Of a DNA stretch of 64,000 nt, positions 1 through 64,000 are shown piece by piece. The stretch lies in assembly GCF_000226095.1 (NCBI RefSeq), contig NC_016472.1, positions 1,612,001 to 1,676,000 of the forward strand. The letters are read 5' to 3'. The notes under the pieces are model-generated. The model saw nothing but the letters and a program-made list of their open reading frames with translations. It ran no database searches and was not told the DNA's origin. The first letter of the stretch is position 1. The number at the start of each line of letters is the position of its first letter. The position numbers and the translations under genes are program-made. The DNA comes from Thermothelomyces thermophilus ATCC 42464 (Eukaryota; Ascomycota; Sordariomycetes; Sordariales; Chaetomiaceae).

Positions 1-2
1 AG

Positions 3-623
3 TGCGTCCTCGGCGTCATCTTCGACTCGGACCGCGAGTCCCCGCTTCCGACCCCGTCCGACCCGGACCCGGCCCCGCGCGGGGCCGACACGGTCCAGGG
101 CACCAAGCTCACCGTCATGATGGGCGGCCACTACTACACCGACTGGCCCCTGCACGTCACGGCGAACACGTTCCGCGCCAAGAAGGCGGCCCTCGCCGCC
201 GTCGAGCGCCACCTGCGCCTGCCGCCCGAGCTCACCGAGCAGGCGCACGCCTCGGCCAAGCTCTGCCGCGACTGCATCCCCCAGCCCCTCGTCGGCCACG
301 CAAGGCGCATGCGCGCCGCCCACTCCGAGCTCGAGTGGACCTTCAAGGGCCGCCTCGCCGTCGTCGGCCAGAGCTACCAGAACCCGGGCGTGCTCAACAT
401 GCTGCGCGCCGCCAGGGACGTCGCCGTCCAGATCGCCGGCCGCGAGGAGGGCGCCGCCGCCGAGTGGTCCGTCGGCGACACCGGGCTCGAGCGCTTCACC
501 CGCCAGCCCAAGTACCTGTCCCTGCAGAGGCACATGCTGCCCCTGCGCTACGGGAGCGGCGCCTTTGTCGACGAGTCCGGACAGGTCAGGCTGAGGGAGG
601 GCGCCTTGGGAACCGGAGGGTGA
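3..623 (+). CDS. hem14: Protoporphyrinogen oxidase, C-terminal part (5' end outside window)
   Basis: The frame is open from the window edge to TGA at 621-623 (206 codons). It resembles the C-terminal half of fungal protoporphyrinogen IX oxidase, the FAD-dependent mitochondrial enzyme that oxidises protoporphyrinogen IX to protoporphyrin IX in haem synthesis. Diagnostic pieces are a TKLTVMMGGHYYTD segment, CIPQPLVGHARRM (the family's Pro-Gln...VGH stretch) and, near the end, GRLAVVGQSYQNPGV followed by a RAARDVAVQIAG helix, which matches the C-terminal FAD-binding strand-helix. A Ser/Pro/Asp-rich insert precedes the MMGG segment. No intron is seen in the visible part. Codon use is strongly G/C-ending, unlike the repeats further right. 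The next gene, med14, is convergent. Other flavin amine oxidases share this fold, but the PQ..VGH pattern favours Hem14. Confidence 0.8.
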   Translation, partial: CVLGVIFDSDRESPLPTPSDPDPAPRGADTVQGTKLTVMMGGHYYTDWPLHVTANTFRAKKAALAAVERHLRLPPELTEQAHASAKLCRDCIPQPLVGHARRMRAAHSELEWTFKGRLAVVGQSYQNPGVLNMLRAARDVAVQIAGREEGAAAEWSVGDTGLERFTRQPKYLSLQRHMLPLRYGSGAFVDESGQVRLREGALGTGG

Positions 624-1497
624 TGGTGAGGCCAACTGAAGCATGAAGAAAAGGGGGGAGGGGGGGAGGGTCCGCCCTGCGGCTGGCACCACCCGTAGAT
701 TTATCTGTTGTGTGCTTGCGTGCGTTGCGCGCGCGCGGGTGTGTAAAATAAGCCGGGCATTGTCCGTTCAGAGGAATGTATTGTAAATCTATATATACAT
801 ATATATAGTCTTCGAAGAAGACAAGAAAGAAATCATGCAAGACAAAAAGCACAAGCCAAAGATGTATTACGAAACGTACTTCCACCCCCACGTGCACAAC
901 CTTCGAAGTCATCAGGAGAAAGAAAATAACGACTCTGAGAGAACCACCACCGTATCAGAAACGACGCGGCCCAGACGATGGGTCCCGCGCGTCTTTCCTT
1001 GTTTTTGTGTGTGTTTTATGCTGGTATCATCGCCTATCTAAAAAGCCATTCCACAGCCCCAATGATCTGATATGACATATGACATGGTATCCCGTCCACC
1101 GCGCCCCTCTTCTCCTCATGTCCGTTCACACGTCCCTTGCTTTTCTGTCCTTGTCCTGTATTTGGATTTCCGCCCCGGCAGCCTTGTGGGCTTCTCAAAA
1201 CCCAAACCCTTCCTCCCTTTCTCCCCACAAACAAGACCCCAATTCCTGTTCCCGCTCCTCTTGCTGTGTCGTGTCGGGCCAAAAACAAAAAAAAAAGTGA
1301 ATGCACAACATGATACCATACAAAAAAGACGCCAACACGCTAGAATGCTGCCAGGCACTGGTCGGTCCCCGCCCGTAGGGAATAAGCCGTCGTGCGCCGA
1401 CGGAAGAGAAAGAAGAATAAGCCGGCCAGAGCAACCACAGTCACGGCAGATCGGTTTTCGTCAGAGAAACGCACCCCGCCGGTTGGCTTCCTGAGGT
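624..1497. other. Convergent intergenic region hem14/med14
   Basis: The 3' untranslated regions of two converging genes are expected here. It contains a G-rich run (about 653-672), an alternating TA/CA stretch near 790-810 and a long A-run near 1286-1300. No supported gene; the short open frames have no recognisable content. Confidence 0.6.
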
Positions 1498-4400
1498 CTA
1501 GTCGAGAACCACCACGGGCGCGTTGTTGTTGCCTACGCCGCCTCCGCGCTGCTGACCCTGCGCCTGGGCCTGACCATGCATCTGCTGCTGCAGTCGTGCT
1601 TGTTGTAATTGCTGTTGCTGTTGCTGTTGCTGCTGTTGGTACTGTGCTTGTTGGCCCTGCTGGAGCGGGTGTGGAAATCGCCCAGGCGCGCCACTACCGT
1701 GCAGCGGGAGAGCCGGCTGCTGTTGCTGCTGTTGCTGCTGCTGTTGTTGCTGCTGTTGCTGTGGTTGCTGCGGCTGTTGTGGTTGCTGCTGATTTTGCAG
1801 CTCTAGGGCTTGAGGTTGTTGCGGACGTTGGGTGGGTTGCGGGGCTTGCGCCGGCGCCTGCTGCGGAGGCGCTGGTGTACCGGCCAGTGACTGGAGCGCT
1901 TCGTCAATGAGGGCCAAAAGATTGCCGATCCCGTCGTCCCAGGTCGCCGCCGCGCCATTCATGAGGCCCTTAAACCCGCGACCGTTTGTCGACCAGACGC
2001 GCTGTTTCAGGACCCTGTTGAATTCATCATTCTCGTTGTTGACATTCGTGTCTGTTGCTGGACGGTAAACGTGCCACGTGAGCTCGCCGCCCTTGTCGCG
2101 GGGCCGAATATCCAGGTGCAAGCGGCGATTTTTGGCCCCCGTGAGTGCAAAGCGTATTGTCACCCAATCCATCGATTTGTGGAAGACGTAACACGTCCCT
2201 TGCTCTTTGGCGAGGACAGCGTCCCAGGAAATTTGGAGCCGTTCCAGTGCTTCGAAAAGTGGGAGCGTGAAAAGCAGCCAAGAAGGGAGCTTTTTAAATT
2301 GAGGCGAATTGGCCGTGGCCCGCAGGAAGTCGAGGACTCGCAGATGTGGGTTGCCGGGTTCGAGCATGACATTTACCCCTTGCTCCCCGGCAAGACCAAG
2401 CCGCACTTTCCATGACCGCTGAGTGTTGCCATCTGAAGACGATGATTGATCGGGTTGTGAGAGCTCCGGAGCGCGAATTGCCGATGCCTTGGCGCTGTAT
2501 GAAAAGACGACTTCACGGAGAGTGATCCTTTCCGGAGTCACATGCTTGCCGCCGCGTCCGAGGCCGTCAACGATGCCCACAAGGCGATCGAGAGCCTGCA
2601 TGCGGGCACGGAGAAGGGGAATCGCTCCAGAACTGCTATCCGGCTGAAGTCGGAGGATAAATTGGCCAGCTCGGTGGTCATATAGCACATCCCGATCAAG
2701 ATTGCGCTCAAGGAGTTGCAATCTGGAGCGGTTTGTGACGTCGACTTTCGCCTCCACCATGACCCTCTGGCGTGCAGGCTGCCTCTGGGGCGAGCGGAGG
2801 TCGGCAAGAAGCTCACGGTATTCCGATATTGGGACGGGCGCTGGGCCTTTGTAAGCGAGTGGGATGAACTTTGCCGCCCACGTTGTTCGCGAGGCGTCGT
2901 CGGAACCGGGTTGGCGCGCCAACATATCCGCCGACAGCACATATGTTGTCAACGAACCGCTCTCGCGGAACTTGCTTGCGGTGTGCGGCACACGTTGCTG
3001 GTGGAGACCACGAAGATCGTCAATCTGGGCCATGATATTTGCTGTGTGCTTTGTGAGTTTCGGAATGAGACTAGCTGCTGGTGGAAGCAGATCGGTGGGC
3101 GTGATGGGAAGCTCGGTAAAGGTACTTATACGGAAGCCCGGCAAGCCGTGTCCCTCGGCGGTGCTTGATGTGCGTTAGCGTAGAGCAGAGGCATACACAA
3201 GGAACGATGCACTTACACCTCGATGAGCCACCACCGGTCTCCGCCAAGACTCAAGCTCATCATGGCAAACCATTGCGCGCTCCACCGAGTGTTCCTCATC
3301 CACATGGCGTAGAACGGCTCCCGTGTCGTTGGAGCATGTGAGTAAACGACGCGCTTCACCTCGTCCGAAGGGACGGGAGCTTGCGGGAGGATGACCCAAT
3401 CGGCAGGTTTCGGCAGCGTCCTCAGGTAACGCACCGTGTAAGCCCACCTCAAGGCCTCTAGCATGCCCGGGCCTTCGGTTGCCGGGTTGCGCGAGGAGTT
3501 GAGCCTGTGTGCCCATTCAAGCCCGATGAGGGACCGGTCGACGAAATAGAAATTTCCCGACCACGTGCCGATACTGAGGACGGCGTCGGCTTTACCGAGC
3601 AGCTGCATTGTGAGCGCGGAGTCGGTTCCCGGCTGGTCCGAGATGCGCAACGCCAGCTTTCCCTGCTTCCGCGCATACCGGGGCTTGCCCTGAAGGGTGT
3701 TGAAGATCGTCGAAAGGAGGTGCTGGATGTGCCTCGAAATGACCGCCGTCAACAACTTCTCGGTGGAAATGTTATCCGCATCGAACGGTATGTCGGCATC
3801 CTTGACCTTTTTCCCGTCGCGGAACCACTGCAATACGAGGCGACTCGGGGAATTCGGATCGGAGCCCCCCTCGGAGTTCTTGCCGCTATGTGTGCCGAGT
3901 AAGATCCAGCTTTCAGACCCCTGGGTGTGCGAACTCTGAACCCAGTATTGAATCCCTAGGGCCCTATTCAGCCTCTCCACCCTCAATGTCTCCGCCCACA
4001 ACCCAGTACGGTTGAGCTCAACAGCCTGGCGTGTGAACTCGCCAATCTTGGCAGTGAGAGCCATCTCATGCAGGTATTTGTAGCACCCCGGTAAGCCCTC
4101 AGTCTCGAGAATCTTGTTCACCCGGCCCTCAATGAATCCCCTGGCTCCGTCCGAGAGTTTCGGGGGTGCCGGGCTGAAGAGGGGGCGGTAATCGAGGAAC
4201 CAGAACTGCGTGCCGAAATCCTCGTCGGATATCGTCAGATCGACCTCAAACTCGCCAGGCACGGTAAAGGTGACTCGGCCATTGTCGATCTTATACTGCT
4301 TCCACGGTTCTGGAATCTGCTCGTACTCGTGAAGTTGAAGTCTCATGTGCAAGGTCACCTCGATTTCATTCAGCCAATGCGATATCTCTTGCGCCTCCAA

Positions 4401-5200
4401 TGGCGGTTTGGGAAGATAACCAAACTAGCAAATCGGTTAGTTCGTACGGAGCTTGCAGAAACCCGGAGCAGTTTTCAACCTACATCTGGCATCCAGTGTA
4501 CCGCTCCGGCGCTGAGAACCTCTAGCGCAGTCTTCAAGTCCGGGCTCGGGACCTTGGCGAATGCCATCTCTTGCTTTACGTGAATCATATTCCAGAACGC
4601 CTTGTTGTACAATTCCAATTTTTCGGCAAGATGTATCCTCAAGTCAATCAGCTTGCCAACTTCGTCGGCGTTTCTGGCCCACTCGGTGATGACCAATGCC
4701 TTGACCCATCTCGAGTGAAGATCTTGGATGAACTTCAGGAGCATCGTCTTCTTGTCCAAGCTTTCGGGGGAGGTATCTTCGAAGACATTACCGGGCATCT
4801 TGGCGCCTCCATTGGCAGTGTTAACGCTGCCATTGATGCCGCTGTTGATGGGACCCTTAGCATTGCCGTTACGAGTGTGCTCAGGAAGAGGTTTGGATGC
4901 CAATTCAAGGATGAGCTCCTGGAGTTTCATATGCGAGAATTGGGCAAGCCTGGTCAACAAAAGACTAAGCGGCATCACGCCCTCCGTTATATGCTGGAGT
5001 TCGTCTGGTGGCTCCTCCTTCTTGACGTCCCTCAGGCTGCTCCCCAGCTTGCTGTAGTCGATGGCCGGTCCATTGTCAACTACCTTGTTGCCTGTTGTTG
5101 GAGACTCTGATTTGACGGGCACGTCATCGCCACTGACGCCATTAACGATGGAACCTCTGGCCTTGTCGGGGGGGGTGCTGTCGTGCATGCCGCTGTCCAT
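1498..5200 (-). CDS. med14: Mediator complex subunit 14 (Rgr1)
   Basis: Mediator tail/scaffold subunit that links transcription factors to RNA polymerase II in the nucleus. Three exons were placed by hand: 5200-4484, 4424-3217 and 3163-1498, with introns of 59 bp (GTAGGT, CTAAC branch, TAG) and 53 bp (GTAAGT, GCTAAC branch, AAG). They join in frame to 1196 residues, normal for a filamentous-fungal Med14. The N-terminal region holds the conserved VMPLSLLLTRLAQFSHMKLQ helix. Across intron 1 the join restores HWMPDFGYLPKPPLEAQEI, a hallmark of the family and good proof of the splice. The C-terminus (about the last 110 residues) is Gln/Pro-rich with pure Gln runs. The start at 5200 is the first ATG after an in-frame stop. 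The gene converges on hem14 and lies head-to-tail with zwf1, 2.1 kb away. Confidence 0.93.
1600..1795 (-). repeat. CAG/CAA trinucleotide tracts coding polyglutamine in med14
   Basis: Two blocks of mixed CAG/CAA (CTG/TTG on the plus strand), around 1600-1645 and 1718-1795, encode long Gln runs in the Med14 C-terminus. The interruption by CAA codons should slow slippage, but length polymorphism between strains is likely. Confidence 0.85.
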
Positions 5201-7293
5201 TTCGAGACCGGCTTCTGCGCCACAGACCCCTACAGCGCCTTCAACCGTGACTGTCTCGACAAGGCTGACCTAGGAGATCTCCAAGCCTCAGGAAGACCGG
5301 CGCGTGAAAAGGAGCGGGGGGAATGTGAGTGGCGTGAGGTACTGGATGTCGAGCTCCCGAGAATGAGTAGATGCGCCGATGAGAAAGTGGAAGGGTATGG
5401 CGATAGGGCGTGCCCTTGGTCGCCTGGCAGGTTATGCCGTCAAAGCAGAGGGGGGGATCTAGTTGCTAAGGTGAGACACGGAGAGGTAGTTCCAAGTTTC
5501 TCCGCCGGTTGCTGTTGATGCGGATCTCGTTGTCGGCGGGCGAAGTTCAGAAAGGAGAAAGTGGAGTCGAAGAGAGCGGCTCCCGAATTCCATGCGGTCG
5601 GTCGGCGGATCGGTCGCCGTTGGCTGAGCTGAGGCTTTCTTTTCGACCGAGCGAGGAGTATAAGGCGGGAGGCGAAACGCGATGCTGCCGAAGAAAGAGA
5701 AAGGCTGACGAGCCAAAATCGCCGAGAAGCAGCGACTGCGCGCCAGCACCTTGCCAGTCGCGGGCTTAGAAGACAGGGCAAGAATCGGCGATGCGAAAAC
5801 CCATTACTTCCAGATCCGATTCCGCACCGCGCCTAGCGCCCGTAATTGCTGAGTTGGATTTCTCGTTTCGGTTCGAGAGGGCAGTAAATCGATCGTTAGA
5901 GCTGCTCTTGGCTTCCGACTCCCGTCTCCTATCGTTGGAAAACGCTCGGAGTGTCACGAGCAACGATTCGATATCGCAGCGTTCCAACTTGCTTAATTAA
6001 ACCATGCGCTCTGTGTTTCTTGTCGAGGGAGCGTCGCTCTCGGTTTACAGTCGCGGTTGGAATCGTCGCGGTTCCGTGGTGTTGAACTGTTCCAGAGGAA
6101 TCTGCCGCCCAGTGCCAAAGAACGGCAACCATCTCTCAGGCGAACAGGGGTGGGGGCTATGCTCCACTAGAGAACAGGGGTGCTGCTTTGGTGCCCGGAA
6201 AGTTAGGCGCAAATACCTTGGCAATACGAAATACGTTGCAGATAACATTGAAAATGGAGGGCACGAAGCAGGGAGGCATCACTGTAAGCTATGTACGGAT
6301 TACATACACAATCCGTACACCCCGTACTCCGTTCTACCTACCTAGGTACATACCTACCATACCTACTTTATATAAGCCTTCCATACGCGTGCAGTGCATG
6401 CTGGTACGCTAAGACACGGCCGCGACAGCCTTTTGTTTCCTCCCGACCCCCTCGCCCCCCCACCCCCGATGTCACTCTTGAACACCGCGTTTGCTGTGAA
6501 ACGCTGCCCTGTGCTACGCGACAGAATACCTCGCTAACATTGTGTCTTTACTTTCTGAGCTACCAACTAAATGTCCTGCTATGTAGTCAATGAAAGCTAT
6601 CTCGAGCAGGGCGGACTTGGCCAGCTCGAGTTGACCGGAATTACATCCATATTGCGCAAACTCGATTCCAGGGCCCTTGGGACTCCCTTACGTCATTCAA
6701 GATATTGCGGAACTCGGAAGTGGCCCGACGACGGCCAACCTGTGCCTTAAAGAAAGTAGTCCATTGAGCCGGGACGAATTTCTCTTCTGAAAATAACTAC
6801 CCATTTGCACCGTTGGAGGGTGGGCTGCAACACCAAGCAAGCGATAGCGTCCTCTCCTGGCATACACCCACTGAAGGATTTGAACCATGTTTCTTCACCA
6901 CGTGAAAATATCTGGCTGCCAGTTACAACCCGTGTAAACGTTGAATTTACCTGTTGAACCTGGTCATCCCAAAGGCTCTTATCCCTCCCTGCGTGGCTTG
7001 TTGGCTAACAGATCGAAATTTCCGATGAAGCAAGAAAGCAACACGGCTACAACCTGCAGCTGCTTCGAAAGATCCCGTTGCTATCCACCCATTTTCCTGC
7101 GTTGCCCCGCGCCTTCCCAGTGTTAAAGTCTAATCGTGCCGTGCCGTGCCCTGCCCTGCCCAAAAACGCAAAAGTCTTAAGGAACGCCCAACAGGGCTTA
7201 GTTGAGCGTGACCGAGGTCGTAATGCGCTCAGCTGCGGTTTAAGACTATCGCTTTAAGCAGCATTTGCATGTTCACCTGCGAGCATCAACTTC
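5201..7293. other. Intergenic region between med14 and zwf1
   Basis: This 2.1-kb gap holds the med14 promoter and leader (5201 to roughly 5.8 kb) and the zwf1 3' region. A low-complexity patch rich in TACCTAC/GTAC steps lies near 6295-6375 followed by TATATAAG. The open frames seen here lack domain content and splice logic, and no tRNA-like cloverleaf was found. Confidence 0.5.
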
Positions 7294-9249
7294 TCACAAC
7301 TTGTTGCCCGGGCCCAGAGCCGAGGTTGTCGGCCACTGATATCCAGCGGCATCACTGAACTTGTAGCCGTAAGACGAGGTGAAGTCATCGAGCACAGCCG
7401 GACCACGAGAGCCTGAAAAGGAAGTCAGCTTTGGAAACAATGGCGGGCAGGAATAGCATGATGTCTAGAACCCGCTTACCATATGGGTACTCCATGGGAA
7501 TGATCTCCTTGTTGTCGTCCAAGTAGTGTAGCAGAGGTGTAAAGATCCTCCAGCTGGCGTCGAGCTCGTCGTCTCTGACAAAGTTGGAGTGGTCGCCCTT
7601 CAGGCAATCGAGGATTAGCGACTCATACGCCTCAGGGATCTTGAGATCGGAGAATCGCCTGCGGTATGTGAGGTCGAGCTCCGTCACCACCGTCTGCATT
7701 GTCAGGCCCGGAAGCTTCGAGTTCATTTTAATGTAGACGCTCTCATTAGGCTGGATGCGCATGACGAGCTCGTTCCTCGGAATGTCCTTAAAGATCCCGG
7801 AGGTGACGTCCTTAAACTGAACGCGAATTTCCGTCTTTTGCTCGTTAAGCGCCTTGCCCGCCTTCATAATGAAGGGCACGCCGTCCCACCGCTCGTTCTT
7901 GATGTAGGCAACGAGCGCGCAGAAGGTGGGGCACCGCGAGTCCTTGGGAACAGTGTCGTCCTCCTTGTATGCCGGCTTGCTACCGTCCAGCGACTTCCCG
8001 TACTGGCCGATGATAACGTTCTTGGGCTCGATGGCGGGAATAGCACGAAGTACCCGCACCTTCTCGTCGCGAATGTCCTCGGCGGAGAAGGAAACCGGCC
8101 TCTCCATGGCAAGCAAGGTCAAAACCTGAAGTAGATGGTTCTGCATCACATCGCGAATAATGCCAAACTCGTCAAAATATCCACCGCGCCCCTCGGTTCC
8201 AAACGGCTCCTTGAATGTGATTTGCACATTGTCGATGTGGTGCCTGTTCCAAGTCGCGCCCAAGAAGGAGTTGCCGAATCGCAGAATGAGTATGTTCTTC
8301 ACCATTTCCTTGCCAAGATAGTGGTCGATGCGGAACAGCTCTTCTTCTTTCCAGTCAGGCTCAAGCGACTTTTGAAGCTCGCGGGAGCTCGCCAAGTCCT
8401 TGCCAAATGGCTTCTCGACCTGTCACAAGGGTTAGCAGGAGCAAAAGGTCCTCAGGGGACTCTGCGGGCTCACGATGACGCGGGCAATGCCCTTGCTTGG
8501 GTAACAGCACTTCTTCAGATGCTGCGAGACGATGGTGAAGACACTGGGCGGAAGTGCCATGTAGAACAATCTGTTGGTCTCTTTCCTTCCCTTCTCGAGC
8601 TCCTCGAGGTGCCTGTTGAGCTGCAGGAATGACTCGTCTTTGTCGTACTGGCCAGACACATATGTGCACAGGCTGCAGAACTCCTCCAGCTGTTGTTCGA
8701 TGTCCTTCGTAGGTGTCTTGATATACGACTTGATGCGACGAAGGAATTCGTCGTGGTCCATCTTTGTTCGCGCATATCCAACGATTCTGATATCCGTGGG
8801 CAGGAACTGGTTTCGGTACTACCAAGACGTTTAATCACTCGATCTCCCAGCGTTTCCGGTGAGTATTTTCCAACTTACGAGTCCAAAAAGGGCAGGAAAC
8901 TAAGCATGGTCAGCCGGCAAGCACGTCAAACATTGGGGGGTTGGCTGTCAAGATACGTACCGTTTTCTTCTTAGCGAGGTCGCCGGAGGCGCCAAGGACA
9001 ACGATGACGGTGTTGTCCTTGAGCTCGACGGAGCTGCAAAGCAGTCAGAATGAGGCTCAAATTCGGGTCGCTTGAATTCATGGCTGTTCTCGGGACATTT
9101 CCTTGAGTGCGTCCTGCCAATGAAGCCAAAACTCTGTCTTGGAGGCAGTTGCGCTGAGCTGTACGAAATAGCCCGACCCAGCTCCACTGAAATTGTCGTC
9201 ATGAGATGGCGGGGCTCACTCACCCTCCAGAATGCAAATTAGAGGCCAT
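7294..9249 (-). CDS. zwf1: Glucose-6-phosphate 1-dehydrogenase
   Basis: First enzyme of the oxidative pentose phosphate pathway: glucose 6-phosphate + NADP+ to 6-phosphogluconolactone + NADPH, cytosolic. Six exons: 9249-9224, 9033-8961, 8899-8879, 8818-8474, 8419-7480 and 7412-7294. All junctions are GT..AG and the sum is 508 codons (507 residues), the usual size. The NADP-binding motif GASGDLAKKK lies at residues 23-32, EKPFG at 157-161, and the substrate/catalytic signature RIDHYLGKE at 185-193 (active-site His in the family). The last exon restores the C-terminal SRGP...GYKFSDAAGYQWP ending. Exon 1 codes only eight full codons, and exon 3 is a 21-bp microexon (FPALFGL). The ATG at 9249 is the first in frame and gives the expected short N-terminus before the Rossmann motif. 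Confidence 0.96.
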
Positions 9250-11563
9250 CTTGTCCAGGGCTCTATTGTACAAATATTTGATTGAGTCCGCGCCAAAGAT
9301 CGGAGGACTTCAGGCTGGTCCGAAGTAGGCGGAATGGCTGTGTCGACTGAGGGGAGGGGGAAAGAATATCGGAGTTCGTTCGAGCTGGAGGTTTCGGGGT
9401 TAATAGTATTTGAACCGGGCAGGGGCGATGGGTGATGAGCAAAGGGCTGGAGCTCAAGAGCAGGGCATTTGCGACGAGGGGCAGCTTACTCAGGGACCCC
9501 GCCTTTACGTATCGGCCTACCACAGCAAGGCGAGCCTGGGCCGGGAATGCTAACCCTTGGAACCCAACTCCTTCCTGTGTACCCTCCGAATTCTCCGGAT
9601 GGGCACACGCCCCTCACTGGATTTGTAACCAAGAACCCTTGGGGCGCCGCATGTGTGAGGTATAAACAGCCGTGGTGATTAGTTTGCTTTGTTGATAACG
9701 CCTGTCGGTTGCTGCTACGTGGTTGACGCCCTGCCCTACGTCATGGATCTTTAAAGGCTGAACAGGCGAACGCTCGTGCAGGTACCGATTTGTCACTACA
9801 GGATGCCTCCAGCATCCAAATTCAAGAGCCATACTATGTTGCATAATGTGGCAGAAATGCATGCTACGCCGGAAATCTGAGTAAACTTGACAAATAATGG
9901 GAGAATGGGGAGGGCAACCTGGAAGAGCGAAGATGGCACTACGTCCTAACTATTGTATGGACCATATACTCCGTACCAGTCAGATAAATTTCACCTCCAC
10001 AACCCAAGCGCTTTACCAAGTGCCCATTTCAATTCCAGGAGAAGCAGCCAAGCATCGCGCCCATAGCCGAACCCGTGGGGACACCATGTCGAAGGCTCTC
10101 CCGGTAATTTGGCTAATCTCATCTCGGGGTTGGACCCTCTGCAGCATCTAAGGTCGGAAGGGCTCAGAGGTAACGCAGGGCTGTTGATCCAGCCGCTGCG
10201 GGGCATTCGCATCTTGTTGGGATGGTGGTGGTGGAGCAAGATCAGGTCGGTCGCGGCGAGCCGAGAAAGCTCTTGCCAACGTGCATGCGTCGCAAGGCGG
10301 TAATTGCCCCCGGAGAAATACCGCAGGACCCGTGGACCTGTGTGGATGGGCTGTCTTGACACTAAACCGCCAGACAGGCAAAAATCGCACGTTGACGGAG
10401 GTCAAGGAATTGCGTTGAGCAGGCTGGATCCGCCGACCGGCAGAATTCCCCTGCCCCCACGCGACGTGTTTGGTAATGTAGTGTATACCTGGTTAGCTTC
10501 GTTCGGTGCATTGAAGAGCGAGTATTGAAGTCCGGTCGCCTCAGTTTTGCGACTCCTCGGCATGCCTGCTTTGAGAATTTGATGTGCGCACGACAACAGC
10601 AATTTTTGCCTACATCTCCGCGGGATAACCACGTTTGAGTGAAAAACTGGAGGTGCTCTAGGTCAAGGCTAAGGCTACCAACGCCCGTTGGACAAGTAGG
10701 GGATAGCCACAGCAGAAGAGCGTATCGAATATCCCTTTTGATCCAGTCGAAGCGGGCCAAGACTGACAAATTCGCCGTTTTTTTCTTGAGTCTATTTTGT
10801 TTCGTGATCGAGGTGACTCCGACATCCGGTCCGGCTTCGCATGTCTCGAGCGACAAGCTGTGGAGCTGAATTCCACTCTTTCGCATCTGCAGGGTTCCGA
10901 TTATCCGCTCCATTGTTAAGCCAGGACGGGAGCGGACAACCTTTCTGATGCTGTTGAGGAAAAGTTGCAACAATCGCAATAAGCGTGAGGCAATTACCCA
11001 ACCTCTAGCCTTCCTGGTTTGTCCAGGCTTCGTTCGAGCGATACATTTTCGATTATTGACCTTCTACTCCGTAAGTCTAATGCCCGATTGACCGAAAGCA
11101 AGAATCAGTACAGCAGCAGCAGTGCTGGCCGGAAAAGGAATGCCGAGTCCAGCGTTGTATTACAGCGCAACTGGCGCTTGCTACTAGTGTTTGTGATGGT
11201 GGATGCAAGAAGGGGGTTCCAGAAACTTAAGCAAATAATCGCCAATCCAACTGCATGTTGTCACTTGTGGCTTGCGCACCAGCCACAGACCCTGTTGGCT
11301 GAGCCACGATCGACCGAAGCCTTCCACATGCCAAGCCTTCGGCCAAGAGCCATAAACCGGTGCAACAGATAATCCGCCCCACAAAAGCTCAGAAAGCCCT
11401 ACCAGCCGCACCACGCGAATTTTTGAAATCGGCCGGGACATTGAAGCGCAAGAGCCACAACCACGTCGCCCAACGCCGGACCTCGAATCAGCACGACACA
11501 TTGCTGATATCCCTTGACCGTGGTCGGAAAAGACTGATCGATCGGGAACTCCAAACCGACAAG
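9250..11563. other. Intergenic region zwf1/rpl33 (divergent promoters)
   Basis: The flanking genes diverge, so both promoters lie here. A minus-strand open frame of 205 codons (10362-10979) has no recognisable domain, and opposing frames of similar length overlap it. No RNA gene was recognised. Confidence 0.5.
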
Positions 11564-12280
11564 ATGCCTAGTGAATCTGGTCATAGATGTGAGCGAACCT
11601 GGACTTGCTACTGTAGCCACACTGGTGCCGACCGATCTCGCACGGTTGCGATGATGTCTAGCACTGGTGTTGCTGAATTCGCTTTGCTTTGTTGAGTAAT
11701 GGCTAACTTTGTTCTCTAGTATACGTCAAGTGAGTACAACCCCTGGCGACAATTCCGAGAGCGCTCCAGCTGCGAAGTCGAACGCTTTGGATCCACGCGA
11801 TTCGAGATAAAGCGCCCTGAATTTCGATTGCCGATGAGCTCGAGACACTGACCGCCGCTGTCGCGTAGGGGTCGCCACCTGAGCTACCAGCGGGGCCGCC
11901 ACAACACCCACCCCAGGACCAGCCTGATCAAGATCGAGGGCGTCGACGACACTGCTGCTGCCAAGTATGTTGAAAAGTCGAATGTCAGATTAGCGGAGAA
12001 CGGGATTGACGGTGGATAACAGCTTCTACACCGGCAAGAGGGTCGCCTATGTCTACCGGGGTCAGAAGGAGGTGCGCGGCACCAAGATTCGGGTCATTTG
12101 GGGCAAGGTGACGAGGCCACACGGTACGACTCGACGGATATGATGCGCAATTAGATGGGCTGGGCTGATTTTTCTTCCACAGGCAACTCTGGTGTCGTTC
12201 GGGCGAAGTTCTCCACCCCCCTTCCTGCAAGGTCGTTTGGCGCCTCGGTTCGCATCATGCTCTACCCCTCCTCGATTTAA
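11564..12280 (+). CDS. rpl33: 60S ribosomal protein eL33 (L35Ae family)
   Basis: Structural protein of the large cytoplasmic ribosomal subunit. It is split into five short exons, so no exon stands out as a long open frame: 11564-11588, 11720-11729, 11869-11964, 12023-12123 and 12183-12280. Every junction is GT..AG and phases match, giving 330 bp and 109 residues, the normal family length. The protein starts [20 protein letters not shown], then [39 protein letters not shown], and ends [14 protein letters not shown], all signature stretches of eL33. Exon 2 is only 10 bp and supplies the LYVK codons across two introns. Intron 2 begins GTGAGT and intron 3 GTATGT. Early-intron-rich small ribosomal protein genes are typical of filamentous fungi. 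Confidence 0.95.
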
Positions 12281-15200
12281 GGGACTGGATCAGGCCGGAG
12301 TTAGTTGGTGATGGGTGGTTCATGATTTTGGTGCATCAGGGATAGGCAAGGCCTCTACAGAAATGGCCATGCTTCTAGCATTCAAAATCAAGGCAATACC
12401 AAGATGACGATGCCATTGAGGATCCACAGCTTGGGGTACGGGAGAGTGCTTCACTGATGAGGGACACAAGGCAGCTCAGAGGGAAGACTCTCGGCTTCTC
12501 TGTCACAATAACAACGATAAAGGCCGAACCTGGGCTACAACATCTACAGGTCTGCAAGACCGTTGAGGCGGTCTGAGTGGCAGGGATGGTGACGATATAT
12601 AAGAGCCAGCTTCAGGTGTGTTGCGAAGGCGTGATATCTCACCAAAGGCTTCTCTGAAACCAACAAGATGGCCGAATTTCGGATGACCGTCCCATAATAC
12701 GTCTTCTTGAGGGATCCCGCTAATGTTAAAATCCCTTCAAGCTGAAGGTCCAGACCGGTGAAGCGTGGAGTCTCTCCCCGCAGCTACCCGTCATGGCGAA
12801 GGTATTGCCTAGTGTACGAGTTCAGAACGGTGCGAGCATGCGTATTGCCGACAGAAACCCAACGCAGGGCCATCCGTGACACAGGGGAGTGGAGATTTGG
12901 GAAGTGAGATGGCGGCGCGTCTCAGTGGCTTTCCTTCGGTCCTGCCCGGCGGATCAAACCTATCCCTTCTTGAAACTGCACCTCATCGGACCAATGCTCT
13001 GTCCAGAATGGGCAATACCACTTAGTGGAATTGTTGTTTCCCATCAGACTGAAATTGCCCAGGTCAGGCCAGCCTCGGACGCCGCAGTAGCGCATTTGTG
13101 GTAGAATTATCTAATGGAGCAGTTTCGCCAGCCACTAATCCCCTTGCACTGCTACACGGGTGGTAATTGGAAAACCAGTTGACAGTATCGCGCAGAATTT
13201 CCGGGTTGTCTGCACGATGAGTGGAAGCGTCGTAACGGAGCCGAAGAACCCCGAATGCTTGGTCGAATGGGCCGCCTGAAGCCTGCTCTCGCAGCCCGCA
13301 TATCCCGTGGCAGGGCGGAATTCGAGAGGCTATCAGCAGGGACGGATGACTAGCGCACGGGTGTATGTACTGTACATTACCTTTTCTCCATTCCCCCACG
13401 GTACCGGAATATGCCGCCTATTCAATACCGTGCGTCGTGGAGCATTTACAGCTGCTTGAGGCACGCAGGTCGAGACGTCAATTCCATGTTTTTACAGGCA
13501 GGTAGCTCTGCGGATTCAGGTAGCGTACCACCCGGTTCACTAGTCACAGCGAGGCCCATCTATCTGTGGGTGTCTTGCGAAGTTAAAAGGTCACGGTCGT
13601 TCTCGGCAAAAGATGACGATATAGTCCCGGTCGAAAACTGCAACGGGGTTACCCCTTTACTCTCTGCCGCAATAGAAGCCTTTTCACTAAACTCCAGACG
13701 TCACCGTTAAATATCAGCAAGTGTCTCAGCAGGGCGAAGAACTGCCGTAATACACAGAATGCTGAGTTCAGCAGTCTTGGTCCGCGGGTCAGGGTGGTGA
13801 ATATGTGTAAGGTGCCTAGATACCTTTATGCTTGATCTCGCGGAGACAGTGTGTTGGATATCTGGTAGGTACATTCTTTTCCTGTGTATGGAATTCTGTA
13901 CAATACATACAGGATACCTCAGTTCGAGAGTATGCAGCTCTGGGCCTCGACCCACGGCCAGGACCAGTGTTGTCTAAACAATTAAGCTGAGGCCAAAGGG
14001 ATGGAACGCCGAAGAGATGACCAGGTCTATTGGCCGTCGTGCACTGCCGGGCGAGAGCCAAACCATGTTTCAGTTGCTAGGTGTACGTGCACACACTCTC
14101 TGCCGGAAGACGAGTCTCATGCAATCAATTGTTCAACCGCGAGAATGGTGCAAACGCGTCCTACATTCGGTTACTTTGGCGCCCAGAAACCGGAGAATCG
14201 TTCCTGTCCAACTTGGAAGTTACCTGGAAACGCACAGTGTTTGGCCCCCGCCCACATACGCAATCTGGGGCGCAGCATCGAGACAAGCATCCACACTCCG
14301 AACATCCAAGGACGGACCCTTTTGCCGGGCTCTGCTCAACGAGTCCCGTAAGTAGCACCTGCTCCGGTGGATCGGCCGCAGATCGTGGGCCCAGCCGCCA
14401 CCCCGTCGTCTTTGCGCCTATTTGAATGCCGTCTTATCTACGAGCACCAGTCATCAGCGTACTGTGCGAGCGATGTGTTGGAGCCTACGGTGATGCGACG
14501 AAACAAGTAGTGTTCAAAGTCAGGTCAGCTCGTGTTGCAAGGTCCCTTTGTGGGTCAAAGCTCACAACGCTGAAGAGGGGCAAATCAAAACAGGTCTGAG
14601 AACATATCCGCTTTGCGGTTTCGGGCTGCACCTTCCCACCTTTCCACACCCTTCCACGCGGCCTAGCGTCCGTTGCGAGCTATGTACATCCGGAAACCGA
14701 TCATTCTTAAGGATACGGCTGCCCGGCACACGCCCGTTATCGAACTCCTTTTACTTGAACCCCCTCGACGCTGGGGTACTCTGCAATGAGCTCTTATCGC
14801 ACCCGACCGATCTAATCAAAACCTTTCGTTTTTGACTCCTCGAAAGCCGCGTCCGCTCCTCTCGTTACTACCAACAACCGTGATCACCCATTGAACCCGT
14901 TGAATGTTTGGCATCCCCCTTCGCCTCAGAAATATTCATATAACACTTTCCTTTTTGTCAAACGCCCGAGATTTTCACCAAACACCCAAGTTCAACCCAT
15001 CTCGCCTCGCAGGGACTTGGCTCGCACACCGCGTGGCGGACTCCGATCTAAAGTTACCTAGTGGCAGCTGCGTCGAGTTAGCGCCGATTCCTGCGCTGGA
15101 CATGCAGCAACCGACCTCTCCCGGCTCGTATTCAGCAAACAACTAATTTCTCGCGCCATTGGTTACCACGCGACAACAAGCAAGGAGTGCAGTCGTTGAC

Positions 15201-16053
15201 GGCATCCCAGAGGCTGAATTGTGTGCTATCCCGACGACGATCACCGGCGGCCGACAGGGAAGGAATTGTGCTCTGCCTTTCCGTTAAGCTGGGTGGTGCG
15301 TTTTGTGTTTCGGTCCGACACGAAAGGTACCCTATCAGCGGGGCATACGGTGCTGACGTCAGTGACCGTCCCAAGTCACTCCACCCGCCGCAGCCAGCTT
15401 TAGTGCGGTCCCCACAAGGCGCTGTTCTTGGGTTGCAGTGGAGCACTTGGTTGTCTTCCACCCCTGCAAACAAAGTCGAGCGCCCAGTGGGCCGATCAGA
15501 CGCCAGGAAAGCCCCGAGTGTTTGGTTGTCAGCGATTTGAGGAAGCTGCTGGTACAGGCGGCAGCGCAAAGAAACTACCACCTCGTGCTTCAAGACACCA
15601 CCGCCTTTGTCATTTTGGCCACGATTGTGCCGCAGCACAACATCCGACTCGCCCGACTGAACGTTCACTTGCTAGCTCTGTCTTCTCCGATTCTATCCGA
15701 GATTGAACATTTTGAAACCTCGAAGGCATCTGGTGCCCTGATTGTTGAAACCTGCAATAAACGCTTTGTGGGTCGCGCGATTCTCGAAAAAAACACCTGA
15801 AGCAATCTCTCGACGCCCAGGAGGTTCCCGGCGATTCCACTTTTGATCTCCAGCTCCATTATCTACACCACGCTAGTGGAGTAACCCTAGCCGGAATTAC
15901 TCCCGGATCGTCTGTTGACCGACAATCTGCTTTCACTATAGTCACGGCAAGGGTAAGCCGAGCTTGGCTCCATCGTGCATCCGCCTCTGCGCTGACCAGG
16001 ACCCTAGCCTGAAAGCCCAGGATAAAGTTGTTGACATTCCCCCAATACGCGAC
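12281..16053. other. Intergenic region rpl33 / DUF2406 gene
   Basis: A 3.8-kb gap with many short frames on both strands, none with a recognisable domain. The right part (about 14.8-16.05 kb) is C/T-rich and probably holds the promoter and long leader of the DUF2406 gene. A possible leader intron runs from GTAAGC near 15952 to CAG at 16020 (weak). Otherwise I see nothing. Confidence 0.45.
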
Positions 16054-17517
16054 ATGGCGATCGCAAATACCTACCCTCCACCCATTCCTCCTCCCCAAAC
16101 CGAGCAGCAGGCCTCGCCGCAGACACGCCAAGGCCACTCAGGTCAAGGTCACGGGCGCCGAAAGTCCAGAGCGTTCAGTTTCCGTTCGGACAAGTCTCAC
16201 AGCTCGGGCAGCAATCACAAAATCAACCTGCATGAGACGTCGGCAGAAAAAGAAGCAAATAGACTGCACAGCAAAGCGGACCCGACGCTTGCCATGCATG
16301 AAGCAGAACCTGGTGAGCACCGTATCGTACGAAATTCCACCTGCGACTTCGCTAACTGTTTTGCAGCCGAGGTGGCGGCGAGTATTGGGACAACCTTCGC
16401 CCCATTAAGAAGTATCCAGCACAAGGACATCTGGGGAAACCCTATTGGTATGGTTTCATACATTGCCGCGCTTCATGGCAAGAGGCTGACTGAGTTCCAT
16501 GTAGTCGACCCCGACCGTTCAAATCCGACCCGCAGTCGATGGGAACGTCCCTTGGAGACGATTCGGAGCTTTGAAGCAGCGATTGATGGCGCGTACAACA
16601 ATCGGAGATCCATGATTCGCCCAGGTACGTCTGATGGACTGGCAAAAAAAAATGACATCCCCCGCTGATTGCGACTGTTGGCTTAGAAGCCGAAGGGTCA
16701 AGTTGGGGACCTAATCGGCGAACTTCTTACTATGGCGGCTGTATGAGTTCCCCTGAATCCTATCAAGGACATGATACTTACAAGAAGGCGAACAGATGGA
16801 AGCAGCGGTCGATTTGGACATGACAGCTATTATGGGAGCCGCCCGAGTTCGATGATGTACGCCAATCGCGCGGACGGAAGTCTTCCCGATCTTCGTGCCG
16901 GCAGTGTGGGGCAACGCGACAGTTACTACGAGCAACAAACCGGGTACAGCGGGTACGGGCCGTCGACGCAGAATGGGCGACGTGGATGGGCAAGGATGGC
17001 TTCCGAACCGCACTATGGTTCTTCATCCAGACAACCACCACCAGGGGGACAAGGCGATTACCCAATCCCGAGCAACCACCGCTCGAACGAGACGGTGACG
17101 ACTGCTTCTGGGAGCGGTTCGTCGGCGGAACCAGCAGGTTATCAGACCGACCCGACCAGCAGCGACAACAGCTCGATTGAACGCGTACAGTCTTCTGTTC
17201 CCAGGCGGCAGCCGGAGAACGACTACGGTATTGGGTTCAGTCAGAGCGCAGTGTACCAGCCGCCGAGCTTCGCGCTTGGCGGTCAGACTGAGGGGGCGAA
17301 CGGCGCGAGAGGAAACGTGGGTTACAGCAACGACAGCAACTACCAAGTGAGCGGAGTCGCCAACCACAGCAACACTCCCCCCCGGGTTCCCCAGAAAGAT
17401 TCGGGAGCAGGTATCTTAAAAAAGCCGATTGTGAATAACTCTTCGCAGCAGGCACGACCAGCGCAGCCCGAGAAACGGAAGAGTTGGTTTGCTCGGCGAT
17501 TCAGCAAGCACGGGTAG
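16054..17517 (+). CDS. DUF2406 domain protein (fungal, function unknown)
   Basis: Five exons: 16054-16312, 16367-16447, 16505-16624, 16687-16740 and 16796-17517. They give 1236 bp, 411 residues. The N-terminal third carries the fungal DUF2406 signature: KADPTLAMHEAEP, then LRSIQHKDIWGNPI, then DPDRSNPTRSRWERP and a TIRSFEAAIDGAYNNRRS stretch, assembled across three introns, which confirms the splicing. The C-terminal 240 residues are low-complexity (Ser, Gly, Tyr, Gln, Pro) with a basic tail (KRKSWFARRFSKHG), so probably disordered. No membrane segment or signal peptide. The ATG at 16054 has a purine-rich context (GACATGG); an in-frame extension upstream exists but lacks a better ATG. The function is not established for the family. 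The acceptor of intron 4 (GCGAACAG) is chosen because only it keeps phase. Confidence 0.85.
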
Positions 17518-18264
17518 TACTGATGCTTGTTTTCTGGTGCTGGACCAATTACACATACGCAGTTGCTTTGTCTTTTTGTTGCTTTCGATACCCATTGTTC
17601 TCTCGACGACCGAGCAAAGGTCGAGGAAATGTCAGCTGGACTGCTTGAAACGGTGAACGCAGCAGGGTCGCGTTCCTCTGCACAGCGGACGAACGACGAA
17701 TGATTCAACAGTATGCTGGCTGGTATGCTGGCTGTCTTCGGTGCTTGATGACTGGCGGTGGATGAGTTTAATCGTTTGCACGTTGGACATCTCGTAGCGT
17801 ACTTGTTTTATTGGTTACTTGTATGGGATTGCCGGGGAGGGTGTGGATTATGACTTTTCGACCGGATATGCGGTTTTCATGGCTCGCGGTTGATGAGGTT
17901 ACGCGGTCAGGAGGAACGTATTGTGGTGGACTGTTCAGGGTTTCGGAGGCTATTGTCGATCTCTTGGCTTGGGGCTTGACCGTTGTTCCAACTTCGTCTT
18001 TCTTTTCCATATTCTTTTTGCGTTTGAAAGATGACAGGCATGGACCTACTATGAGTAATTGGCCAGTGGGGAAGGAAACGGTTTCTTGGTCTTCCGGAGC
18101 ATACTCAAATTTGTATCTTGAATGGGATGAGAAACGGAACAAAGCGGAAGCGTCTAATCATTACATATTGAGAGCGCATGGCATACCTACTCATATACAA
18201 AGTTGCTTCTCCCCCTTTGCGCACCATGTGTTGAGAAACAAAGCATGAAAGAGTATAAGCTTAT
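17518..18264. other. Convergent intergenic region DUF2406 gene / vma21
   Basis: Opposing open frames of 145 (+, 17811-18248) and 124 codons (-, 17768-18142) overlap each other. Neither has recognisable content. They most likely lie in the 3' untranslated regions of the two converging genes. Confidence 0.5.
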
Positions 18265-18789
18265 TTACCGGTCCTTCTTCCCTTCCTTTGCTGCTGCTCC
18301 CCCCTGCTGCTCCGACTGGTCCTCGGCCATGGCGGCGAATATGTAACCAATGAGAACTACGTTCGCCATGATAGCCGCGAGAGCGCCGGCGTAAGTAGAG
18401 TTGCCTGGAATCAAGTCAGTCTTTCAAATACATTTTGCCCAATGGGATGAGGGCCGGGTTTGGGCTGGAGATCTGGGCGGGTAAGTGTTGACGAGAGCCA
18501 ACTTTAGATAACATACCTCTGAACAGAGTGTCTACTGTGACGTAGTATGACCCGATGGGAATCACGATCATGCCTAAGGTGAAGGCAAGGAGTTTCATGA
18601 TGACAGACCTGCAGCGGAGGGGTTAGATGGCGAATGAGAGTTGGGATGGAGACCCAAACTGTGGGGGATCTCTCACGTAGGGACAGCGGGCGCAATGTTG
18701 GACTTCTCATTTGCTGCCGGACTCGAGCCGATAGAGTCATCTTTCTCGAGGATGGTCTTCTCGTGGGAGATGATCCTGCGGGTGGCCAT
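18265..18789 (-). CDS. vma21: V-ATPase assembly integral membrane protein Vma21
   Basis: Small ER membrane chaperone that assembles the V0 sector of the vacuolar ATPase. Three exons: 18789-18677, 18608-18517 and 18404-18265. They give 345 bp, 114 residues, as in other filamentous fungi. The N-terminus is hydrophilic (MATRRIISHEKTILEKDDS). Membrane helix 1 lies at about residues 41-63 (LLAFTLGMIVIPIGSYYVTV) and helix 2 at about 72-92 (ALAAIMANVVLIGYIFAAMA), followed by AEDQSEQQ. The last four residues are KKDR, matching the KKXX ER-retrieval signal expected of Vma21. The intron at 18516-18405 (112 bp) is longer than its neighbours. The gene is divergent from the Fun30-type gene and convergent with the DUF2406 gene. 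Confidence 0.94.
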
Positions 18790-19533
18790 GATGAGATGGG
18801 TATCTGAAGTTCAAGGCGAGGTGAGTGTGGAAGAGAAGGTTTCAAAACTGATGTGCGAGAGTGGGCAAGTGCGACAAAGAGATCCTGTTTCGATCAAGCG
18901 GGACAACAACGAATCGTTCTCGGCGGAATCAATCTGGCTTTGATTGGGTTGACAGTGCGCAGGGTTGCTGATGCACACAGACCGAGGCGCTTACGGAGTT
19001 GTAACGGATTGCAAGGTTTGTATTGCGTACTTCGGTACTAGTGATCCAACATCGCGTTAATTGACTGAAGAGGGCACGTGTCGACGCGACTAAACTACCT
19101 CAGCTTGGGTCGCGTCGCCCCGCAAAAAACTTACCCATCAACGCGCTGTGGGGCGCTGATCAGGTCGGTCTGGCGTCGTGATGCCGAATCGGGCTCAATT
19201 CTTGATCCTTTCAAACCCCACGCCGTTCCTCCCAGCCTCGAGCACTTCGCCTTGGGACGGAAGAAGGAAGACGGGGATTCATGAGATCCTCTTAAGTGCT
19301 CTAGATTTGCATTGCACTGGTTTTTTTCTTGTTTTGTCTTCTTTATCCGGGGCCCTGTTCAGCACCTCTGTGTGTTTAGTACTTTTTGGTTGACCGCCAA
19401 AGTTTCCTTTGGGCGAAGTTGCCCACCCGTTGCTAAGCGCAACAGATGCCTTTTCTCTGACTCCTTGGGCTGGGGAGTTCCTTAGTACATTTTCTGTATT
19501 GCTCGGCGTTTCGGAGACCGTCCGTCTTTCACA
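18790..19533. other. Divergent promoter region vma21 / Fun30-type gene
   Basis: Shared upstream region of two divergent genes (744 bp). Includes pyrimidine-rich stretches near 19315-19350 just ahead of the plus-strand start. No coding content seen. Confidence 0.55.
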
Positions 19534-22500
19534 ATGGAGTTTTCCTCTTCGCCGCCCGCAAATCGTCGGCTCCTCAGCCTCGAGGACGACGACGACGACG
19601 ACGACGACGAGCTGACCTTGGTGACACAATCCCCTTACTTTACACAACCAACCCAAGTCGTTGAGCGACCGAATCCACAATTACCGCCAGTCGCGACTTC
19701 TTCTCCCAAGTCGATCGTCGAGGTGCCTGCCTCGTCCCCGTTCCGGCCACAGGCTCTTCAACAACGACGCGGGCCCCTCGCGAATGTCATGGCACCTGCT
19801 GGTACGACGTTCAGGCCTCCTGCCCAGAAGCCTCTGCCGATAACAAAATCTGCGCCAAAGCGGGAGTTTGTCATGATCTCGGATGACGAGCTTGATGCCC
19901 CGATCTACGCCGGAGGTGATTCCTCGGATGATGACGAACCCTCGAGAGGAGACATCCGCCCGTCCTCGTTTCAGCCTAGGGGGCCGAAGATCTCACAAGT
20001 TGCGCCCGAAGGCCAAGCAGTCGCGAAGAAGACGGTGGGTTACAGCTGTAAGCCCTTGGGTGCACTGGACAGCGAAGGCTAACGAGATACAGGCTGCCAA
20101 ATCTGCTTCTACCAGCTCCGTAACGAGCCCAGAGAAATCCTATGTCTTACAAAAGGATTGGGTATCGCTTTCACCATCTTCTTCATCGCAGGAAAGCTTC
20201 GAGTCCTTGCGGAGGGTTTCCCCTCCAAAGCCAACCCGGCGACGACTTGTACAAGGCCGACGCCCGCGCTCAGCGAGCCCCTCGAGTCCCGTACTCAGCC
20301 TCAGCCAACAGACACCACAACGAGCGCAATTAATTGATCTGGTTAGCGACGATGATGTGGGAGACGACTACAAAGCGTCCAAGACGTCTTCGCAGCGCGG
20401 TTCTTCGCCGGTGGGAGGTGAAGAAGAGGATCCTTTTGACAAACGGGTCTTGAACTACCTGAACACTTGCGACGTCATGCAGCTTGTCGCCATTGCGAAT
20501 GTCAAAGAGGATAGTGCGAAGCTGATGGTCTCTCGTCAACCGTTTAGCGACCTTGAGGAAGCCCGGAGGGTGACAATATCCCAGAAAAAGCGTGGCAAGA
20601 AAGCTGCCAAGGTTTCGATCGGAGATGAGATTGTTTCGGCAGTCAGGTCCTACGCTCGTGCGCTGGATGACATTGACCACATCATTGCGGTCTGCGAATC
20701 CCAAGCGGACTCGCTCAAGGCGACAACCTCGAGGTGGAATATCGATCTGACAGGTCACCTCCGCAGCGACTCAAAGCCCGACGACGGGAAGCCAATGACT
20801 CCAGTCAGCGTTGAGGACTCGGCGAAACTGGTGGAGGTGCCGCTGCGTCAACCAAAGCTCATGGAGGGCTGCACGATGAAGCCATTCCAGATCTACGGCC
20901 TCAACTGGCTACACCTGCTTTATCAGAACCGGTATGGCGGTATTCTAGCTGACGACATGGGTCTCGGCAAGACCTGCCAGGTCATTTCGTTGATCTGTTC
21001 CATTGTTGAAGACTATGAGCGCAACGGCCGAAGCATGGATACCCGCCCGTGGCCGAACCTCATCATCGTTCCCCCCTCTACGCTGGCAAACTGGGCTGCA
21101 GAGTTTGAAAAGTTTGCTCCAAAGCTCAATGTCACGCTCTATCAGGGCAGCCAGTCTGCCCGAGACGAAATTGCCTTTGACATCGGGGAAGATCCGTCTA
21201 GCCATCATGTGGTCCTGACTTCATACTCGCAACTCTCAAGGAACGATGATATCTCCAACCTTCGTCGCCTCCGGCCAACCGTGGCGGTGTTTGACGAAGG
21301 TCACAAGATGAAGAATCCCAAGACGAAGGTGTATAAGGATCTGCTCCGCATAACGGTGACTTGGCGTTTGGTACTGTCCGGCACACCGGTTCAGAACAAC
21401 CTCATGGAGATGGTCGCTCTCTTGCAGTTTGTCGAGCCGAAGCTGTTCCAAGACCACTTTGAGAATCTGGAAGCGCTGTTCAACCAGAAACTGTCATTGA
21501 CAGCAGTTTCCAAGGGAGCCCTCTTGCACAGCGAGCGGGTTGCGCGTGCCCGGACGATCCTCGAACCGTTCATCCTTCAGCGGAGAAAAGAGCAGGTGCT
21601 GCAAGACTTACCGCCCAAGACGTCCAGGGTTGTCACCTGTAAGATGGATCCTGTTCAGGAAGCCATATATCGAGACTACGAGAGACGGTTTAGGAAATCC
21701 GACTCTTCGGCTTCCGATCCTCGAGTCAAAGAAGGCCGGGACAACGACACGAACAATGTCTGGATCCAGCTGCGAAAATCAGCCATCCACCCACAGCTGT
21801 TCCGGCGGTTCTTCAAGGACCGCGACGTCGAGAAGATGGCCGAAATCCTGATGAAGAAGGTGCCGCAGTCAGAGTTGAGACAGCCGAGGCTCGACCACCT
21901 GATAAACGAGCTCAAAGCTCTGTCCGACTTTGAGTTGCACCTCTGGTGCAGGGACTACGAGTGCATCAGGCGCTACGATCTCCCGGATAAGTCATGGACG
22001 GATTGCGCCAAAGTCAAAGCGCTCCTCGAGTTGGTCCGGGAATACCAGGCAAACGGGGATCGCACCCTCGTCTTCACGAGATTTGCCAAGGTGATCGAGA
22101 TCCTAGGCGAGTGTTTGGCGTCGGAAGGCATCGAATACCTGTCTCTCCAGGGAAATACCGATGTCAGCGCGCGGCAGGAGCTGATCGACGAATTCAACGC
22201 CGACGAGTCCATTCCCGTGTTTCTCCTGACGACAGGCTCCGGCGGTACTGGCATCAACCTTACGGCTGCCAACAAGGTCATCATCTTTGACCAATCTGAC
22301 AACCCGCAGGACGATATTCAGGCCGAGAACCGTGCTCATAGACTTGGGCAGACGCGGCCGGTGGAGATCATCAGGCTGATCAGCGAGGGGACGGTGGAGG
22401 AGCTCGTGTACAAGGCGTGCGAGAAGAAGCTCGAACTCGCCAACAAGGTCACGGGCTGGAGCTCGGTTGAGATGACGTCGGGAGAGATGGAGTCTGCAGT

Positions 22501-22552
22501 CAAGAGCGAGCTACTCCGGCAGGGTGTGTCGACCCCTCCAAGCGGGAATTGA
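19534..22552 (+). CDS. SNF2-family chromatin remodeller, Fun30/SMARCAD1 type
   Basis: ATP-dependent nuclear remodeller; Fun30/SMARCAD1/Fft proteins act in heterochromatin silencing and DNA-end resection. Two exons, 19534-20034 and 20093-22552, with a 58-bp phase-0 intron (GTGGGT...CTAAC...CAG), encode 986 residues. The N-terminal third is disordered and acidic, with eight Asp at 18-25. Next comes the Fun30-family helical segment VLNYLNTCDVMQLVAIANV. The helicase core follows: DDMGLGKT (motif I, residues 454-461), DEGHKMKN (motif II, 568-575; DEGH rather than DEAH is typical of this branch), SGTPVQNN, then the C-terminal lobe TLVFTRF, LTTGSGGTGINLTAANKVII and ENRAHRLGQ near residue 912. Length and motif order fit Fun30 orthologues; Swr1/Ino80 are excluded by the lack of a long core insertion. 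Confidence 0.94.
19585..19608 (+). repeat. GAC x8 microsatellite (Asp tract)
   Basis: Eight perfect GAC units inside the first exon of the Fun30-type gene encode Asp18-25. The perfect repeat makes it prone to slippage. Confidence 0.95.
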
Positions 22553-23828
22553 ATTGTTGTCAGTCCCCCGGGAACCTGTCTTCTCCACCCGACGCCAATC
22601 TATCCGTCTACTCTCACCCTTCCTCGGGATGGGCGTTCTCTGCTTCGGGTACAACCTGCCCAGCATTTACAAAGAGCGTGGTTTCTCTTACGACTTTGTG
22701 GTTCTGTATGATCAAATATTGACACATGCCCATGCATCGGTGGCTCTTCATTGGAGCTTGCCGAGGATTAGTCGGCCACGGTTCTTCTACGGCAGCAGCG
22801 AGGAGGAGGAGCATGATGAGACGCATAATTTAGAGGCGCCGATACATAGAGTTAGAGGATAAAGAAATCTGTAATTGGCGGGTCTACACATGCAGAAGAA
22901 GTAGACGACGTGACAATGCATGCCGGGGGGCCCCATGTAGTATTTTGCTTGAATCGAGCGGCGTAGAACAGGTCGACTATGCTGCATGGGCGTTTGCACT
23001 CTACTTTGATGGGCCGTCATCCTCGAGATACCTAGGAAAACTCGTGATGGGAGTAGTAATCTTGTGGTAGTGCGCACTGCCCACCTGGGTGTCCAGTTGT
23101 ACTGTACATTTTCTACAAGTAGTGTACGGCGTACCTCGGTTGGTACTGTGTATGAACAGAGAGTACTGCGTGATTATATAAGGTCCGGTGATGGAGCAAT
23201 CCTTCCCACTCAGTGTGGGTCGGCTTTGCCAACGCTGCCAACGGCCGAGGGGCCCACTGCGGGGACTAGCCACTGCGGGGGCCCATGACGAGCACCGCCG
23301 TGGATTATCACATGCTTGCGACATCAACCGGGAAGGGGCTCACGGCACTGCAGCCACGGGAAATGGAAGCCCACCGACCTTAAGTCCATACCTGTCCCGT
23401 CAACAAACCTTCAAATGTTGGCAACATCCTCCCCGTGCGCTCGAGAGCTTGTGGATTATTAAACTCATACGACATCCAGGAGGCGGCACACGGGCTTTTT
23501 ATTTTCTTTTTTTTTTCCTATGCGCTGCCTAGTCCCTGTGACCGCCCGCCCGCTCCTCCCGGACCGCTCTGGACCCAGATTCGGTCTCATCATTTCTTGA
23601 TTCAGCACGCACCTCCTCCCATCCGTGGCTGGTTTTCTATGCAGTTCTAGTAACCCGTAATTAGCTCAGCCTTCTGGCATTTTACTTCTGGAGCTTTTTC
23701 TTTCCTTTTTTTTTTCCCTTTGTTTGGTTTCTTGTCTCTCGGCGTTGCCGCACATGCGATTCTTGATTCCACACATACCCCCGGATCATTGGGTTTAGGG
23801 TGCCCTGTCGGTTGTCATCCTGTCCGAC
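22553..23828. other. Intergenic region Fun30-type gene / patatin-domain gene
   Basis: Contains the 3' region of the remodeller gene and the promoter/leader of the patatin-domain gene, the latter with T-rich runs near 23498-23520 and 23700-23720. No supported gene. Confidence 0.5.
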
Positions 23829-25988
23829 ATGTCGTTTCTCATAGCTCTCTGGCACACGCTCTGGGACGTCGTGTGGTTCTGGCAGGCGGTATGTCCTCTT
23901 TTGTTCTCTTGCCCCGGGTCGGCGCCGATGAATAACATGTCAGCAGAGGACCGTCTCGTACTTGTTCGAGCGCTCCAAACTACAAGAGTACGCCCATGAC
24001 CTCCGTACCGCGTCGACCTACGAACAATGGGCCGAGGCGGCACAGAACCTCGATCTCGGCCTCGGTCTTGACCTGTGGCGCCACGACCCGACGAGCAAGG
24101 ACTACGACTTCCGGCTGATCAACGAACGGCTGCGGCTTATCGCCAACGCCCGCAAGGCCGGAGACGTCTACGAGCTCATCAACACGCTGCGCACGGGACT
24201 CGTCCGCAACCTGGGCAACATCACCAGCCCTAAGCTTTTCAATTGCGCCTTTGCCGGCACCAAGCACCTCATTGAGGAATATGTCCAGCAGTTTGTCGAG
24301 GCGATCCAGGAGATCGTCATGCTGCCGCCGCCGCCACAGGACGAGAGGCAGCCGACAGTGGAATGGTTTGCCCCGGAGTGGGAAGACGGCGAGCTGGGCG
24401 GGAGCGGTAGCAGCGGCGCCGGTAGCGGATTCGAGGGTGGCGGTGACGAGAAGAGCGCCATCAGCGCTGCCGCCGCCGCGCGTCTCAGCAAGGGCGGCAT
24501 GGCCAAGGCGACACTCCCGACGCAGCACTTGCTCGACTTTGTCCACGACACCAGACAGGGTTTCGGCCGGACTGCACTCGTGCTGCAGGGCGGTGCCATA
24601 TTCGGCCTCTGCCATCTCGGCGTAGTCAAGGCCCTGTACTTACGGGGCTTGCTGCCGCGCATCATCATCGGCACGGCGACTGGAGCCATGATGGCCGCCT
24701 TGGTCGGGGTCCATCCCGAGGAGGAACTCCCCCGGATACTGACGGGCGACGGCATTGATCTTTCGGCGTTTGCGGCCAACGGTAGGGACCCGGAGGGCCA
24801 CAACAAGCGGGTCATGCAGTCCCTGTGGACGAAGTGGGCTACTCTTATCAGGAGGGTGCGCCGGTTCCAGAGGGAGGGCTACTTTCTGGATGTCAAGGTC
24901 CTCGAGGAGTGTGTCCGGGCGAATGTGGGCGACCTTACCTTCGAAGAGGCCTACAATCGCAGTAAGCGGGTCCTCAACATCACCGTCGTCACGGCCGGGC
25001 AGGAGGGCATTCCGACCCTCCTCAATTACATCACCGCCCCCAATGTGGTAAGTTACTATCTTTCCTCCTCTCCCTGTCCCCTCCCCCCCGGGGGGACACC
25101 TCGACGTTGCTGACGGTTTCCCGTTTCCAGCTGGTCTGGACGGCCGCGGTGGCTTCCAACGCCTCCTCGACCACCTTCTATGGCCACCGGCAGACGAAGA
25201 TCCTCTGCAAGGACGCCCACGGTAACATCACCCCTTGGGCGCCCGCCGACACGGTCGATTTTCGCCACTGGACATTCGCGTCGTACACTGACCGCAACGC
25301 GCCCCTCCAGCGCGTCGCCGGCCTATTCAACGTCAACCACTACATTGTCAGCCAGGCGCGTCCCTACCTGATTCCCTTCCTTCAGTCGGACATGCACGGG
25401 CCGTCGACGTCGCAGCAATACGGCAGCATAGGGTGGGACCCGCGGCAGCACGGAAGCATGTTCGCGGCGGCGCGGACCTTCATCACGCGCATTATCGGCC
25501 TGGAGACGCGCCATCGCCTGCGACAGCTCGACCGTCTCCACCTCCTGCCGCCGTTGATCCGCCGATTCCTCGTCGACGAGCACCTGCCCGGGCCCAGCGT
25601 CACGCTGGTGCCGCAGGTCGGCCTGACCGACTTTGTGCGGCTGCTGGAGACGCCCACGAAGGAGACGCTCGAGTACTGGATCCTGCGTGGCGAGCGCAGC
25701 GTGTGGCCGGCCGTGGCCGCGCTATGGGTGCGGTGTGCCGTCGAAATGGAGCTGGACCGTGCGTACCAGGAGGTCAGTAGGTACAAGGCGGGCGACCTGA
25801 GGAGGAAGGCAAGCGAGATTGAGCAGCTAGGGAGGGAGGTAATGGGGGCGAACGGGGAGCGGTTGGCCGGTGCTGCAGGTGAGAACATGGGGGTCGGAGG
25901 AGGGCAGCAGCTGGTCATGACGGTGCAACGGCCGAGGGCGTGGAGCATAAGCGCGAGGTGCCCGCCGAGCGCGAAGACGGTGCTTTGA
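23829..25988 (+). CDS. Patatin-domain protein of the Tgl3/4/5 type, probably catalytically inactive
   Basis: Three exons, 23829-23888, 23944-25047 and 25131-25988, encode 673 residues. Exon 1 codes a hydrophobic Trp-rich N-terminal segment (residues 3-20). A DUF3336-like region follows (RSKLQEYAHDLRTASTYEQW), then a Gly/Ser linker, then the patatin fold with the oxyanion-loop stretch LQGGAIFGLCHLGVVKAL. In triacylglycerol lipases of this group the nucleophile elbow is GxSxG; here it reads GTATG, with Ala265 in the Ser place. The partner Asp in the DGS-type motif ahead of FNVNHYIVSQARPY is also absent: the aligned site reads FASYTD (Ala438). The rest of the fold is well kept, so this looks like a maintained pseudo-lipase or scaffold, not a decayed gene. 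The first acceptor is a tandem CAGCAG and may yield two isoforms differing by one Gln. Confidence 0.88.
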
Positions 25989-26013
25989 TCCTCCTCCTCC
26001 TCCTCCTCCTCCT
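25989..26013. repeat. TCC x8 microsatellite
   Basis: Perfect TCC units directly after the patatin-domain stop codon, in the presumed 3' untranslated region. Confidence 0.95.
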
Positions 26014-26610
26014 CCTGTTGGGTCTCTCTGACATGCCTTGCTTGTCTTTGAGCAGGCAAGGCTTAGTTAGTGATGGGCAGGAAACAATAAAAGGGTGGGA
26101 CCGTGGATGGGAGACGGTATTAGAATGGAAGCATGATCCTACACTATTGGGCGGGCTTATTGCAAGAACGACTCGGGCAAAAGAAGAAAAACGGGCTCAG
26201 GAGTTGGAGCTCGAGGGTTGGGCATACGGCTTTGGTATCCGGATGGTTCATGTACTGTACATACAGATCTGAATTCCTTCTGTAATTGTGGTCGCCTTCA
26301 GTCTCGCGTCATGGAATCGGCGGGGCAACAGACAACCTTTTAGGCTGGCTAAGATGATTGCGTAGTCTACGGAGTAGATATCTGCGTACGGGACTCGCTA
26401 GCGTAACTTGGTACCTATCTATGTACCTTACCTAGAAAGGATAGTACACTCCGTATTATGTGTAAGTACGGAGGTTGGTCCGGGAAGACTTTGCAAACCT
26501 ATGCCAAGGCTAGGCATATAATAACGTGCGAAGTGCACCTATAATCTTATTTATACTATAACTTGTATAGTAAACAGATCCTCACCGTACATCCAGGTTC
26601 CTCTCTACCT

Positions 26611-26640
26611 ATCCTGCCCATCCTGCCCATCCTGCCCATC
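26611..26640. repeat. 9-bp tandem repeat (ATCCTGCCC x3.3)
   Basis: Three full units and a partial one of ATCCTGCCC, about 120 bp before the first transposon reading frame. No function evident. Confidence 0.95.
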
Positions 26641-26757
26641 AGAGCCTACAAGTCTTCCAGACACGGTAGTTGTAATACTTTCTAGAGCGTTCTAGTAAGC
26701 TATCCTTTCCTAACTTGATAACTCCTACTAACCGGCTATTAGTCAGCCTATGTTATA

Positions 26758-27765
26758 ATGGCTCCCCTGCTTACAGACTCTTCTATACCTACTAAGTCAA
26801 GCCGTAAATATATGACTATTACTTAACGTGTTTAAGCTTTTACCTTCTATTCTAAGGGAGCTAAGATATCCGAAATCGAAGCTATTATTGGTATAAAATA
26901 GAAGGCATTTTATACTATATTATAAAGAGTAAAAGAATAAGGTTATATACCTAATAGGCCTATTAAAGATAGGTATATTATAAATACTTTAAAGTTTAAG
27001 AGACTAAAAGTAGTAATTAAACCTATTACTTAGATTATTAAATAAGTAGTAACTAAAAATAATACTATAAGATAATATACCTATTAATAGATTACTAATA
27101 TAGTATTAAAACTACTAGATAAAAAAGGGCTAAGTTAAATAATAATTTAGAAATAGCTTAAGTAAGCTAGTTTTAAGAATATTAAGTTAATAATAAAGCT
27201 AAGATTAAATAAGGCCTAGAAGATAGCTTGGCTTAAATTTACTATAAAGGTTAAAGATTAAACCCTAGAAGATTAGAAAAAGGTAATATAAAGCGATAAG
27301 ACCTCTATTATATTAGGTACTATCTATAGAAAATGTTCTATCTAGCGTCAAACCTAGGAAGTAAATAGCTAATATTATATTAATAGGTATTAGAAGGGCT
27401 AGATAACTTTTATATTCTAAGGTTATTTTACTTAGTTAGAGATTAATCCTTATTATTATTAGCTAAGGGAGATAATAAAGATAAAGGCAAAATATTAGAA
27501 GCTAATTAATAATTATAATAATACTTATAAGAAATAAAATTACTAGCTATAGGAACTTAAAATAGAGATATAAAGATTAAGGCTAGTAAGAAAAGGAGGT
27601 TATAAACTATTATAGAAATATACCATAAAGACTAGTAAATGGGTATATTAAGGGAAAGGAAAGATTAATTAGATATATTACTAATAAGAGGTTCTTCTTC
27701 CTCTATTCCTTCCTTTTATAAAAGAGCTTCGAAGGAAGTATAGTCAAAGTTATTGCTATAGCTTA
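26758..27765 (+). pseudogene. Tc1/mariner-type transposase relic
   Basis: From ATG 26758 a single frame reads as a fungal Tc1/mariner transposase with stop codons where Gln or Trp is expected. The helix-turn-helix region includes FYSKGAKISEIEAIIGIK, followed by GYIPNRPIKD. Near 27235-27310 the stretch TLEDWKKVI (stop) SDKTSIILG corresponds to the W-S-D-E catalytic segment, so the first Asp is kept and Glu is Lys. It fades near FIKELRRKYS at about 27740, before the second catalytic Asp, so the 3' part is missing or unreadable. No frameshift is needed in the readable part; decay is by CpA-to-TpA transitions. I could not fix the terminal inverted repeats or the TA target duplication. Confidence 0.75.
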
Positions 27766-28290
27766 GAGGCTATAATCAGTATAGCTCAGAGAGGCTGCAA
27801 AGGTATGACACTATAGCGGTATTCGTGCCGTAGGCGGCAGACCAACTATTACGGTCTATAGAAGTAGGTAATAAAGGCGTTGATTGTTCTAAGTGCTAGA
27901 GGCACTTAGAGAAGCTGTCTAAATATATATTGACCCTAGCTCTTTATCCCTGTTAGTAGGTCAGTTAGATCTAACCTATAGATAGCCAAATACTATAACA
28001 GGTGCTAGGGTTCGAAAGGAAAAATGACGACCTGTCATAACTTAGTAAATATATTAGTCTTTTGTCTATTACGACAGTCCTTATAATTATTCCTCTATCC
28101 TACGGTTATATCTATTCGCTTATCTGTTAGTCCTTCTTACTACTAGCCGGGCCTAGGTTATCTAGGAATATAGATAGTGCTGATAGGCGCTCCTACTATA
28201 GGCGTATAAGAGTCCTAGCCCTGGCCTAGGTATCCCTAGCCAGGGTACAGTTACTATAGAGCGTGCTAGCGGCCTTCTTACGCAAGGGGC
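27766..28290. other. Unassigned AT-rich repeat DNA between two transposon relics
   Basis: Heavily CpA-depleted. A plus-strand frame from about 27750 (ISIAQRGCKGMTL...) is partly readable but I do not recognise it. It may be LTR or a remnant of the next element. No gene supported. Confidence 0.4.
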
Positions 28291-28329
28291 TCTCTTACAC
28301 TAGTATTTCTAGCCGTAGTCGTTTCTGGC

Positions 28330-30150
28330 TAGTTTGTTATTTTTATAAAGTGTATGGTAAATTGGTTTATACTTACGGTCCTTAGAATAGCTAGTAATGA
28401 TTCTAGCCTTAAACTTATTACTAAGTACTAGTTCCATAATAGTCATATCTACTATAAAGATATCCTTATCCTACTACTTGGTTCTAATGTCTCTAAGTTT
28501 GTTAGCTATACTATTCTTAATCTTTGGATCTTTCTATTCCTATATAGGTAATCTTAATAATATATTAGGTATAATATTTAAAGTCCCTAGGATATAAAAG
28601 ATATTAAGGTTAAATCTAGACAGGTAATTAATAATATTAGCAAGTTTAAGGTTAGCCTTAGCTAGATCTATTATAATTAAGGATATATACTTTATAATCC
28701 CTTTTATAGGAGTATAGTTAGTAAAGACATTGACTAGATGCCTATTCGATTAGACTATTTTTCTAAGCTTCCTAATTACCTAGATAAGTACGGCAATCTC
28801 TGCCTTGGTAGATCTATAGCGTTTTTCCACGTTAGTAGTCGCTTATAACATAAATAGGATAGGCTATACCTCGCTTATAGGAATATCCTTACTAGGAATT
28901 TTCTCTCTATCCTAATCGTCCTTAAGTTAGAAGGTAATGACACTATAGCCGTCACGATAGGCATCTAAATTCAGGATTAGTAGCTTTTCTAGGCAGTAGT
29001 AATAGAGGAACTCCTAGTTATATAGGTACTCCTATAGTAGTCGGAATGACTCGAGTTCTTCCTTAGTTAGAGTAAATTTAACAGTAGATATAACCACTTT
29101 CCGGGTACGTTTAGCTTTCCTAGGGTTCAATTTTCCTTCCTTCTAGGCTATTACTATTAGTGCCGTCTTCCGGGCTTAAAGTGGCCTTACTTTGGCGTCA
29201 AACCATAGAATGCCTTTCCTAAGCTATCCGGCCATCCTAAGGTAATGCTCTAAGCTATCGAGAGTATCTAGGAACTTTAGCTTCTTAAAGGTAGTAATAT
29301 GGTTATCGGTTTTAGTAATGCCTTTATCGTTTATAATATATCTAAGGAGTCTTATAGCTAGGTATCTTATAAAGGATTTAGCTATACCTATATAGATATG
29401 GGCCTTATCAAGGATTTTGTAAATAGTATATAGGTATTCGAGGTACTCTTCCTCTATTTTGTTAAAGATAATGATATCGTCGATATATACCCTGACGAAA
29501 TGGTGGTATTTAAGGAAAAGTCTATCTATATAGCGTTAGGCAAATGTAGGTATATTTTTAAAATCTATAAGCACTATATTGGATTTTTCTAAACCGTAGT
29601 AGCTTATAACTACTATATAGTTACTATATTCCTTAGTAACTAGTAACTAGTAGAAGAATCTTAAGGCGTCTAGGGCTATAAAGAACTTATTATTAACTAT
29701 AGTAGCCATAATGTCATCCTAGTTAGGCAAAGGGTAAATATTTAGAACTATAATTATATTTAATAGTTATAGGTCGACTATACTTCAGCTCTTCTTGACC
29801 TCTACTCCTAGCTTCTTAGTAACCTTTCTCTATATAATAAATACTGGGTATATAATAGGGGTTAGTTTATCTATAAAGGTAAATCTACCGGATGCCTAGA
29901 GCTAGTCGTAGTGCTTATCTAGAGCCTTATAGTCTTTAAGCCCTATTAGGTATAGTCTGACTGTATAGACTTGCTTTTGCTAACCGTTAACCAGGTTAAT
30001 CTATATCTTCTGGTTTTCTGGTATTAGTACGATTTCCCTATTATGGTAAAGGTTATATCTATCTAGAAGTTCCTTTACCTTAAGCGTAAACTCGGGATTT
30101 ACGTTAGTAATGCTAACGCTATCCTTGCTTTTAATGGCTAGGATATTGTT
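28330..30150 (-). pseudogene. Reverse transcriptase-RNase H of the truncated gypsy-like element
   Basis: The RT palm motif FVRVYIDDIIIF is intact, with YIDD at 29487-29476. It continues in frame through AKSFIRYLAIRLLRYIIN (the 'gypsy' IGF/FLGY-like segment) and DAKVRPL. RNase H follows, with LNLDAYRDGYSVI (first catalytic Asp) and VEKRYRSTKAEIAVLI (Glu/Tyr segment), then VFTNYTPIKGIIKYISL (D-H-x-P/A-like, Asp and His replaced) and INYLSRFNLNIFYILG. Stops occur at expected Trp/Gln codons. Non-functional, but the RT catalytic pair has escaped mutation, unlike the RTs of A-D. Confidence 0.75.
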
Positions 30151-30603
30151 AGGTTTCTTAATACTATAGGATAGGGTATAAAAGTTAACCTTGTTTGGTG
30201 GTAGGAATTCCTAATTACTATTGGTACCTTCTTAGTAATATATATACTAGGCTTCCTCTAGCTTTTCCTTTAGCTTCTGCTTAGTAATTCTATCCTAGAC
30301 CTTGGTCTATATATCCTTTATATCGCTTGTATTGACTTAGGCAGTAGTATCCTCCCTATAGTATTCTAAGAGGTGGCTAATCTTATCTTCTTTCTATATA
30401 ACTATAAGGATATTAGTGTCATTTCTAATGATAGCTACCTAGGGTGTATACCGATTAACTATAACATCCTAGACTCTGTCTCGGCTAGTAGTAAAGTAAA
30501 AGTATTTATCCTCTAGGGTAGTATTAGGCAATAGGATAAAGTAAGTCTTGACTATCTAGGTAGAGTATATAAAAATGATAGTATACTAGATAGTGGTAAC
30601 CTT

Positions 30604-30801
30604 CTAAGAGATAGGCTTAGGGTTCTTCTTTATAACGTCCCTATAGACCTTTATATTTACTAGCAATCTAAAGGTACAGATACCCTTGACAAAGTCAATC
30701 TTAATACTATAAGCCGTTATAAAGTCAATGCCTAGAAGCATTTTTAAAGTAAGTTCGTTAATAACATCGGCCGTAATATAGATATATCCGTCAATTAGCA
30801 T
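30604..30801 (-). pseudogene. Retropepsin-like protease fragment
   Basis: Open for 65 codons. Contains IYITADVINELTLKMLLGID, resembling the second half of a retroviral-type aspartic protease (the ...LLGxDFI ending), upstream of the RT in the expected pol order. The catalytic DSG lies just beyond the open part and is not clearly readable. Confidence 0.65.
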
Positions 30802-32220
30802 ATTCCTAGCCTTCTCTAGGATATAGAAGTCAAATTCGACCTGTTCGCTAATCCTAGTCTTCGAATTAACTCCCTTAAGGGTATAGGGTTCGCCCTTAAT
30901 CTATCGGGGATTCTTTACCTATTAGGTAATCTATATCTGATTAACTAGGTTAGTTAAACTACCTATATTAAAATAGATATCTATAATCTAGTCTCCTAGG
31001 TTAGCTTAAACCGGAATATATAGGTAAGACGTTTTCCTTAGCCGGTAGAAAGGTATTTCTATACTTAGGTTAGCTTCCATTATTTGGCTAGGTTTAAAGG
31101 AGAGGAGTACGGTTTCCTACTCCTATTCCTTAGGTAGTTCTAACGGTATAGTCGCTCCTTCTATAAAGTCCCGTTCTACCTAGGGAAGGTCTTCCTTCTT
31201 TAGTAGTTCTAGTAGTTATAGTTTCTTCCTGTAATTCTAGCGTAAGTGATAGTATAGCGCTCCTTGGCTTGTAAATGACTATCCATAGAGCCTGTAGATA
31301 TTGTTATCTTCCTAGATATAGTCTTCCTTAATGGTACTAAGGAAGTACGCCTCTCTGTTACTACTATCTCTATTAGTCTTGGATTTATAGTCGCTAATTA
31401 GGAAATAGCTAATAGCTTTAAGCTCCTTATATTTGGCTTTAGCTTTCTTATCCTTGCTAGATATTACTATAGTATTATAGTAGTAGTAGGTACTATCCTT
31501 GTTAATACGCTTCTAGCTATAGTAATAGAATCGTCAGAAGTAAGGATTCTATTTGCTATATCTGCCCTTCTCTTAGGGTCTAGTGCCCTAGGGACGGTTA
31601 CCCCTGCCTTAGTCATTACGGTCTTTTAGGCGAAACTCCTAGTTATAGCTTTAGTATCACTCTCTTTATAGAAGATATCTACGTTTCTATTCCTCTCTCT
31701 ACCTATAGCGATTAGATCGGTACTATTGGCCTTAATTACCCTATCTTAGTTTAGTATATAACTAGTGAGTTTAATCTTTAGAAGCGCTATTACTATTATT
31801 ACTACTACTGCTTGGTTTGTTAGAGGTATCCTTAATATTAAATATAGCGGCTTTCTATGCCCTTTTTTTGGCCTTAAGCTCTTTAGAGAGTGCCTCCTAT
31901 TTTTTAGTGACCTAAAGGAGGTATTAGTTAAGTATATCCGTTTTCTATAGCTTAGGATAGAGCTTATAGAGTGCTAAGGTTATAGCTAACCAAAGTCTAG
32001 TCAAAAGCTAATAGTTTGTCTTGTCTCCCTAGACTTAGGCGTAGTAAAAGAGGTCTATCGTAAATTTGTAGATTAATTTACCTATGATAAGGTCATCCTT
32101 AGTATAGCTATTCTAAACTAGCTATTGGCCTACCTAATTGAACTAGATGCTAAACTATTCCTTGATCCTTTAAAGCTATATCTCTATACTTAAATAAAGA
32201 GTCTCCTTCTTAGTAGGTAA

Positions 32221-32965
32221 TAGTTCAGGGGAGGACCTCCTCCCTATAGGCCTATTAAAGGCCTATAGGCAGCCGCTCTACCGGATACTAGCTAAACTAG
32301 CCTCGGAGAGCCTATGGCTCGGCTGTTTCCCGGCCCGGTTTAAAAGGGCTAAGACAGTAGTCCTCCGTAAGCCCGGCAAACCCCCACAGGCCTACTTTAC
32401 CCCGGGTAGCTATAGGCCTATAGCGCTCCTACCAACAGTAGGTAAGGTGCTAGAGGCTATAGTTACCCGAAAGGTAACGGCCGTCGCAGAGGCCTACGGG
32501 CTTCTCCCGGCCGAGCAGATAGGCAACCGGGAACATAGGTTTACGGAACTAGCCATTCGGCTTGTTACGGCTTAGGTTTAGAAGGCTTAGAGGTATAAGG
32601 CGGCTGCCTCCCTCCTATAGCTCGATATCTTAGGGGCTTTTGACATTGTTAACCACACCCGGCTACTAGCCACTTTACGGAGCTAGGGCTTCCCGAAGTG
32701 GCTAGTGGTCTAGGTTAGGGAGTGGCTATAGGACAGGGTGGCTATCCTCTACTTCGATAGCTAGGAAATAAAGGATATAGCGGTAAGGGCTAGGGTCCTA
32801 TAGGGGTTACCCCTCTCCCTTATACTATTTATCCTCTATATAGCCTCCCTCTACTAGGCCATTTGCTAGGCTAGCCCTGTGGTCAGTTTAATAGGCTTTG
32901 CTAACGACACTAACCTCCTAGCCTTTAGGAGGGCCAAGGAGGCCTATAACGGTTAGCTACGGAGG
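32221..32965 (+). pseudogene. LINE ORF2 reverse transcriptase, 5' part (interrupted by element A)
   Basis: Plus-strand frame starting at 32231 is open for 114 codons, then carries RIP-type stops. It reads as a fungal LINE (non-LTR) reverse transcriptase: LRKPGKPPQAY, YRPIALLPTVGKVLEAIV, AEQIGNREHRFTELAI (expected R-x-h-S-T-E), LLATLRS.GFPKW, then a Q-G-x-P-L-S-like segment, and the palm motif now reading FANDTNLL (32897-32914) where FADDTNLL is expected. The 5' end is cut by the neighbouring gypsy-like relic. The 3' side is interrupted at 32965 by element A, and the same frame resumes at 46513. Similarity to the Tad group is likely but was not tested. Confidence 0.85.
32961..32965. repeat. 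Target-site duplication GGAGG, left copy (element A)
   Basis: GGAGG directly precedes TGTGACG, the start of the left LTR, and is repeated directly after the right LTR at 46508-46512. Confidence 0.9.
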
Positions 32966-33384
32966 TGTGACGAACCCAGCTCAGACTTCTTCTAAAAGGG
33001 TTCAGACAAAGGTAGATTAAGCGGGACAAACAGGCAGGTTGTCTAAGGGATTCGGTGAAGCCAAAGGGTTTACAACAACACTAGAGTTGTCTCTCACAGT
33101 AATTAGCAATGCTTGGTATAAGTACTGTGATTGTAGGTTGCTATCACTGGTGAACTCTCAGAGTCCACCGTAATAAGTGACTATCTATATGTATATATAA
33201 TCCTAGTGATCACTCCTGATTACGGTGATTGTGAGTGATCGTATGGTGGTAATTACCTTAATTGCTAGTAAGTGTAGTGATCACTGTGCTTCCCATGTTG
33301 TAATTAGTCCTTTTGTTCCTCTGACTTGATTAGCCTATTTATATTAGTAGCTTAGGCGGTATCTATATATATATTTCCGTAATA
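32966..33384. repeat. Left LTR of copy A (3' LTR by gag-pol orientation), type I
   Basis: 419 bp, begins TGTGACGAACC and ends CCGTAATA (mutated from CCGTGACA). Same length as its partner at 46089-46507; differences are mainly transitions. Confidence 0.93.
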
Positions 33385-33420
33385 CGATGCCCTCCCTCTG
33401 AGGCTTTCGACCTGAAAGCC
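33385..33420 (-). promoter_or_regulatory. Polypurine tract and hairpin next to LTR (copy A)
   Basis: Read on the minus strand, AGAGGGAGGGCATCG abuts the LTR and is the likely polypurine tract priming plus-strand DNA synthesis. Beside it a perfect inverted repeat, GGCTTTC-GACCT-GAAAGCC (33402-33420), could form a 7-bp stem. Both recur in B-E. Confidence 0.7.
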
Positions 33421-33513
33421 CTCTTTAGGTTATTTTAAATGGTGCTAATATCCCTTGTGTTTCTTATATATGTTTTTCTCCTTAGCCTCTTATTACCCTT
33501 TGTACTATTAATT

Positions 33514-34124
33514 ATGCCGTCTAATGTATATAGATCCCTAGTATCTATTCGTTATAAGTGTTTAGCTTAGTTTATTTCTAATTACAGGTTTATAGTAATA
33601 GCGTATTCCTATTATATAGAGTATAACTAAGTATGTAAAATGATTGAAAAATCTTATCACTACAAGGCTTACATATATTAGGGTCGTGCTTATAATAGTT
33701 CTAGCATTTTAGTTTCTTCTTATAAGTTCCCGTTTTCTTATAAAGGTATGTCTCTGATTATAACGTAGTAGATTGTATTATATGCGAGCAACGTCGTTTG
33801 AAAGCTAAAGAAAAAGAGGCCAAAGCCTTGCTACGAGAATATTAATATAAAGCTTCTAAAGCATTAGCCTATCTAACTTAGGTTCGTAAATAACAAGAGT
33901 TCCTAGTAGAGAAGGGGGCAGATATAGTTACACGGGGTCTATCAAATCTAGACAAATTAGAGGCAGTAGAATAGTAGGAATCGGAGGCTGTTATATAACT
34001 TAATAGTGGCGTTAATATTATTAACTAAGGCGCTATTTTTAGTTCTATCCTAGGTTTGCCTTTAGCTAATCCGAGTTCTACTAATAGAACTGTTCTAGTT
34101 TCTTAGAGTAGTTCAAGTTCTTAA
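33514..34124 (+). pseudogene. Antisense Zn2Cys6-like ORF of copy A (MPSN type)
   Basis: Runs opposite to gag-pol. ATG 33514, TAA 34122-34124, with a 47-bp intron at 33722-33768 (donor now ATAAGT, presumably GTAAGT before RIP; acceptor TAG). 188 codons including stop. The cysteine skeleton C-x2-C-x6-C-x8-C-x2-C-x6-C is recognisable around codons 28-60, although several Cys are now Tyr (TGT/TGC to TAT/TAC). After the intron comes a charged, probably helical stretch (EQRRLKAKEKEAKALL) and an acidic segment (SNLDKLEAVE), then an S-rich tail. About ten in-frame stops. Spacing matches fungal Zn(II)2Cys6 clusters; DNA binding is inferred only. Confidence 0.75.
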
Positions 34125-34339
34125 CTAGTTTTTATAAGTTGTCTTCTAGTCCGAAATCGAGCTATTTAACTAGATACTATAGTTCCCTATTGATGATATA
34201 TGAATCTAGAATTTTTTCGACGTCCTATTCTTTCTCCTCGTCTTCTGCTTCGATATATATAGTAGCCTTGGCGTTTTTCGGTACTAGTTCGAGAAGTGAA
34301 ATATAAAAAACATCTATCTATAGTCGTATAGATGATAGT

Positions 34340-36188
34340 AACGATAGTTAGTAGTTAGATGCCGAAATTCGTTCTTTAATAACAAAGGGTCTGACCTTTT
34401 CAAAGTCTAGCTTTGTGCTTGGTTGTTTGGTTCGTAAGTTTTGTACGATTAGGTAGACTTTGTCTTCCCTCTCTAGGCAAGGTCCCTTAAGCCTATATTT
34501 ATTATAGTAGTTCTTTATTCTAGTCTTAACAAACTCGAGTTTCTTTTTGAGCTTTTTATATAGTATGTATATTTGTTCTACTTTGACTATTGCTTTTGGC
34601 ACTATAACCTCTAGTCCTTGCCTAAGGTCTGCTTTATATCTATAGTTTGCGAAGAACGGTATAACTTTGGTCGTTTCTATTAGCGTTATATTATAAGCGA
34701 GTTATACTATTAGTAATAGTATAACCTAGTCGTCTTACTAGTAGTTAATGTAAGAATAGAGATACTGCTCGATAACTTGGTTTAGTCGCTCCGTTTATCT
34801 ATTAATCTATAGGTAATATGCCGTTAATAGCTTGCTATTAATGCCTAATTGTTATATTAACGCTTGCTAGAACTTTAATACGAACTTAGTATCTCCATTA
34901 GTGATCTATTCTTACGGCTAAGCATATACTAATGTAACTTGCCGATAGATTACGTCTACTAGCTGTTTAGCTATCTAGGATTCCTTATAGGGAAAGAAGT
35001 ATACCTATTTAGTCAGGCGATCTACTATAGTAAGGATACTATTATAGATCACTCCTATAGCCGTATCCTTAGATTCTAGTAACTTTATAATAAAGTCTAT
35101 TATAACCGAGCTCTATAGTTTGTTAGCTATTAGTAGTGGCTAAAGTAGCCTATATAGCTTATATTATACCATTTTGCTTCGATTACAAATGTCGTAGTTC
35201 TATATAACTTCCTTAACTCGTGCCGTTAACTATAGAAAGTCGTAGTGTCTCTTGACTTGTGCGATAGTCTTTGTAACTCCTTTATATCCTCCGAGTTTCG
35301 ACTCGTAGAGTTCTCGAATCATCCGTAGCTATTGATTTTTATTATAGATATACGCTTTGCCTTGGTACTAGAGTTTCCTATCTCTTTCTTCTACTCCGTT
35401 AGGTACTAATAGTCTAGGTACTACTTAATACTATGTCTTATTAATCCTTTCTTCTCGAAATTACGTAATATTCTAAGAACAAGTCAAGTAGATCATTTTC
35501 CACAGGTGTCTACATTTCGTAATATAGCGTTCCGTCTATTCGTTCCTTAAATAACGGTGGTGTTATTTCCGTTTATCCTTCTATATAATCCGTTTGTCGG
35601 CTTAAGATATCCGCTCGTACGTTCTCTTTGCTCTTCTTATAGCAGATCTTAAAGTTAAATTCCGTAAGGAATTCTACCTATCGTACTTGTCGTCCGTTAA
35701 GCTCCTTTGTCATCGTAAAGTATTATAAATTCTTATAATCTATATATATTTATACTAGTTCAATTATACTATTAAGATATAGTTACTATTCCTTAAAAGC
35801 TTTAATAATCGTAAGTAGTTCCTTATTATAGATTAGATAATTAAGATATAGTCCATCGAGCTTCTTTAAAAAGAAAGCTATAAGATATAGCTTTCCTTGT
35901 CTATCTTGTTATCCTAATTATTCTCTAATAGCGTAGTCTAAAGCGTCCGTTTCTACTTTAAATAGCTTCTTAGGGTCTAGTAGTACTAGTACTAGATCTT
36001 TAGTAATAGCGTCGTAGATTTACGTAAATGCTTGCTTATATTGCTCTTCCCATTAGAATTTAGTATTCTTCTTAGTAAGTTTATATAAAGGTCGTATAAT
36101 CAATCTAAAGTTCCTAATAAACATTCGGTAAAAGTTCGTAAATCCGATAAAGCTTTATACTTCTATAACTAACGTCAGTTAGGGCTAA
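34340..36188 (-). pseudogene. Integrase and RNase H part of copy A pol
   Basis: The C-terminal integrase segment is open at 34602-34348 (YYNKYRLKGPCLEREDKVYL and TKLDFEKVRPFVIKE). Upstream on the minus strand are the integrase core, with the IVD and T-D-R-D segments readable between stops, and RNase H near 35.6-36.0 kb. The frame is cut at 36188 by copy B and resumes with RT at 42242. Confidence 0.8.
36184..36188. repeat. Target-site duplication GCTAA, left copy (element B)
   Basis: GCTAA precedes the LTR start TGTGACA and is repeated at 42237-42241. Confidence 0.9.
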
Positions 36189-36607
36189 TGTGACAAACCC
36201 CACTCAGACTTCTTCTAAAAGGGTCCAGACGGAGGTAGGTGAAGCGGGACAAGTGTACAGGTCGTCTAAGGGATTCGGTGAAGCCAAAGGGTTTACAACA
36301 ATACTTAGAGTTATCTCTCATAGTAATTAGCAATGCTTAGTATAGGTACTATGATTGTGATTGTTACCACTAGTAAACTCCTAGAGTCTACCATAACGAG
36401 TGACTATTTACATGTATATATAATCCTAGTGATCATTCCTAATTACGGTGATCGTGAGTGATCGTATGGTGGTGATTACCCTAATCACTAGTAAGTGTAG
36501 TGATTACTATGCTTCCTATGCTGTAATTGGTCCTTTCGTTCCTTCGACTTAATTAGCCCATTTGTGCCAATAGCTTAGGCGGCATTTGTATATATATTTC
36601 TGTAATA
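36189..36607. repeat. Left LTR of copy B, type I
   Basis: 419 bp, starts TGTGACAAACC, ends CTGTAATA. Partner at 41818-42236. Confidence 0.93.
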
Positions 36608-36645
36608 CGATGCCCTCCCTCTAAGGCTTTCGACCTGAAAGCCTT
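36608..36645 (-). promoter_or_regulatory. Polypurine tract and 9-bp stem hairpin (copy B)
   Basis: Minus strand reads AGAGGGAGGGCA against the LTR. The inverted repeat AAGGCTTTC-GACCT-GAAAGCCTT (36623-36645) has a 9-bp stem, the longest of the five copies. Confidence 0.7.
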
Positions 36646-36736
36646 CTTTAGGCCGTCTTAAATAGTGCTAACATTCTTTATGTTCCTTATACGTATTTTT
36701 CTCCTTAGCCTTTTGTTACCCTTCGTACTATTAGTT

Positions 36737-37347
36737 ATACTGTCTAACGCGTATAGATCCCTAATATCTATTCGTCGTAAGCGTTTAGCTTAGTTTATTT
36801 CCGATCACGGGTTTGTAATGATGGTATATTCTTATTACGCAGAGTATAACCAAGTATATAAAATGATTGAAAAATCTCGTCGCTATAAGGCTTACATATA
36901 TTAGGGTCGTGCTTACAATGGTTCCGGCGTTCTAGTTTCTTCTTATAAGTTCCCGTTTCCTTATAAGAGCACATCTCTAATTATAACGTAGTAGATCGTA
37001 TTATACGCGAGCAACGTCGTTTAAAGGCTAAAGAGAAAGAGGCTGAGGCCTTGCTATAAGAATATCAACGCAAAGCTTCTAAGGCATTAGCCTGTCTGAC
37101 TTAGGTCTGTGAATAACGAGAGTTCCTGGTGGAGAAGGGGGCAGACATAGTTATACGAGGTTTGTCGAATCTAGACGAATTGGAGGCGGTAGAACAGTAG
37201 GAATCGGGGGCCGTTATATAGCTTAATAGTGGCGTCGACGTTATTAACTAGGGCGCTATTTTCGGTTCTGTCCTAGATTTACCTTTAGCCGATCTAGGTT
37301 CTGCTAATGGAACTGTTCCAGTTTCTTAGGGTAGTTTAAATTCTTAA
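36737..37347 (+). pseudogene. Antisense Zn2Cys6-like ORF of copy B (MPSN type)
   Basis: Same gene as in A and the same length (611 bp with a 47-bp intron at 36945-36991). The start codon is now ATA (36737-36739). Four of the six cluster cysteines read as Tyr, but their spacing is unchanged (Y-S-Y-Y ... YKMIEKSRRY ... ). Downstream EQRRLKAKEKEAEALL and GLSNLDELEAVEQ are kept, followed by a VINWGAIF-like segment with TAG for Trp. Reads away from the left LTR, about 130 bp downstream of its edge. Confidence 0.75.
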
Positions 37348-37559
37348 TAGGTTCCTATAAGTTATCTTCTAGTCCGAAATCAAGCTATTTAACTAGGTAT
37401 TATAGTTCCCTATTAATGATACGTAAATCTAGAATTTCTTTGACGTCCTATTCTTCCTCTTCGTCCTTTGCTTCGATATATATAGTAACCTTAGCGTTCT
37501 TTGGTGCTAGTTCGAGAAGTGAAATATGAAAAATATCTGTCTGTAGTCGTATAGATTAT

Positions 37560-40500
37560 GGTAACGATAGTTAGTAGTTAGATGTCGAAATTCGTTCTTT
37601 GATAACGAAGGGTCTAACCTTCTTAAAGTCTAGCTTCGTGCTTAGTCGTTTGGTTTGTAAGTTCTGTATAATTAAGTAGACTTTGTCTCCCCTCTCTAGG
37701 TAAGGTCCCTCGAGCCTGTATTTATTATAGTAATTTTTCATTCTAGTCTTGACAAACTCGAGTTCCTTTTTGAGCTTTTCATATAATGTGTACATTTGTT
37801 CTGCTTTGACTACTGCTCTTAGTACTATGACCTCTAGTCCTTGCTTAAGGTCTGCTTTATATCTATAGTTTATAAAGAATAGTATGACTTTGGTCGTTTC
37901 CGTTAGCGTCATATTATAAGCGAGTTATGCTATTGGTAATAGTATGATCTAGTCGTTTTGCTAGTAGTTGATGTAAGAGCAGAGGTACTACTTAATAACT
38001 TAGTTTAGTCACTCCGTTTGTCTGTCAGTCTGTAGGTAATATGCCATTAATAGCTTGCTATTAACGCCTAATCGTTGTATTAATACTTGCTAGAACTTTG
38101 ACGCGAACTTCGTATCTCTGTCGGTGATCCATTCTTGTGGCCAAGTATACACTAATGTAACTTGCCGATAGATTATATCTGCTAACTGTTCCGCTGTCTA
38201 GGACTCCTTGTAGGGAAAGAAGTATACCTACTTAGTCAGGCAATCTACTATAGTAAGAATACTATTATAGGTTACTTTTATAGCTATATCTTTAGATTCT
38301 AGCAGCTTTGTAATAAAGTCTATTATAACTAAACTCTATAGTTTGTTAGCTATCGGCAGTAGCTAAAGTAGCCTATATAGCTTATATTATACCGTTTTGC
38401 TCCGATTGTAGATGTTGTAGTTCTATACGACTTCCTTAACTCATACTGTCAACTATAGAAAGTCGTAATGTTTCTTGACTTATACGATAGTCTTTATGAC
38501 TCCTTTGTATCCTCCGAGTTTCGACTCGTGGAGTTCTCGAATCATCTATAGCTATTGATCTTTGTCGTAGATATACGCTTTACCTCGGTACTAGAGTTTC
38601 CTATCTCTTTCTTCCACTCCGTTAGGTATTAGTAGTCCGGGTACTACTTGATACTATGCCTCGTTGATCCTTTCTTCTCGAAAGATTACGTAGTATTCTA
38701 GGAACGAGTCAAGTAGATCATCTTCTACAAGTGTCTGTATTTCGTAATGTAGCGTTCTGTCTATTTGTTCCTTAAATAATAGTAGTATTGTTTCCGTTTG
38801 TCCTTCTATATGATCCGTTCATCGGCTTAAGATGTCTGCTTGTACGTTCTCTTTACCCTTCTTATAGCAGATCTTAAAGTTAAATTCCGTAAGGAATTCT
38901 ACCTATCGTATTTGTTATCTGTTAAGCTCCTTTGTCGTTATAAAGTATCGTAGGTTCTTATGATCTGTATATACTTGTACTAGTTTAATCGTACTACTAA
39001 GGTATAGTTACTATTCCTTAAAAGCTTTGATAATCGTAAGTAGTTCTTTGTCGTAGATCGGATAATTAAGATATAGTCTGTCAAGCTTCTTTAAAAAGAA
39101 GGCTATAGGATATAGCTTTCCTTGTCTGTCTCATTATCCTAATTGTCCTCTAATGGCGTAGTCTGAAGCGTCCATTTCTACCTTAAATAGCTTCTTAGGG
39201 TCCGGTAGTACTAGTACTAGATCTTCGGTAATAGCGTCGTAGATTTACGTAAATGCTTGCTCGTGTTACTCTTCCTATTAGAATTTAGTATTCTTCTTGG
39301 TAAGCTCGTATAAAGGTTGTACGATCGCTCTAAAGTTCCTAATAAACATCTGGTAGAAGTTCGTAAATCCGATGAAACTTCGTACTTCCGTAACTAACGT
39401 CGGTCATAGCTAATTCTTGATAGCTTTAACCTTTAAAGGTTCTATCCGGATTTGTCCTAGGGATATTTTATATCCTAAAAAGACTATCTTCCTAATATAG
39501 AACTCGCTCTTTTCCTTGTTAACTAATAGCTTATATACGTGTAGCACGTCTAGCACTACTTTTACGTACTTCCGGTGTTTATCTATTGTCTTAGAGAAGA
39601 TAAATATATTATCGAGATAATATACTATAAATTTGTCAAGAAAGGGTTAGATAGCTTGATTAATTAGGGCTTAGAACATTACTAGCGTGTTTGTAAGTCC
39701 GAATGGCATGACAAGGTACTTGTAGTAGCCATAGGGTATCCTAAAGGCCGTTTTCCACTTGTCGCCTTCTTTGATCTATATATAGTTATAGGCTAATGGT
39801 AAATCAAGACACGTGAAATATTAGGCTCCTGTTAACTAATCTCGGAGCCGTAAGATCAGTGGTAACGGGTATCGGTTTTTCATAGTCTGTTCGTTAAGTT
39901 GCCAATAGTCGATATATAACTATAGCTTTCCGTCTTTCTTAGGTATAAATAGGATTAGGTAGCCTGCTAGCAATATTGACAGGTAGATATATCCTCTTCG
40001 AAGGTTCTCCTCTAAATATTGCTTAAGTTCTTCGTTCTATGTCTAGCTTATATAGTAGATCTTAAAGAACTTTAATTATACTCCTTCCTTAAGCTTGATC
40101 TTATAATCCTATAGGCTATATTCTAGTAGTCCTTCTAGATGTTTTGGTTCGAATGCTAAGTATCCTTCGTATTCCTTCGGTACTTCCCTAGTCTTATCTC
40201 GTTTCTTAGTTTTCTAATAGTATACAAACTTGGTTCTATCTATAGCAATGCTAGCGATTTCTTCTATCTCAACCTACTACTCTAATTACAGTGCTCCACA
40301 TTCGTCAACAGAGAGAACAGCTATTGGCGGTTTAGCTCGTTCCTCCTATCGCGATATCGATATTATTATACCGCCTCTTCCAGAGTCTATAGTGGTCTGC
40401 CTGCCACTATCCGTCTCTTACGGTAGATCTGTAGGACATGCCTTCCCCTAAGTATCGTCTGCTCGTGATCCTTGCGTGCTCTCTATCTTGCTAGTCAAAT

Positions 40501-41760
40501 ATAACTCTATTTAGGGTCATAGGTAGCTACTATTCTTCTAGCTAATGTCTAGGTCGTAGTCTTTATACTATAGTAACTCTAATATTATATCTTTACTATT
40601 ACCTATATCTACGATACTAAATATGACTACTATAGTCTTCCCTACTATAGTGATATTGATCGGTTTAGTCTCCTTATATACCTATTATGTCGGAAATGGC
40701 CCTTTGACTATACCATGCTTCTGCTTTATTCTCTAGGGTATCCGTAGCTAATTTACAAGTATTAGCAAAATCAGATTTATCTCTGCTCTACTATCCACTA
40801 GTACGAGCATTTCATGCTATTTCCACTATACTATTATCTATAATTGCTTGTCTTGCCACCGTTGTCTAAAGATTGTAGCAATTTCCTATGTTTCTACTAG
40901 GAGGTCTCGATATAGTGGTCTCTTGTACTAGTCCCTCCTATACTATGCTACCACTTGCCGCTATATAGGCATTAATAGTTTCCGGGCCCCTTAAAGGGCC
41001 TTGACCTATTTCCTAGGTTAGTGCTAACCTCTTTAGTTGTTCGGCTAGTAGTGGCTTCGTCGATCGTGCTTATTTCCATGAGCTATTAAGTGCTTGCGGC
41101 TTCCTACCATTAGGTCTGTTCCGCTTTCCGTCGTACGTGCTATAGCTTTATCTAAAGCTCCCGAATTCGCAATTTCTTTTCGTCCGCGTAATAGAGGTAA
41201 TCGTTGCTCTAGCACGAGTCCTATATGTCTCGTCCGGTTCTGTAGTGCCTAGGCTAGGCTTGTCTTGGAACTATTGTAATGCCTTCTTGATTACGGGCTT
41301 CGATCTTCTAGAGCAATTCGGCTGCTTTGTTTCTTGTATCGTAGACCTATTCTACTAGGCGTAAGCTTCTATCCTCATTTCCTTGTCGGGTCGGCCAGTA
41401 ATTGTTTTCGAATTTGTCGTAGAAGTGGTATCGGCATTTATATACCATATACTAGAACTAGGGCACTTGTACATGTGCCTCGTATCAAGGGTGCAGTCAC
41501 GTGGCGTTGCCTAGGAGGTATTAGAATTCTTTCCCAAATCCTTCCCATTATACGTAGACTATAGATACTCTAGTGCTAGTATAGGAGTGTTTCTTCTAGT
41601 AGCTTTCCTACATACGTTCGTCCTTTCCGCGGTTCTCGAGTTCCTTGATTCGAGCTTAAGCAGCCTTGTCTCTCTGGTCTAACTCCTAGATCTGCTGCTA
41701 GAGTTGACCAAGCTAAGTGAGCAGCTGTTCGGCCGTAACGTTAGTAGCTATATCAATGTC
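37560..41760 (-). pseudogene. pol (and gag N-terminal remnant) of copy B
   Basis: Integrase C-terminus open at 37912-37571 (EKLKKELEFVKTRMKNYYNK, RGDKVYLI). Integrase core to about 38.5 kb, RNase H about 39.35-38.9 kb, RT about 40.2-39.4 kb with the palm now YYLDN (AAT at 39610-39608). Protease site near 40795-40787 reads DSR instead of DSG. Beyond the deletion junction at 41627-41632 only the coiled N-terminal piece of gag remains. Confidence 0.85.
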
Positions 41761-41817
41761 GAGGTCGAAGTCACCTCTATTCTAAACTATAACAGAACAA
41801 AGGGAGTAGTAACAACG

Positions 41818-42236
41818 TATAACGAACCCTACTCAGACTTCTTCTAAAAGGGTCCAGACAGAGGTAGGTAAAGCGGGACAAGTGTATAGGTCGTCTAAGG
41901 GATTCGGTGAAGCCAAAGGGTTTATAACAACACTTAGAGTTGTCTCTCATAGTAATTAGCAATGCTTGGTATAGGTACTGTGATTATGATTGTTACCACT
42001 GGTGAACTTCTAGAGTCTACTATAACGAGTGACTATTTATATGTATATATAATCCTAGTGATTATTCCTGATCACGGTGATCGTGAGTGATTGTATGGTG
42101 GTGATTACCCTGATCACTGGTAAGCGTAGTAATTACTATGCTTCCTATGCTATAATTAGTTCTTTTGTTCCTTTGACTTAATTGGCCTATTCGTGCTAGT
42201 GGCTTAGGCGGCATTTGCATGTATATTTCCGTGATA
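41818..42236. repeat. Right LTR of copy B (5' LTR by gag-pol orientation)
   Basis: 419 bp, starts TATAACGAACC (from TGTGACGAACC), ends CCGTGATA. Followed by GCTAA. Confidence 0.93.
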
Positions 42237-42241
42237 GCTAA
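42237..42241. repeat. Target-site duplication GCTAA, right copy (element B)
   Basis: Direct repeat of 36184-36188. The RT frame of copy A continues from here, matching the uninterrupted site at about 39410 in B. Confidence 0.9.
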
Positions 42242-45200
42242 TTCTTAATAGCTTTAACCTTTAAAGGTTTTATCTAGATTTGTCCTAGGGATATCTCGTA
42301 TCCTAAAAAGACTATCTTCTTAATATAGAATTTGCTCTTTTCCTTGTTAACTAATAGCTTATACGTGTATAGCATGTCTAGCACTGCTTTTATATACTTC
42401 TAGTATTTATCTATTGTCTTAGAAAAGATAAGTATATTATTAAAATAATATATTATAAATTTGTCAAGAAAGGGTTAGATAGCTTAATTAATTAGGGCTT
42501 AGAACGTTACTAGCGTGTTTATAAGTCTAAATAGCATAACGAGGTACTCGTAGTAGCTATAGGGTATCCTAAAGGCCGTTTTCCACTCGTTGCCTTCTTT
42601 AATCTATATATAGTTATAGGCCGATGGCAAGTTAAAATATATAAAATATTAGGCTCCTGCTAACTAATCTTAGAGCTATAAGATTAATAGTAACAGGTAT
42701 TGATTTTTTATAGTCTATTTGTTAAGTTACTAATAGTTAACGTATAACCGTAGCTTTCTATCTTTCTTAGGCACAAATAGGATTAGGTAGCCTACTAATA
42801 ATATCAACAGGCAGATATATTCTCTTTAAAGGTTCTCCTCCAAATATCGCTTAAGTTCTTCATTCTATATCTAGCTCGTATAATAAATCTTAAAGAACTT
42901 TAATTATGCTCCTTCTTTAAGCTTGATCTTATGATTCTATAGGCCGTATTCTAGTAGTCCTTCTAGATGTTTTGGTTCGAACACTAGGTATCCTTTGTAT
43001 TCCTTTGGTACTTCCCTAGTCTTATCTCGTCTCTCGGTTTTCTGATAGTATACGAACTTGGTTCCATCTATAGCAATATTAGCGATTTCTTCTATCTTAA
43101 CCTACTACTCTAATTATAGTGCTCCGTATTCGTTAATAGAGAGAATAACTATTGGCAGTTTAGCTCGTTCCTCCTATCGCGATATTGATGTCGTTATACT
43201 GCCTCTTCTAGAGTCTATAGTGGTCTGCCTACCATTATCTGTCTCTTATAATAGATCTATAGGATATGCCTTTCCTTAAGTATCGTCTGCTCGTGATCCT
43301 TATATACTCCTTATCTTGCTAGTTAAATATAACTCCGTTTAGGGTTGTAGGTAGCTACTATTCTTCTAGCTAATATCTGGGTTATAATCTTTATACTATA
43401 ATAACCTTAATATTATATCTTTATCGTTACCTATGTCTATAATACTAGATATAACTATTATAGTCTTCCCTATTATAGTAATATTGATCGGTTTAGTCTC
43501 CTTATATATCTATTATATCGGAAATAGCCCTTTAACTATACTATACTTCTGCTTTATTCTCTAGGGTATCCATAGCTAATTCATAAGTGTTAGCGAAATC
43601 AGGTTTATCTCTACTCTACTATCTACTAATACAAACATTTCATGCTATTTCCACTATGCTATTATCTATAGTCGCTTATCTTACTACCGTTATTTAAAGA
43701 TTATAGTAATTTCCTATGTTTCTACTAAGAGGTCTTAATATAATAGTCTCTTACGCTAGTTCCTCCTATATTACGCTACTATACGCCACTATACGGACGT
43801 TAATAGTTTCCAGGCCCCTCAAAGGGCCCTAACCCGTTTCTTAGGTTAGTGCTAACCTCTTTAGTTATTCGGCTAATAGCGGCTTCGTCGATCGTGCTTA
43901 TTTCTATAAGCTATTAAGTGCTTATAGCTTTCTACTATTAGGTCTGTTCTACTTTCTATCGTATATATTATAGCTTTATCCAAAGCTCCCAAATTCGCGA
44001 TTTCTTTTTATCCGTATAATAGAGGTAATCGTTGCTCTAGCATAAGTCCTATATGTCTTATCCTATTCCGTAGTGCCTAGGCCAGACTCGTCTTGGAACT
44101 ATCGTAATACCTTCTAGATCACGGGCTTCGATCTTCTAGAGCAATTCGGCCGCTCTATTTCCTATATCGTAGACTTATTCCATAGGGTATAAGCTTCTGT
44201 CCTCATTTCCTTATCAGGTCGGCTAGTAATTGTTTTCGAATTTGTCGCGGAAGTAGTATCGGCATTCGTATACTATATACTAGAACTAGGGTACTTATAT
44301 ATATACCTCGTGTCGAGAGTATAGTCACGTAGTGTTGCCTAGGAGGTATTAGAATTCTTTCCCGAATCCTTCCCATTATATATAGACTATAGGTACTCTA
44401 GTGCTAATATAGGAGTATTTCTTCTAGTAGCTTTCCTATGTACGCTCGTCTTTTCCGTAATTCGCGTGTATAAACTAGTATTCTAGGTTCTATATATTGT
44501 TACTAAGTTACTAGCCGTCAAGATACTCGGTATAGCTATCAGGCCTATTATATATTATAGGCTATTCTCCTTAAATGGTTTCTATAATATATCGGAGTTC
44601 CCTTGTCTCGTCCCTTATCTTATCGCTCTACTAGACAAGTCGAATCAAGCGTCCGTCCCGTTTACGTAGTTCTATATTAATTTAGAAAACTTCATTATAG
44701 TACTATTTAATTCATTCCTAGAGAAATAGAACATTAGGTCTAGGTCTTTCGATTCCTTAGGTATCGGTTATCTATAATCTATCCTACCTCTATATAACTA
44801 TAAAACCCTACTACCTTAAGGCTAGGAGAATTGAAATTAGTAGTATATACTCTCCTACTATATCCTATTTAGCAAGACCTATCTCTAAGTCTATAGTGAC
44901 TAGTTCGGAGTATAGTGCTTGTTTGTCTTTACTATCATCGTTATATCTAAGACTATCTATATTACTGCCTCTGTCTTTATAGCTTGTAGCTACTACTTTG
45001 ATAACGTCCTTAGTGGTTTCGTTAATAGCCGTAATTTCCTTTCTAGGGACTATCTTCTACTCTTTCTTTAGGCTTCGATATTCTCGCTTATAGTGCCCTT
45101 TCTTCCTATAGTTATAGTAGGTAACATTGGACTTGTCTTTAGTTATTTTCTTTTGGTCCTGCTTCTATGCTATATCTATATCTATAGCTCTAGGGTATAT

Positions 45201-46030
45201 CCTATATAAGGTACTAACGTACGCTTGCTTTTTCTTGTCATTAGCCTTAACTATAGTTCCGTTTATTTAGCCTCATTTCTATTACTCCTATATATAGAGT
45301 CGATTATTGATTCTAATGGCCTATATAATATATTTGTCTAGTGTCTTAGGCCGATCGTACTTATATAACTCGTCTTTAACCTTTTCCTTTAAGCCGTTAT
45401 AGAATAGTTATATTAACGCCTTGTCATTAAGCTAAGACTTAAGTATATTCTATCTAAACTATATAGCATAAGAGGCTACTAACTTAGTCTATCGGAGATT
45501 AGCAAGTCTTTCTTATATATAAATCTTCTTATCTTTATTACTAAAAACCTTCTAAAGCTCTTCTTCGAAACGGTCGTAGGATCGAAAGACTACTTACATA
45601 AATACATCTCGGTTATCTTTATCTTCCTTAGTAAGGTAGTCGTTCTATATAGGCTTAAACTATCTAAGTGCCTTGCCTTCTAGTCTTATAGCTATATAAA
45701 GGACTTTGGCTTTATTATCTAGAAACTTGTTATTATTAAGCCAGAAGTAGGATCGGAGGTTTGTTAGGAATCCTACGAGATCCTCTTTAGTTCCTCTATA
45801 TTTATTAGGTAGTTCGATCTTGATATAGCTCACTTTAGCGCCTTCGAGGGCCTTGATTTTGGCATAGGCCTCGTTAACCAGTTTCTATAAGTGCTTTTCG
45901 CCATTCTCAAGTTCCTTAATTCGAGCTTAGGTAGCCTTGTCTCTCTAGTCTAACTCCTAGATTCGCTAATAGAGTTAACTAAGCTAGGCAAGCAGCTATT
46001 TAGCTATAATATCGGTAGCTATATCGATAT
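42242..46030 (-). pseudogene. gag, protease and RT part of copy A
   Basis: From the right: gag with IKIELPNKYRGTKEDLVGFL and NRDVFM...FRSYDRFEEELQKVF (about 45.9-45.4 kb), then a zinc knuckle near 45120 whose three Cys are all Tyr (Y-Y-N-Y-R-K-K-G-H-Y-K-R-E-Y, ancestral C-x2-C-x4-H-x4-C). The protease site at 43623-43615 reads DSR for DSG. The RT palm at 42436-42447 reads YFNN for YLDD. Continues into copy A integrase across the insertion of B. Confidence 0.85.
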
Positions 46031-46088
46031 CAAGGTCGAAGTTACCTCCGTTCTAAACTATAACAGAACAAAGGGAGTAATAGCAACG

Positions 46089-46507
46089 TATAACGAACCT
46101 AGCTTAGACTTCTTCTAAAAGGGTTTAGACAAAGGTAGATTGAGCAGGACAAATAGGTAGGTCGTCTAAGGGATTTGGTAAAGCCAAAGGGTTTATAATA
46201 ATACTAGAGTTGTCTCTTATAGTAATTAGCAATACTTGGTATAAGTACTGTAATTGTAGGTTACTATTACTAGTGAACTCTTAGAGTCTACCGTAATGAG
46301 TGACTATCTATATGTATATATAATCCTAGTGATTACTTCTGATTACGGTGATCGTGAGTAATCGTATGGTGGTGATCACCCTGATTGCTAGTGAGTGTAG
46401 TGATTACTATGCTTCCTATGTTGTAATTGGTCCTTTCGTTTCTCTAACTTGATTGGCCTGTTTGTGCTGGTGGCTTAGGCGGCATCCGTATGTATATTTC
46501 CGTGATA
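46089..46507. repeat. Right LTR of copy A (5' LTR by gag-pol orientation)
   Basis: 419 bp, starts TATAACGAACC, ends CCGTGATA. Equal in length to the left LTR. Followed by GGAGG. Confidence 0.93.
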
Positions 46508-46512
46508 GGAGG
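46508..46512. repeat. Target-site duplication GGAGG, right copy (element A)
   Basis: Direct repeat of 32961-32965. LINE ORF2 reading frame resumes here. Confidence 0.9.
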
Positions 46513-47230
46513 GCCTAGAAGGCCTGCCTCTAGTGGGTAAAGACCTAGGGTATGGCTTTTGCCCTGGAAAAGTGCGAGCTTATCTACTTTAATAGAGGCT
46601 AGAAATAGTAGTCGCGACCGCTAGAGCTCTTACGGCCTGGAGGGGGTACTACTACTATAGCCCCTTTAAAGTCGGCTAGATTCCTTGGGGTCTGGCTAGA
46701 CTAGAGGCTATAGTAGGGCCCTTACTATGTAAAGGTGGCTAAGAAACTAGAAACCTAAGAGTTTACCCTAACTAGGCTTGCTATAAAGACCTAGGGCCCT
46801 GGCCTTCTATAGGTCCGCGAGGTCTATACTAAGTATATCTATAGTGCCCTAGCTTATAGGACCTCGAACTTCTATAAGCCTACTAAGCCAGGGGGTAAGC
46901 CGGAAGGCCCTGCTAGGGAGCTATTAAAGGCCTAATATAGGGCCCTTCAAGTGGTTACTAGGGCCTATAAGGCTACCCCTATCTGGTGCCTTGAAATAGA
47001 AGCCTAGGTACCGCCCCTCGACCTTTATCTTAATAAGAGGTTAGCCGACTTCGAAGCCAAACTTGACCAGCCGCTCCTATAGACTAGGGCAGGCCTAGGG
47101 GCCTCCTAGGTCCCTACGAGGGCCCTTATCTAACAGGCCTATAATAGGCTAAGCTAGAGGTTCTAGAAGAGGAGGGCTAGGGCAAGGGGCCGGGAGCCAA
47201 AGCCTATAGCCCTAGAAGTAACAGGGTGTT
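46508..47230 (+). pseudogene. LINE ORF2, continuation after element A
   Basis: Continues the reverse transcriptase interrupted at 32965: a thumb-side segment around 46560 (MAFALEKCELIYF), SARFLGVWLD, TRLAIKTQGPGLLQVREVYT and LAYRTSNFYKPTKPG lie in one frame with few stops. The readable homology stops near 47225, after PKPIALEV. The same segment (from RLADFEAKLD) recurs at 48443, so the locus has parts of two LINE copies. Confidence 0.85.
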
Positions 47231-48051
47231 AGGGCGGCCTGCTATTAGGCTAGTTATTAAGAGAGATAGCACTATTATAAAGGCCTTTCTAAGCAAGTTC
47301 GTACTAATCGTAGGGGTAGGGGGAGTCAATTGTTCTAGGGCCGGCAGGCTGCCTATTCGTATCCCTCTCGAATCGTAATTATATATAGACTAATCCTTAG
47401 GGAGGAAAACCTCCCTTTCGGATCTATAAGCTAATAGGTATATCTTATACTATAGATCGGTCATCCCCTTTTCCCGGCCGTGCCCTAATCGTGCCTATTA
47501 TAGCAGGGTTATACCTATTAATACCTAGGCATAGGCCCTCTAGCCGCTATGGCCTAGCTATGGACACAGGTTAGCTTACATTCGTAATAACTTACTCTCC
47601 CCCTTAGTAGGCCTGTCTATAGGCTTATAGACTCTATTAGAATAGCTTTATTCCGGATATTCATTTGGTGGTAGCAGGTCGCCATTATTTCGGCGCTTCA
47701 TTATTATAGCTTTGTTTACGATTATATATAGAATAGGTAGGTACTAGGCGCCTTTGTTTTTATATATATATTACTATTATTATAGTTACCGTTCAAGTGT
47801 TTTCGTCTAAAGATTCGCTTTATTATAAACATATCTAGTAGTTACTATAGCGTTAGGAAGGTCTCTACTATAGCGATAGAAATAATATTTAACTCTCTTA
47901 GAGGGCCGCCTTTTGCTCTCGATTTTCTTTTAATCTTCAACCTTATCTTCCTTATATTATTTACTCTTTGGCCGCCTATAATCTAATTTTTTAATTTTTA
48001 AATCTTTATTCTTATATCTATAGTAATATTATAGAGACCTAGTAGCTTAGT
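47231..48051. other. Unassigned AT-rich repeat DNA
   Basis: Between two LINE fragments. Pyrimidine-rich before the ATG at 48052. No reading frame, LTR or inverted repeat was recognised. May be the leader of the broken gene that follows. Confidence 0.4.
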
Positions 48052-48440
48052 ATGGCCGATTTGCTGCCGTATATATGGTGTTTATATAGCGCTATTAAGG
48101 ACATTAAGGCAAACGACAAGGTTCCCCTTGACGTTTAGTATATGTTTCCTACTACTAGCTTGTTTAAGTGTTTTCGGTGTTACTAGGGCTACTAGATAAG
48201 CTGCCTCCTGGTAAGTATACGTTTTAAGAGTAATTCCCTAGGTATTAATGATTATTTAGGCTATTAGTGCTATGACTAGTAATATAATTAACCTTATAAT
48301 TATCATTTAATCTGCCTATTAGGTCGTTTTAGCTTTAAAGCTAGATATAGCTGACTCTAAAGACTTATTTATACTTAATAAGCGCTGTTACTACTATATT
48401 ATTATGCTTATAAATGATATAGCTATTACTTTTAAAAGGC
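48052..48440 (+). pseudogene. Broken Cys-containing ORF, possible relative of the antisense ORFs
   Basis: ATG 48052 opens MADLLPYIWCLYSAIKDIKA, followed by FKCFRCY.GY.ISCLL (dots are TAG), then a good donor (GTAAGT at 48211) and acceptor (TTAG at 48321-48322). The second exon continues in phase with DSKDLFILNKRCYYYIIM. The C-x2-C-x7-C piece before the intron and C-x2-Y (Cys to Tyr?) after it resemble a split Cys cluster. It ends where LINE sequence begins at about 48441. The relation to the antisense Zn2Cys6-like proteins is a guess. Confidence 0.4.
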
Positions 48441-49113
48441 TAGCTAACTTCGAAGCTAAACTCGACTAACCGCTCTTACAGACCGGGGCAGGTCTAGGGG
48501 CCTCCTAGGTCCCTACGAGGGCCCTTATCTAATAGGCCTATAACAGGCTAAGCTAGAGGTTCCGGAAGAGAAGGGCTAGGGCAAGGGGCCGGGAGCCGAA
48601 GCCTATAGCCCTAGAGGTAGTAAGGTTAACGGTCTAGCAGTGGGTTTAGGAGGGCTGCAAAGGGGGTCGACCCCCCCTACAGACCCTATAAAGAAGGCCA
48701 CAGGCTATAGAACTAGCCGTATTGGCCAGCTAGAGCAACCGTTAGAGGGCCGACCAAGCCGGTAGAAGAATATAGCACGTGTTAGACAAGGACCCCCTAT
48801 GCCTAGTTTTTATAGGGGAAGGCCTATAGAGGCACTAGGGCCTAATAAAGGCCTAGAGCTCCCTACTAGTACAGGCCCGTATAAGGGCTATTAGCCTCTA
48901 TAACTTCCTTTTTAGGGTTCAAGTCCTAGGGGTTAGTACCCCCTATTATACCTATAGCTAGGGGAGGGAAACTATAGAGCACCTAGTTATATAGTGCCTA
49001 AACCTACCAAGAAGCCGAACATAGGAATCCTAAGAAATACGGTTATAAAGGGACCCAGACCTTATTTTACAGGGTATAGGGGCCTATAACTATCGTTTGG
49101 TAAGGAGGGTTCT
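48441..49113 (+). pseudogene. LINE ORF2, C-terminal fragment with zinc-knuckle segment
   Basis: Starts within the segment also seen at 47036 and continues to the ORF2 C-terminus: SSLLVQARIRAISLYNFLFR, then a Cys/His segment near 48943-49000 (Y-x-Y.. GRETIEHLVI..C) corresponding to the terminal C-x-C...H...C of fungal LINE ORF2 with Cys partly lost, then NYRLVRRVL. Cut at 49113 by the left LTR of copy C. Confidence 0.8.
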
Positions 49114-49541
49114 TGTGACGAACCCAACTCAGACTTCTTCTAAAAGGGTTCAGACGAAGGTAGATTAAGCAGGACAAGCAGGCAGGTCGTCTGAGGGATT
49201 CGGTAAAGCCAAAGGGTTTATAACAACACTAGAGTTATCTCCTACAATGGTTAGTAATGCTTAGTATGAGTACCGGTAATTATAGGTTAGGTTGCTATCA
49301 CTAGTGAACTCCTAGAGTCCACCGTAACGAGTGACTATCTATATATATATATAATCCTGGGATTACTCTTTATCTAGTGATCCTTTGTCGTCTGGATCAC
49401 GGCTGCGATAGTGATCCTATAGCGTATAGATCACTTTGCCAAGCGTGATCCTTTCCTAATTAGTCCGTTCGTGCCTACTATCCTATTGGCTTGTCAGGGA
49501 AGGCAGCTTAGGCGGCGTCCTACATGTATATTTCCGTGACA
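49114..49541. repeat. Left LTR of copy C, type II
   Basis: 428 bp, TGTGACGAACC...CCGTGACA with both ends intact. The first ~200 bp resemble type I; the right half (around GTGATCCTTTGTCGTCTGG) is different. Confidence 0.93.
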
Positions 49542-49577
49542 CGATGCCCCTCCTTCAAGGCTTTCGACCTGAAAGCC
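49542..49577 (-). promoter_or_regulatory. Polypurine tract and hairpin (copy C)
   Basis: Minus strand GAAGGAGGGGCATCG abuts the LTR. Inverted repeat GGCTTTC-GACCT-GAAAGCC at 49559-49577. Confidence 0.7.
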
Positions 49578-49662
49578 CTCTTAGGCTATTTTAAATAGCG
49601 CTAACAACCCTTAGTGAGTTGTCTCCTATGTTTCTCTCTTTCTTCTATATACTGCTAATAAT

Positions 49663-50312
49663 ATGTCTTGTATAGCAAAGCGTTCGATAAAAAGGTTTGT
49701 AAAGACCGAGGAGCATATTGCCCTAGCTACTACTATTAATAAGCTAGGGTTCGAAGTAATGCCTTGTTCTTTTTGTTTTTCTTGTAGCCTCTACTACTAT
49801 ATAATAGAGAGTTCTTCTCGTTACGGCAAATGTATTTGTCGTAGGAGGTTGTACGACGGTTCTAGGGTTTTAGTCTCGTCTTGTCGGTGTTCCCTTGTTA
49901 ATATATTTTTTCTATATTAACTTCCGTAGTATCCTATATTATAGACGAATCGAAGCGCCTCGACCGGTTAGAATAAGATGCTAAAGAGGCTCTCCGTGCT
50001 AACTACGATTTATTAGTAAAAGTGTAGCATTATCTAGACAAGTCTCTAGCTTATTTAGACTACATTTGTCGTCAAAAGTAATCGTTATTATCTCGAGGGT
50101 CGGAGATGGTTCGCTAGGGTCTTACGTCTTTAGATAAATTGGAAGAGGTAGAGCAGCAGGAATCGGGGGTAGTTCTAAGTATATAGCTTAATAGTGGTAT
50201 TGATATTATTAACTAGGGCGCCGTCTTTGATTCTGTCCTAGGTTTTCCTTTAGTCAATCTAGGTTCTGCTAGTAGAACTGTTCTAGTTTCTTAGGATAGT
50301 TTAAATTCTTGA
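49663..50312 (+). pseudogene. Antisense Zn2Cys6-like ORF of copy C (MSCI type)
   Basis: ATG 49663, TGA 50310-50312, 47-bp intron at 49883-49929, 201 codons including stop. N-terminus MSCIAKRSIKRFVKTEEHIA, then a cluster beginning CSFC and ending G-K-C...RLYDGS with spacing C-x2-C-x6-C-x8-C-x2-C-x6-C (some Cys to Tyr). After the intron: IIDESKRLDRLE, EALRANYDLLVKV, LLSRGSEMVR, LDKLEEVEQQES and a short tail. Exon 1 is free of stops for 73 codons, so this first exon is the best preserved of the five. Sequence clearly differs from the A/B version while intron position, length and cluster spacing are the same. Confidence 0.78.
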
Positions 50313-50539
50313 CTAGTTCCTATAAGTTGTCCTCTAGTCTAAAATCAAGCCATTTAACTAGATATTATAGTTCCCCATTAATGATACGTAAATCTAGAAT
50401 TTCTTCGATGTCCTATTCTTCCTCTTCGTTCTCTACTTCGATGTTTGTAGCGGTCTTGGCATTCTTTGGTACTAGTTCGAGAAGTGAAATATGAAAAACA
50501 TCTGTCTATAATCGTATAGATAATAGTAACGATAGTCGG

Positions 50540-53500
50540 TAGTTAGATGTCGAGATTCGTTCCTTAATAACGAAGGGTCCGACCTTCTTAAAGTCTAGCT
50601 TTATGCTTAGTCGTTTGGTTTATAAGTTTCGTATGATTAGGTAGACTTTGTCTCCCCTCTCTAGGTAAGGTCCCTCGAGCCTATATTTGTCGTAGTAGTT
50701 CTTTATTCTGGTTTTGACAAACTTAAGTTCCTTTTTAAGCTTCTCGTATAGTGTGTATATTTGTTCTGCTTTAACTGCTGCTCTTAGCACTATAACCTCT
50801 AGTCCTTGCCTAAGGTCTACTTTATATCTATAGTTCGTAAAGAACGGTATAACTTTAGTCATTTCTATTAGCGTTATATTATAAGCAAGTTATACTATTA
50901 GTAATAGTATGACCTAGTCGTCTTGCTAGTAGTTAATATAAGAATGGAGGTACTACTTGATAACTTGGTTTAGTCACTCTGTTTATCCGTCGGTTTGTAG
51001 GTAATATGCTGTTAATAGCTTGCTATTAACGCCTAATCGTTATATTAACGCTTACTAGAACTTCGATACGAACTTGGTATCTCTATCGGTGATCTATTCC
51101 TATAGCTAAGCGTATACTAATACGACTTACTAATAGATCACGTCTACTAACTATTCTGCTGTCTAGGACTCCTTGTAGGGAAAGAAGTATACCTATTTAG
51201 TTAGGTGGTCTACTATAGTGAGAATACTATTATAGATTACCCCTATGGCCGTATCCTTAGATTCTAGCAGTTTCGTAATAAAGTCTATCGTAACTAAACT
51301 CTATAGTTTGTTGGCTATTAGTAGTGGCTAAAGTAGTCTATATAGCTTGTATCGTGCCGTTTTGCTTCGATTATGGATATTATAGTTCTATATAACTTCC
51401 TTAACTTGTATCGTTAAATCATAGAAAGTTATAGTGTTTCTTGACTTGTGCAATAGTCTTCGTAACTCCTTTATATCCTCCGAGTTTCGACTTATAGAGT
51501 CCTTAAATCATTCGTAGCTATTGATCTTTATTATAGATATACGCTTTGCCTTAGTATTAGAGTTTCCTATCTTTTTCTTCTACTCTGTTAGGTACTACTA
51601 GTCCGGGTATTGCTTAATACTATACCTTGTTAATCCTTTCTTCTTAAAAGATTACGTAACATTCTAGGAACGAGTCGAGTAGATTATCTTCTATAGGTGT
51701 CTATATTTTATAATATAGCGTTCTGTCTATTCGTTTCTTCTAAATAACGGTGGCGTTATTTCCGTTCGTTCTTCTGTATAATCCGTTCGTCAGCTTAAGG
51801 TGTCTGCTCGTATGTTCTCTTTGCCCTTCTTATAGCAGATCTTAAAATTGAATTTTACAAGAAATTCTACCTATTGTATTTGCTATCTGTTAAGCTCCTT
51901 TGTCATTATAAAGTACCGTAAATTCTTATAATCTATATATACTTATACTAGTTCGATTATACTACTAAGGTATAGTTGCCATTCCTTAAAAGCTTTGACA
52001 ATTGTAAGTAGTTCCTTATTATAGATCGGATAATTAAGACATAGTCTATCGAGCTTCTTTAAAAAGAAGACTATAGGATATAGCTTCCCTTGTTTATCTC
52101 GTTATCCTAATTGTCTTCCGATAGCGTAGTCTGAAGCGTCCGTTTCTACCTTAAATGGCTTCTTAGGGTCTGGTAGTACTAGTATTAGATCTTTAGTAAT
52201 GGCGTCACGGATCTATATAAATGCTTACTCGTATTGCTCTTCCCATTAGAATTTAGTGTTCTTCCTAGTAAGTTCGTGTAAAGGTCGTATAATCGCTCTA
52301 AAGTTCCTAATGAACATCTAGTAGAAGTTTACAAACCTGATAAAACTTTGTACTTTTGTGACTGACATCGGTCGTGGCTAATCCTTAATAGCTTCAACCT
52401 TTAAAGGTTCTATCCGGATTTGTCCTAAGGATATCTTATATCCTAAAAATACCGTCTTCCTAACGTGGAATTTGCTCTTTTCCTTGTTAACTAATAGCTT
52501 ATATACGTATAATATATCTAGTATTACTCTTATATACTTCTAGTATTTGTCTATTGTTTTAAAGAAGATAAGTATATTATCGAGATAATATACCGTAAAT
52601 TTATTAAGGAAGGATCGGATAGCTTGATTAATTAGGGCTTAGAACGTTGCTAGCGTGTTTATAAGTCTAAATGGTATGACAAGGTACTTGTAATGGCTAT
52701 AGGGTGTCCTAAAGGCCGTTTTCTACTTGTCGCCTTCCTTAATCTGTATATAGTTATAGGCCGATAGCAAGTCAAGACGTATAAAATATCAGGCTCCTGC
52801 TAACTAATCTTAGAGCTATAAGATTAGTAGTAACGGGTATCGGTTTTTTATAGTTTGTTTATTAAGTTACTAATAGTTAACGTATAACTATAGCTTTCTA
52901 TCTTTCTTAGGTATGAATAGGATTAGGTAGCCTACTAGCAATGTTAATAGGCAAATATATCCTCTTCGAAGGTTCTCCTCTAAATATTACTTAAGTTCTT
53001 CGTTCTACGTCTAGCTTGTATAGTAAATCTTAAAGAACTTTAGTTATACTCCTTCCTTAAGCTTGATCTCGTAATCCTATAGGCCGTACTCTAGTAATCC
53101 TTCTAGATACTTCGGTTCGAATGCTAGGTATTCTTTATATTCCTTTGGTACTTCCCTAGTCTTATCTTATCTCTTAGCTTTCTAATAATATATAAACTTG
53201 GTTCTATCTATAGCGATACTAGCGATTTCTCCTGTCTTAACCTACTACTCTAGTTATAGTATTCTACATTTGTTAACGGAGAGAACAGCTATTAGCGGTT
53301 TAGCTCGTTCCTCCTATCGTAACGTTGGTATCGTTATACCGCTTCTTCTAGAGTCTGTAGTAGTCTGCCTACCACTATCTGTCTCTTGCGGTGGATCTGT
53401 AGGATATGCCTTCCCTTGAGCATCGTCCGCTCGCGATCCTTGTGTGCTCCCCATCTCGCTAGTCAAATACGACTCTATTCGGGGTTATAAGTAGCTACTA

Positions 53501-56180
53501 TTCTTCTAGCTAATGTCTAGGTTATAATCTTTATACCATGGTAATCCTAATATTATGTCTTTATCGTTGCCTATATCTATAATACTAAATATAACTATTA
53601 TAGTTTTCCCTGCTATAGTGATATCGATTAGTTTAGTCTCCCTATATACCTATTATATCGGAAATGGCCCTTTGACTATACTATACTTCCGCTTCATTCT
53701 CTAAGGTATCCGTAGCTAATTTATAAGTGTCGGCGAAATCAGGTTTATCTCTACTCTACTATCTACTAGTACAAGCATTTTATACCATTTCTATTATACT
53801 GTTGTCTATAATTGCTTGTCTTACTACCGTTGTCTAAAGATTATAGCGATTTCCTATATTTCTGCCGGGAGGTCTCGATATAGTAGTTTCTTACGCTAGT
53901 TCCTCCTATACTACGCCACCACTCGCCGCTATATAGGCGTTAATGGTTTTCGGGCCCCTCGAAGGGCCCTAACCCGTTTCCTAGGTTAGTGCTGACCTCT
54001 TCGGATATTTGGCTAATAGCGGCTTCGTCGATCGTGCCCATTTCTACAAGCCATTAAGTGCTTATAACTTCCTACCATTAGGTCTATTTTGCTTTCCATC
54101 ATATATACCATAGCTTTATCTGAAGCTCCTAGATCCGTGATTTCTTTTTGTCTATATAGTAAAGGCAGTCGTTACTCCGGTACGAGTCCTATATATCTTG
54201 TCCTGTTCTGTAGTACCTAGGCTAGGCTTGTTTTAGAACTACCATAATGCCTTCTAGATCATAGGCTTTAATCTTCTAGAGCAATTCGGCCGCTCTATTT
54301 CCTATATTATAGATCTATTCCATAGGGTAGAGGCTTCTATCCTTATTTCCTTATTAGGTCGGCTAGTGATTATTTTCAAATTTGTCGCGAAAGTGGTATC
54401 GGCATTTGTATGCTATACACTAGAACTAGGGCACTTGTGTATATGCCTTGTGTTACGGGTATAGTCATGTAGCATTGCCTAGAAGGTATTAGAATTCTCT
54501 TCTAAATCCTTCCTATTATACATAGACCGTAGGTACTCCGATGCTAAGGTAGGAGTATTTCTTCTAGTAGTTTTCCTATATATATTTATCTTTCCTATAG
54601 TTTATATATATAAACTAGTATTCGGGGTTCTATATATTATAGCTAAGTTACTAATCGTTAAAATGCTTAGTATAGCTATTGGGCCTATTATATATTATAG
54701 GCTATTCCCCTTTAATAATTTCCATAATATATTAGAGTTTCCTCATCTTGTCCCTTATCTTATCGCTTTACTAGGCAAGTCAAATCAAGCGTCTATCCTA
54801 TTTATATAGTTCTATATTAAGCCGGAAAACTTTGTTACGATACTATTTGATTCGTTCCTAGAGGAATAGAATATTAGGTCCGGGTCTTTCGATTCCTTGG
54901 GTGTCGGTCGTCTACGATCTATCCTGCCTCTAGGTAACTATAAAACCCCACTACCTCAGGGCTAGGAGAATCGAAATTGGTAGTGTGTACTCTCCTGCTA
55001 TGTCCTATTCGGCAAGACCTATCTCTAGGTCTACCGTGACCAATTTAGAGTACGGTACTTGTTCGTCTTTACTATCACTATTATATCCAAGACTATCTAT
55101 ATCACTATCCCTATCTTCATAGCTTATAGCTACTACTTTGATAATATCCTTGGCGGTTTCGTTAATAGCCGTAATTTCCTTTCTAAGGACTGGTTTCTAG
55201 TCTTTCTTCGGGCTTCGATATTCTCGTTTATAGTGTCCTTTCTTTCTATAATTATAGTAGGTAATGTTAGACTTGTCTTTGGCCGTCTTCTTCTTATCCT
55301 ACTTCTATGCTATATCTATATCTATAGCTCTAGGATACGTCCTATACAATGTGCTAACGTATATTCGTTTTTTCTTATCGTTAGCCTTGACCGCGGTTTC
55401 GTTTATCTGACCTTATTTCTACTACTCTTATATATAGAGTTAATTATTAATTCTAATAGCCTATATAATATATTTATCTAAAGTCTTAAGCTAGTCGTAC
55501 TTATATAGTTTGTCTTTAACCTTTTCCTTTAAGCTATTATAGAATAGTTATATTAATACCTTATTATTAAGCTAAGACTTAAGTATATCCTATCTAAACT
55601 ATATAGTATAGAAGGCTATTAACTTAGTCTATTAGAGATTAGCGAGTCTTTCTTATATATAAATCTTCTTGTCTTTGTCGCTAAAAACCTTCTAAAGCTC
55701 TTCTTTAAACCGGTTATAAGATCGAAAGACTACCTACGTAAATATGTCTTAGTCGTCTTTATCTTCCTTAGTAAGATAATCGTTCTATATAGACTTAAAC
55801 CATCTAAGTGCCTTGCCCTCTAGTCTTATAGCTATATAGAGGACTTTGGCTTTATCGTCTAGAAACCTGTCGTCATTAAGCCGGAAGTAAGATCAGAGGT
55901 TTGTTAAGAATCCTACGAGATCCTCCTTAGTTCCTCCATATTTACTAGGTAGTTCGATCTTGATACGGCTCGCTTTAGCGCCTTCGAGTGCCTTGATTTT
56001 GGTATAGGCCTTGTTAACCAGCTTTTACAAGTGCTTTTCGCCGTTCTCGAGTTCTTTAATCCGAGCTTAAGTAACCTTATCTCTCTAGTCTAACTCCTAA
56101 ATCTACTACTAGAGTTAACCGAGCTAGGCAAGCAGCTATTTGGCCGTGACGTTAGTAACTATATCGATATCAAGGTCGAA
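50540..56180 (-). pseudogene. gag-pol of copy C
   Basis: Gag: IKIELPSKYGGTKEDLVGFL, then LRWFKPI and YNRFKEELQKVFSDKDKKIY. Zinc knuckle near 55261-55217 with all three Cys changed to Tyr. Protease VLVDSRVEINLIS (DSR at 53763-53755; DSG expected). RT palm YYLDN (Asn codon 52578-52576; YLDD expected). Integrase core Asp in LTIVD at 51210-51208 and in ITDRDTKF near 51087. Integrase C-terminus open at 50862-50620. Stops are almost all TAG/TAA at Trp/Gln sites. Confidence 0.88.
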
Positions 56181-56228
56181 ATTACCTCTGTTCTGAGCTA
56201 TAATAGAACAAAGGGAGTAATAGCAATA

Positions 56229-56656
56229 TATAACAAACCTAACTTAGACTTCTTCTAAAAGGGTTTAGATAGAGGTAAATTAAGCGTGACAAGCGTATAG
56301 GTCGTCTAAGGGATTCGGTGAAGCTAAAGGGTTTATAATAATACTAGAGTTGTCTCTTACAATGGTTAGTAATGCTTGGTATAAGTACTGGTAATTATAG
56401 GTTAGGTTGCTATCACTAGTAAACTCCTAGAGTCTACTATAACAAGTGACTATCTATATGTATATATAATCCTAGGATCACTCTTTATCTAGTGATCCTT
56501 TGTTGTCTGGATCACGGCTGCGATAGTGATCCTATAGCATATAGATTACTTTGCTAAGCGTGATCCTTTCCTGATTGGTCCGTTCGTGCCTGCTGTCCCA
56601 TTGGCTTGTTAGGGAAGGCGGCTTAGGCGGCGTCCTGTACATATATTTCCGTGACA
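56229..56656. repeat. Right LTR of copy C (5' LTR by gag-pol orientation)
   Basis: 428 bp, starts TATAACAAACC, ends CCGTGACA. Same type II as its partner. Confidence 0.93.
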
Positions 56657-57436
56657 GAAGCCCTTAAGGCTACCCCCTGCCCTACCTAGGCATAGGTAGC
56701 TATAGGGCTATAATAGAGGGTAATACGCCCCTAAGGAGGCCTACTATTAGCTAAGGTAGTACTATTATAGGCCTTATAGGAAGTTATAATATGGAATACG
56801 AGCCTATAAGAGGACCTTAAAGCCTAAACCCTGGCCGAAATAGTCTAAGTAGTTAACAGGGCTTCTAGCTACTAGGGAGCTATTATAGCTAGGAAGCTCT
56901 TAAGCAGGGATATAATAGTAGTCTTTAAGGATAAGGCTACTAAGGATTAGTATTTGGCTAATAAGCGATAGGTAGCTACAGCCTTTAGAGAGGAGGCTAG
57001 GGAGGTCGGTAGGGCCTATATAGTCCTAGCCAAGGGAGTCCGGAAGGAGGAGCTATAAGGGGTTAGCAAACAAGACTTTAAGGGAACTATAGACCTACAT
57101 TTAATCGAAACGGTCAAGTTCCGGCTGCTAAAGAGCCTATAGAGGAAGTAGGCTATAGTACTCCTAGGCTTATAGGACCTTAATAAGGCCCGGAAGGCCT
57201 ATAACAAGGGTATAGTCTAGGATACCTAGGTGCTAGACTATAAGCCTTACTAGGATACTCTAGAGCCAAGGTAGTATTATAGGTGCTAGAGCTTTAGCTA
57301 TACCTAGTGGTACTATTAGTAGCTGGCCTATTATAGCTATTATAGCATAAAGGCCTATAGGGAGGGGGGGAAGACTAAAGAGGCCTAGTACCCTACCTAC
57401 TCTAACTAATTCCCTTATAGATATATAGCCTATAGG
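56657..57436 (+). pseudogene. LINE ORF1 fragment with CCHC zinc knuckle
   Basis: Frame with RIP-type stops reading as the nucleic-acid-binding ORF1 of a fungal LINE: GVSKQDFKGTIDLHLIETVK, VLLGLQDLNKARKAYNKGIV, then at 57275-57318 a degenerate C-x2-C-x4-H-x4-C knuckle (Y-Y-R-C-.-S-F-S-Y-T-.-W-Y-Y; dots are TAG). Cut at 57436 by copy D. The order ORF2 end (left of C) then ORF1 (right of C) shows a second LINE copy starts here. Confidence 0.78.
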
Positions 57437-57887
57437 TGTGACAAACCTAACTCAGACTTCTTCTAAAAGGGTCCAGACGGAGGTAGATTAGGCGGGACAG
57501 CAGGCAGGTCGTCTAAGGGATTCGGTAAAGCCAAAGGGTTCACAATAACACTTAGAGTTGTCTCTTACAGTAATTAGCAATGCTTGGTATGAGTACTGTA
57601 ATTGTGATTATTACCACTAGTAAACTCCCAGAGTCTACCATAACGAGTGACTATTTACATGTATATATACTTCTGCCGATCGCTTATGGTCCCTTTCTAT
57701 CCTGCCCTTAGATCGCCTTTGGTAGCCAGCTATCCTCTGCTATCTTTCCCTTTTAGCAATTGTTCGCCCGTAGTAGCCCGTGCTCCCTAGCGATCCTATG
57801 TCAGCCTCGCTTCGTGCCCTTCTTGATTGGTGGCTCATTTAGCCTTCTATACCCTACCGGGTCGCGGTATATGGTTGGCTTGTGATA
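57437..57887. repeat. Left LTR of copy D, type III
   Basis: 451 bp, TGTGACAAACC...TTGTGATA. First half like types I/II; right half distinct (GATCGCTTATGG..., ...GGTCGCGGTATATGG). Confidence 0.9.
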
Positions 57888-57922
57888 CGATGCCCCCTCT
57901 TTAGGGCTTTTGACCTGAAAGC
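57888..57922 (-). promoter_or_regulatory. Polypurine tract and hairpin (copy D)
   Basis: Minus strand AAAGAGGGGGCATCG abuts the LTR. The inverted repeat around GACCT is kept but one stem base is mutated (GCTTTT/GAAAGC). Confidence 0.65.
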
Positions 57923-58003
57923 TTCTTATGACTTGTTTTAAATACTACTAATACCCCCTTTTTCTAGTAGGTAACGTCCTTCTTCTACTAACTTCCTTTC
58001 GCT

Positions 58004-58681
58004 ATAGCTGATCGTGTTCCTAGGAATCGTCGTAATCTTAAACGCGAACGACATACTATTACGATTAAGATTAAGCAAGAGGGTTACAAGGTCGCTATAC
58101 CTTGTAAGCGTTATTAGAATACGAAGCCGCGAAAGCGTTGTATGATGATAAAGGGTTTAAACAAGTGTTAAAACTATATTTATATAGGTAAGAAGTGTAG
58201 TAGTCTGAACGTTATAGATGCCTATAGGTTCCTTGTTATTTCCCTTTATAGTCCTAAGTTACTAACTCTCTTAGTCCTTTCGAATTTATCAGAGCAGGAG
58301 AAGGTTTCGAAAGAGATTACTAAGACTAAGGCGCTACTTGCTTAGACGCTAAGCCATTTAAGTCGATTACGTCGTTTATAGCAATCCCTGCGCGATCGTG
58401 GTACCGAAGTTTTTTGTCGTAGTGTAGCTCGTCTAGAAGAAGAGGAAGAACTAGATACTCCTCTGCCGATGTCGGAGATACAGACCCTCACGGGTTAGGC
58501 TTAGGTATTAGATACTTTTGACATGCTTAATTGGGAGTCGATCGGATTAGATCCTGGTCCTAATTCTAGCGGGTTCCCTTCTTTTTCTATTGGGGAATAG
58601 GCTTTAGAGCCGGTTCTTGTAGCCGGTTAGGATTCCGCCGGTAGAACTGCTCTAGCTTCTTAGGGCAATTTAGGTTCTTAA
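58004..58681 (+). pseudogene. Antisense Zn2Cys6-like ORF of copy D (MADR type)
   Basis: Start now ATA at 58004 (expected ATG), TAA at 58679-58681, 51-bp intron at 58224-58274 (donor mutated to ATAGGT, branch ACTAAC, acceptor TTAG), 209 codons including stop. Basic N-terminus (RNRRNLKRERHTITIKIK), cluster C-x2-C(Y)-x8-C-x8-C-x2-C(Y)-x6-C including KPRKRCMMIKGLNKC, then LSNLSEQEKVSKEITKTKAL, a LSRLRRLQQSLRDRG helix, an acidic LEEEEELDTP segment and a Ser/Gly tail. Only a handful of stops. Confidence 0.77.
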
Positions 58682-58869
58682 TAGGTTTCTATAAGTTATC
58701 TTCTAATCTAAAATTAAGCTATTTAACCAGATACTATAGTTCTCTATTAATAATATATAAATCTAGAATTTCTTTAACGTCCTATTCTTCTTCCTCATCT
58801 TTTACTTCGATATATATAGCAACCTTAGCGTTTTTCGGTACTGGTTCGAGAAGCAAAATATGAAAAATA

Positions 58870-61800
58870 TCCGTCCGTAGTCATATAGATAACGGTAACG
58901 ATAGTCGGTAGTTAGATGTCGAAATTCGTTCTTTGATAACGAAGGGTCTGACCTTCTTAAAGTCTAGCTTTATACTTAGTCGTTTAGTTCGTAGGTTTCG
59001 TATAATTAGGTAGACTTTGTCTCCCCTCTCTAGGCGAGGTCCCTCGAGCCTATGTTTATTGTAGTAGTTCTTCATTCTGGTTTTAACAAACTCGAGCTCC
59101 TTCTTGAGCTTCTCGTGTAGTGTATATATCTGTTCTACTTTGACTGCTGCTCTTGGCACTGTGACCTCTAGTCCTTGCCTAAGGTCTGCTTTGTATCCGT
59201 AATTCGTAAAGAATGGTGTAACTTTAGTCGTTTCTATTAGCGTCGTGTTATAAGCGAGTTATACTATTGGCAATAGCATGACCTAGTCGTTTTACTAGTA
59301 GTTGACATAAGAACGGAGATACTGCTTGACAACTTGGTTTAGTCGCTCCGTTTGTCCGTCAGTCTATAGGTAATATGCCGTTAATAGCTTACTATTGACG
59401 TCTAATCGTTACATTAACGCTTGCCAGAACTTCGATGTGAACTTGGTATCTCTGTCGGTGATCTATTCTTACGGCCAAGCATACATTAATACAACTTGCC
59501 GATAGATTACGTCTACTAACTGTTTAGCTATCTAGGACTCCTTGTAGGGAAAGAAGTATACTTACTTAGTTAGGCGATCTACTATAGTAAGAATACTATT
59601 ATAGGTTACTCCTATAGCTATATCCTTAGATTCTAGTAGCTTTATAATAAAGTCTATTATAACTAAACTCTATGGTTTGTCAGCTATTAGTAGTGGCTAA
59701 AGTAGCCTATACGGCTTATATCGTGCCGTTTTGCTTCGATTACAGATGTCGCAGTTCTATACGACTTCCTTAACTCGTACCATTAACTGTGGAAAGTCGT
59801 AGTATTTCTTAACTTATATGACAATCTTCGTAACTCCTTTGTGTCCTCTAAGTTTCGACTCGTAGAGTTCTCAAATCATCCGCAGCTATTGATCTTTGTC
59901 GTAGATATATGCTTTACCTCGGTACTAGAGTTTCCTATCTTTTTCTTCTACTCCGTTAGGTACTACTAGTCTAGGTGCTACTTAATACTATACCTTGTTA
60001 ATCCTTTCCTCTCGAAAGATTATATAGCATTCTAGGAACGAGTTAAGTAGATCATCTTCTATAGGTGTCTGCGTTTCGTGATGTAGCGTTCTGTCTGTTT
60101 ATTCCTTAAATAACGGTAGTATTATTCCTGTTCGTCCTTTTGTGTAATCCGTTCATCGACTTAAGATGTCCGCTTATATATTCTCTTTACCCTTCTTGTA
60201 GCGGATCTCGAAGTTAAATTCCGCAAGGAATTCTGCCTATCATATTTGTTATCCGTTAAGTTCCTTCGTTGTTGTAAAGTATCGTAGGTTCTTATAATCT
60301 ATATATACTTATACTAGTTTAATCATACCACTGAGGTATAGTCGCCATTCCTTAAAAGCTTCGATAATCGCAAGTAGTTCCTTGTCATAAATCGGATAAT
60401 TAAGACATGGTCTGTCGAGCTTCTTTAAAAAGAAGGCTATAGGATATAGCTTCCCTTGTTCGTCTCGTTATCCCAATTGTCCTCTAATAGCGTGGTCTAA
60501 AGCGTCCGTTTCCACCTCAAATGGCTTCTTAGGGTCTAGTAGTACTAGTACTAGATCTTTAGTAACGGCGTTACGGATCTACGTGAATGCTTGCTCGTAT
60601 CGCTCTTCCCATTGGAATTTAGCGTTCTTCTTAGTAAGTTCGTATAAGGGTCGTACGATCGCTCTAAAGTTCCTAATAAACATTTGGTAGAAGTTCGTAA
60701 ATCCGATGAAGCTTTGTACTTCTATAACTAACGTCGGTTGTAACTAATTCTTGATAGCTTTAACCTTTAAAGGTTCTATCCGAATTTGTCCGGGGGATAT
60801 TTCGTATCCTAGAAATACCGTTTTCCTAATGTGGAATTCGCTCTTTTCTTTATTAACTAATAGCTTGTACGTATATAGTGCGTCTAATACTACTGCCACG
60901 TGCTTCTAGTGTTCGTCTATCGTCTTAGAGAAGATAAGTATGTTATTGAGATAATATACCGCAAATTTGTCGAGAAAGAGTCAGATAGCTTAATTAATTA
61001 GGGCTTAGAACGTTGCCGGCGCGTTCGTAAGTCCAAATAGCATGACAAGGTACTTATAGTGGCCATAGGGTATCCTAAAGGCCGTTTTCTACTCGTTACC
61101 TTCTTTAATCTATATATAGTTGTAGGCTAATAGCAAGTCAAGATACGTAAAATATTAGGCTCCTACTAACTAATCTTAGAGCCGTGAGATCAGTGGTAAC
61201 AAGTATTAGTTTTTCATAGTCTGTTCGTTAAGTTACCAATAGTTAACATATAACCGTAGCTTTCCGTCTTTCTTAGGTATAAACAGGATTAGGTAGCCTG
61301 CTAGCGATGTCAACAGGCAGATATATCCTCTTTGAAGGTTCTCCTCTAAATATTACTTAAGTTCTTCGTTCTATGTCTAGCTTATATAGTAAATCTTAGA
61401 GAACTTTAGTCATGCTCCTTCCTTAAGCTTGATCTCGTAATCCTATAGGCTATGTTCTAGTAATCCTTCTAGATACTTTGATTCGAATGCTAGGTGTCCT
61501 TCGTATTCCTTCGGTACTTCCCTAGTCTTGTCTCGTTTCTCGGTTTTCTAATAGTATATAAACTTGGTTCTGTCTATGGCGATATTGGCGATTTCTCCTG
61601 TCTCAACCTACTACTCCGATTGTAGTGCTCCGCATTCGTCAATAGAGAGAACAGCTATCGGCGATTTAGCTTGTTCCTCTTGTCGCGATATTGATATCGT
61701 TATACCGCCTCTTCTAGAGTCTATAGTAGTCTGCCTACCACTATCTATCTCTTACGGTAGATCCGTAGGATATGCCTTTCTCTAAGTATCGTCTGCTCGC

Positions 61801-61919
61801 GATCCTTGCGCGCTCCCTATCTCGCTAGTCAAATACGACTCCGTTTAGGGTCGTAGGTAGCCACCATTCTTCTAGCTAATGTCTAGGTTGTAATCTTCAT
61901 GCCATAGTAACCCTAATAT
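58870..61919 (-). pseudogene. pol of copy D (integrase to RT)
   Basis: Integrase C-terminus open at 59159-58881 (EKLKKELEFVKTRMKNYYNK, LERGDKVYLI). Core and zinc-binding region to about 59.9 kb, RNase H near 60.2-60.6 kb, RT near 60.7-61.5 kb with palm YYLNN (60950-60942; YLDD expected). Cut at 61919 by copy E, near the start of the protease-side region. Confidence 0.85.
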
Positions 61920-62370
61920 TGTGACGAACCTAACTTAGACTTCTTCTGAAAGGGTCTAGACGGAGGCGGGCTGAGCGTGACGAGCAGGCAGGTCGTCTAA
62001 GGGATTTGGTGAAGCCAAAGGGTTTATAACAACACTAGAGTTGTCTCTCACAGTAATTAGCAATGCTTGGTATAAGTACTATGATTGTGATTGTTACCAC
62101 TGGTGAACTCCTAGAGTCCACTATAACGAGTGACTATTTACATGTATATATACTCCTCCTGATCGCTTATAGCCTTCTTCGATCCTGTCCTTGGATCGCC
62201 TTTAGTAGCTAGCTATCCTCTGCTATCTTTCCCCTTTTGGCGATTGTTTGCCTGTGATAGCCTGCGCTCCCTAGCGATCCGTGTTAGCCTCGCTTCGTGC
62301 CCTTCTTGATTGGTGGCTCATTTAGCCTGCTGTACCCCACCGGGTCGCGGTATATAGTTGGCTCGTGACA
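61920..62370. repeat. Left LTR of copy E, type III
   Basis: 451 bp, TGTGACGAACC...TCGTGACA with intact ends. Same type and length as the LTR of D. Confidence 0.92.
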
Positions 62371-62405
62371 CGATGCCCCCTCTTTAGGGCTTTCGACCTG
62401 AAAGC
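62371..62405 (-). promoter_or_regulatory. Polypurine tract and hairpin (copy E)
   Basis: Minus strand TAAAGAGGGGGCATCG abuts the LTR. Inverted repeat GCTTTC-GACCT-GAAAGC at 62389-62405. Confidence 0.68.
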
Positions 62406-62486
62406 TTCTTATGACTTGTTTCAAATACCACTAACATCCCCTTTTCTCAATAGGTAACGTCCTTCTTCCGCTAACTTCCTTTCGTT

Positions 62487-63164
62487 ATAGCTGATCGTAT
62501 TCCTAGGAATCGTCGCGATCTTAAGCGTGAACGACACGCTATTACGATCAAGATTGAGCGAGAGGGTTACAAAGTCGCTATACCTTGTGAGCATTATTAG
62601 AATACGAAGCCGCGGAAGCATTGTATGATGATAGAGGGTTTGAACAAGTGTCAAAATTGTATTTACATAGGCAAGAAGTATAGTAGTCCGAACGTCGTAG
62701 ATGCCCGTAGGTTCCTCGTAGTTTTCCTTTGTAGTCTTAGGTTACTAACTATCTTAGTCCTTTCGAATTTGTCAGAGCAAAAGAAGGTTTCAAAAGAGAT
62801 TACTAAGACCGAGGCGCTGCTTGCTTAGACGCTAAGCCGTTTAAGTCGATTACGTCGTTTACAGCAATCCCTGCGCGATCGTGGTGCCGAAGTTTTTCGT
62901 CGTGGCATAGCTCGTCTAGAGGAAGAGGAGGAACTAGATACCCCTCCGCCGATGTCGGAGACGCAGACCCTTACGGGTTAAACTTAGGCGTTAGGCGCTT
63001 TCGACGTGCTTGATTAGGAGTCGATCGGGTTAGATCCCGGTCCTAATTCTGGCGGGTTCCCCTCTTTTTCTATTGGGGAATGGGCTTTGGAGCTAGTTCT
63101 TGTAGCTAGTTAGGATTCTGCTAGTGGAACTGCTCTAGTTTCTTAGGGCAATTTAGGTTCTTAA
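62487..63164 (+). pseudogene. Antisense Zn2Cys6-like ORF of copy E (MADR type), least decayed after the first exon of C
   Basis: Start ATA at 62487 (from ATG), TAA 63162-63164, 51-bp intron 62707-62757 with an intact GTAGGT donor, ACTAAC branch and TTAG acceptor. 209 codons including stop, identical in length to D. Cluster reads C-E-H-Y...HCMMIEGLNKCQNCIYIGKKY, giving C-x2-C-x8-C-x8-C-x2-C-x6-C with two Cys to Tyr. Then LSNLSEQKKVSKEITKTEAL, RLEEEEELDTPPP and GLDPGPNSGGFPSFSIGEW. About six in-frame stops. This copy gives the clearest view of the intron. Confidence 0.8.
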
Positions 63165-63399
63165 TAGGTTCCTATAAGTTATCTTCTAGTCTAAAATCAA
63201 GCTATTTAACTAGGTATTATAGTTCTCCGTTAATGATACGTAAATCTAGAATTTCTTCAACGTCCTATTCTTCCTCTTCGTCCTCTGCTTCGATGCTTAT
63301 AGCGGTCTTAGCATTCTTTGGTGCTGGTTCGAGAAGTGAAATATAAAAAATATCCGTCCGTAGTCACATAGATGACGGTAACGATAGTCGATAGTTAGA

Positions 63400-64000
63400 T
63401 ATCGAAATTCGTTCCTTGATAACGAAGGGTCCGACCTTCTTAAAGTCTAGCTTCGTGCTTAGTCGTTTGGTTCGCAAGTTTTATATAATTAGGTAGACTT
63501 TGTCTCCCCTCTCTAGGCGAGGTCCCTCGAGCCTATGTTTGTCGTAGTAGTTCTTTATTCTAGTCTTGACAAACTCGAGTTCTTTTTTGAGCTTTTCATG
63601 TAGTGCGTGTATTTGTTCCGCTTTGACTGCTGCTCTCGGCACTGTGACCTCTAGTCCTTGCCTAAGGTCTGCTTTATATCCGTAATTCGCGAAGAATAGT
63701 GTGACTTTGGTTATTTCTATCAGCGTCGTGTTATAAGCGAGTTATGCTATTGGCAATAGTATGACCTAGTCGTCTTACTAGTAGTTAACGTAAGAGCGGA
63801 GGTACTGCTTAATAACTTGGTTTAGTCGCTCTGTCTGTCCGTTAGTCTGTAGGTAATATGCTGTTGATAGCTTGCTGTTAACGCCTAATCGTTATATTAA
63901 CGCTTATTAGAACTTCGACACGAACTTCGTATCTCTATCGGTAATCTATTCTTATGGCCAAGCATGTACTGATGTAACTTGCTGATAGATCACGTCTGCT
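63400..64000 (-). pseudogene. Integrase C-terminal and core part of copy E
   Basis: Same segment as in A-D (RGDKVYLI-like and KTRIKNYYDK-like stretches, with the catalytic core beginning near 63.9 kb), running off the window. Confidence 0.8.

What the first reader, a model, noticed from the sequence alone, without database searches (positions are those of the whole stretch)
33514..63164. Antisense Zn(II)2Cys6-like gene conserved in five gypsy-family copies
Seen: in all five copies a plus-strand gene lies between the integrase end and the left LTR (33514-34124, 36737-37347, 49663-50312, 58004-58681, 62487-63164). Each closes in frame only when one phase-1 intron is removed (47, 47, 47, 51 and 51 bp), giving 187, 187, 200, 208 and 208 residues. 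Cys (or Tyr from TGY-to-TAY) positions follow C-x2-C-x6/8-C-x8-C-x2-C-x6-C, then a charged helical region. Known: fungal Zn(II)2Cys6 regulators use C-x2-C-x6-C-x5-12-C-x2-C-x6-8-C. Inference: the element family carries an antisense, spliced, DNA-binding-type accessory protein.
Basis: partly seen in the sequence, partly recalled or inferred. Interest (0 to 1): 0.88.

Follow-up and report, generated by a model that had tools for sequence, protein, structure and literature searches.

The report
Antisense regulator cassette in fungal retrotransposons
Jumping genes in a heat-loving mould carry, on their back strand, a spliced gene for a small zinc-cluster-like protein, and this gene is swapped together with the element's own promoter as one unit, which suggests that the protein controls the element that carries it.

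Summary
All five gypsy copies carry the plus-strand gene, but every copy is dead: 7-11 in-frame stops each, start codon lost in three of five, mostly RIP-type changes in the three copies compared. The 51-nt intron of copies 4-5 is not needed to keep frame. Elsewhere in the host genome (names point to Thermothelomyces thermophilus) the gene is stop-free in 18 of 18 open-pol copies of a young family and in 15 copies of a second, intronless one. Relatives occur in many ascomycetes. The protein has C-x2-C-x6-C-x8-C-x2-C-x6-C, a heptad region and purifying selection, but stays below Pfam's Zn_clus cut-off. An antisense gene there, brtn, was described in 2011.

New here: element families with near-identical gag-pol differ sharply in the antisense gene and the U3 half of the LTR. 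Gene type matches U3 type in 66 of 72 loci. Three of six U3 types carry clearly iterated motifs, e.g. GGATCAC every 17 bp on alternating strands. I read this as an exchangeable regulator-plus-operator cassette. Binding and expression are untested.

The parts
33514..34124 (+). antisense gene remnant c1 (type C): exon 1 33514-33721, intron 33722-33768 (47 nt, donor reads AT), exon 2 33769-34124; 11 internal stops
   Evidence: tblastn to family members
36737..37347 (+). antisense gene remnant c2 (type C): exon 1 36737-36944, intron 36945-36991 (47 nt, donor reads AT), exon 2 36992-37347; start codon reads ATA; 9 internal stops
49663..50312 (+). antisense gene remnant c3 (type A): exon 1 49663-49882, intron 49883-49929 (47 nt), exon 2 49930-50312; 7 internal stops
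   Evidence: R/Y identity 0.99 to type-A copy L036
58004..58681 (+). antisense gene remnant c4 (type B): exon 1 58004-58223, in-frame intron 58224-58274 (51 nt, donor reads AT), exon 2 58275-58681; start reads ATA; 9 internal stops
62487..63164 (+). antisense gene remnant c5 (type B): exon 1 62487-62706, in-frame intron 62707-62757 (51 nt, GTAGGT...ACTAAC...TTAG), exon 2 62758-63164; start reads ATA; 7 internal stops
   Evidence: the database model P0002 lacks the intron stretch
33402..33420 (.). inverted repeat GGCTTTCGACCTGAAAGCC between 3' LTR and c1
36625..36643 (.). same inverted repeat beside c2
49559..49577 (.). same inverted repeat beside c3
57905..57923 (.). same inverted repeat (diverged) beside c4
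62388..62406 (.). same inverted repeat (diverged) beside c5
32966..33384 (-). 3' LTR beside c1; the U3 half lies at the high-coordinate end
   Evidence: self-alignment; end placed from the TGTCACG junction
36189..36607 (-). 3' LTR beside c2
49114..49541 (-). 3' LTR beside c3; type-A GATCAC array in U3 at about 49360-49451 (sites 17 bp apart in better-preserved type-A copies)
57437..57887 (-). 3' LTR beside c4 (type-B U3)
61920..62370 (-). 3' LTR beside c5 (type-B U3, GCGATC sites)
34003..35800 (-). integrase/pol 3' part of the element carrying c1
   Evidence: tblastn 66-67% to young-family pol
37226..39025 (-). integrase/pol 3' part, element of c2
   Evidence: 72%
50191..51993 (-). integrase/pol 3' part, element of c3
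   Evidence: 60-71%
58614..60359 (-). integrase/pol 3' part, element of c4
   Evidence: 77%
63046..63999 (-). integrase/pol 3' end, element of c5 (cut by the window end)
   Evidence: 79%

Best explanation
These are RIP-killed chromodomain Ty3/gypsy elements. Their intact relatives carry, antisense between pol and the 3' LTR, a short (mostly spliced) gene for a Zn(II)2Cys6-like protein of about 200 residues with a heptad-like region. Shown by sequence: the gene is real, old, under protein-level constraint and stop-free in the young families. Shown: gene and U3 promoter half change together as one cassette on an otherwise near-identical element. Inferred: the protein is an element-encoded DNA-binding regulator. 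It would dimerise through the helix, bind the iterated motifs in the U3 of its own type, and so control the sense promoter in the 5' LTR (gag-pol) and the antisense promoter in or near the 3' LTR (itself). The sign of the control (repression as copy-number control, or activation) is unknown; I lean to negative autoregulation.
For: Gene: both exons stop-free over the matched parts in 18 Y places, one beside each of the 18 places with an open 1264-aa pol; 15 Z copies 100% identical without stops. Constraint: omega 0.16, 0.17, 0.34 and 0.46 in four between-type comparisons. Splicing: nine offsets in all three frames among those 18 Y copies; GT-AG introns in Y and A; intronless homologue in Z. Protein: six-Cys pattern in 30 of 32; heptad periodicity p<0.05, uncorrected, in 25 of 30; a profile of 20 host Zn_clus domains gives >8 bits to 14 of 29 members against 1-7 of 29 in 20 Cys-preserving shuffles. 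Cassette: Y and Z pol 98.3% aa identical with dS 0.118 over 400 codons, against antisense proteins 28.6% identical with dS about 1.4; identity falls at the pol tip and returns at 97-98% in the second half of the LTR; 5' part 96.5% over 2596 nt excluding U3. Linkage: 66 of 72 loci have matching gene and U3 type. Motifs: GGATCAC five exact plus one near copy every 17 bp on alternating strands in type A; GATCGCA x5 in Z; GATCAC x6 in C.
Against: Pfam Zn_clus stays below its cut-off, and in five of the ten members the only Zn_clus match is out of register (profile 16-38 on Cys 1-3). The 88 Zn_clus places listed for this genome include none of the Y or Z antisense genes. Gene and U3 are neighbours, so linkage alone could arise from one exchanged tract without functional pairing. 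Motif iteration is weak or absent in B (7-mers p=0.875; GATC p=0.020), Y (6-mers p=0.19; 7-mers p=0.019; no GATC) and F (6-mers p=0.048; 7-mers p=0.075), uncorrected. Some U3 pairs (Y/Z and A/C, R/Y identity 0.81) are more alike than shuffled controls (0.65-0.74), so not all U3s are unrelated. Y's TGATAA looks like a host GATA-factor site (recalled). One of 72 loci (L079) has a Y gene with a non-Y U3. No CGG enrichment.
Confidence: 0.5

Rival explanations
1. Accessory protein without promoter control: the antisense protein binds nucleic acid or chromatin to help nuclear entry or target integration. U3 differs only because the exchanged tract happens to end at the U3/R boundary, where reverse-transcription strand transfer occurs.
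For: Strand transfer at R gives a mechanical reason for a breakpoint at U3/R (established retroviral biology, recalled). The elements have a C-terminal chromodomain, so targeting biology is present.
Against: It does not explain the significant type-specific motif arrays in types A, C and Z, nor why the rest of the element stays near-identical while this tract is old.
Confidence: 0.22
2. The antisense transcript, not the protein, matters: it makes double-stranded RNA with gag-pol RNA and feeds silencing. The reading frame is a by-product.
For: Antisense transcription as a dsRNA source is proposed for plant elements (PMC7264820, passages).
Against: Omega 0.16 in the antisense frame against 0.35-1.37 in the other five frames (Y against A); stop-free frames in 18 Y and 15 Z copies; Cys pattern conserved in database relatives. 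The overlap with pol is only about 125-190 nt.
Confidence: 0.07
3. The U3 arrays are sites for host transcription factors. Cassette types are different host-regulatory niches, and the antisense gene merely hitchhikes.
For: CCAAT-like boxes and TATATA stretches occur in most of the U3s printed, so host factors probably act there; Y's TGATAA resembles GATA sites (recalled).
Against: The 66-of-72 linkage, together with the gene's own divergence between types at low omega, is not explained by hitchhiking alone.
Confidence: 0.18
4. Artefact: antisense frame conserved only because of pol or because copies share recent ancestry.
For: The 3' end of the gene overlaps the end of pol.
Against: Omega was computed outside the overlap; 76 proteins at E<=0.01 came from databases, with named hits in fourteen or so fungal species.
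Confidence: 0.02

Closest known systems
brtn of Boty-like elements, Botrytis cinerea (Zhao et al. 2011, Virology 417:248)
   Same: Fungal gypsy-type element with an extra antisense gene; its gag-pol has gag, ZnF_C2HC, RT, IN and CHROMO domains (PMC4227169, passages); PMC7264820 (passages) places the gene between pol and the 3' LTR, function unknown.
   Different: The BRTN sequence and the 2011 paper were not available (known by title), so homology is untested; no zinc cluster, intron or U3 coupling was mentioned in the passages seen.
Antisense ORFs of plant LTR retrotransposons (Grande, RIRE2, Retand TRP28/PF04195)
   Same: Same place and orientation; TRP28 predicted DNA-binding, regulatory role proposed (PMC11963269, passages).
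   Different: Different protein domain; the Retand lineage is non-chromovirus; no gene-U3 cassette exchange in the passages seen.
HBZ of HTLV-1
   Same: Antisense gene started from the 3' LTR, coding for a bZIP protein (start of abstracts of PMC3185765 and PMC10186651 in the listing); splicing and action on the viral promoter recalled.
   Different: bZIP rather than zinc cluster; unrelated virus; works-like only.
Fungal Zn(II)2Cys6 (Gal4-type) regulators
   Same: Six-Cys spacing, then linker and a heptad region; dimers bind spaced half-sites (PMC6080790, passages; Gal4's 17-bp site recalled).
   Different: Below the Zn_clus cut-off, no middle homology region found by Pfam in the members scanned, about 200 aa, no match to the usual basic first loop (recalled).
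Immunity regions of lambdoid phages (recalled)
   Same: Regulator gene and its operators exchanged as one module between otherwise similar elements.
   Different: A retrotransposon, a eukaryotic host, and regulation not yet shown.

Membership tests
Zn(II)2Cys6 binuclear cluster (PF00172) | six Cys, C-x2-C-x6-C-x5-12-C-x2-C-x6-8-C | tested here: met
   30 of 32 sequences match a somewhat wider six-Cys pattern; 22 of these 30 have exactly 2-6-8-2-6; the others reach x7 in the first loop, x14 in the middle and x8 in the last
Zn(II)2Cys6 binuclear cluster (PF00172) | Pfam gathering score of 21 bits | tested here: not met
   bits seen: 20.0 (P0062), 17.0, 16.8, 15.5, 12.4, 11.4, 8.7; 15 of 21 A2 members at E<=1, best E 0.0011, bits printed only for P0001; none of the 88 places listed in the genome is a Y or Z antisense gene
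Zn(II)2Cys6 binuclear cluster (PF00172) | profile similarity beyond the Cys spacing | tested here: inconclusive
   14 of 29 over 8 bits against 1-7 of 29 in 20 Cys-fixed shuffles, best 21.8 against 20.1; hhalign probability 65.7%, all six Cys in register
Zn(II)2Cys6 binuclear cluster (PF00172) | binds two zinc ions and DNA | not testable with these tools
   needs protein
Ty3/gypsy chromovirus | gag, PR-RT-RH-IN order, C-terminal chromodomain, LTRs | tested here: met
   Retrotrans_gag, zf-CCHC, Asp_protease_2, RVT_1, RT_RNaseH, Integrase_H2C2, rve, SH3_Tf2-1, Chromo in L031 (rve 31.5 bits, just under its 32.6 cut-off); LTRs of 448-451 bp 99.8-100% identical in L031-L034
antisense aORF between pol and 3' LTR (brtn-type) | antisense gene between pol and 3' LTR | tested here: met
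   40 of 40 fetched hairpin-marked loci have both the gene and an opposed integrase; the 40 were chosen by the hairpin, and in L070 the gene match lies further off
brtn (as a homologue) | sequence homology to BRTN | not tested
   BRTN sequence not in hand; no hit listed bears that name

The most novel reading that the evidence does not exclude
A heteroimmunity-like system in a retrotransposon: each cassette pairs a type-specific antisense zinc-cluster protein with a U3 array that only this protein reads. Resident copies then repress incoming copies of the same type, and a lineage escapes by taking a different cassette through template switching at the 3' end of its RNA, which keeps about six cassette types on one gag-pol backbone.
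Probability: 0.3. Interest if true: 0.9.

Novelty: new variant of a known kind. Interest (0 to 1): 0.75.

Why it matters
Antisense genes between pol and the 3' LTR are known in fungi and plants, but their function is called unknown in the papers whose passages I saw. The mosaic found here gives each gene a concrete candidate target, the U3 of its own type, and a built-in specificity control, the U3 of another type. A plain binding assay can therefore test a long-standing question. If right, LTR retrotransposons would have modular self-recognition comparable to phage immunity.

Tried and rejected
Rejected: conservation as a by-product of pol (omega outside the overlap); random frame. The 19-bp inverted repeat was first considered as the protein's operator. 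It is nearly constant across the types A, B, C and Y and has a compensated base change and a longer loop in Z, so I now think it more likely a cis element at the polypurine tract; undecided. CGG triplets in U3: no enrichment. Centromere/CBF3 link from a weak PDB hit (E 6, E 2): dropped.

Led nowhere: viral contigs (one search gave six pattern hits, none with the gene), genome contigs; NCBIfam (no meaningful match among 5 proteins); locus L090, fetched as a possible element without the gene, is not an LTR element, so no gene-free gypsy family was available as a control. Papers on a zinc cluster in such elements: the listings showed none that I recognised. One search covered one strand only, so its counts of exact matches are too low: the rows with three or more mismatches are mostly the reverse complement of the repeat.

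Dropped before counts: one search tried 85 stretches, oriented 82, and typed 72 after identical blocks were removed; two of the 72 (L061 and c2) supplied the B and C references and match themselves by construction; no Z locus is among the 72. Searches fetched 40 of 348 hairpin sites, all on C1 up to 7.4 Mb, leaving out in that stretch the window's own four and C1:5068061, 6678660, 7035130, 7144934 and 7148665. One search used 30 of the 76 relatives plus Y and Z. One search used 20 of the 88 host Zn_clus places, mostly from the top of the list. The 28 loci of the type-A site count are not all distinct copies.

Full report
WHAT IS THERE. The window lies in G000 contig C1:1612001-1676000, a genome of 38,744,216 bases in 7 contigs. 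Database proteins nearly identical to genes in it bear MYCTH names of Thermothelomyces thermophilus ATCC 42464 (P0002, P0003 and P0012), so this is the likely host (inference). From about 26 kb on, the window is a nest of minus-strand LTR elements with strong RIP signs: TA/AT 1.61 and (CA+TG)/(AC+GT) 0.54, against 0.65 and 1.19 in bases 1-25000. The changes that separate c3, c5 and c4 from better-preserved relatives are C>T or G>A in 128 of 146, 62 of 88 and 93 of 116 cases (c1 and c2 were not compared).

THE FIVE COPIES. All five carry the plus-strand gene where stated, between the 3' LTR and the end of a minus-strand integrase. All five are dead: 11, 9, 7, 9 and 7 internal stops; first codon ATA in c2, c4 and c5. 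The introns are phase 1 and sit at a similar place.

THE CASSETTE. Y and Z are 93-100% identical per 100 nt through pol to about L031:6870. Identity then falls to 40-61% across the antisense gene, rises to 75% at the hairpin/polypurine block, falls to about 50% over the first 230 bp of the LTR (U3), and returns to 97-98% in the rest of the LTR. The 5' part, from LTR position about 230 through gag, is 96.5% over 2596 nt. In codons: dS 0.118 in 400 pol codons against about 1.4 in the antisense gene. Measured blind to RIP transitions, the pol body is 1.00 (two decimals) in all 15 pairs tried; in the nine pairs between types the block of pol tip plus antisense gene is 0.73-0.84 and U3 0.67-0.77; in the six pairs within types both are 0.99-1.00. 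In one search the type references give 0.67-0.79 (gene) and 0.69-0.81 (U3) against each other, and shuffled sequences 0.64-0.73 and 0.65-0.74, so several pairs are at the null and some (Y/Z and A/C U3) above it. Typing 72 distinct loci (85 tried, 82 oriented): gene and U3 of the same type in 66 (A 25, C 18, B 14, Y 9); 4 are outside the five reference types in both (L053, L057, L069, L073; two of them shown as F); L070 has an A-type U3 and an untypable gene block; L079 has a Y gene with a non-Y U3.

MOTIFS IN U3. Upstream of a TATA-like stretch and downstream of CCAAT-like boxes: type A has GGATCAC at 91+, 108-, 125+, 142-, 159+ and a near copy at 176-, exactly 17 bp apart on alternating strands. 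The GATC cores stand at 92, 110, 126, 144, 160 and 178 in 14 of 28 loci from the type-A search (not all distinct); the nine further loci shown lack one or two of them. Z has GATCGCA five times, C has GATCAC six times, F GGATCAC three times, Y GGTGATAA three times, B GCGATC twice in 200 nt (four GATC in 220 nt). Against 1000 dinucleotide shuffles the most frequent 7-mer has p below 0.001 in A, C and Z, 0.019 in Y, 0.075 in F and 0.875 in B; GATC counts have p 0.001 or less in A, C, Z and F, 0.020 in B and 1.0 in Y (uncorrected; C and F were read from RIP-damaged copies). GATC is not dense in gag-pol (1.15-1.17 per 200 nt), R-U5 or the gene.

HOW IT MOST LIKELY WORKS (inference). In the 3' LTR the U3 array lies upstream of the antisense gene; in the 5' LTR the same array lies upstream of the TATA-like stretch for gag-pol. 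A dimeric protein from the antisense gene that binds its own array would regulate both. U3 is present only at the 3' end of the element's RNA, next to the antisense gene, so one template switch carries both to a new backbone and, through reverse transcription, to both LTRs (established retrotransposon biology, recalled). This explains why gene and U3 travel together, but it is also why linkage alone does not prove pairing; the type-specific arrays are the extra evidence, clear in three of six types.

KNOWN AND NEW. An antisense gene at this place is known from Boty (brtn; title of the 2011 paper, and passages of PMC8365987, PMC7264820, PMC4227169, PMC5987419) and from plant elements (PMC11963269, passages). 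HBZ is the nearest functional analogue (start of abstracts in a listing). The listings of searches, in an open-licence library, showed no paper that I recognised as describing the zinc-cluster-like domain or the gene-U3 cassette; subscription papers, among them Zhao 2011, could not be read.

LIMITS. One genome only; no DNA of other fungi was reached; no expression, binding or structural data; no gypsy family without the gene was examined as a control; the 40 hairpin loci were chosen by the hairpin itself. The gene-ascertained set (33 distinct blocks) also shows the repeat on one strand or the other with at most a few changes, by my reading of its rows.

Noticed in passing
window 33402, 36625, 49559, 57905, 62388; L031:7663; L088:2074: A 19-bp inverted repeat (GGCTTTCGACCCGAAAGCC) beside the polypurine tract, just inside the 3' LTR; 348 matches to the 18-base pattern GGCTTTCGNCCNGAAAGC in the genome against 0 for the reversed control. 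Z has GTCTTTCG-N4-CGAAAGAC, a compensated base change and a longer loop.
   Followed up: partly
L079: A locus with a Y-type antisense gene but a non-Y U3, possibly a recombinant inside the cassette.
   Followed up: no
L053, L057, L069, L073: Four loci outside the five reference types in gene and U3, so at least one further cassette type (F); the U3s are nearest to A, with GGATCAC sites in L053 and L057. That the four are one type was not checked.
   Followed up: partly
L031-L034, intron of the antisense gene: Poly-T run of variable length: 18 near-identical copies show nine exon-to-exon offsets, a possible age or slippage marker.
   Followed up: partly
L090 (G000:C5:1262600-1266600): A 776-residue open frame with an Integrase_H2C2 match and no sign of this element family, beside a chaperonin-like frame (recalled likeness), possibly a domesticated integrase gene.
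   Followed up: no
P0003, P0071; PF12511 (DUF3716): P0003 matches DUF3716 below its cut-off (15.7 against 22 bits) and P0071 at 10.5; DUF3716 may be a related cluster.
   Followed up: no
P0028, P0048: Relatives of this protein carry unrelated automatic names in public sources (MlaD transporter subunit, death domain).
   Followed up: no
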